IMG/VR virus record: IMGVR_UViG_3300006052_000025
Coordinates: 1 to 28,375 of that record
Strand: one strand, 5' to 3'
From: a virus
DNA length: 28,375 bases
The stretch's first letter is position 1, and every line of letters begins with the position of its first letter. This document shows positions 1 through 28,375 of the stretch, piece after piece. The notes under the pieces were generated by a model. That model was given only the letters and a program-made list of their open reading frames with translations, searched no databases and had not been told where the DNA came from. The position numbers were made by a program, and so were the translations under genes.

Positions 1-1242
1 CTAAAGGATTGCATGATGTGGTTAGAGGATATTGCTGAATGGAAAGTTTCAGAGAGCACACTCTATATTAACTTTGATGATATACGCTCTGAATGGCTGT
101 TTCTTCCTCTCGACGAACCGAGTGACGAACGTAGATTATTATCGACACAGTTAACGGGGGCATGGATAAATGAGTTTACTGAAGTCAATGTACATTTGAT
201 CGACCCACTAGGAGGTAGGTGCGGGAGATTTCCAAGAGGTAGATTCGGTGTACCAACGTGGATGGGAATAATAGGAGATTCAAATTTTCCCACGGAACAC
301 TCAGATTGGCATGAATTTTTGGAGAACGCCCCAAACCAGTTCGAAGTGTTTAAACAACCCGGCGGGCGCTCTCCTACTGCCGAGAACATACCGCACCTGA
401 ACCAGAACGCTGAAAGTATACTCCTGCCGGAGGACGACCCTGTACGCTTACAACGTGGGAGGGAGTATTATAATCGTGCTGCACAAACCAAGAATCAAGA
501 TTGGGTCCGTCGATATGTGGATGCTGAGTATGGGCGCGACCCCTCTGGTACTGCTGTGTTTGCTAATACTTTTGTGCGTAGGTATCACTGCGTTCCTAAT
601 TTGGAACCCGTATCTAATAAAATGCTTATAGTAGGTCAGGACTTTGGTCGGTCGCCATGGTCGCTTATTTGTCAAGTTGACCACCGTGGTCGCTTACTTG
701 TGTTTGAAGAGGCACCTGCCGAGGACACGGGTATAGTGTTACATGTCAAAAGTACTTTACGCCCGATGTTGCTCAACCCATTGTATATAGGGAAGAGTGT
801 TGTGGTCATAGGTGACCCGAGTGGTGAGTATAAGAACGACCAGTTTGAAGTAAACAACTTTAAAGTATTAAACCAATTGGGATTTAAATATGCATATCCT
901 GCTCCTACTAATGACATTGAGTTGCGTATACAAGCTGTTGAGCATTGGCTTGGTCTATCTATTGACGGTGGACCTGGCATACTTATAAGTGAGCTTGGGT
1001 GCCCTAACTTGATCGCAGCGTTGAATGGTGGGTATAGATATTCTAAAACTAAAGATGGGCAGTCTAAACCTAAGCCAGATAAGAATGAGAGTTCGCACGT
1101 AGCTGACGCGCTTGAGTGTGTATGTCTTATGGCTAGAAATTCAAGCGCATATAATTGGGTGGAGAACACCACTCGGTCAGAGATAAGGAGGCGGGAAGCA
1201 CTAGAGAGACGCGGGCGTATGCCTGCGAGGGCGTGGACGTGA
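1..1242 (+). CDS. terL: Terminase large subunit, 5'-truncated by window
   Basis: This is the ATP-driven DNA-packaging motor and headful/cos nuclease, acting at the portal vertex. The frame is open from base 1, so the N-terminal ATPase part lies outside; residue numbers count from the first ATG at 13. The segment GAWINEF (E54) fits the Walker B/catalytic-glutamate region of terminase ATPases. The RNase H-like nuclease domain follows: IVGQDFGR (D210), VVIGDPSG (D268) and SHVADALE (D365) give the expected three acidic metal-binding residues in the right order. The C-terminus is Arg-rich. The start seen at 13 is probably internal. The next gene is not a structural gene but a secreted PEP-CTERM protein after a 118-nt gap. 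The family call rests on these motifs and on the downstream portal and capsid genes. Confidence 0.93.
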   Translation, partial: LKDCMMWLEDIAEWKVSESTLYINFDDIRSEWLFLPLDEPSDERRLLSTQLTGAWINEFTEVNVHLIDPLGGRCGRFPRGRFGVPTWMGIIGDSNFPTEHSDWHEFLENAPNQFEVFKQPGGRSPTAENIPHLNQNAESILLPEDDPVRLQRGREYYNRAAQTKNQDWVRRYVDAEYGRDPSGTAVFANTFVRRYHCVPNLEPVSNKMLIVGQDFGRSPWSLICQVDHRGRLLVFEEAPAEDTGIVLHVKSTLRPMLLNPLYIGKSVVVIGDPSGEYKNDQFEVNNFKVLNQLGFKYAYPAPTNDIELRIQAVEHWLGLSIDGGPGILISELGCPNLIAALNGGYRYSKTKDGQSKPKPDKNESSHVADALECVCLMARNSSAYNWVENTTRSEIRRREALERRGRMPARAWT

Positions 1243-1319
1243 GTACGTGTAATAAATATAAAGTAAGTGTGAGCGCAAGTGTACGTAGCGCGAACCATGA
1301 GTAAAGTGAGAGTGTGAAT

Positions 1320-1337
1320 GTCACTAACCATAGTGAC
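1320..1337. repeat. Dispersed palindrome copy 1
   Basis: GTCACTA-ACCA-TAGTGAC, 7-bp perfect arms. It lies in the gap between terL and the first PEP-CTERM gene, ending 23 bp before that ATG. Best seen as a member of the window-wide TCACTA-N4-TAGTGA set. Confidence 0.85.
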
Positions 1338-1360
1338 CAACAAACGAGGGACTAAAACAA

Positions 1361-2059
1361 ATGAGAAAGCTTTTACTTGCTACAACTTTACTTGCTGCTA
1401 TCGGGGTGACTCCTGCCTTGGCTGCCGACTCCGCTATCAGTATTTGGAACACAGCAAATCCGGGTGGCATTGAGACTGCAACTGGCATTGGACAGGCGAG
1501 TGTTCTATCGTCTAACCTTAGTGGCATTACAGTGTCAGTTAGTTCGGTTTTGCGTGGAACTGGACCCGACCAGTTGACTGAGGCCAATATCAACATTGAT
1601 AACACTGATAGCACTACACAAACGTTGCGGATCATCGCTGGTGCAAATGGGTTCGCTGGTCCGTCTGATGCGTTCAATCTGACGGGTGCTATTGGTGTCA
1701 CGCTTGGTGGTGCCGACTTGGTGGGTGCATACTTTGTTGACGGGACCAATACACTTAATGGTCAGGGGTTGACCGTTACAGGAACCAACATTGGTAACTT
1801 CGACTCTGGCTTACTGAGTGGCCCGCAGTCGTTCTCGTTTAACGGCATTGGTGCTGACCTTGTAAACACTCCTTACGGGCTAGCAGAGGAGTTGACTCTG
1901 ACACTTGCACCGGGGGCGGCAGTGTTTATTCAGGGTGTGTCAATGGATGCAACTACTGCGATCCCTGAGCTTTCTACGTGGGTTTATACTTTAGCGGGCT
2001 TTGGTTTGCTAGGGGTTGTTGGCTTGAGGCGTAAATCGTCCGCACGGTTTGCGCTTTAA
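1361..2059 (+). CDS. Secreted PEP-CTERM domain protein 1
   Basis: Predicted exported surface protein, 232 aa. The N-terminus is a classical Sec signal peptide: MRK, a hydrophobic Leu/Ala core, then PALA, with cleavage near residue 21-22. The C-terminus carries the tripartite exosortase sorting signal: IPELSTW (residues 201-207), a hydrophobic stretch of about 15 residues and an Arg/Lys cluster (LRRKSS). The consensus third residue (PEP) is Leu here, so sorting efficiency is uncertain. The middle is Gly/Thr/Asn/Asp-rich and beta-like, with no recognised enzyme domain. In bacteria such proteins are cleaved by exosortase and are linked to exopolysaccharide or surface anchoring; no exosortase is in this window, so host EpsH/XrtA would be needed. 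The SD is weak (GAGGG about 10 nt upstream). Function in the phage is unknown: host-surface modification, superinfection exclusion or a decoration protein are possible. Confidence 0.85.
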   Translation: MRKLLLATTLLAAIGVTPALAADSAISIWNTANPGGIETATGIGQASVLSSNLSGITVSVSSVLRGTGPDQLTEANINIDNTDSTTQTLRIIAGANGFAGPSDAFNLTGAIGVTLGGADLVGAYFVDGTNTLNGQGLTVTGTNIGNFDSGLLSGPQSFSFNGIGADLVNTPYGLAEELTLTLAPGAAVFIQGVSMDATTAIPELSTWVYTLAGFGLLGVVGLRRKSSARFAL

Positions 2060-2077
2060 AGCATGTGCGTAAGGGGT

Positions 2078-2152
2078 GTGTGGTGCGACGTGTTATCCAC
2101 ACTTAAAGGGACACTCACGGACTACAAAACGGAGCCCGCCCCTTTCTTTTTT
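2078..2152 (+). terminator. Possible terminator after PEP-CTERM gene 1
   Basis: A GTGTGG/CCACAC hairpin (2078-2083 with 2097-2102) is followed by AAAGGG (2105-2110), which can pair with CCCTTT (2140-2145) just before a T-rich run (2147-2152). The second loop is long (about 29 nt), so intrinsic termination is only plausible. The 113-nt gap 2060-2172 holds nothing else I can name. Confidence 0.35.
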
Positions 2153-2172
2153 CTCTAACGGGGACTACCCAA

Positions 2173-2982
2173 ATGAAAAAGTTACTACTTACTACTACAC
2201 TCACTATGTTAGTGACGGCTCCTGTGTTCGCACAGTCAATTCCTGATCCGCTGCACGGCTGCTATACTACTGGTTGCACTGGCTTCGGTGCAGTAACTAT
2301 TGCCAATCCGGCATCTGGTGGGCTATCGAATTGGGGCTTCACATCGTCACCGGGAGCGCAATCAGGACAACTTTATGTTGAGCTTCTCGTGCCGGATAAT
2401 GAGGGTGAGGCTGTCTTTCCGACATTAACTGGAAAGTATAACGGCAATCCGATGACAATCGGTGCATGGGTTAACGTTGGTTTATTTACGCCGGGAAGTG
2501 ACTTAACTACAGTTGTTGGTTTGAGTGCGTCACCAAAGAACCCTTACGATGCTTATGCACCTGATACGCATACGCTTGATCCATCATTCGTTGCTGGAAC
2601 AGATTTTTATACTGTCTATCAAGCTATTGTGACAGCCCCGGACCCTATGGCATTACTTGGTGGTGGACAGTCATCGACGTTAAATGACGTGTTCTCGTTC
2701 ACTGGTGGTGACTATACTCTTGGAACTAACGAGTTCACTGGTATTGGTCCGGGTGCGATCATCACGGCGTTTCTCGACACAAGCGTTACGGGTGGTACTG
2801 ATAACGGTATATTCTCAACAGCGCAGTCATCATCGCTAATTCTTGACGTGCCGGGGGTAGTAGTCAATCCACTTCAACCGGGCGTACCAGAACCATCAAC
2901 TTGGGTAATGGGACTATTAGGCTTTGGTTTCCTTTCGTGGGTAGGGCGCTCCTACGCTCGCCCGCGTAACATCGCAGTGTAA
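2173..2982 (+). CDS. Secreted PEP-CTERM domain protein 2
   Basis: Predicted exported, exosortase-processed protein of 269 aa. The signal peptide is MKK, a hydrophobic core, then APVFA with cleavage after about residue 20. The C-terminal sorting signal is canonical: VPEPSTW (residues 238-244), a short hydrophobic helix (VMGLLGFGFLSWVG) and a basic tail (RSYARPR). The body is rich in Gly, Thr, Pro and Asp with two early Cys (CYTTGC) and no catalytic motif I recognise. Its signal peptide resembles that of gene 1, but the bodies are not obviously alike. A copy of the dispersed palindrome lies inside the signal-peptide codons (2201-2215). SD is poor (GGGGA about 9 nt before ATG). A phage-borne pair of exosortase substrates is unusual; role unknown. 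Confidence 0.88.
   Translation: MKKLLLTTTLTMLVTAPVFAQSIPDPLHGCYTTGCTGFGAVTIANPASGGLSNWGFTSSPGAQSGQLYVELLVPDNEGEAVFPTLTGKYNGNPMTIGAWVNVGLFTPGSDLTTVVGLSASPKNPYDAYAPDTHTLDPSFVAGTDFYTVYQAIVTAPDPMALLGGGQSSTLNDVFSFTGGDYTLGTNEFTGIGPGAIITAFLDTSVTGGTDNGIFSTAQSSSLILDVPGVVVNPLQPGVPEPSTWVMGLLGFGFLSWVGRSYARPRNIAV
2201..2215. repeat. Dispersed palindrome copy 2 (N3 spacer)
   Basis: TCACTA-TGT-TAGTGA, both half-sites perfect but with a 3-bp centre. It lies 28 bp into PEP-CTERM gene 2, within signal-peptide codons. Confidence 0.7.
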
Positions 2983-3040
2983 GCCCCACCAAACTGCGAT
3001 GGGGGCTGGACTAGGGGTTTCCCCTCCCTAGTTCGGCCCC
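2970..3040 (+). terminator. Tandem strong hairpins after PEP-CTERM gene 2
   Basis: Two adjacent structures. CATCGCAGT (2970-2978) pairs perfectly with ACTGCGATG (2993-3001) across the stop codon. ACTAGGG (3010-3016) pairs with CCCTAGT (3026-3032), flanked by GGGGC (3002-3006) and GCCCC (3036-3040). There is no U-run, so this may be a factor-dependent terminator, an attenuator or an mRNA 3'-end stabiliser. An AAAGGAG ribosome-binding site follows directly. Confidence 0.5.
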
Positions 3041-3052
3041 AAAGGAGTAGTG

Positions 3053-3217
3053 ATGAGCAGAGGAGAGTATTTAATTGTTCAAGGAATATTTGCGGGATTT
3101 TTATCAATACTTATGTGGAGGCTGACACATAGTTATATAGGTTGGCTCGCGTTGTTTGTTCCGTGTTCTATTTGTATAGTACATGGGATATGTTTGGTAA
3201 TTAAAGAACGTTACTAA
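3053..3217 (+). CDS. Small membrane protein, 54 aa
   Basis: A short ORF with a strong SD (AAAGGAG, 3041-3047) and ATG at 3053. The product has two likely membrane helices: roughly residues 6-22 (YLIVQGIFAGFLSILMW) and 29-50 (YIGWLALFVPC, continuing to CLVI), separated by RLTHS and ending in KERY. This size and two-helix shape is compatible with a holin or another inner-membrane phage protein, but no family signature is seen and no endolysin is adjacent. It follows the two secreted PEP-CTERM genes, so an envelope role shared with them is equally possible. The stop codon overlaps copy 3 of the dispersed palindrome. Confidence 0.6.
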   Translation: MSRGEYLIVQGIFAGFLSILMWRLTHSYIGWLALFVPCSICIVHGICLVIKERY

Positions 3218-3226
3218 CTATAGTGA
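3211..3226. repeat. Dispersed palindrome copy 3
   Basis: TTACTA-ACTA-TAGTGA, one mismatch from consensus (a G·U pair if read as RNA). It spans the stop of the 54-aa gene; its right arm runs into GAGG ahead of a possible ATG at 3234. Confidence 0.65.
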
Positions 3227-3233
3227 GGAAACT

Positions 3234-3302
3234 ATGAGTGAGCACAAACTAAAAGATAAATTAAAATACCAAATACTATTGTACATGTGGACCCCAAACT
3301 AA
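3234..3302 (+). CDS. Possible 22-aa leader-sized ORF
   Basis: ATG at 3234 is preceded by GAGGA (3225-3229) and gives a 22-residue Lys-rich peptide (starting MSEHKLKDKLKYQ) ending at TAA 3300-3302. It fills the gap between the 54-aa membrane protein and the gene at 3313. It could be a real small protein, a leader peptide or chance; only spacing and SD support it. Confidence 0.22.
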   Translation: MSEHKLKDKLKYQILLYMWTPN

Positions 3303-3312
3303 AGAGTTAACT

Positions 3313-3702
3313 ATGCCAATGAAAAGTGAAATTGTTGGGAAAGATGCAGATGGTAATGATGTAGTAATGGTATGGGGTGATGATTTAAATTGGGCACATG
3401 GTTTTGTAGAGGGACCATCAAGACAACAAAAAGAGTACTATCGCGCACAGGGGAGGGGTGGCGCGCATTATGTAGTGTCGCGTGATCTTGCAACAAGGCT
3501 TGATAATAAAAATAAACCTATATTTAATTATTGGTATGCTACTATGCATGTTGATGGTAAAACGACTCATTTGTCAACTGAGTTTATGAGTGCTTATGAG
3601 GGGCAAGAAATATGCCAAATATTCGAGAGTGAGAGAGATACGCGCGCACATGAACTAAAGAACGCGCTCGCGCGTATAGAGAGTAAAATAAAGGGAGAGT
3701 AA
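3313..3702 (+). CDS. Conserved-looking hypothetical protein, 129 aa
   Basis: Not recognised. The product is hydrophilic with aromatic patches (VVMVWGDDLNWAHGF, IFNYWYATMHV) and a charged, probably helical C-terminus (ARIESKIKGE). There is no signal peptide or membrane segment. The start at 3313 has AAAGAG 6 nt upstream; a second Met lies two codons later. The gene ends one base before the next ATG, so the two are probably co-translated. The last 65 bases hold a GC-rich CGCG palindrome unlike the surrounding composition. Confidence 0.75.
   Translation: MPMKSEIVGKDADGNDVVMVWGDDLNWAHGFVEGPSRQQKEYYRAQGRGGAHYVVSRDLATRLDNKNKPIFNYWYATMHVDGKTTHLSTEFMSAYEGQEICQIFESERDTRAHELKNALARIESKIKGE
3638..3677. 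repeat. CGCG-rich inverted repeat A
   Basis: ATACGCGCG (3638-3646) and CGCGCGTAT (3669-3677) form 9-bp perfect arms inside the end of the 129-aa gene. The right part (TAAAGAACGCGC then CGCGC) recurs at 7885-7902. Confidence 0.5.
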
Positions 3703-3703
3703 G

Positions 3704-4243
3704 ATGAACCGTGATGACTTTATAAATGTTATACGTCGTCTCATAGTAGAAGCACGCCGTGCTGAGTTAGCGGGTAAGATTGATGATGCTCGCGAGGCCG
3801 CAGGATATGACGATGTAGGTGACTTTGTTAATAGTCTCTTTAACGTCACTAAAGATAGTAGTAAACCAAAACTTAATGTTGTGCCGCCTAAGAAACGCGT
3901 TCCTTTGGGTCCACTTCTAGAAGAGGGTTGGGAATGGGGACATAAAGGTGCTTTTGATCATCGTGATGACCCTCAAAAATTTATAGAGTTTTGTTCGCCA
4001 TACAGTTCTAAACGGAATAAATATCTTGATGAGATGAGTGAGCATCAAAGTAATATGATTGAAATGATACATGAAGATGTTTCGAGAGCTAAAGCGAGAG
4101 TTAAAAAGAAAATAAGTAAAGCAACCGTAGAAGAAGCAATGCGTGCATCGGATGAAATTGATAGTGTAGTGAGTACTATTGAGGATGCATTGCATGATGC
4201 TGTAAGGAAGAAGTCTCGTGAAACAGGTGAAGATTCCGCTTAG
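3704..4243 (+). CDS. Hypothetical helical protein, 179 aa
   Basis: Not recognised. The product is highly charged and mainly helical: an N-terminal Arg/Glu-rich helix (residues about 1-30), a middle segment with PPKKRVPLGPLLEEGWEWG, and a long C-terminal helix rich in Lys, Glu and Ala (about 100-175) suggestive of oligomerisation or nucleic-acid contact. SD GGGAG lies just upstream (spacer about 6). It lies 1 bp after the previous gene and overlaps the next by 26 nt. Position just upstream of the putative small terminase suggests a packaging or early assembly role, but that is inference. Confidence 0.75.
   Translation: MNRDDFINVIRRLIVEARRAELAGKIDDAREAAGYDDVGDFVNSLFNVTKDSSKPKLNVVPPKKRVPLGPLLEEGWEWGHKGAFDHRDDPQKFIEFCSPYSSKRNKYLDEMSEHQSNMIEMIHEDVSRAKARVKKKISKATVEEAMRASDEIDSVVSTIEDALHDAVRKKSRETGEDSA
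3846..3861. repeat. Weak dispersed palindrome copy
   Basis: TCACTA-AAGA-TAGTAG, perfect left half and two mismatches on the right. It is in the same reading frame as the other coding copies (V-T-K-D-S-S), so it may be a decayed site. Confidence 0.3.
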
Positions 4244-4769
4244 TGATGAGCAGGTAAAACTCTTTCATGCGCTTGCACAAGAGATTGTGCAGGCGTATCA
4301 AACGAAAGAGAACATACTTAAGTCACTAAGTATAACAGAAGAGGGTTATGAGTTAATATCTCAAAATCCTACGTTTCAACGTATACTTCGCCAGTTAATG
4401 GTGGAGTGGAATGGGGCAACTAATACTTCTAAACGTGTTAAAATCAAATCTCAGTGGGCAGTAGAAGAAGGTATACCTTATATGTTTCAATCAATGACTG
4501 ACATGAATGAGCCGTTAAGTGCTCGCGTGGAAGCATTCAAGGCTATGTCTAAGATAGGTCAATTGGATACGCACGATCAAATACATAGTGCTGATAGGAG
4601 TTTTAGACTTGAAATTAACATAGGTGCTGGTATGCCAACAGTCACTATCAATAGTGAGAAAATTATTGAACATGAACCTACAACGAGTGAATGGGACGTG
4701 GACAAGGAAGATAATTACACCGTTGGGCGCTTTGTCCCTGCCGATCCACCCACTTTTGGACATAAATGA
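4218..4769 (+). CDS. Candidate terminase small subunit, 183 aa
   Basis: The product is mainly helical in its first 120 residues: an N-terminal LSDEQVKLFHALAQEIVQAY helix, then a segment resembling a small DNA-binding helical unit (ILKSLSITEEGYELISQNP) and a second helical block (IPYMFQSMTDM through KAMSKIGQLD). The tail (about 120-183) is beta/acidic. Size, helical make-up and a position between terL and portal fit a terminase small subunit or DNA-recognition protein, but no diagnostic motif is certain. The start is GTG at 4218 with AAGGAAG 9-10 nt upstream; no in-frame ATG is nearby. It overlaps the preceding gene by 26 nt. A promoter-like stretch follows it. Confidence 0.72.
   Translation: MKQVKIPLSDEQVKLFHALAQEIVQAYQTKENILKSLSITEEGYELISQNPTFQRILRQLMVEWNGATNTSKRVKIKSQWAVEEGIPYMFQSMTDMNEPLSARVEAFKAMSKIGQLDTHDQIHSADRSFRLEINIGAGMPTVTINSEKIIEHEPTTSEWDVDKEDNYTVGRFVPADPPTFGHK
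4642..4657. repeat. Dispersed palindrome copy 4
   Basis: TCACTA-TCAA-TAGTGA, perfect arms, inside the small-terminase candidate, coding V-T-I-N-S-E. Confidence 0.85.
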
Positions 4770-4799
4770 AAATAAATTTTTGGTCGTTTTAAAATCCCC

Positions 4800-4832
4800 T
4801 TGACTTAATTTTTTAAAAGAGTAGACTATAAT
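4800..4832 (+). promoter_or_regulatory. Promoter-like sequence upstream of portal
   Basis: TTGACT (4800-4805) and a perfect TATAAT (4827-4832) lie in the AT-rich 89-104 nt gap before the portal gene. The spacer is 21 nt, longer than the usual 16-18, so the -35 match may be accidental and only the -10 functional, or an activator may be needed. This is the best sigma70-like site in the window and would drive the structural operon. Confidence 0.4.
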
Positions 4833-4873
4833 ACCAGTATGCGGCACCACTAAAAATCTTGAAACGGTGGCTA

Positions 4874-7219
4874 ATGCCGCCTCTGGTGCCATTCAGAGTA
4901 GTTGGTACAAACGAGACTGCTGCTCAATATGATGCGGCTGCCGCTCAACGCGGTTCTACTTATTCCCCTAATAGAACTCCAGACTTAACCGGGCTATCTG
5001 GTTATATTTGGGATCAGTGGATGATAATGCGGAGACACCGTGATACGGCGTCCTCTGGGTGGTCTTATCGTCTCTTACGTGCGCTACGCGCGTTTAATGG
5101 TGAGTATGAACCAGAACAAATTCTAGCTATTAAAAGATTTGGTGGGTCAGAAGTTTATGCTAGATTGTTGGCAATGAAATGTAGAGGTACAACCAGTTTA
5201 TTACGTGATGTATATTTAGGTCCAGAGCGGCCTTGGAGTTTAGAGCCAGATGATGACCCACCTATTCCAGATGAGGTTATACAGTCTATTCAAACTCTAG
5301 TTCATTCAGAACTACAAGAGTCTACCCAAGCTCACTATCAATCTCTTATGCAAACTGCCGCGCACTATCATGCGGTATCACAGGCACATGTATATGGGCA
5401 ACAAACTGGACAAACGGCACAGCAAGTCCAAGCTTCACTGCCGCCAGAGCCTCCACCCCCTCCGCCAATACCTGATGCAAATGCTATTAGAGATAGAATA
5501 CTCGGTCTTGAGGAAGCCGCAAGAGAGGCAGCTAAAAAGAAATGCGCCCAACAAACTCAAATAGCAGAAGATAAGATACAAGAGATATTAAGTGAAGGTG
5601 GATTTTTTACTGCTTTTGCTGAGTTCTTAGTTGATTTACCTTTATTTCCTTATGCAGTTATTAAAGGTCCAGTTGTTAGAATAAAAACATCGGTAGAGTG
5701 GATACAAACTCCTAGTCCATCTCCTCCCGTTTTAAGTAGATCGCCACCTAATCCAAATTCTCCTGATTTTCAACAACAAAATACTACGGGCGCTCCCGGT
5801 CAAACTGCGCCAAGGGTTGGTGGTCCTAAACAAGCTGTAGTTACAAACAAACCAATACTTTGTTGGGAACGTGTTTCACCATTTGATATTTATTGGACCC
5901 CAGGTGTATCGGATATAGCAAATGCTAATGTCATTGAGCGTATGCGTCTTACCCGTGCAGAACTCAATGATTTACTTGATATGCCTGGCTTTAACCAAGA
6001 TGAGGTACGCGCCGTTCTTGATGAATACGGGTCAGGTGGCTTGGTTGACACATGGGACCAAACAGACCAACCCCGAGCTATATTGGAGAGTAGGGAAGAC
6101 CCTCGCTTTAATCAATCAGGTATGATTAATTGTTTGCAGTTCCAAGGTAATGTACAAGGTAGGCATTTACTTGATATAGGATTTGATCCGAGACAGATTA
6201 CAGATAAATCTAGAGATTTTCATGTTCAGTCTTGGTTAATTGGTACGCACGTTATTAAGTCGCAGTTGACACCTTCACCTAGAAAGCGCCATCAGTATTA
6301 TGTTACATCACTTGAGAAAGTTCCCGGTACTCCAGTTGGAAACGGTTTGCCTGATATTCTTACTGATATTACCACTGTTACTAATGCTACTCTTCGTGCT
6401 TTGGTTAATAATTTATCAATCGCTTCTGGCCCACAGGTAATTGTTAATGATGATAGATTGTCAGATGGGGAAGATGGAGAAGATTTATATCCGTGGAAGC
6501 GATGGCATGTTAAATCTGATCCATTTGGCAATAATACCGAGCCTGCGATATCATTCTTTAATCCCGCTTCTAACGCTCAGGAATTGCTTGCTGTATACCA
6601 AGCCTTCTCCCAGATAGCAGATGAGATAAGCGCTATACCCAAATTTATGACCGGCACACCATCTGCTGGTATCGGGCGCACAGCGTCCGGTCTTAGTATG
6701 TTAATGCAGAACTCTGCAAAGATACTCCAAACTATTTGTTCTAATATTGATCGTGATATCATATCTGAAATCCTAGAAGGGCTTTTTGATATGATTATGA
6801 TGTTTGATAAATCGGGTATACTTACAGGTGATGAGAAAGCTAGAGTTCTTGGAGTTGCTACCGCTATACAGCGTGAGACTGAACGCTCTCGACAGCTTGA
6901 GTTCTTGCAACTTACAGCTAATCCAATTGATATGCAAATCATTGGACCGAAGGGAAGAGCACAAGTACTACGGTCTGTGGCGCAGAAAATTGGTTTACCG
7001 GGAGAAGATATCGTACCATCGGATGAAGCACTTGAAGCTCAACAGAAGGCTGCTGCTGCCGTGGCAGCACAGCAAGGTCTTCCCGGTCATCAACAACAGC
7101 CGTCGGAACAACCACAGCCGGGGGCACAAGCACAGGGTCAACAAGCTGGTCCAGTAGCTAACGGGCAACAGGGACCAATGACCGCAAATGTTGGGGCTGT
7201 TGCAGGAGGTGTCGGATGA
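4874..7219 (+). CDS. Portal (head-tail connector) protein
   Basis: The dodecameric portal forms the DNA channel at one capsid vertex and docks the terminase. The product is about 781 aa from ATG 4874 (786 from an in-frame TTG at 4859; neither start has a strong SD, so the start is uncertain). Length matches large podoviral portals. Recognisable portal features: N-terminal helical region (WSYRLLRALRAFNGEY), a central crown/wing segment with DPRQITDKSRDFHVQSW, then TTVTNATLRALVNNLSIASG at about residue 497 and the stretch FMTGTPSAGIGRTASGLSML at about 592, followed by helices (IDRDIISEILEGLFDMI) typical of stem and tunnel. Two Pro-rich inserts (about 195 and 285) and a Gln/Gly/Pro-rich C-terminus are low-complexity. 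Its stop overlaps the next start (ATGA). Confidence 0.9.
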   Translation: MPPLVPFRVVGTNETAAQYDAAAAQRGSTYSPNRTPDLTGLSGYIWDQWMIMRRHRDTASSGWSYRLLRALRAFNGEYEPEQILAIKRFGGSEVYARLLAMKCRGTTSLLRDVYLGPERPWSLEPDDDPPIPDEVIQSIQTLVHSELQESTQAHYQSLMQTAAHYHAVSQAHVYGQQTGQTAQQVQASLPPEPPPPPPIPDANAIRDRILGLEEAAREAAKKKCAQQTQIAEDKIQEILSEGGFFTAFAEFLVDLPLFPYAVIKGPVVRIKTSVEWIQTPSPSPPVLSRSPPNPNSPDFQQQNTTGAPGQTAPRVGGPKQAVVTNKPILCWERVSPFDIYWTPGVSDIANANVIERMRLTRAELNDLLDMPGFNQDEVRAVLDEYGSGGLVDTWDQTDQPRAILESREDPRFNQSGMINCLQFQGNVQGRHLLDIGFDPRQITDKSRDFHVQSWLIGTHVIKSQLTPSPRKRHQYYVTSLEKVPGTPVGNGLPDILTDITTVTNATLRALVNNLSIASGPQVIVNDDRLSDGEDGEDLYPWKRWHVKSDPFGNNTEPAISFFNPASNAQELLAVYQAFSQIADEISAIPKFMTGTPSAGIGRTASGLSMLMQNSAKILQTICSNIDRDIISEILEGLFDMIMMFDKSGILTGDEKARVLGVATAIQRETERSRQLEFLQLTANPIDMQIIGPKGRAQVLRSVAQKIGLPGEDIVPSDEALEAQQKAAAAVAAQQGLPGHQQQPSEQPQPGAQAQGQQAGPVANGQQGPMTANVGAVAGGVG

Positions 7220-7566
7220 ACCTCACTATCGTTAGTGACTTGAAGCGACTTTGTTTTGTTCTGTTGATGTTAGGTGCTTTTTGCGCCGATACTGCAATGG
7301 CAGCAGTTGCAACAACTAAACTAACATTGAATGTTACAACATGGACCGATCTTGGTGCAGGACCGCTGATGCTAGGATATGGTGGGCACGGGAATGTAGT
7401 TTATGCTATTGGTGATGTAACACCTACCATTCCGATCAAAGAGGGGTTTGTGTTTCCAACAACTGGTGGCCCTAAATGTATTAACACAGCTTCGCATGTG
7501 TGGGCAATGGCAGCAGTTCCTTATCCAACATGGGTATATGTTTCACCAATTGTTGGTTGTCAGTAA
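7216..7566 (+). CDS. Small secreted virion-like protein, 116 aa
   Basis: Residues 1-30 look like a signal peptide: charged DLKR (8-11), hydrophobic core LCFVLLMLGAFC, and AMAA near 27-30 as a cleavage site. The mature part (about 86 aa) has the pattern TTWTDLGAGPLMLGYGGHGNV, then IGDVTPT, EGFVF and SHVWAMAA, which I associate with small beta-sandwich phage virion proteins of the 'W-x-D-L-G-x-G-P ... V-W-A' type. Such proteins are normally cytoplasmic, so a signal peptide is odd. It starts by ATGA overlap with portal and a dispersed palindrome overlaps codons 3-8. Could be a decoration protein that has gained export, or a periplasmic protein. Confidence 0.75.
   Translation: MNLTIVSDLKRLCFVLLMLGAFCADTAMAAVATTKLTLNVTTWTDLGAGPLMLGYGGHGNVVYAIGDVTPTIPIKEGFVFPTTGGPKCINTASHVWAMAAVPYPTWVYVSPIVGCQ
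7223..7238. repeat. Dispersed palindrome copy 5
   Basis: TCACTA-TCGT-TAGTGA, perfect arms, starting 7 bp after the ATG of the secreted protein gene (codes L-T-I-V-S-D), where it could affect translation initiation. Confidence 0.85.
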
Positions 7567-7598
7567 TGGTCTTCGGAGCGAAGCAAAGGAGTAATGTG

Positions 7599-7871
7599 AT
7601 GGCAAGGAAAAAAGGTGGTGGTAAAGGTCCGGGTGCAATGTCAATGGGTGGAATGGGGAGGAAACCTCCTATGATGCCAACACCTATGGCTTCTGCCCCT
7701 AGTGGACCCCCCGGCGGTTTGGGTGGTCCCGGTCCTGCTGGACCATCACCGGGTCCACTTGGCGTTAAGAAGGGTGGTGCCGTTAAAAAGCATGCTTTAG
7801 GTGGTCCTGTTGGGTACGAAAAGGGTGGCGAAGTCAAAGCCCGAGTTCGTGCTGGTAGGGACAACTGCTAA
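7599..7871 (+). CDS. Gly/Pro/Met-rich small protein, 90 aa
   Basis: Start chosen at ATG 7599 because AAAGGAG (7585-7591) sits 7 nt upstream; the longer in-frame ORF from 7500 lacks this and overlaps the previous gene. The product begins MARKKGGGKGPG, is low-complexity with Gly, Pro and Met (GPPGGLGGPGPAG), and ends with KKGGAVKKHALGG, VGYEKGGEVKARVRAG and a final Cys. The VGYEKGG element belongs to the [YF]-x-x-G-G motif shared with three other proteins of this phage. Basic, disordered, probably a minor virion or DNA-contacting protein; function not known. Confidence 0.7.
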   Translation: MARKKGGGKGPGAMSMGGMGRKPPMMPTPMASAPSGPPGGLGGPGPAGPSPGPLGVKKGGAVKKHALGGPVGYEKGGEVKARVRAGRDNC

Positions 7872-7902
7872 CGCGCGTATATAATAAAGAACGCGCGCGC
7901 GC
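7872..7902. repeat. CGCG-rich element B with -10-like TATAAT
   Basis: CGCGCG (7872-7877) and a run of alternating CG (7892-7902) flank TATAAT (7880-7885). TAAAGAACGCGCGCGCGC resembles element A at 3656-3674. It lies in the 50-nt gap between two small Gly-rich genes. No convincing -35 is seen. Confidence 0.4.
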
Positions 7903-7921
7903 ATACGTAAAGGAGATAACA

Positions 7922-8200
7922 ATGGCACGTATGATTAAATCAGATGCACGTCCTGAGTTCTTTGCTCAGGGTGGCAAAACTGCTATGTTTGGTCGTGGTA
8001 CCGCCCATGAAGCTATTTCTGGTATCTCGGGCAAAGAGAGCAATGGTGGCTCTTCTGGCGAGAAAGCTGAACGCAAGGGCGAAGGCGCTTATGGTAAAGA
8101 TGTTCGCTATGCCGAAGGTGGCACTACTAAGATGTTTGGCAAGGGACACGCCGGTAAGATGACACCGTTTGTCTCAGGTAAACAATCTCAGGAAGGTTGA
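7922..8200 (+). CDS. Duplicated Gly-rich small protein, 92 aa
   Basis: The protein is an internal duplication: FFAQGGKTAMFGRG (about 13-26) then GISGK, and RYAEGGTTKMFGKG (about 62-75) then FVSGK. Both halves carry the aromatic-x-x-G-G motif followed by MFG[RK]G. The linker is Ser/Gly/Lys/Glu-rich. SD AAAGGAG lies 7 nt before ATG. Basic and hydrophilic, no membrane segment. Likely a minor virion protein expressed with the preceding 90-aa gene; no function known. Confidence 0.78.
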   Translation: MARMIKSDARPEFFAQGGKTAMFGRGTAHEAISGISGKESNGGSSGEKAERKGEGAYGKDVRYAEGGTTKMFGKGHAGKMTPFVSGKQSQEG

Positions 8201-8205
8201 TTCTC

Positions 8206-8733
8206 ATGGCCCTCGCTGCACGTCCTATAATTGATTATGGTAGTCGGTTGGCCGCCATTCGCGCTGTATGCGAGGATTTGGGTTTGCCTGCTAACCAAGT
8301 TCCCGATCAGAGTGCAGCGAATAGTCCGCGTACATATTTGAGGTATATCAACTTTTGTCGGGCTGCGCTCTCCCTGCCGTTGTTGCTTAGTTTAGACTAT
8401 GGTTCAGTTACATCAGCGATCAATGCCATATCAGCGGCAGCGGGGGCAGCTAAACCAGAAATTGTGACAGCACCGTATGCTAGTAGTAATGCTACTCCGC
8501 CTGTGCAGGGTAGCGTATTAAGCGTTACGACGGGCACATGGTTAAATGCTGGCGGTGCTACCTATACGTATCAGTGGCAGCGTAATGGAGCGAATTATGG
8601 AGGTACTGCTGCTAACTACACGCTTCTTGCTGCTGACGTTACGCATGGTTATGTGTTCACTTGCAATGTTGTTGCAACAACTGGAGCGGGGGCAAGTACA
8701 CCATCGACCAGTAATGAGATTATTGTACCATGA
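8206..8733 (+). CDS. Virion protein with C-terminal Ig-like domain
   Basis: Start at ATG 8206, with GGAAGG (8191-8196) 9 nt upstream; an in-frame TTG at 8197 is less likely. Residues 1-85 are a helical N-terminal region (AAIRAVCEDLGLPANQVPDQ). Residues about 90-175 form an Ig-like fold typical of phage surface proteins: PPVQGSVLSVTTGTW, then YTYQWQRNGANYGG, YTLLAADVTHGYVFTCNVVA and a final STSNEIIV. These domains commonly bind weakly to polysaccharides on displayed virion proteins. It overlaps the next gene by ATGA. Confidence 0.8.
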   Translation: MALAARPIIDYGSRLAAIRAVCEDLGLPANQVPDQSAANSPRTYLRYINFCRAALSLPLLLSLDYGSVTSAINAISAAAGAAKPEIVTAPYASSNATPPVQGSVLSVTTGTWLNAGGATYTYQWQRNGANYGGTAANYTLLAADVTHGYVFTCNVVATTGAGASTPSTSNEIIVP

Positions 8734-9092
8734 CTTTTTGGGAGCGTAATTTTCCACCACCACTTGAAATCACTATTCATAGTGATTGTGGTATTGCTGC
8801 GCGTGCGGAGGTAGTAGCTGGTCTTTGCAATAAAGTCAATGAACTTAATGAATTTATTGTCGGGCTTGGTGCTGTACCTATTCTAGTACCAGCTCAGGCT
8901 AACTGTGATGAACGTATGCCATTAACATTTTTGCGCCCATGTATAGGGGTTTTGAATACTATAATAGATACAAGTGGCTTTGATATTGATCGTATACCAC
9001 AATTAGGTGATAGTATGGATTATCATGCATTTGTTCCTGTTTGTCGTAACATCGCTCAAACAATGAATAAAATTTTAGCGAGGTTACAATGA
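8730..9092 (+). CDS. Hypothetical protein, 120 aa
   Basis: Not recognised. Several Cys residues are spread through the chain (SDCGIAAR, GLCNKVNE, ANCDE, RPCIG, VCRN). The segment VVAGLCNKVNELNEFIVGLG is likely helical. It is coupled by ATGA overlaps at both ends, so it is co-translated with the Ig-like protein and the 242-aa protein, and probably belongs to the same virion substructure. A palindrome copy lies near its start and codes I-T-I-H-S-D. Confidence 0.78.
   Translation: MTFWERNFPPPLEITIHSDCGIAARAEVVAGLCNKVNELNEFIVGLGAVPILVPAQANCDERMPLTFLRPCIGVLNTIIDTSGFDIDRIPQLGDSMDYHAFVPVCRNIAQTMNKILARLQ
8768..8787. repeat. Dispersed palindrome copy 6
   Basis: AATCACTA-TTCA-TAGTGATT, 8-bp perfect arms, the longest arms around a non-palindromic centre in the set. 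38 bp into the 120-aa gene. Confidence 0.85.
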
Positions 9093-9817
9093 ATGTGCCA
9101 TTTGGGGCTAATCCACCTACATCTGTGCGATTAGCACAGAATATTGATTATACTAATAAGACTGGTACGCTTAATCAGATGATTGATAAATTGAATGAAT
9201 GGATGATAGAATTTAATGCACCATTTCCGCAAATTGAACGGCTTAACCCTACTGGTGGTAGTCGTCGTGGCAGTTGGACAAATGAATTTAATAAGGTGAT
9301 TGTAGCATCAAATAAATTTTATGATTGGGGTTATGGTGGTAAAACTATACCTTTACTAACTTTTGTTGATGTTGGGTTTAATGCATTTACATCTGCGCTA
9401 GATAAAATTGTTTCTTATTGGGCTATCCCTTTTGCTAATGGAGGAGTTAAACCAATGCCGTTTCAAGAGATTAATCTTGGTGTTGCCAAGGGTGTAAATT
9501 TTCATAAAGTGGGTGATATTCCAATCACGATTAATGTTGCTAAATATTCAATTACTATTGGAATAACCGTGAACAATATTGGTGGAACTGATCCTTTTAG
9601 TTATCAGGGTTCGTTAATGACAGGGCCGAATGGTACTGGCGATGATCTTGGTATTTTTCTTTATTGTCAGGACAGTACAATGGGATATTGGGCAGCAAGT
9701 CCTGGCCCGCTTGATATTCTTACTCAGCCTACACTTTATTATAATATTCAATCTGCTGATGATACGAATGCGACAGGTGATATTTATTTGATGGGTTATG
9801 ATCTAACAGGAGTGTGA
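9089..9817 (+). CDS. Hypothetical structural-type protein, 242 aa
   Basis: Not recognised by family. The first part is helical (TLNQMIDKLNEWMIEFN, similar in flavour to the N-E-L-N pattern of the preceding protein). From about residue 130 it becomes beta-rich and Gly/Asn-rich (ITINVAKYSITIGITVNN, SYQGSLMTGPNGTGDD, YYNIQSADDTNATGD), as in virion surface proteins. Linked to the upstream gene by ATGA and followed after 1 nt by the next gene, with GGAG as that gene's SD inside its final codons. Confidence 0.78.
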   Translation: MNVPFGANPPTSVRLAQNIDYTNKTGTLNQMIDKLNEWMIEFNAPFPQIERLNPTGGSRRGSWTNEFNKVIVASNKFYDWGYGGKTIPLLTFVDVGFNAFTSALDKIVSYWAIPFANGGVKPMPFQEINLGVAKGVNFHKVGDIPITINVAKYSITIGITVNNIGGTDPFSYQGSLMTGPNGTGDDLGIFLYCQDSTMGYWAASPGPLDILTQPTLYYNIQSADDTNATGDIYLMGYDLTGV

Positions 9818-9818
9818 G

Positions 9819-10145
9819 ATGGATAAGAAGTCAGAGCAAACGAAAGATAACAAAGCACGTGGTGATACTGATATTGGTATCCATGAATATGGTCCCGGTA
9901 ATAAGCGACAACAGCTTAATGGATTATGGGGCTTTACCACTATCACTGGTGGTTCTCGTGAGCAGAGATTAGTGAACCAGAATTACTGCAAAGATAAACA
10001 TGCTGCCTATGAAAGTAATAAGGGAAATCCAGATCATACTGTTGGTCAGATACTTGAACGTATTAAAACTACAGGAGCGGCATTAGAAAATACTTCCGAG
10101 CCATGGATTGTAGGGCAAGGTGGAGCACCCGGCGGTAAATTATGA
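9819..10145 (+). CDS. Hypothetical hydrophilic protein, 108 aa
   Basis: Not recognised. Lys/Asp/Gly-rich, starts MDKKSEQTKDNKARGD, carries IHEYGPGNKRQQLNGLWG and ends in a Gly-rich GQGGAPGGKL. No signal peptide or membrane helix. SD CAGGAGTG sits about 8 nt before the ATG. The 3' end overlaps the next start (ATGA). Position between surface-type proteins and the scaffold suggests a head-related minor protein. Confidence 0.72.
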   Translation: MDKKSEQTKDNKARGDTDIGIHEYGPGNKRQQLNGLWGFTTITGGSREQRLVNQNYCKDKHAAYESNKGNPDHTVGQILERIKTTGAALENTSEPWIVGQGGAPGGKL

Positions 10146-10402
10146 ATGCAAGGGAGGTGTATATAAGAGCATTATATTCGCTCTCTAAAAATGTTCATCC
10201 TGATGTGTGGATAAAATTTGTGGAAGCTTTAAGTAACTATACACAAGATCAAATGGAGAGGGTAGTTACAAGCGTTCCTACTAATGAAGCACTTGTAGCT
10301 ATTGGTATGGTTAGGCATATGCGAGAGTTTAGGGATGAAGTTAAAGGCGTTGATGTGATATATCAGAAGATGGACAGGGAGAATAAAGGTAAAACAACGT
10401 GA
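10142..10402 (+). CDS. Hypothetical helical protein, 86 aa
   Basis: Not recognised. Almost wholly helical: REVYIRALYSLSKN, WIKFVEALSNYTQDQMERVV, and EALVAIGMVRHMREFRDEV. It sits directly before the scaffold candidate, joined by GTGA overlap. In several phages a small helical protein in this place helps head assembly; here that is inference only. Confidence 0.75.
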   Translation: MNAREVYIRALYSLSKNVHPDVWIKFVEALSNYTQDQMERVVTSVPTNEALVAIGMVRHMREFRDEVKGVDVIYQKMDRENKGKTT

Positions 10403-11460
10403 ATGATCAATCACATTCCGATCCAAATGTAAGGATACCTCAACAAGTGCAGGATGCGGCTGCTCGGGCTAATGAGATTGCTGCTTCACTTAAAGCACCT
10501 CCGCCTCCTAATTCAAGATCCAATCCGGGGCAAGTCACTAACGTTAGTGACATGTCCGAAGGTCCACCCCAAGACCCCGGTTGGGAGCATAGATTTAATT
10601 CTATGAAAGGACGGTTTGAGTCTGCCGAACAACGGGCTCGACAGCAAGCACAACAGATTTCAGAATTACAACGATTGCTTGCTATGTCTTCTGGTCCACC
10701 TTCCGCGCCTCCTGCTCCAGTTATCTCCCCTCAATATGGACCATCTGGTGATACGAGATTTGGTGGCGGTCAACCAGTTGTTCCACCTAAACTTCTTTCA
10801 GATGCAGAACGACAAGAGTATGGCCCCGAAATACTTGATGTGATGGGCCGTAGGACGATGGAGATCGTTGGTCCAGAAATTACAAAACTTAGTAATGCTG
10901 TTATGCAATTGATGCAAGAGAATGCACAGCTCAAGCAAACTGTTGGCGGCGTTCGTAATGTCGTTACTCAGGATGCGACAGGGCGTTTTTATGATACTCT
11001 CGATAGAGAATTACCTGATTGGGAAATGACCAATCACGATCAAGAGTTCGTGCGTTGGCTTGAGAATGTTGATCCATTTTCAGGTCGTGTACGTAAAGAC
11101 CTCTTAGGTGAAGCACACCGGAACAATGAAGCTTCCCGTGTTCTTAACATCATAAAGGGGTTTAGACAAGAAAGAGGAGCCGCCGTTAACCCTGCTGGGA
11201 ATTTGCAACCATCTGCGGGCAATGGTAATGGTGCAGATCATTCACCACCCCCACAGTTTGAACTACAAAACCTTGCAGCGCCGGGTCGGGCAAAATCAGG
11301 GCAGCCTCCTACGCCCCCTGATCAACCGTATTATACCCGTAAGGACATCACCAACTTTTATGCTGATGTAACTAGGGGTGTATATACGGGCCGTGACGCT
11401 GACAAAGCGGCTCTTGAGGCACAGCTATTTCAAGCTGCCAGAGAGGGTCGCATTCGTTAG
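10399..11460 (+). CDS. Scaffolding protein candidate, 353 aa
   Basis: Placed immediately before the major capsid gene, of suitable size, and with scaffold-like composition: Pro/Ser/Gln-rich N-terminus, a coiled-coil at about 70-95 (FESAEQRARQQAQQISELQR), a second helical segment at about 155-180 (ITKLSNAVMQLMQENAQLK) and a charged C-terminus (LEAQLFQAAREGRIR) of the sort that contacts coat protein. Scaffold proteins guide procapsid formation and leave or are cleaved before maturation. The start is GTG at 10399, coupled to the previous stop; no competing in-frame ATG is close. Sequence families of scaffolds diverge quickly, so position carries most of the weight. Confidence 0.75.
   Translation: MNDQSHSDPNVRIPQQVQDAAARANEIAASLKAPPPPNSRSNPGQVTNVSDMSEGPPQDPGWEHRFNSMKGRFESAEQRARQQAQQISELQRLLAMSSGPPSAPPAPVISPQYGPSGDTRFGGGQPVVPPKLLSDAERQEYGPEILDVMGRRTMEIVGPEITKLSNAVMQLMQENAQLKQTVGGVRNVVTQDATGRFYDTLDRELPDWEMTNHDQEFVRWLENVDPFSGRVRKDLLGEAHRNNEASRVLNIIKGFRQERGAAVNPAGNLQPSAGNGNGADHSPPPQFELQNLAAPGRAKSGQPPTPPDQPYYTRKDITNFYADVTRGVYTGRDADKAALEAQLFQAAREGRIR
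10534..10551. repeat. Dispersed palindrome copy 7 (18-bp perfect)
   Basis: GTCACTAACGTTAGTGAC is a complete 18-bp palindrome because the centre (ACGT) is itself self-complementary. Inside the scaffold candidate, coding V-T-N-V-S-D. Confidence 0.87.
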
Positions 11461-11497
11461 CGTTAGTCATTAACACCTGACGCAATGAGGCGATCAA

Positions 11498-12571
11498 ATG
11501 GCACTCGGTCTTGCCGGTTCCGGCACAACCCCCGTAATTTATGCACCTGCTGGTACATCTACTACAAGCACTGACTATGTAGCTGCTGGTTTCGTACCGG
11601 AGTTATGGTCAGGAAAACTCATCGAGAAGTTTTATGCGGCAACTGTCCTCGCTGCTATCTCGAATACGGACTATGAGGGCGAAATCAAGTCTTATGGCGA
11701 TCGCGTTAAAATCCGTCAGAAACCAACGATTGTCATCAATAACTATCTTGTTAACGGTGATTTGTCGTTACAGCGTCCTGTCGGCAATTTCACTGAGTTG
11801 TACATTGATCAAGGTAAGTATTTTGCAACTATCCTTGACGATGTGATTGAAAAGCAATCGGACATCAACAATCTTTCTATTTGGGCAGATGATGCATCGG
11901 AACAGATGAAGATTGCGGTTGATTCCGATGTATTGTTATACATGCTGAATAAAGCTTATCTCGGTGCCGGCGGTACTCCTAGTGCTCCTACTACTGGCGC
12001 TAATTGTGGTGCAACGGCAGGAGCTATTTCAGGTAATATTAACCTTGGAACGAATGCAGCTCCTATCTCTACTGTTGGTCGTAATCCGTCTACTGGTCAA
12101 GTTGAAATCATCGACGTTATCTTACGTCTTGGTCAGACACTTGATGAGCAGAATATCCCTGAAACTGGACGTTGGATTGTTATGCCAACATGGGCGACAT
12201 TCCAACTTAAGCGTTCTGAATTGCGTGAAGTGTTTGTGTCGGGCGACCAGACTTCTATTCTACGTAATGGTAGATTTGGTCAGGTTGATCGTTTCACTAT
12301 CTACGGATCAAACTTGCTACCGGGGAATGCAAGTGCTGGTTCAGGTTTGAGTGCAGGTGTCTGGCCTATTTATGCTGGTCATGCTCATGGTTTAACGTTT
12401 GCGTCACAATTGACTAACGTTGAGACGATCCGTTCGGAACGTACTTTCGGACAGATTTTGCGTGGCTTACAGGTATATGGTCGACAAATCCTCGCAAGTA
12501 ATCCGGCTATCCCGGTTGGACAAAGTGAGGCATTAGCACAAGCGTTAGTGTCACAGGTTGTTGGATCGTAG
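11498..12571 (+). CDS. Major capsid (coat) protein
   Basis: The main shell protein, 357 aa. Pattern typical of podoviral coat proteins of the HK97 fold: AAGFVPELWSGKLIEKFYAATV at residues about 29-50, then YGDRVKIRQKP, LYIDQGKYFATILDDVIEKQ at about 100-120, a helix EQMKIAVDSDVLLYMLNKA, a central Gly/Thr/Ala-rich insertion, RWIVMPTWATFQLKRSE and VDRFTIYGSNLLPG. The SD is modest (TGAGGCG) with ATG 11498. The preceding gene is the scaffold candidate and a strong hairpin follows, fitting a heavily expressed coat gene. Codons look more regular and slightly richer in GC than in the fibre genes. Confidence 0.92.
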   Translation: MALGLAGSGTTPVIYAPAGTSTTSTDYVAAGFVPELWSGKLIEKFYAATVLAAISNTDYEGEIKSYGDRVKIRQKPTIVINNYLVNGDLSLQRPVGNFTELYIDQGKYFATILDDVIEKQSDINNLSIWADDASEQMKIAVDSDVLLYMLNKAYLGAGGTPSAPTTGANCGATAGAISGNINLGTNAAPISTVGRNPSTGQVEIIDVILRLGQTLDEQNIPETGRWIVMPTWATFQLKRSELREVFVSGDQTSILRNGRFGQVDRFTIYGSNLLPGNASAGSGLSAGVWPIYAGHAHGLTFASQLTNVETIRSERTFGQILRGLQVYGRQILASNPAIPVGQSEALAQALVSQVVGS

Positions 12572-12583
12572 GATAGAGGATGG

Positions 12584-12619
12584 GCGCTCCCGGTTAAGCC
12601 GCATACTTGCCGGGGGCGC
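12584..12619 (+). terminator. Strong hairpin after capsid gene
   Basis: GCGCTCCCGG (12584-12593) pairs with CCGGGGGCGC (12610-12619): 10 bp with one G·U and a 16-nt loop. Only a short pyrimidine tail follows, so it may be a partial terminator or mRNA 3' protector lowering read-through from the coat gene. Confidence 0.55.
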
Positions 12620-12622
12620 TTC

Positions 12623-12638
12623 TCACTAAGGATAGTGA
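12623..12638. repeat. Dispersed palindrome copy 8
   Basis: TCACTA-AGGA-TAGTGA, perfect arms, in the 70-nt intergenic region between the capsid hairpin and the GTG start of the adaptor gene (3 bp before it). Confidence 0.87.
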
Positions 12639-12641
12639 TCT

Positions 12642-13073
12642 GTGGCCCAGTTATACAATACCGTCACTGCCTATGTTGTTTCGGCTAGAAACCGAATGCA
12701 GGATAGGGTTTCTCCTTATCGGTATACTGATGATCAGATTGTTGATGCTTTAAATGTTGCATTAGAAGAAACACAACGGATACGACCTGATATATTTTTA
12801 GATTTAAAGTATCAACAGAAAATACAACCTAATGACTTAGATGATGGTTTTATATCTAATTACTATGCTAGCTCTGATATTGCTTTTGACACTAGTAATA
12901 ATTATGATCCTTCCAATGGTCCATTAGTTCCGATACCATCAAAATATAATGATCCTATACTATGGTATATGGGGGCTCACTTGCAGTTCTTGGATGTTGA
13001 TGATACACAAGATCAGAGGGGTGTAGCATTTCTAACTAAGTTCTCACAACGTATGTTACAGGCGCAATCATGA
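12642..13073 (+). CDS. Head-tail adaptor protein, 143 aa
   Basis: Likely the ring that joins portal to tail. The N-terminal helical pattern YVVSARNRMQD, YRYTDDQIVDALNVALEET and RIRPDIFLDL is like phage adaptor proteins that follow the coat gene. The C-terminal half (IPSKYNDPILWYMGAHLQF then DTQDQRGVAFLTKFSQRML) also fits. The start is GTG at 12642; an upstream SD is weak, and copy 8 of the palindrome ends 3 bp before it. The stop overlaps the homing endonuclease start (ATGA). Confidence 0.75.
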   Translation: MAQLYNTVTAYVVSARNRMQDRVSPYRYTDDQIVDALNVALEETQRIRPDIFLDLKYQQKIQPNDLDDGFISNYYASSDIAFDTSNNYDPSNGPLVPIPSKYNDPILWYMGAHLQFLDVDDTQDQRGVAFLTKFSQRMLQAQS

Positions 13074-13438
13074 ATAAAGAAACAGAACTAGCTTGGTGTG
13101 CAGGTTTTTTCGATGGAGAAGGAAATATTGGATGTTTTCATCATCGTAAAGGAACTGTAGAGTTAACATTACAAATAAGCCAAAAAGATAGACGGATATT
13201 AGATCGTTTTAGATGGTTCATGAAAAATAATGGATTTTATAGTTCGGAAATTGCTGTTCGTGGTCCATATTTTAGTAGCCATAAAAATGGTATTTATAAG
13301 TTAGTCATAATCAATAGTAATGCATTTAGAGTTTTTGAAGCTATGAAATCTTATTTGGGTGAAGTTAAATTGGAACAAGGAGAATTAGCTATTAATAAGT
13401 GGAAAGAAAATCGTGGATATTTAAAGGTGGTAACGTAA
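13070..13438 (+). CDS. LAGLIDADG homing endonuclease, free-standing
   Basis: A 122-aa single-motif protein. Residues about 7-18 (LAWCAGFFDGEG) match the LAGLIDADG helix, with the acidic residues D15/E17 placed to bind metal. The rest fits the family: LTLQISQKDRRILDRF, VRGPYFSSHKNGIYKLVI, and an Asn/Lys-rich end. Single-motif members act as homodimers and cut a long target, spreading their gene. It lies between two structural genes with ATGA overlap at its start and no spacer at its end (TAA then ATG), so it is translated within the late operon rather than from its own promoter. No intron or intein signs are seen. Confidence 0.9.
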   Translation: MNKETELAWCAGFFDGEGNIGCFHHRKGTVELTLQISQKDRRILDRFRWFMKNNGFYSSEIAVRGPYFSSHKNGIYKLVIINSNAFRVFEAMKSYLGEVKLEQGELAINKWKENRGYLKVVT

Positions 13439-14167
13439 ATGAATGCATCGACTAGTTTAGTTAGGTTGCTAGACACAGTACGGATTGATTGCCCAGGCGT
13501 GACTGATGGTATTTTGCGTAAGACATTGTTTAATACCTTACGTGAGTTCTTTCGTCGTACAAATATTTGGTTATTTGAAATGCCAATTTATATAACAAAT
13601 ACAACTAATGACTACGTGCTTGATACATGTCAAAATGCTATCGTGATACGACTTATGGGATTGGATAAACCTGCATACCCATTTTCTGAACCAATCGAAT
13701 ATGTTCCGGGTTGTCCACCACAATTTATAAACTATTCATCAGTGATACCAAATTTTTCGACACAAAATCCATATCCTCGTGTTCCAAGGGAAGGTGCATT
13801 GTTAACTGCTGGCACAAAATGCCCTATTTTACGTATCTTCTGGAATCCCGGTAGTCCTGATGTATGGATTGCATTGTTGTCCTTGTCTTGTGCCGATCCA
13901 GTTGATGGTAGAGGAATGCCAACTGATATGCCTGATTGGATTGTTGAAAAATACTTTGAGTATATAGCTCATGGTGTTGCTGGTAAGCTAATGCTATCGC
14001 CTAATAAACCTTATAGTTCTCCGAAGTTAGCAGAGTATAACATGCGTAAGTTCCACGAGGGAGTTGGCTTAGGTCGTACTGAAAATAGACATCTGTTTGT
14101 TTATGGTGGTCAGCGGTGGATGTTCCCGCAAACTTTCGGCACTCCGTTCAAACATAAAGCGGTCTGA
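13439..14167 (+). CDS. Tail/head-tail connector protein, 242 aa
   Basis: The pattern LLDTVRIDCPGVTDGILRKT then NTLREFFRRTNIW is one I associate with a widespread podoviral structural protein placed after the adaptor (tail-tube/gatekeeper-like). The middle is beta-rich (PIYITNTTNDYVLD, ILRIFWNPGS) and the end is helical and Gly-rich (DWIVEKYFEYIAHGVAGKL). A tail tubular protein A-like role is plausible but not proven from sequence alone. The ATG directly follows the endonuclease stop; GGTGG lies 6 nt upstream. Confidence 0.7.
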   Translation: MNASTSLVRLLDTVRIDCPGVTDGILRKTLFNTLREFFRRTNIWLFEMPIYITNTTNDYVLDTCQNAIVIRLMGLDKPAYPFSEPIEYVPGCPPQFINYSSVIPNFSTQNPYPRVPREGALLTAGTKCPILRIFWNPGSPDVWIALLSLSCADPVDGRGMPTDMPDWIVEKYFEYIAHGVAGKLMLSPNKPYSSPKLAEYNMRKFHEGVGLGRTENRHLFVYGGQRWMFPQTFGTPFKHKAV

Positions 14168-14174
14168 GGGAAAA

Positions 14175-15032
14175 ATGAACTACCCTATCCCATTTTCTCA
14201 ATCTAACACAGCATATTTTTATGCTAATAGCACGAACAATATGGGCTCATTTAATAAGCCCATAGATGGTCGTGTGCAGATTAGTGTAGACTATAGCAAA
14301 CTTATTCCTTCTGTTGTAGTTGGTAAAGTGTGGTTTGAAATAGAGCCCGGTGGAGTGCCTCCACTCACTATAGATAGTGTGATAACAACTAGTACACTGG
14401 TTACGTTTTTTGTTGCTGGTGGCTATTCTGATATGTCTTATAACATAGTAGTTAATGCGACACTTGCTGATGGCAGTATACATAGTGATTTATTAGTAGT
14501 TAGTGTATTCGGTGAGGATGGTTGTGATTGTGCTTGCATAACTTCAACGTATGCGGATAACTATATACAGTTTGGCAATCAAGAAGTTTTTGTTAATAAA
14601 TACCCTAGGTTTTTTGTATCTGGTACTACACCTACAAATGCTAACTTACTTGACCGTTGGTATGATTTAAATAATCAAACTTGGTATGATTATGTTACTG
14701 ATGGTATAACTAATTTTTGGGCTGTATCTGGTGTTGGTCTTCCTCCACCTGATGTAGGTAGTATTGGTGGTGTAACTGGTAATATTACAATTAAGAAGAT
14801 GCAACCACTCGCTCTTGATGGTGTTACTGCTACATTCCCGCTTATATCAGTTGACTTATATACACCCAATGTTACAACTGATAATTCATTGTTTGTATCT
14901 ATGGATGGTGTATGGCAAGAACCTACTACACAGTTTACTGCATCCGGTAGTTCTATAACTTTTACAGTTCCTCCTGCTGCCGATAGCTATGTGTTCATAC
15001 TATGGATATTTGGAGGGATAACGAGTGGTTAA
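14175..15032 (+). CDS. Tail fibre/adhesin protein, 285 aa
   Basis: Start at ATG 14175 (GAGGG 5 nt upstream); an earlier in-frame ATG at 14097 would overlap the previous gene by 71 bp and has no SD. Residues 1-185 are beta-rich and paralogous to the start of the 686-aa fibre at 15996: both have TAYFYA[ND]ST near residue 12-20 and a LD[RQ]W[YF]D then TDGI-x-[NY]FW block. The last 85 residues form another small beta domain (MQPLALDGVTATFPL, FVSMDGVWQEPTTQF, YVFILWIFGG). Probably a fibre or fibre-adaptor component. Overlaps the next gene by 8 nt. Confidence 0.75.
   Translation: MNYPIPFSQSNTAYFYANSTNNMGSFNKPIDGRVQISVDYSKLIPSVVVGKVWFEIEPGGVPPLTIDSVITTSTLVTFFVAGGYSDMSYNIVVNATLADGSIHSDLLVVSVFGEDGCDCACITSTYADNYIQFGNQEVFVNKYPRFFVSGTTPTNANLLDRWYDLNNQTWYDYVTDGITNFWAVSGVGLPPPDVGSIGGVTGNITIKKMQPLALDGVTATFPLISVDLYTPNVTTDNSLFVSMDGVWQEPTTQFTASGSSITFTVPPAADSYVFILWIFGGITSG
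14365..14380. repeat. Dispersed palindrome copy 9
   Basis: TCACTA-TAGA-TAGTGT, one mismatch at the outermost base. Codes L-T-I-D-S-V. Confidence 0.65.
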
Positions 15033-15999
15033 TCGTGTTCAAACTATACGATATTATACTACTTTACAGCGACCTCCTACAACTGAGTTCTCAGGAGAAG
15101 TTTATATTAATTTTGCTGATTTACAAATTGGGGCATTAGATTTATCTCATTCTCCAGTTGATTTTGTTGCGGTAAGATATTACTCACAGATAGCATCATA
15201 TGTTGCAGGTGACTTTGCTATTTATAATGGATCTTTATATTGCTGTCTTGAAAATGGTACAACAGGAGCATTTGATCCTACTAAATGGTCCTTATTTATA
15301 GACTTGCAAGAAATTAATGTATTAATAGCAATAGAGACAGCAGCTAGACAAGCTGCCGATCAAGTTTTACAAAATGAAATCAATACAGAGATAACTAATA
15401 GAATAGCTGGTGATACAAATTTACAAAATGAAATTAATGCTTTAAATACTGCTCTTGCTAATGTGTTTCCTACAGGTTTATCTTTGGAGTATTATGGGGT
15501 TAGTGCTCCTTCCGGTTGGTTACTTGAAGATGGTTCAATATACAATATATCCGCGTTTCCAGCATTAGGTGCTTTTTTAAGTAATAGGTTTGGTGGTGAT
15601 GGTACAACAACGTTTGCAGTTCCTAACTCTTTAGGTCGTTTTGGTGTTGCTACTAGTTCTAGTTTTCCACTTGGGGCTATGGGCGGTGCTACTACTGCTA
15701 CATTAAATTCAACCAATTTACCAAGCCATACCCATACTATTCAACCTCATACGCATACTGAACAACCGCATACTCATCAGTTTTCATCAAATACTATTGG
15801 TATGTCATCTACTGTTAGTTCTATTGGTTTTGCTGCTGGTGTAAATGCGCCCCCGGCTGTTAGTCTAAGTGCTGATATAAAGTCTGCAACGGCTATTATT
15901 AATTCTAGCACAACATTAACAACTGACCCAACTGGGACTAGTGTTCCATTTAATATTCTTCCGCCATATATATCTCGGACGAGGATAATAAAGACATGA
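15025..15999 (+). CDS. Tail collar-type fibre protein, 324 aa
   Basis: Starts at GTG 15025 with GGAGGG about 8 nt upstream. Residues about 50-90 (YVAGDFAIYNGSLYCCLENG then FDPTKW) resemble a carbohydrate-binding type 5/12-like module. About 95-150 is a coiled-coil trimer stalk (IAIETAARQAADQVLQNEIN). About 155-235 is a phage tail collar domain: PSGWLLEDGS, then FPALGAFL, GDGTTTFAVPN and LGRFGV. A His-rich stretch follows with three HTH triads at about 232-252, which in related fibres coordinate metal. The C-terminus PFNILPPYISRTRIIKT is the usual collar ending. Receptor-binding fibre tip or its carrier. Confidence 0.85.
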   Translation: MVNRVQTIRYYTTLQRPPTTEFSGEVYINFADLQIGALDLSHSPVDFVAVRYYSQIASYVAGDFAIYNGSLYCCLENGTTGAFDPTKWSLFIDLQEINVLIAIETAARQAADQVLQNEINTEITNRIAGDTNLQNEINALNTALANVFPTGLSLEYYGVSAPSGWLLEDGSIYNISAFPALGAFLSNRFGGDGTTTFAVPNSLGRFGVATSSSFPLGAMGGATTATLNSTNLPSHTHTIQPHTHTEQPHTHQFSSNTIGMSSTVSSIGFAAGVNAPPAVSLSADIKSATAIINSSTTLTTDPTGTSVPFNILPPYISRTRIIKT

Positions 16000-18056
16000 C
16001 TGTTAACTATCTTCTTCCTGCTGGCACAATAAACAATCGTACTGCATATTTTTATGCAGATAGCACAAAACAGTTTGGCCCCATAATTAAGAAAATTACA
16101 GACCAAGTTTTAGTTATTTTAGATTTTACTACTATTTTGGCTGGGCATGTTATTCATACATATAATTTCACTTCTGATGTTGAAACTAATCCACCATTAT
16201 TTTTAACTGATCCTTTATTAAACGCAACTGGTACTGTGCTTTCATTTCTTATATCCGGTGGTATTGATGGACAACAATATAATATCACAATAGCAACTGA
16301 GAATGTTGGCTCAACAATTCCACGGTATGATATATTAACAATTAACATACCGTCAAAGTCTGCATGCGATACATCTATACCTCCAGTAGTTAGTTTATTA
16401 CTTGGGAGTATATTTCTTAATACTAATATTAGATATTTTTGGGGTCCAAACCCACCAACTGGTCAACATGTATTAGATCAATGGTTTGATACTAATACTA
16501 ATATATTATATGAATGGGCAACAGATGGGATTAATTATTTTTGGGAAGAGATCAGCGCTGGTAATGTCACTACACTTAGTGATGCACCATCTGATGGCGT
16601 TCTTTATAGTCGTAGAAATGCTGATTGGATAGCTGATCCAATTCAAATTGATGCTACTTCTGATGGTAAGATATATGTTCGTAATAATGCTGGTTGGATA
16701 CCTGATCCAATTCAAATTGATGCTCCCGCTGATGGTCAAGTTTGGGGACGAAAGAATGATCAATGGGCAATAGTTACTGGTGGAACAGGTGGTATTGGAG
16801 ACGCGCCATCCGATGGAAATACTTATGGACGTAAAAATTCAACTTGGGTAACTGTTACAGGTGGTGGATCAGTAACGATTAGTGATACTCCACCCGTTTC
16901 TCCTGCAATTGGGAATTTGTGGTATGATAGTATTGGTGGTCAGATGTACGTCTGGTATAATGATGGTACATCATCGCAATGGGTAGTTGTAATTAATAGA
17001 CCGGGACCAACTGGTCCTCAAGGTTTACCTGGAATACCGGGACCGCCCGGCAATGATAGTATAGTACCTGGTCCTCCCGGTCCATCTTATATATTACCAA
17101 TTGCTACGACAACTGTGCTTGGTGGTGTAAAGCCTGATGGAACTACTATAACTGTTGATGGTACAGGAAAAATTTCAGGAGCTTCTACTTATTCATTACC
17201 GCAAGCATCGACTACGGTGCTTGGTGGTGTCAAGGTAGATGGGACCACGATCACTATAAATAGTGGGACCGGGGTCATTTCAGGGGCAGGTGGTGGAGCA
17301 AGTATAACTGTAGCAGATACACCACCGACATTAACTAATGGAGCGATGTGGTTTGATACTGTTGGAACACAGTTATACATTGGTTACAATGATGGTACAT
17401 CAACTCAGTGGGTGCAAGCAAATAATCTTGCATTAGGTCTTCCAGCAGGTACACCAACTTATGCTGCACCCCCACTTGCCGCGAGTTGGACGCGTCAGGG
17501 ATGGGCCGGTGCCGTCACTCTTGCTGATGTTTCAAATGGGCTTTTATTTAATAATCCTAATACTTATGGTGGTGCAGTTTATAATTTAACTGGTGTGAGT
17601 ATTGTTGCTCCTGTCGCTCCTTATACTATTGATGCTCGTATTCGTTCAACATTTCCGTGGTCGAATGCTGCGGGCGTAGGCATTGGCTGGACCGATGGGA
17701 CCAAGTGTCAAGGGATCTTCGGCGGTTACTCTACGACTGCCAATCCTATCGCTGGCCCTTGCTATAGAGTATCTACATTTTCAGCATTTGCTAATAGTAC
17801 CTATGTTGCAGATCAATTTTTATTTAATATGTTAGTAGCAACACTTGTTTGGTTACGTATTCGTGATGATGGAACTAATGTAACTTTCTGGTTTTCGCAC
17901 GATGGGATCAATTTTATTCAGGCGTATACTGTAGCGAAAGCATCTGGGTATCTTGGTGCAAGTGGCTATTCAAATGTCGCGCTTGCGATGCTCTCCGGGC
18001 AAGCAGTAGCGGCTCCTGGTGTTACAGAACTACTTGAGAGTTGGTGGGTTCACTGA
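15996..18056 (+). CDS. Modular tail fibre with collagen-like stretch, 686 aa
   Basis: A trimeric receptor-binding fibre. Order: N-terminal domain (1-185) paralogous to the 285-aa upstream protein; four DAP-x-DG repeats (about 196-288); a DTPP...LWYD...YNDGTSSQWV module; a short collagen-like Gly-X-Y run (GPTGPQGLPGIPGPPG, about 336-365); two LPxAxTTVLGGVK repeats; another DTPP/YNDG/QWV module; and a C-terminal beta domain (about 490-686) ending SWWVH. That last domain is repeated in the next two genes. Collagen and repeat modules give length, and the C-terminal domain is probably the receptor tip. Joined to the next gene by TGATG. Confidence 0.85.
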   Translation: MTVNYLLPAGTINNRTAYFYADSTKQFGPIIKKITDQVLVILDFTTILAGHVIHTYNFTSDVETNPPLFLTDPLLNATGTVLSFLISGGIDGQQYNITIATENVGSTIPRYDILTINIPSKSACDTSIPPVVSLLLGSIFLNTNIRYFWGPNPPTGQHVLDQWFDTNTNILYEWATDGINYFWEEISAGNVTTLSDAPSDGVLYSRRNADWIADPIQIDATSDGKIYVRNNAGWIPDPIQIDAPADGQVWGRKNDQWAIVTGGTGGIGDAPSDGNTYGRKNSTWVTVTGGGSVTISDTPPVSPAIGNLWYDSIGGQMYVWYNDGTSSQWVVVINRPGPTGPQGLPGIPGPPGNDSIVPGPPGPSYILPIATTTVLGGVKPDGTTITVDGTGKISGASTYSLPQASTTVLGGVKVDGTTITINSGTGVISGAGGGASITVADTPPTLTNGAMWFDTVGTQLYIGYNDGTSTQWVQANNLALGLPAGTPTYAAPPLAASWTRQGWAGAVTLADVSNGLLFNNPNTYGGAVYNLTGVSIVAPVAPYTIDARIRSTFPWSNAAGVGIGWTDGTKCQGIFGGYSTTANPIAGPCYRVSTFSAFANSTYVADQFLFNMLVATLVWLRIRDDGTNVTFWFSHDGINFIQAYTVAKASGYLGASGYSNVALAMLSGQAVAAPGVTELLESWWVH
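16567..16582. repeat. Dispersed palindrome copy 10
   Basis: TCACTA-CACT-TAGTGA, perfect arms, immediately before the repeat block of the fibre gene; codes V-T-T-L-S-D. Confidence 0.85.
16581..16862 (+). repeat. Four DAP-x-DG repeats in fibre gene
   Basis: Units begin at 16581, 16650, 16719 and 16800, each D-A-[PT]-[SA]-D-G, then x-x-[YW]-x-R-x-N-x-x-W. The first two units are exactly 69 nt; TGATCCAATTCAAATTGATG and the next 2 bases are identical at 16634 and 16703. This points to recent slippage or recombination. Confidence 0.8.
17251..17266. repeat. Dispersed palindrome copy 11
   Basis: TCACTA-TAAA-TAGTGG, one outer mismatch, inside the fibre; codes I-T-I-N-S-G. Confidence 0.65.
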
Positions 18057-18910
18057 TGTTCGATTTCCCGAACTCCCCCACGGTTAACCAGCAAGTCACT
18101 GCTGCCAATGGTATCGTTTACCAATGGGATGGGGTCAAGTGGAATTCACTTGCAGGTGGTTCAGCTATTGCAATTGGTTCTGTGCCGCCTTCTAGTCCGG
18201 TTACTGGTCAACTTTGGTGGGATAATATTGGGGGGCAGTTGTATATTTATTACAATGATGGAAATTCTTCTCAATGGGTTCCTGCAACTGGCATTCCAAC
18301 AAGTAATCTATCGCCAATACTGGTTTCACCTCCTTCCGCTGCAAGCTGGACGCAGCGTAACTTCAACGCTGGTGTAACGACGCTGACCGATGTGGCGAAT
18401 GGCGTGGCGCTCTATACGTCGTGCGCGACAGGCACAGTTACTAATGTTCTTCGGGCAGCAACTATAGCCGTTCCGGCGGCGCCATACGTTATTGATATGA
18501 ACTTGGCAGGGACTGCATTGTTGGCAGGATCGGCCAATTACGTCAAGATGGGAGCCCTATGGTCGGATGGAACTAAGGCGCAGGTCCTCTCAATCGTAGA
18601 CATCGCAGTGGCGGCTAACTTCGATGTGGAGACGTACTCGGCCCTATCGACTTATGCCGCGCTTGTTGCCACCTTCTATGCTCGGTTTAACCCACAATCT
18701 TTATGGATGAGGCTAGCCGATAATGGGACTAACGTAACCTTCTCTGTCGGTCCTGATGGCGTCTCATGGCTTCCGGTCTACACAATTGCGAAAGCGAGCG
18801 GCTATCTTGGCGCAGGCGGGTACTCCAACGTTGGTTTCTTCATAAATGAGCAAGTGATGGGCAACGGTGGTCTGGGAACCATAACCCTTCAATCGTGGCG
18901 GGTTCACTGA
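18056..18910 (+). CDS. Tail fibre tip paralogue 1, 284 aa
   Basis: Start ATG 18056 overlaps the previous stop as TGATG; translation is probably re-initiated, as no SD is evident. Begins FPNSPTVNQ...YQWDGVKW, a small module shared with the next two genes. A PPSSPVTGQLWWD...YNDGNSSQWV module follows (about 45-78). Residues about 88-284 match the end of the 686-aa fibre: [52 protein letters not shown] and the ending SWRVH. Its base composition is mixed, GC-richer from about 18340 on. Likely an alternative or accessory receptor-binding tip. Confidence 0.82.
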   Translation: MFDFPNSPTVNQQVTAANGIVYQWDGVKWNSLAGGSAIAIGSVPPSSPVTGQLWWDNIGGQLYIYYNDGNSSQWVPATGIPTSNLSPILVSPPSAASWTQRNFNAGVTTLTDVANGVALYTSCATGTVTNVLRAATIAVPAAPYVIDMNLAGTALLAGSANYVKMGALWSDGTKAQVLSIVDIAVAANFDVETYSALSTYAALVATFYARFNPQSLWMRLADNGTNVTFSVGPDGVSWLPVYTIAKASGYLGAGGYSNVGFFINEQVMGNGGLGTITLQSWRVH

Positions 18911-19599
18911 TGGCCCTTGACTTTCCTAACTCCCCCGCCCTTGGCGCGACCTACTCTTCCGGTGGTGTATCATGGAAATGGGACGGGACCAAGTGGGCGC
19001 AGTCACTATTGTTAGTGAACCCTCTCATTGTTGCGCCCCCGGTGGCTGCGAACTGGACCCCGCGCAACGGAGCGGCGATCTCCGACGTCGCCAATGGCGT
19101 GCAGATCAGCATGCCCGCCGTGACGTCCAACACCTACTACATGGCGTCGGTGGCAGCGCCAACTGCACCATATACGATAGACGCCGACCTCACGATGAAC
19201 ACTATTCTTCCAACAACCAAGGCCACTGTAGGCGGTGTTGGCTGGACTGACGGCACGAAGGTTGATTACCTTCTCTGCGGTTATGTAGGCAACGGCTCGC
19301 AATGCAATCTTAATCAGCAGAGCTTAGTCAACTTCACAACAATCAATACAGCAGGCACGACGTATTACCCTATTATTGGCATGGGCGACATCTGGCTGCG
19401 TATTGCCGATAACGGGACGAACATCACCATGTCGTTCAGCACCGACGGGATTACTTGGACGCCTGTGTATACGATAGCGAAGGCTTCTGGTTACTTGGGG
19501 TCGAGCGGCTACAGCAACGTGGGCTTCCTCCTGAACCCGGTGTCTGGCGCGGGCAATCCGGCGCACGCCATCACCCTGCGATCATGGCGGGTGCATTGA
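18910..19599 (+). CDS. Tail fibre tip paralogue 2, GC-rich, 229 aa
   Basis: Start ATG 18910 (TGATG with the previous stop). Begins [14 protein letters not shown]...WKWDGTKW, lacks the YNDG/QWV module, then carries the shared tip domain from about residue 38: [45 protein letters not shown] and the ending SWRVH. Codons are much GC-richer than in neighbours (for example 37 of 60 bases at 19081-19140 against 21 of 60 at 20461-20520). Protein similarity to the paralogues is high while synonymous positions differ strongly, which fits acquisition from a GC-richer relative rather than fresh duplication. Confidence 0.82.
19003..19018. repeat. Dispersed palindrome copy 12
   Basis: TCACTA-TTGT-TAGTGA, perfect arms, inside the GC-rich fibre gene and the only N4 coding copy in the other frame (S-L-L-L-V). 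Confidence 0.85.
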
Positions 19600-20051
19600 T
19601 GTTAAACTTCCCTGACACTCCCACACTTAACCAAAATTTTACTGCTGTTGGACTTACTTGGATATGGGATGGACAGAAGTGGGAAGCTAATACTGGTTCT
19701 CCCGGCACTGTACCAATTGCTTTTCCATTCCAAGGTAAGCCACCTGCTGGCGCACTAGTCAACGTGCCAATGACTATCCCATTAAATGTCCCTGCTGCTC
19801 TTGCTGGCACGACTGTTTATGATACAACATTGACCACGGCAAATGCAGTGTTCACCGTGAACAAAATTTCAGGTGGGGTAGTCACAGCAATCGGCACGGT
19901 CACTATAAATAGTGCGGGGCACACGTCTGCCACGTTAGCGGGTTCGGGTGGGGCGCTTGCTGTTGGTGATGTGCTTCAAGTTGTTGCTCCTAGTACGCAG
20001 GATACTACCCTTGCCGATGTTGGCATCACTATTGAAACGACAAGAGCATAG
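19599..20051 (+). CDS. Short fibre-type protein, 150 aa
   Basis: ATG 19599 overlaps the previous stop (TGATG); a longer in-frame ORF upstream only overlaps the paralogue. It keeps the [11 protein letters not shown]...WIWDGQKW head module (1-30) but has a different C-terminal domain: a beta-sandwich of the type seen in phage virion proteins ([66 protein letters not shown]). So the head module is reused with another display domain, evidence of domain shuffling. Confidence 0.78.
19900..19915. repeat. Dispersed palindrome copy 13
   Basis: TCACTA-TAAA-TAGTGC, one outer mismatch; codes V-T-I-N-S-A. Same 11-bp centre as copy 11. Confidence 0.62.
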
Positions 20052-20053
20052 CG

Positions 20054-21079
20054 ATGGGATTTGCTTGGACTGACGGTTTTGATAGTTATCTCATAGGTTC
20101 TGACCTATCGAAGAACTATGCTGTAGTTGGTGCTGGATGGACGGTTAATACATCTGGTGGGCGTACTGGTCTTGGTGCTGCTGTTGGTTCTGGTGCATCT
20201 GCTACAATTCTTCAATCAACTCAAATAATTCCTGATCCTAGTGGTGGTTATTTTGATGCTGGATTTTATATGAAAGTAACTGGTGGTAATCCCGCGTCAG
20301 CTGCAATTATATTTCAAACATATACTAGTTCTCTTTTAGTGGTTGCAAATGTGACACTTAATACAAATGGCACTTTAACAGTGGCATATGCTAATTCAAG
20401 TATTACTAGCACATTGACAGTTACTGATGGTGCTTATCATTGGATTGAATTTTATATGTATTATAGCGGCGGGACAGTAAATACTGCATTGTATATTGAT
20501 AATATTTCTCAGGGCAATAATAGTAATTTTGCAGTTCCAAATACTAATGTGGATCATTTTATATTTCAGAGTATACCTAACCGTACACTTACTATTGATG
20601 ATGCAGTTTGTTATAATAATTCAACTGGTACTCCTAACAATGGTAGTTTCCCAATTAGCGCACGGCAAATTACAACGCTTCGTCCGACTACCGATGGAGC
20701 AGTAAATTTTAGTACAGTAGTTGGTGGAACTGGTACTCATGCTAGTGCAGTAAATGAGCAGACTGCTGATGGTGATACGTCATACGTGAATGACGGTACA
20801 TCAGGTCATCAGGATTTATATAACTATGCTCTGCTTGGATATTCACCAGTGAATATTACTGGAGTGATGGTTCATAGTTATTTGAAAGATCCAAGTGCTG
20901 GATCAATTAACTTTCAGACTGTATGCAAATCAGGTGCAACAACTTCACTTGGATTGTCAACGGTAACACCGGGTATTTATCAGATGATGCAAACACCGTT
21001 TCCTACTGATCCTAACACTTCTGCTGCATGGACACAGGCGGGCATCAACGCAGCACAATTCGGGATTAAAGTACCGTAA
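20054..21079 (+). CDS. LamG-like jelly-roll virion protein, 341 aa
   Basis: The opening FAWTDGFDSY followed by a Gly-rich GWTVNTSGGRTGLG and a beta-rich 1-190 region with TDGAYHWIEFYMYYSGGT and ALYIDNIS fits the concanavalin A/LamG-like domains of phage minor tail proteins ('DGFDsY' opening). The second half (TLRPTTDGAVNFSTVVGG, SYVNDGTSGHQDLYNY, GVMVHSYLKD) is a further beta-domain. Likely glycan-binding surface or tail component. AT-rich composition returns here after the GC-rich fibre gene. ATG lies 2 nt after the preceding stop; SD is weak. The 3' end overlaps the next start (TAATG). Confidence 0.78.
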   Translation: MGFAWTDGFDSYLIGSDLSKNYAVVGAGWTVNTSGGRTGLGAAVGSGASATILQSTQIIPDPSGGYFDAGFYMKVTGGNPASAAIIFQTYTSSLLVVANVTLNTNGTLTVAYANSSITSTLTVTDGAYHWIEFYMYYSGGTVNTALYIDNISQGNNSNFAVPNTNVDHFIFQSIPNRTLTIDDAVCYNNSTGTPNNGSFPISARQITTLRPTTDGAVNFSTVVGGTGTHASAVNEQTADGDTSYVNDGTSGHQDLYNYALLGYSPVNITGVMVHSYLKDPSAGSINFQTVCKSGATTSLGLSTVTPGIYQMMQTPFPTDPNTSAAWTQAGINAAQFGIKVP

Positions 21080-21294
21080 TGGTTGACTTTGTTCAACTAT
21101 CACAGCAATTTATTGAAGTTGTCGCAGCTCCGCCTCCGACAGATAAAGTTCAATTGTCACAACAATATGTTGAAGTTGTTGCTGCTATCCTTGCTCCAGG
21201 TGTACTCCAATTATCACAGCAATATTTAGAGGTCATTTCAGCCCCTAGTGTGGGTGTATTAAGTATGCAAGCTCGTGTAATGATAATGCCATAA
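21079..21294 (+). CDS. Triple-repeat small protein (LSQQ-EV), 71 aa
   Basis: Three copies of [VL]QLSQQ[FY][IVL]EV[VI] (residues about 5-16, 24-35 and 43-54) separated by AAPPPTD and AAILAPG linkers, then a Met-rich tail. Short phage proteins with S-Q-x-x-V-E-V repeats occur near tail genes in many phages and are thought to be minor virion parts; no function is established that I know of. Starts by TAATG overlap with the previous stop. Confidence 0.75.
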   Translation: MVDFVQLSQQFIEVVAAPPPTDKVQLSQQYVEVVAAILAPGVLQLSQQYLEVISAPSVGVLSMQARVMIMP

Positions 21295-21305
21295 AGGAAG
21301 AGGAC

Positions 21306-21491
21306 ATGCCTCCAGTACCTCCTAGGCCCATGCAAGCTAAAAAATCTGAGCAATATCTATCAGAAAAAACATTAGCAGAACAACAGGCTGGACAAGAAGC
21401 ATTAAAGATTTCTAAAGATAGACATCAAGAAGAAATAGATGCTGGTAAAAAAATGATAGAACTTAACCAACAACGAGCACAGCATAGATAA
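21306..21491 (+). CDS. Small coiled-coil protein, 61 aa
   Basis: Pro-rich start (PPVPPRPM) then a single charged helix (SEKTLAEQQAGQEALKISKD to IELNQQRAQHR) with heptad-like spacing. SD AAGGAAGAGG about 5 nt before ATG. The next gene begins immediately after its stop. Likely a minor virion or assembly protein; function unknown. Confidence 0.72.
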   Translation: MPPVPPRPMQAKKSEQYLSEKTLAEQQAGQEALKISKDRHQEEIDAGKKMIELNQQRAQHR

Positions 21492-23777
21492 ATGTCTGTA
21501 ATTACTATACAAGACTTCTCTGGTATGATGCCTCTTCGGGATGGCTTATTGCTTCCCGATAGAAATGCACAGTACGCTAAAAATACATGGCTTTATAAAG
21601 GAAGTATTAGAGGGTTCCGCCAAGCTACTCAGGTGTATACAACTATATATAGTGACACTCAACAGGTATACCGTATTCCAGAGAGTGTTGCTGAACCTCC
21701 TGATTTTGCAGCTTCTAGATGGTTAGAGTTTCCTGATCCATTTATGGCTGTGATACGTAATCCAGTTGTTGGAGATCAATGGAATAGATATTACTTCTTT
21801 CCATCCGATCAGTATAACTCGACTGGTGCTAATCCAGATTGGCCTATTGCACGTCCACTTCCTCAATATAGAACATATGATCCTGTAACTAATACACTTG
21901 GACCACTATTAACTCTTGGTATACCCACTCCTCTCGATCCACCTATAGTTGTACCGGCACCAACATCAGTAACAAAGACTGCAACTGTTGCGGCTCCTCC
22001 CGGTAGTACATCATTAACTCTTAATAATACTACTGATCTTAGCGATGGTATGTCTATTACAGACCCATCTACAACTACAGTAACGCATACGACAACTGCT
22101 AGTACTGCTCCGAGCAGCACAACTCCTAATGTTTTAGCTATGAATAGCGTTACTGGTATTTTGATTGGTATGACGGTTACAGATAATACAAATTCAACTG
22201 CACTTATTTATGGTACTACAGTTACTAATATAGTGGGGCTTAATGTTACAATGAGTCAAGACGTAGCTAGTAGTGGTGTGGGTAGTGGTGATTCGATACA
22301 GTTCCAAAACATTGCATTTCCTGTAGCTGCACAGATTGATACTAATGGAGTTGCTAGTGGAACAGTAGTTAATATGACTGCTGCTACTGCCGGTGCTGGT
22401 GTGTTAGTTGGTGATACAATTCAGTTTGATGTTACTGATATTGAAAATAGAGCATATGTTTATACTTATGTAAGTGCTTATGGAGAAGAGGGACCAGCTA
22501 GTCCACCGACGAATGAAACTGGTAATCCTACTGGTACATGGACAATAACTATTCCTGCTCCTGATCCAACTTCTACTACTGGTCGAAACTTAAATAGAGT
22601 GCGCTTGTATCGTACCGTTGTTGATGCTTCTGGTAATGCATCATATTACCAAGTAACAGAGTTTGGACCGCCGTTTCCAACTGGAGTTACTAACTATAGT
22701 GATAGCCAAACCCCACAACAGATTGTTAGTAATTCTCCACTGACAACTGAGCTTTATACGCCACCCCCTGATGACTTACAAGGGGTAGTGATGATGGCGA
22801 ATGGTATAGCGGCAGGGTGGAGTAATGAACGGGAGGTTTGGTTCAGTGCTGCTTATTTGCCTCACGCTTGGCCTGCTTCTTATGCTCTCACAGTGGATTT
22901 TCCAATTGTGGGATTAACTGCAAATGGTGCTTCATTAAATATTATGTGTAAAGGAGCGCCATTTATTGCTACTGGTGTTACTCCTGATACGATAACTATT
23001 GGTAAGATATCATCAAATGAACCATGCATTAGTAGAGGCAGTATAGTATCATCTGGTGAAGGTGCTTACTATGCTTCACCTAATGGTGTTATATTATTAA
23101 ATTCTAGTGGTACTATGAGTATAACTGAATTTGTATATGAGAAAGAGTTTCATAATAGATTAGAACCTTGGAATTGGGCTGCTGGGCATTATGGAATGAG
23201 CTATGTAGCTTTTATAAAAGGAACGGGATTAATTGGTATTGATCCTGATGGGGCGATACTACATGGTATAGTATTAGATAAAGAAGATAAAAATACTCCG
23301 TTTTGTTATCTTCATTTCTCCACTACGGTTAAGAATATGTATTTTGATGAAATATCAGGACAATTATTCGAGCTATTAAGTGATGGTAGAGTAATGCAAT
23401 GGAACCCGCCAGTAGGTATTCCAGGTACTACTACGCTATGGGATTGGACGTGGAGGTCTAAACCATTTCGTATGGCATTTCCTGCTTCATTTAAAGCTAT
23501 TAAGATTATATTTGGTGTGCCGCCAGAAGTAACAATTGTACCTGGAGTAAGAAATACCGATCAAAACCAAGTTTATGATCCTGCTACACAATATTTGATT
23601 GTTAGAGTATTTGCGGATTATAAATTTGTAATGGTAAAAGAGATACAAAAAACCGAAGAAATATTATTAATACCAGATGGATTTAAAGCTATTCTTTGGG
23701 AACTTGAACTTCAAGGTCAAATAATTGTTGCACATTTGAAAATGGCTACAAGTGTAAAGGAGCTAAGGAAAGCCTAA
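21492..23777 (+). CDS. Tail nozzle-like protein, 761 aa
   Basis: Likely forms the lower tail tube/nozzle of a short tail. The N-terminus ITIQDFSGMMPLRDGLLLPD then NAQYAKNTWLYKGSIRGFRQ is the typical opening of podoviral tail-tube proteins of the T7 gp12-like type. A Fn3-like part has NRAYVYTYVSAYGEEGP (about 320) and NRVRLYRTV. The second half (WSNEREVWFSAAYLPHAWPA, IVGLTANGASLNIMCKGAPF, GEGAYYASPNGVILL) looks propeller-like, as expected for this family. A Thr/Val-rich insert lies at about 160-315. ATG directly follows the previous TAA; the SD would lie in the upstream coding region. Ends with TAATG overlap. Confidence 0.78.
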   Translation: MSVITIQDFSGMMPLRDGLLLPDRNAQYAKNTWLYKGSIRGFRQATQVYTTIYSDTQQVYRIPESVAEPPDFAASRWLEFPDPFMAVIRNPVVGDQWNRYYFFPSDQYNSTGANPDWPIARPLPQYRTYDPVTNTLGPLLTLGIPTPLDPPIVVPAPTSVTKTATVAAPPGSTSLTLNNTTDLSDGMSITDPSTTTVTHTTTASTAPSSTTPNVLAMNSVTGILIGMTVTDNTNSTALIYGTTVTNIVGLNVTMSQDVASSGVGSGDSIQFQNIAFPVAAQIDTNGVASGTVVNMTAATAGAGVLVGDTIQFDVTDIENRAYVYTYVSAYGEEGPASPPTNETGNPTGTWTITIPAPDPTSTTGRNLNRVRLYRTVVDASGNASYYQVTEFGPPFPTGVTNYSDSQTPQQIVSNSPLTTELYTPPPDDLQGVVMMANGIAAGWSNEREVWFSAAYLPHAWPASYALTVDFPIVGLTANGASLNIMCKGAPFIATGVTPDTITIGKISSNEPCISRGSIVSSGEGAYYASPNGVILLNSSGTMSITEFVYEKEFHNRLEPWNWAAGHYGMSYVAFIKGTGLIGIDPDGAILHGIVLDKEDKNTPFCYLHFSTTVKNMYFDEISGQLFELLSDGRVMQWNPPVGIPGTTTLWDWTWRSKPFRMAFPASFKAIKIIFGVPPEVTIVPGVRNTDQNQVYDPATQYLIVRVFADYKFVMVKEIQKTEEILLIPDGFKAILWELELQGQIIVAHLKMATSVKELRKA
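21640..21655. repeat. Weak dispersed palindrome copy
   Basis: CAACTA-TATA-TAGTGA, right half perfect and two left mismatches; codes T-T-I-Y-S-D in the same frame as the other coding copies and fills the gap in spacing between 19900 and 22687. Confidence 0.35.
22687..22702. repeat. Dispersed palindrome copy 14
   Basis: TTACTA-ACTA-TAGTGA, identical over 16 bp to copy 3 although that one is in a stop/intergenic context; here it codes V-T-N-Y-S-D. Confidence 0.65.
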
Positions 23778-24604
23778 TGCCTAGTACTACATACCCTTCT
23801 GTACCAATACCGCAGAATAATATGGATAGTATATATCAATCCGTTATTACTATGCGACAAACGGTACAGTTGCTTATCGTCAATGCACAGCAAGTGAGTA
23901 ATCAAACTCTTTCACAAGCATCACAAATATTCTCTAAAAAATCAGATCATGCTGATATCTCTAGTACCCTTAATAATAGTTTAACGACGGTAAATAAATC
24001 AATATCAAATATAAATCAATCATTAGTAGCTTTGCAAAATAATGTTGCATCATTACAGGGTCGAATGTCGGCATTAGAAACTCGTATGTCAACAGTAGAA
24101 AGTGATATAGTAGTAATAGAAAATGATATTGTACTTCTAGATGGTCGAGTAGCTGCAATAGAAGCTATGACTACTCATGATGTTAGGGTCCGTACTATAA
24201 GTGCAACACTTAACAATGCAGTAGCTAATGGTGGTGTGTTGCGGTTCGATACTATAGATTTTGATACTGATGGGTTTGCTCCATTAACTACACCATTTGA
24301 TCACATTACAATTCCATCTGGATTAGATGGTATTTATATCTTTACAGGTTGGTCAAGCGGTAGTGGTAATCAATCAACAACACTTGGTATGGGCATTCTT
24401 ATTAATGGTATTCAAAGATTTCCAGTAGCAAACCAATCAATTTCTGGGCCTGGTAGTGTTAATTATATATTGAGTAATGCAGCTATACAGACAATGCGAT
24501 TAGTTGGGGGAGACGTAGTACAATTAGTTAATAATAGTATCTCTGGTGGTCCAAATGTATTTCAAGGTGCAACTATGTCTTTAGTTAGGATTGAAGTACC
24601 ATGA
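23777..24604 (+). CDS. Coiled-coil fibre with C1q-like head, 275 aa
   Basis: Residues 1-135 are a long trimeric-type coiled coil (QTLSQASQIFSKKSD, SNINQSLVALQNNVASLQGR, ETRMSTVESDIVVIENDI). Residues about 140-275 form a jelly-roll head resembling C1q/TNF-like domains: FDTIDFDTDGFAPL, IPSGLDGIYIFTGWSSGSGN, MGILINGIQRF, and DVVQLVNNSISGG. This architecture is common in phage side fibres or tail spikes that bind the host surface. Starts by TAATG and ends by ATGA, so it is co-translated with the nozzle and GNAT genes. Confidence 0.8.
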   Translation: MPSTTYPSVPIPQNNMDSIYQSVITMRQTVQLLIVNAQQVSNQTLSQASQIFSKKSDHADISSTLNNSLTTVNKSISNINQSLVALQNNVASLQGRMSALETRMSTVESDIVVIENDIVLLDGRVAAIEAMTTHDVRVRTISATLNNAVANGGVLRFDTIDFDTDGFAPLTTPFDHITIPSGLDGIYIFTGWSSGSGNQSTTLGMGILINGIQRFPVANQSISGPGSVNYILSNAAIQTMRLVGGDVVQLVNNSISGGPNVFQGATMSLVRIEVP

Positions 24605-25119
24605 TACGTATAAATGACGTTCATGCTATCAATATAATATCGAGAGCGGCACGAGTACAATTTGTTCCGCATATGCATCATTGTATTGCGGAATATAACT
24701 CCCACGATCAATTTGTTGGAGGTGTATTGTTCACGGATTGGAATATGGGTTCTTTACTTCTTCATTTTGCTTTACCACCAAACAAAGGTATGTTGGGTAG
24801 ACAGTTGTTATGGTTGTCATTTCAGTATCCATTTAATCAATTAGGAGCAAAGAAAATAGTTGCTTTAGTGCCAGAGTGGAATATACTTTCTCGCAATTTA
24901 GTTTTAAAGTTTGGGTTTAAAATAGAATACAAAATCGACGATATATTTAATAATCCTGTACCAATAGATAATGGTATGTATATTATGAGTATGAGGCGTG
25001 AGGACTGTAGGTGGTTAAGAATTAAATCACCAAATATAGAATTTGCTCCGCGAGAGCGTGTAAACGAGTTACCAGCAGTAGAACAGTTAACGTTACCGCT
25101 AACGGCAACGGTACACTAG
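24601..25119 (+). CDS. GNAT-family N-acetyltransferase, 172 aa
   Basis: Residues about 60-106 carry GNAT features: NKGMLGRQLLWLSFQYPFNQ (acetyl-CoA loop and helix), GAKKIVALVPEWN, then S-x-x-x-x-x-K-F-GF (SRNLVLKFGFK). Similar short acetyltransferases with 'FNQLGAK' occur among podoviral structural genes. Substrate unknown; candidates are host or virion proteins, or a small molecule. The C-terminal tail after about residue 125 is extra and basic-acidic mixed. Overlaps the preceding fibre gene (ATGA); a palindrome copy begins 2 nt after its stop. Confidence 0.85.
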   Translation: MIRINDVHAINIISRAARVQFVPHMHHCIAEYNSHDQFVGGVLFTDWNMGSLLLHFALPPNKGMLGRQLLWLSFQYPFNQLGAKKIVALVPEWNILSRNLVLKFGFKIEYKIDDIFNNPVPIDNGMYIMSMRREDCRWLRIKSPNIEFAPRERVNELPAVEQLTLPLTATVH

Positions 25120-25120
25120 G

Positions 25121-25135
25121 TCACTATTTTAGTGA
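25121..25135. repeat. Dispersed palindrome copy 15 (N3 spacer)
   Basis: TCACTA-TTT-TAGTGA, perfect halves with a 3-bp centre, in the 21-nt gap before the 25141 gene. Its right arm continues as GAGG, the likely SD of that gene. Confidence 0.72.
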
Positions 25136-25140
25136 GGTAG

Positions 25141-26496
25141 ATGACGATGGGTGGCGGCGGTAAAGGTGGTAGCGCAGACCAGTCAGGTATGTTTGCGGCT
25201 ATGGCAAGCGCACAAGCTGCGAACCAAGCTTATCAGTTTGGAACACAAGAACTTGATTGGTCAAAGCAGCAATGGGCACAAGAATACCCCTATATGCAAC
25301 AGATTGCTCAGGGGCAAATTAGTACTCAAAACCAAATGTCTGACTTTAGTCAGAACCAACAAGGTTTTTATGAGTCACAATATCAACCTATGGAGGCTGA
25401 ATATAATAAGCAAGCTCAAGAATGGGCTTCTCCGCAAAATATAGCATTACAGTCTAGCGAAGCATCAGCTAATGTTGCTGAAAGTATTAATGCTCAAAAA
25501 GAAAGCTCACAGCAACAATTAGAAGGTTATGGTGTTAATCCCGGAGCTACTAGATTTGCTTCCCTTGGTGCCGCAATGGGAGTACAAGCTGGTGCAGCCG
25601 AAGCTGGTGCTGGTACACAGGCAGCAATGGCGACTAAGATGCAAGGGATGCAATTAGTTGGTGGTGCTGTCAATACTGGACGTGGGTTCCCGAATGCAGT
25701 TGCTAGTTTATCAGGTACAGGAACACAAGCAGGAGCAGCAGGATCGCAAGGTATAACAACTGGTATGGCGACTGGTTCGCAAATGATGACTGCACCATCG
25801 CAATGGTATAATGCCGGTGCAAATAATATGAGTGTTTATACTGGTGCAGTTAATGGATATAACCAAGCACAGGTAGGGTTTGCACAAGCTAATGCAGCAG
25901 AGATGGCAGGGTTTGGGTCCGCTGCTGGTGGTTTAATGGGTATGGCTATGTTCCATCCTTGGGCAGAGAAGGGTGGACCGATTGAGAGATATGAGGATGG
26001 TGGCACTGTAATTGCACTTCCACGACGACCTAACCCTTATAGCTCAGGAGGGCATTATAGCCCGCCAGTAGGATATGATGATGGTGGTGCAGCTATACCC
26101 GGTCGCTATTTTCAAGCAGGACCGGCAATGCAACAACCACAACCACAACAACCTACAAATAATAATCAACAATCTCCACCACCTATACCCCCACAGAATG
26201 GTACACCGGGTGGAATTATAACACCACAAATGTCTCCATCTAAAGGTCAAGTACCAGACGATGTAGATGCTAAACTAACAGTTGGTGAGTTTGTTATGCC
26301 ATTGGATGTAGTGAGGTTTAAAGGTAAAGAATATTTCTACAAAGAGATTGACAAGGCACGACAGAAAGAAGCAGAAGCAAATGCAAGAGGGGATGTAGGT
26401 GGTGAACCAGTGTTAGGTATACCATCACGTAATCCTCAATTTGTATCTAGACCAACTACTATACCACAAGCAATGCCAGCAAGGGCTGTCGCCTAA
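25141..26496 (+). CDS. Internal virion-type protein with GEFVM motif, 451 aa
   Basis: Starts at ATG 25141 (or 25147, better spaced from GAGG at 25134-25137). Begins MGGGGKGG from the second Met; residues about 20-130 are Gln/Ala-rich helices (QFGTQELDWSKQQWAQEYPY, FYESQYQPMEAEYNKQAQEW), then an Ala/Gly/Met-rich core (about 130-280). Two [YF]-x-x-G-G elements follow (RYEDGG, VGYDDGG), a Pro/Gln linker, and at about 375-400 the segment VPDDVDAKLTVGEFVMPLDV, a motif recurring in phage internal virion and tape-measure-like proteins. Expected to be packaged in the head or tail and ejected. No enzyme domain seen. Confidence 0.78.
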   Translation: MTMGGGGKGGSADQSGMFAAMASAQAANQAYQFGTQELDWSKQQWAQEYPYMQQIAQGQISTQNQMSDFSQNQQGFYESQYQPMEAEYNKQAQEWASPQNIALQSSEASANVAESINAQKESSQQQLEGYGVNPGATRFASLGAAMGVQAGAAEAGAGTQAAMATKMQGMQLVGGAVNTGRGFPNAVASLSGTGTQAGAAGSQGITTGMATGSQMMTAPSQWYNAGANNMSVYTGAVNGYNQAQVGFAQANAAEMAGFGSAAGGLMGMAMFHPWAEKGGPIERYEDGGTVIALPRRPNPYSSGGHYSPPVGYDDGGAAIPGRYFQAGPAMQQPQPQQPTNNNQQSPPPIPPQNGTPGGIITPQMSPSKGQVPDDVDAKLTVGEFVMPLDVVRFKGKEYFYKEIDKARQKEAEANARGDVGGEPVLGIPSRNPQFVSRPTTIPQAMPARAVA

Positions 26497-26509
26497 CTAT
26501 AGATAGTGA
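26494..26509. repeat. Dispersed palindrome copy 16
   Basis: TAACTA-TAGA-TAGTGA, one mismatch; begins with the TAA stop of the 451-aa gene and ends 9 bp before the next ATG. Confidence 0.6.
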
Positions 26510-26518
26510 GTAAATAAA

Positions 26519-28375
26519 ATGGCAACCGGATCGCACGCTGGATCATTCGCAGGAGGATTTATTAAATCCTTTTTGGCTGTTACGCAAATGGCGATGAGGA
26601 AGCGTCAGCTTGATGATATGCATCAGTTTTATGGCGTGATGATGAAGCAGATGCAAGCTAATATGGCACATCAAGCTGGCGATGATGCTTTAAGAGATAG
26701 GCTTACTCATGAGATTACACCGTGGAAAGGTTCATCTTATGATACTTCTGGAAAGACTGGAAGTTGGTGGACTCCAGATCGTATGCAACATGCGACAGAT
26801 CGTTTAGTTAAGGAAGCAGGTTTAAGTAAAGAGGGTGCATCAGGACTTGTTGCACGTTGGGCAGGAGTTGAAGCCCCAGATGGTCCTGACTCTAAAAATG
26901 ATATTGGTGGAGGTCATTGGGGTATTGGTCAATGGGGTAGAGGACGTGATGGTCCACAGATGGAAGGTGCTTCATTTGATGATCAATTAACACATGCTAT
27001 TGGAGAACTTAATGGTAAAGAAAAAGATGCTGCTGATGTTTTAAGAAATGCTAAAACACCAGAGGAAGGCGCTCGTGGTGCATCAATGTATGAACGTGCG
27101 GGGGGATATAACCAGAAAACAGGAACTGATGATTTTACTCATAGAACACCTGCTGGTGCAGTATATAATACAGTTTATGGTGATGGTGCAAAAACTAAGC
27201 CTGCTACCGCAGAAGCAACAAAAACATCTACTGGCGGTCCAACAGCTAAAACATCTACTGGTGAGCCAGTTAAAACTGATGCACAAGGAAGAGCTATTGA
27301 CTCAACTACTGGAAAACCAACAGCACAAGCATTTACACCATATCGTGTTGCTGGTGATGTACCAATACCGCCACCTACTACACCAGCGCCAGCAAGTAAC
27401 ATTCCAATTGGAGGTGGTGCAGGAAATGTTCAGGAAGCTCCTACAGGAATACCTGCGCCGGATCAAACTATAACTGGACGCACACCGGAGATGCTTACAC
27501 CGACAGTAGGAGCAACTGATCCAAGATTACAACCTGCTGCATCTGTTGCACCTGCACCTGCTGCACCTGCTGCACCTGCTGCACCTGCTATGCCTGATTA
27601 TCGTTTTGGTTTACCCGCAGGTGGACGTGGTGGTGGACGATATCAATATGTTGTACCGGCTGGACAACAACCAACACAACAACCAACGCAACAAGCACAA
27701 CCGGCACCAGCATTACCAGATAGAACTGGTGTACAACCGCCTCCTTTACCACCTCCTGATACTCGACAAGGTTTAAGACCACAACAAGTTCCACCTAGTT
27801 TACAACCTATGCCACCTAAACGTCCAGATGATCTTGGTGGTGCGACGGATACAAGTGGTAATATAGTTCCGGGCGCTAGTCAAGATACTGGAGGCGGTGC
27901 AAATGCGAATGTAGGTAGTTTAGGTGGTGGTACAGGTGATCCACTATGGGCTGGATATGCTGGTGCTTCACCGGACCAAGCTGCGTCGGCAGATCCATTA
28001 AATAGTCTCTATGCTTCAGGTCAAAACTTTAGTTCGTCTGCTGGTCTTACTGATACGACCGGATTGATGGCTGCTGGTCAGATGGCCCAAATGTCAAGCA
28101 TGGAGGATAGTGATTTAACAGCTACAATGTATAGAGGGGGTCCAGTTATAAGATATCGAAGAGGTGGTGTTATAAATAGATATCAACAAGGCGGTGATAC
28201 AGATGAAGATTTATTGAGTGAATATGGTGGAACAGATACAAGCGACCCAATGGCAAATGCATATTGGGATCAACAGCGAGTAGCTGGCCTCACTAACAAT
28301 AGTGACCCAAGCAGAGCATCCGACCTTCCAACTTCAATTATTAATCGAGAAGCAGCACAGCAAGGACAAGGGCAA
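26519..28375 (+). CDS. Internal virion protein with tail-lysozyme-like domain, 3'-truncated
   Basis: Open from ATG 26519 for 619 codons to the window end with no stop. Residues about 100-200 resemble the phage tail lysozyme family: GLSKEGASGLVARWAGVEAP with a candidate catalytic Glu (E118), then GGHWGIGQWGRGRDG, FDDQLTHAIGELNGKE, and TPEEGARGASMYERAGGY. Such enzymes cleave the glycan strand of peptidoglycan during DNA entry. A long low-complexity Pro/Ala/Gln/Thr region follows (about 220-450), then Gly-rich DNA-ejection-type sequence and at about 540-565 RGGPVIRYRRGGVINRYQQG, the shared [YF]-x-x-G-G motif. Only about 9 nt separate a palindrome copy from the ATG; SD is weak. Confidence 0.82.
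   Translation, partial: MATGSHAGSFAGGFIKSFLAVTQMAMRKRQLDDMHQFYGVMMKQMQANMAHQAGDDALRDRLTHEITPWKGSSYDTSGKTGSWWTPDRMQHATDRLVKEAGLSKEGASGLVARWAGVEAPDGPDSKNDIGGGHWGIGQWGRGRDGPQMEGASFDDQLTHAIGELNGKEKDAADVLRNAKTPEEGARGASMYERAGGYNQKTGTDDFTHRTPAGAVYNTVYGDGAKTKPATAEATKTSTGGPTAKTSTGEPVKTDAQGRAIDSTTGKPTAQAFTPYRVAGDVPIPPPTTPAPASNIPIGGGAGNVQEAPTGIPAPDQTITGRTPEMLTPTVGATDPRLQPAASVAPAPAAPAAPAAPAMPDYRFGLPAGGRGGGRYQYVVPAGQQPTQQPTQQAQPAPALPDRTGVQPPPLPPPDTRQGLRPQQVPPSLQPMPPKRPDDLGGATDTSGNIVPGASQDTGGGANANVGSLGGGTGDPLWAGYAGASPDQAASADPLNSLYASGQNFSSSAGLTDTTGLMAAGQMAQMSSMEDSDLTATMYRGGPVIRYRRGGVINRYQQGGDTDEDLLSEYGGTDTSDPMANAYWDQQRVAGLTNNSDPSRASDLPTSIINREAAQQGQGQ
27547..27590 (+). repeat. GCTGCACCT microsatellite in last gene
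   Basis: About four tandem 9-nt units encoding Ala-Pro-Ala repeats inside the low-complexity linker. Prone to slippage in 9-nt steps without frameshift. Confidence 0.75.
28290..28305. repeat. Dispersed palindrome copy 17
   Basis: TCACTA-ACAA-TAGTGA, perfect arms, near the window end inside the truncated gene; codes L-T-N-N-S-D. The set therefore probably continues beyond the window. Confidence 0.85.

Follow-up and report, generated by a model that had tools for sequence, protein, structure and literature searches.

A family-wide set of palindromic DNA sites with lineage-specific spelling, paced at kilobase intervals in most lineages of a podovirus family

An interrupted palindrome, TCACTA-N4-TAGTGA, recurs along a 28-kb fragment of the genome of a soil podovirus. 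This raises the question of what reads these sites and what purpose they serve. The fragment (G000, hereafter the window) is an entire virus record of 28,375 bases; the genomes of its relatives are 59 to 66 kb. When the window was compared by megablast with 50,697 phage records, nothing matched. PHROGs matches identified the large terminase (1-1242), a portal/head-tail adaptor (4859-7219), the major head protein (11498-12571), tail fibers, and an internal virion protein (21492-23777), a gene set that places the window in the late region of a podovirus. A TerS-like ORF is also present (4218-4769).

An earlier note on this DNA had listed the palindromes and proposed that they are dispersed sites for a dimeric DNA-binding protein. 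On rescanning, all 17 of its strong coordinates were correct, comprising nine exact copies with N4, two exact copies with N3, and six N4 copies with one mismatch (Table 1). Its two "weak" sites, at 3846 and 21640, are present with two mismatches but are not separable from chance, and the same holds for two additional two-mismatch sites (14473 and 22776). All four were excluded, and all window statistics use the 17 strong sites. We compared these counts with 300 shuffles in which synonymous codons were permuted and the proteins left unchanged, the comparison on which the note had staked its claim that the motif exceeds chance. The claim held: 11 exact sites were observed against 0.047 expected (maximum, 1), and 6 one-mismatch sites against 0.67 expected (maximum, 4). 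The excess was also seen over dinucleotide shuffles, and a de novo search of the window found no unrelated interrupted palindrome near this excess.

Table 1. Strong palindrome sites in the window (consensus TCACTA-N4-TAGTGA)
Site	Sequence	Coordinates	Match	Location	Place in relatives
1	TCACTAACCATAGTGA	1321..1336	exact N4	noncoding, downstream of terL	
2	TCACTATGTTAGTGA	2201..2215	exact N3	28 nt inside ORF 2173-2982	
3	TTACTAACTATAGTGA	3211..3226	one mismatch	noncoding	
4	TCACTATCAATAGTGA	4642..4657	exact N4	3' part of TerS-like ORF 4218-4769	same spelling kept in G001, G003, G004; other clades have nearby sites of their own spelling
5	TCACTATCGTTAGTGA	7223..7238	exact N4	portal gene end	
6	TCACTATTCATAGTGA	8770..8785	exact N4	ORF 8730-9092	
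7	TCACTAACGTTAGTGA	10535..10550	exact N4	ORF 10399-11460	retained in four relatives
8	TCACTAAGGATAGTGA	12623..12638	exact N4	between major head protein gene and next gene	retained in four relatives; other clades have a site of their own spelling there
9	TCACTATAGATAGTGT	14365..14380	one mismatch	ORF 14097-15032	
10	TCACTACACTTAGTGA	16567..16582	exact N4	ORF 15996-18056	
11	TCACTATAAATAGTGG	17251..17266	one mismatch	ORF 15996-18056	
12	TCACTATTGTTAGTGA	19003..19018	exact N4	ORF 18895-19599; sole coding site in the other codon phase	
13	TCACTATAAATAGTGC	19900..19915	one mismatch	ORF 19455-20051	
14	TTACTAACTATAGTGA	22687..22702	one mismatch	ORF 21492-23777 (internal virion protein), >1 kb from either gene end	retained in G001
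15	TCACTATTTTAGTGA	25121..25135	exact N3	between two genes	retained in G001
16	TAACTATAGATAGTGA	26494..26509	one mismatch	mostly noncoding	retained in G001
17	TCACTAACAATAGTGA	28290..28305	exact N4	ORF 26519-end	

The sites are placed in a distinctive way. Five of the 17 window sites are noncoding, compared with 3% of the window DNA, and sites tend to lie near gene junctions, with 28 to 31% noncoding compared with 3 to 9% of the DNA. The other 12 window sites are inside genes, where 11 share one codon phase and read (V/L/I)T-x-x-S-x in unrelated proteins. The protein sequence thus seems to yield to the DNA word, and not the DNA to the protein. The even spacing that had been described was also confirmed: the coefficient of variation (CV) of the gaps between the 17 window sites is 0.36, compared with 1.02 in a null with the same coding/noncoding split (P < 5e-5). 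This evenness could partly reflect some constraint on where sites are tolerated.

The set had also been called genome-wide, which a 28-kb fragment is too short to demonstrate but which does hold in the 54-kb record of a close relative, G002, where 38 N4 sites were counted when up to one mismatch was allowed; exact TCACTA-N4 copies number 17. To place the window among its relatives, we used a portal search of IMG/VR, which gave 146 relatives, and kept the best 80 of the 146. The scan of relatives that the earlier note had proposed found the TCACTA-N4 set in close relatives such as G002, and this spelling is common to members with 81 to 90% portal identity to the window. It is absent from more distant relatives (portal 34 to 60% identical), which have their own palindromes instead. 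These are TTACTC-N4 in G005, G006, G008, and G013 (12 exact copies in G013); TTACTC-N3 in G007; TCACGCCC-N1 in G009 (20 exact ACGCCC-N1); TTACCTTC-N0 in G010 (13 exact copies counted as TACCTT-N2); TTACC-N5/6 in G012 (49 TTACC-N6 copies and 83 sites in the spacing set); and GTTACC-N5/6 in the isolated Rhizobium phage RHph_TM27A (MN988461; 15 GTTACC-N6 copies and 55 sites, among them GTTACCTTGGGAGGTAAC downstream of the head gene). The own-spelling counts are mostly far beyond the maxima of dinucleotide shuffles (2 to 7). For G005 and G008 the excess of exact matches is modest, and 23 to 43 further N4 copies appear once one mismatch is allowed. Weaker sets are found in G011, G014 (13 sites), and G016 (words chosen from the data). 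The eight palindrome copies of G015 all lie within 12 kb, and we therefore did not count this set as genome-wide. No palindrome set was found in G018 (portal about 34 to 36%), in CRP-207, in the distant Rhizobium phage RHph_N3_19, or in a distant Photobacterium phage-plasmid (portal 34%). Since G001 and G002 are near-identical, as are G005 and G008, the independent sets are fewer than the records.

Spelling tracks phage kinship, and across spellings an outer core, T-Y-A-C, and a span of 15 to 17 bp are common. This suggests one ancestral site that drifted. Even spacing was significant in the window clade, G007, G008, G013, G012, and RHph_TM27A and was tested but not significant in G005, G006, G009, and G010. 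In the longer records of the window clade and in G012, the CV was 0.36 to 0.59 (P < 0.001), with 0.58 for the 41 sites of G002 and 0.59 for the 83 sites of G012, whose smallest gap is 205. In some relatives, site density is about twofold higher in the early region.

Selection on the letters of the sites could be seen directly. At the ten sites alignable between the window and G001, half-sites are 96.7% identical, compared with 80.7% at random places (standard deviation [sd], 4.2; maximum of 2000 draws, 93.3%), whereas the 4-bp centers are 79.5% identical, which is background. Between clades with different spellings, there were 13 cases of sites in orthologous genes lying no more than two codons apart, compared with 1.8 expected (sd, 1.4); five of the 13 are at one place in a RecB-like gene, and residues conserved between orthologues ease such words at some places. 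In most clades, a site of the clade's own spelling lies upstream of terL, the terminase gene, and another downstream of the major head gene. The substitutions are equally informative. At position 2, where one symmetric position pair is left free, the window clade has C/C 42 times, A/C 14 times, and A/A never, while the TTACTC clade has T/T 18 times, A/T 35 times, and A/A twice. Deviations in one half are common, and matching changes in both halves are nearly absent. Compensatory changes are hardly ever seen, which argues that the DNA is read half by half and not as an RNA hairpin. A dimer that binds above a threshold of affinity predicts one-sided changes without two-sided ones, whereas two-sided changes would be tolerated in an RNA or cruciform stem.

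These results bear on whether the palindromes act at the RNA level, forming hairpins that serve processing, termination, or recognition by an RNA-binding protein; a transcript of such short-looped inverted repeats could fold. However, changes that would create an A-G or A-A mismatch in a stem are frequent, and the centers of G009 and G010, with 1 or 0 bases, would make poor hairpin loops. The site matrices have no T-run or other flank signal, whereas intrinsic terminators combine a GC-rich stem with a T-run. No terminator-like stem-loop in window positions 1 to 20000 coincides with a site stem, and a single weak call (19912-19924) reaches into the edge of site 13. In Aeromonas phage 1233, AAAnCGGACA-N2-TGTCCGnTTT occurs 17 times, but these copies are terminator-like A-palindrome-T elements and not of the same kind. 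We therefore consider an RNA-level function highly improbable. With few compensatory changes, half-sites conserved above their flanks, and clade spellings at orthologous places, the set is real, selected, and family-wide, consisting of dimer-type DNA sites that have a spelling particular to each lineage and, in most lineages, are paced at kilobase intervals. This agrees with the many dispersed sites for a predicted dimeric protein that the earlier note had proposed.

Which function these sites serve is a separate question, for which four options had been offered: stoperator-like silencing of a prophage, phage nucleoid organization, partition, and packaging. We searched 12 family records, some of which, including the window, are fragments, for a tyrosine integrase (PF00589), a serine recombinase/resolvase (PF00239), and ParB_N (PF02195) and found none at E 0.01; control searches with the same three models gave matches. 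A "putative integrase" of RHph_TM27A is an orthologue of a DUF927 protein adjoining replication genes. Among 84,980 bacterial and archaeal genomes (species), there was no prophage relative and only two distant relatives, contigs of 50 and 63 kb in metagenome-assembled genomes. Partition through ParB/parS is disfavored because there was no ParB_N match in the 12 records. Prophage silencing is likewise disfavored by the lack of integrase, resolvase, or ParB matches in those records and of prophages in those species, and by sites that are palindromic and even.

A broader form of transcriptional control deserves separate weighing, in which a phage repressor at many sites would block or slow RNA polymerase and so silence a carrier state or time lytic expression. 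The sites lie in and between genes and near gene junctions, early regions of some relatives are denser, and XRE-like helix-turn-helix (HTH) proteins occur in several members. The Cluster A mycobacteriophages L5, Bxb1, and Trixie also have 20 to 30 dispersed stoperators per genome, whose spelling varies between lineages together with the repressor (PMC6550527), much as spelling drifts here. However, Cluster A stoperators are asymmetric, bound by a monomer, and aligned with the direction of transcription, and their temperate phages carry genes for integration or extrachromosomal replication, whereas the sites here are dyads and so cannot be oriented. Measured identically to ours, the stoperators of Bxb1 (NC_002656) were randomly spaced (CV, 0.97), unlike the even palindromes here. 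Their consensus, which we take to be GTTACGDDTCAAG, is supported by 27 sites in the Bxb1 record, 26 of them oriented. The window has no surplus of promoter-like hexamers (36, compared with 45 in shuffles). The XRE protein, present in G002, G005, G007, G008, G012, and G013, is missing from RHph_TM27A, G009, and G010, all with strong sets, and we rejected it as the universal binder for that reason. Together with the results on lysogeny genes and prophages, this makes stoperator-like control unlikely.

A binder within the replication or terminase machinery, such as a small-terminase-like protein, might instead use sites along concatemeric DNA. The even spacing over the whole genome would fit, as would the TerS-like gene found in every family genome with, in most, a site within or beside it; in RHph_TM27A this gene is EVB29_018. 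However, the TerS-like and other core genes are also present in G018, which has no palindrome set, and the terminases known so far act at a single pac or cos region and not at dozens of sites. We keep replication or packaging as a rival, though quite an unlikely one. Very unlikely, in our judgment, is that the sites serve a host protein (nucleoid or regulatory) or are shared recombination joints between related phages. Alignment breaks between relatives do fall within 20 bp of a site in 38 of 377 cases, compared with 11 expected, but breaks also occur at gene junctions, where sites are already enriched, and sites deep in genes, such as site 14, serve no joint. Spelling tracks phage kinship, and the distant Rhizobium phage RHph_N3_19 lacks a set.

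The reading that we favor, with a probability of about 0.5, is that the sites are bound by a phage-encoded homodimer of changing DNA preference, most likely in an architectural role. Each lineage would encode a homodimeric DNA-binding protein whose preference shifts together with its sites. One subunit would read one half-site, with the core T-Y-A-C and clade-specific inner bases, on one helix face, with about 10 bp between the half-site centers. Roughly 25 to 80 sites per lineage, placed unusually evenly in most lineages, at intervals of about 0.8 to 2.5 kb and in early and late regions alike, would occupy noncoding gaps where possible and genes where necessary. The protein would hold, bridge, or mark replicating phage DNA over its entire length, as a phage nucleoid or in preparation for segregation or packaging, and would not control particular promoters. 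We infer all four elements of this reading: the protein, its dimeric state, its phage-encoded origin, and its architectural role. Among the options first offered, nucleoid organization would thus fit best, but the twofold early-region density of some relatives is not predicted by a purely architectural role.

We looked for the binder among shared genes. About 20 gene families are common to nine long, site-rich genomes. G018, which lacks a set, also has most of them; two of the families present in all nine are absent from it, namely p254 and a small protein of the late region (window 10142-10402). p254, which lies outside the window, is also found in G016, and its representative in RHph_TM27A is EVB29_028. 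It is 242 to 409 amino acids long in the relatives and often has an Ala/Lys-rich tail; identity between most lineages is only 17 to 34%, and in G002 and RHph_TM27A its gene lies between the ATPase and terminase genes. No recognizable DNA-binding domain was found in p254, and single-protein searches retrieved close relatives only. Its model (mean pLDDT, 76.7) has a confident helical core at about residues 11 to 160. Foldseek against the PDB gave nothing below E 3; BFVD returned the RHph_TM27A homologue of p254, an uncharacterized phage protein, and nothing else; and the VIA-align matches were helical and no better than middling, with several TetR-type regulators among them at Z of about 5 or less, and are not interpretable. 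p254 was not detected in G011, whose record is without that region, or in G014, where the syntenic stretch is at least partly present. When profiles were compared, p254 showed no significant relation to the syntenic helical proteins in G014 and G015. Since G014 bears a set of 13 sites, p254 is the leading candidate but a doubtful one, to be taken as a lead. A winged-helix protein at the pol-RecB locus (G002, G005 to G008, G013, and RHph_TM27A) is missing from strong-set members, which argues against it as a universal binder. Small HTH proteins near the polymerase gene differ between lineages and are alternative candidates. In RHph_TM27A, EVB29_057 and EVB29_062 are proteins of the HTH/winged-helix type.

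The earlier note knew of no described set with this consensus, and this still holds, although one set of the same kind has been described. The Cluster O mycobacteriophages (Corndog and Catdawg) carry a 17-bp dyad, TGTTCGG-N3-CCGAACA, in 34 copies in Corndog, for which the authors predicted dimeric binding but could assign no function (PMC4351075). What the two share is more than 30 exact dyad repeats of variable center, located both within genes and between them, with no tie to promoters, and phages with neither an integrase nor known lysogens. At least 30 spread copies are likewise present in G002 (38 N4), G012 (83), and RHph_TM27A (55). The two differ in sequence, host, and phage type, and no spelling found here equals that of Cluster O. 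Five Cluster O phages were described with one spelling, whereas the podovirus family has lineage-specific spellings. Cluster O carries a ParB-like gene, and none was found in the 12 podovirus records. Measured in the same way as our sets, the repeats of Catdawg are uneven (CV, 1.13 over 24 to 72 kb), with 25 of 30 in the early part, compared with CVs of 0.36, 0.58, and 0.59 in the window, G002, and G012. Bacterial chromosomes are organized or marked by dispersed short palindromes bound by dimers (matS/MatP, Noc, SlmA, and parS/ParB), at a density far lower than here. In SPbeta, the phage-encoded MrpR acts at many short SPBRE sites of its own genome (PMC10516654), as the predicted binder would here; those sites number about ten, in prophage promoter regions, and their binder has a tyrosine-recombinase fold, whereas 12 of 17 window sites are intragenic and PF00589 matched nothing in the 12 records.

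Since the Cluster O report, then, it has been known that phages with no known lysogeny can carry dyad repeats genome-wide. Here such repeats are family-wide; even pacing and a spelling that drifts along are what the podoviruses add, and selection can be seen at three levels, in the letters of the sites, in their place, and in their spacing. The lineage-specific spellings are a natural experiment for finding the partner protein, and because the isolated member RHph_TM27A has 55 sites, the question is open to bench work. We tentatively suggest that this is a lytic podovirus family with a dedicated genome-architecture system, in which a fast-evolving protein of no known fold (p254 or another) may pace its own dyad sites along the genome and change together with dozens of them between lineages, under selection for even coverage. 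If the role is architectural, these sites would represent a phage chromosome-organization system at kilobase pitch.

Between relatives, alignment breaks were enriched threefold at the palindrome sites overall, though gene junctions confound this value. At site 5, an ORF-sized insertion/deletion that distinguishes the window from its close relative G001 (position 8737) starts at the exact edge of the site. Another palindrome, AAAnCGGACA-N2-TGTCCGnTTT, occurs 17 times without mismatch in Aeromonas phage 1233 (L134, 1-50000). Its copies lie at even intervals (CV of the gaps between neighbouring sites, 0.38) and look like a set of bidirectional terminators.

We found a small late-region protein family in nine of nine site-rich long genomes, as well as in G016 and G011. 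When its presence was compared across relatives, this family was not found in G014, G015, or G018. An Acyl-CoA N-acyltransferase-like gene (phrog_4470) within the structural region is kept throughout the phage family. We also observed that a PEP-CTERM-like sorting motif (PF07589) closes two adjacent ORFs of the window, which is odd for a phage.

Coordinates of the features
Feature	Sequence	Coordinates	Place or E value
Insertion/deletion	window	7239-7571	
Small protein family	window	10142-10402	
PF07589 ORF	window	1361-2059	between terminase and portal; E 0.017
PF07589 ORF	window	2173-2982	between terminase and portal; E 6.6e-6
phrog_4470	window	24601-25119	
ATPase and metallopeptidase/VWA-like pair	RHph_TM27A	26629-30100	
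EVB29_045	RHph_TM27A (L096)	5724-6275	
EVB29_077	RHph_TM27A (L130)	11749-14832	

An ATPase and a metallopeptidase/VWA-like protein form a conserved pair in the early region of G002 (stretches L090 and L156) and in the Rhizobium phage RHph_TM27A; we take this pair to be reminiscent of CobS/CobT-like pairs. By eye, EVB29_045 seems to contain three consecutive helix-turn-helix repeats. The GenBank "putative integrase" of this phage, EVB29_077, is an orthologue of a DUF927 replication-region protein. Thus, the annotated attL and attR of RHph_TM27A are doubtful.

No palindrome set was found within the 48 kb examined of the 60-kb Photobacterium damselae plasmid p2_510 (L161). This plasmid carries a portal gene whose product is 34% identical and a ParA gene, and it is probably a phage-plasmid with the head module in common.

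Follow-up and report, generated by a model that had tools for sequence, protein, structure and literature searches.

The gene pair and its surroundings

The analyzed DNA, hereafter called the window, is the IMG/VR virus record IMGVR_UViG_3300006052_000025 with a length of 28,375 bases. Two adjacent genes, PEP1 and PEP2, are located in the slot between the terminase gene terL and the portal gene (Table 1). This position had been proposed in a first-pass annotation and was confirmed by phrog_2 upstream and PF23899/phrog_332 downstream of the pair. The conserved gene between slot and portal is small-terminase-like by its position only.

Table 1. Features of the PEP1-PEP2 locus and its borders in the window.
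Feature	Position	Strand	Description	Evidence
terL	1..1242	+	cut at window start, left slot border	phrog_2 E 8e-12
PEP1 gene	1361..2059	+	232 aa, exported PEP-CTERM protein	ORF, family alignment, AF2 model
PEP1 signal-peptide-like start	1361..1423	+	MRKLLLATTLLAAIGVTPALA	sequence pattern, same across PEP1 family
PEP1 PEP-CTERM tail	1961..2056	+	IPELSTW, helix, basic end	PF07589 match 1961-2035; model helix
Non-coding stretch in PEP1-PEP2 spacer	2073..2144	+	72 bp	blastn, 93% identical to L024:7210-7281
PEP2 gene	2173..2982	+	269 aa, exported PEP-CTERM protein	ORF, PF07589, family clustering
PEP2 signal-peptide-like start	2173..2232	+	MKKLLLTTTLTMLVTAPVFA	sequence pattern
PEP2 PEP-CTERM tail	2884..2979	+	VPEPSTW, helix, basic end	PF07589 match 2884-2949
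Hairpin directly 3' of PEP2	3002..3040	+	16 bp	fold z -2.93
Conserved gene between slot and portal	4218..4769	+	family of unknown function	phrog_36773 E 3e-24
Portal gene	4859..7219	+	SU10-type, right slot border	PF23899 E 3e-12; phrog_332 E 2e-60

Both open reading frames were found to carry the signal peptide and PEP-CTERM signal ascribed to them at first pass. The N-terminal starts are signal-peptide-like (MRKLLLATTLLAAIGVTPALAA and MKKLLLTTTLTMLVTAPVFAQ) and follow a basic-hydrophobic-AxA pattern. At the extreme C-terminus, both proteins show the sequence pattern of a tripartite tail, consisting of IPELSTW in PEP1 or VPEPSTW in PEP2, a hydrophobic helix and a basic end. PEP2 matches PF07589 with 26.4 bits, which is above the cut-off of 20.7, while PEP1 remains below it with 15.6 bits as a protein and 19.7 bits in the six-frame search. 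For the NCBIfam models, PEP2 scored 22.2 bits with NF035944 (cut-off 35) and 13.7 bits with TIGR02595 (cut-off 16), and PEP1 was also below both cut-offs (15.2 bits with NF035944). The PEP1 motif carries a P to L change, and the same PEL variant was found in the loci L150 and L154. In the PEP1-family alignment, the PEP1 tail is homologous to tails that pass the models. The tails of the pair are more than chance matches, since 45 phage homologues align and all body-matched relatives keep the tail (see below). Together with the signal-peptide-like starts, this retention supports the proposed architecture of exosortase substrates.

The hairpin behind PEP2 has a counterpart 3' of the PEP gene of L024 (z -2.32). 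As it has no T-run, a role as terminator is unproven. Five terminator-like matches were found in the window (3.2 expected), none of them directly 3' of PEP1 or PEP2. No promoter excess was found in the window, and the RNA folds of 1243-1360 and 2060-2160 were unremarkable. Among the 25 sigma-54-like matches found, one falls within PEP1 with 2 mismatches and none is located upstream of PEP1 or PEP2, which differs from the bacterial PEP-CTERM system.

Several other genes of the window were recorded. Directly 3' of the portal gene, an ORF of 116 aa (7216-7566) without family match has a signal-peptide-like start (MNLTIVSDLKRLCFVLLMLGAFCADTAMAA) and, judged from its sequence, may encode a third exported protein of the head module. 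A LAGLIDADG homing-endonuclease-like ORF (13070-13438; PF14528, 26.3 bits) lies inside the head module. Three successive tail-fibre-like ORFs (15996-19599) have similar C-terminal modules (DNGTNVTF...), a repeated domain for which no Pfam match was found in two of the three. An acyltransferase-like moron (24601-25119; phrog_4470, E 1e-22) is located among the genes of internal virion proteins.

Related genes in other phages

Searching virus contigs with the PEP1 alignment resulted in 194 matched stretches, of which 82 were confirmed. After removal of 13 contained and 6 duplicate loci, 81 unique loci were obtained, among which near-duplicates (L147/L148) may remain. Some 80 virus loci thus carry PEP-CTERM genes, in several unrelated contexts. 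The first-pass annotation had called such a pair in a phage unusual; this does not hold, as such genes recur across many phage lineages. Among the records of cultured phages (50,697), no match was found for PEP1, PEP2, L127, L162 and L107.

The 81 loci gave 95 proteins that have both a signal peptide and a tail; candidates without a detectable signal peptide were left out. The body families include the PEP1 family with 46 members (PEP1 and 45 homologous phage proteins), a second family with 17 and the PEP2 family with 10, the latter obtained as 7 + 3 by clustering and joined by alignment. Each of the 10 PEP2-family genes, that of the window included, is immediately preceded by a PEP1-family gene in the same orientation. 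L112 represents an eleventh tandem pair with a broken PEP2 frame, so that the tandem was found in 10 virus records besides the window. The PEP2-family gene at L001:5947-6763 has its PEP-CTERM tail in another frame, due to either a frameshift or a sequencing error.

The genomic contexts of the PEP genes vary. In a second terminase/portal lineage (phrog_2, phrog_1216), a PEP gene lies between both genes in 9 of 11 loci, the exceptions being L139 and L157; in 3 of these 9 (L127, L136 and L173) it is oriented against both terminase and portal. In 12 loci, a DNA helicase gene (phrog_62) precedes the start of the PEP gene at a distance of up to about 450 bp, and other contexts include primase, RecT and Erf/exonuclease neighbours. 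In 55 of 98 PEP genes, an unusually stable fold (z < -2) was found within the 90 bases 3' of the stop codon, compared to 10 of 98 within-gene controls, using mononucleotide shuffles. The varied contexts and the stable 3' folds form the pattern of self-contained cargo genes. L161 (4154-9061) contains four PEP-CTERM genes that alternate in strand and lie shortly before a terminase-like ORF; its record has an integrase match and, going by the record number, may be the prophage of an isolate. A host or prophage-edge origin is possible for L161 and L176-L178.

For the analysis of tail retention, body-only alignments were used and the tail was ignored. The 80 loci found comprised 70 distinct relatives with an intact 3' end, after subtraction of 7 duplicates and 3 cut loci. 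The tail was kept in all 70, with PE-x-x-x-W in 67 and PE-x-x-x-L in 3, and always includes hydrophobic helix and basic end; since the body queries were derived from members found by their tails, this count applies to those two subfamilies. The pattern used excludes K, I and F and covered 62 tails; the other eight were read by eye as six PEPKTW, one PEPSIW and one PEPFSL. A motif other than PEPSTW is present in 29 of the 70. A signal-peptide-like start was found in 69 relatives, and the remaining one is cut by the contig end.

In three relatives the tag class differs. The bodies of L271, L273 and L274 are 71-72% identical to that of L259, which has a PEPATW tail, whereas their own tails read PEPFSL, PEPASL or PEPATL. 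L273 and L274 pass the TIGR02595 cut-off, while NF035944 matches neither these two nor L271. Such different tails on related bodies indicate that the tag class can change while the body stays, as would be expected if the tag must fit the enzyme of the host.

The closest relatives of the window, L023 and L024 (terL 89%, portal 90% identical), have this slot occupied by a different PEP1-family gene. Its protein ends in VPETSTWAM and is missed by PF07589. The slot of L024 contains, in this order, the PEP gene, a strong hairpin, the 72-bp stretch shared with the window spacer and a tRNA-Tyr(GTA) gene (L024:7284-7368). The slot behind terL therefore seems to take changing cargo, since a different PEP gene and a tRNA gene are found there. 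A chimeric contig at the pair was rejected, because the slot is filled in L023/L024 and terL, portal and 72-bp spacer match.

The presence of the genes in related phages, raised at first pass as a possible objection to the pair, is mixed. L023/L024 have a PEP1-family gene in the slot. In L025 (portal 85% identical) the slot contains no such gene, but a PEP1-family gene was found elsewhere in the record, as was the case for the record of L035; no PEP gene was found within the locus read for L028, L030, L031 and L032. In L088 (portal 53%), two PEP genes flank terL on its opposite side. PF07589 was positive in 6 of 80 portal-related records (4/50 and 2/30), and L023/L024 were missed; most of the 80 records are short and may end before the slot. 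Rhizobium phage RHph_TM27A (portal 50% identical) gave no PF07589 match.

Exosortase, origin and predicted fold

No exosortase was found with PF09721 in 50 PEP-bearing virus records, nor in 25 records from the portal lineage of the window, among them RHph_TM27A and the window itself, for which the first-pass annotation had already seen none. The two sets share two records, resulting in 73 distinct records. With many of the virus records being fragmentary, the lack of an exosortase or integrase match says little about any one of them. Dependence on a host exosortase, as had been assumed, is supported by this result together with the complete tail retention. Of 19 alphaproteobacterial genomes whose PEP-CTERM tails match, 17 contain an exosortase; the enzyme was also found in 18 of 347 sampled Hyphomicrobiales genomes.

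The PEP1 body model matched none of these 347 genomes. In 385 Alphaproteobacteria genomes, one partial match to a generic PEP-CTERM protein was found (L209, 21.6 bits). As a control, 6 of 6 held-out virus records were matched with E < 1e-69; at most 7-9 candidates were scored per bacterial genome, so that sensitivity was lower there than in the virus control. Among the bacterial-genome matches listed, at least 25 relatives aligned over the tail or the C-terminal part. The median pairwise dN/dS was 0.23 and the maximum 0.56 (273 non-independent pairs with dS < 1.5; the window's own pairs were saturated). The PEP1 body looks like a phage-specific family under purifying selection, given that it is nearly absent from the 347 and 385 sampled bacterial genomes. 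Host gene capture was rejected, as the body model has no convincing match in either set.

The AF2 model of PEP1 (pLDDT 86) predicts a beta-sandwich (residues 24-198) that is flanked by the signal helix and by a tail helix at residues 204-226. Near the top of the Foldseek/VIA-align results were K2-2 tailspike C-domains, CBM4, CBM61, CBM16 and a Bacteroides glycan-binding protein, in a ranking limited to the fold families of the VIA list. The top matches had E of about 1e-5 to 1e-4 and Z of about 8 to 9.2 at best, with 6-12% identity and an rmsd of 2.9-4.2; they include tailspikes and tail fibres, and non-glycan proteins are mixed in. CBM4, CBM61, CBM16 and the K2-2 tailspike C-terminal domain have a beta-sandwich to which the predicted fold of the PEP1 body is similar. 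As the TM-scores are low and the best background Z is quoted as 7-8, the resemblance to glycan-binding folds is a lead only. The PEP1 body, a predicted phage-specific jelly-roll, possibly binds glycans. For PEP2, the model (pLDDT 51.5) gave no readable fold.

Proposed role and alternatives

Sorting of PEP-CTERM proteins by exosortases (EpsH, XrtA) is known from Gram-negative bacteria (Haft 2006; PMC1569441). The bacterial proteins described there consist of signal peptide, PE(P) motif, helix and basic end, with bodies without known homology, and the phage pair is built likewise. In contrast to the bacterial system, the window pair is phage-encoded and without exosortase, and the bodies belong to phage-specific families. 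It also forms a two-gene tandem, whereas hosts usually have single-gene operons. The word 'phage' is absent from the main text of Haft (2006; PMC1569441), and the PEP-CTERM passages of PMC12642866 deal with host genes. No report of phage-borne PEP-CTERM substrates was found in the accessible parts of the open-access literature, with subscription papers mostly outside its coverage. The phages appear to borrow the surface-sorting machinery of the host.

To our knowledge, the function of most PEP-CTERM proteins is unknown. SasX is a prophage-borne LPXTG surface protein of staphylococci that is sorted by a host enzyme. It resembles the pair as a phage-borne surface protein with sorting left to the host, and differs by Gram-positive sortase, cell-wall anchoring, a temperate phage and an unrelated sequence. 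Ltp of TP-J34 and Llp of T5 are superinfection-exclusion lipoproteins of phages. Like PEP1 and PEP2 they are small exported phage proteins on the envelope, where they stop further infection; they are lipid-anchored, compared to the exosortase tag here, and an exclusion role of PEP1 and PEP2 is putative.

PEP1 and PEP2 are very probably substrates of a host exosortase. Both proteins would be exported by Sec and lose the signal peptide. The C-terminal helix would then retain them in the inner membrane with PE(P/L)STW at the periplasmic face, following the model of Haft (2006; PMC1569441). An exosortase of the host, not of the phage, would recognize and cut the tail and place the protein on the surface or in the exopolysaccharide (EPS) layer; this step is suggested because the tail is kept in all relatives and the phage records tested contain no enzyme. 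The mature PEP1 jelly-roll might finally coat surface glycans, so that the infected cell adsorbs no further phage. PEP2 would act as a partner, seen only behind PEP1.

The whole chain, in which host-sorted phage cargo (moron) proteins mask surface glycans and lead to superinfection exclusion, is proposed tentatively and could about as well fail as hold. Sorting by the host exosortase is well supported; the exclusion function we infer. The chain is considered the best explanation because of the architecture, the tail retention, the missing phage exosortase and the exosortase in most tail-matching genomes, and because of the phage-specific body, purifying selection and recurrence in several contexts and as a tandem pair. 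The resemblance of the jelly-roll to carbohydrate-binding modules and tailspike C-domains is a further reason. In the portal lineage of the window, 14 of 15 records lack an integrase match, which favours a role in lytic infection and, with it, receptor masking against further phages as the best fit for the window. Counting against the chain are the PEP1 tail below the Pfam cut-off with its P to L change, the exosortase in so few of the sampled Hyphomicrobiales, the modest fold similarity in relation to background, and several close relatives without the genes in the slot; the adsorption block is also a matter of inference.

The main rival keeps the same sorting and assigns the pair to EPS or biofilm remodelling, by which EPS around infected or lysogenic cells would be kept or loosened and aggregation, release and spread altered. 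It takes this rank because host PEP-CTERM proteins, according to PMC12188702 and PMC9012009, hold and stabilize EPS at the cell surface and support flocs and biofilm. The flocculation-associated PepA (NF033554) is a PEP-CTERM surface protein like PEP1 and PEP2, and its model weakly matches L273 and L274 (29.3 and 46.5 bits, far below the cut-off of 80), whereas the window proteins gave no match at E up to 1. Integrase matches, which were found in 10 of the 35 PEP-bearing records from other lineages (2 below cut-off), speak for remodelling; their scarcity in the window's lineage and the missing PepA match of the window proteins speak against it. For the window, remodelling is considered rather unlikely.

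Envelope proteins that exclude other phages are known, and the helix by itself would anchor a protein. The tail could thus be a mere inner-membrane anchor for a periplasmic protein that stops DNA injection by a second phage, without any exosortase. PE and W would be superfluous for such an anchor, yet PE is kept in 70/70 relatives and W in 67 (L in 3), and three relatives switched the tag class instead of losing the tag, which makes this reading improbable. Virion or decoration proteins with host-like tails would fit the packaging and head gene neighbours and the tailspikes and tail fibres among the fold matches; signal peptide and membrane tail would remove the protein from cytoplasmic assembly, however, and many relatives adjoin helicase, primase or recombination genes, so we regard this as very improbable. 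The close likeness to tails of alphaproteobacterial genomes among the matches listed could point to an artefact or recent host capture without phage role (a chimeric contig or passengers); this is equally far-fetched in view of the filled slot of L023/L024 with matching terL and spacer, the phage-specific body and the purifying selection.

Beyond the window, host-exosortase sorting of phage proteins might extend to a large phage-specific class of exosortase-dependent surface lectins, a suggestion made with somewhat less confidence than the chain itself. Lytic and temperate phages that infect exosortase-bearing bacteria would give the infected cell a glycan-binding coat of their own by means of the host exosortase, blocking competitors or aiding release, with the tag class switched to match the host enzyme and the body kept, as in L271/L273/L274 compared to L259. 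Phages with substrates and no sorting enzyme offer a clean test, as selection on the phage acts on the substrate while the host controls the enzyme. If the host exosortase does process these proteins, exosortase status would bear on the infection or exclusion of many soil phages. Surface sorting would then be added to the host functions that phages borrow.
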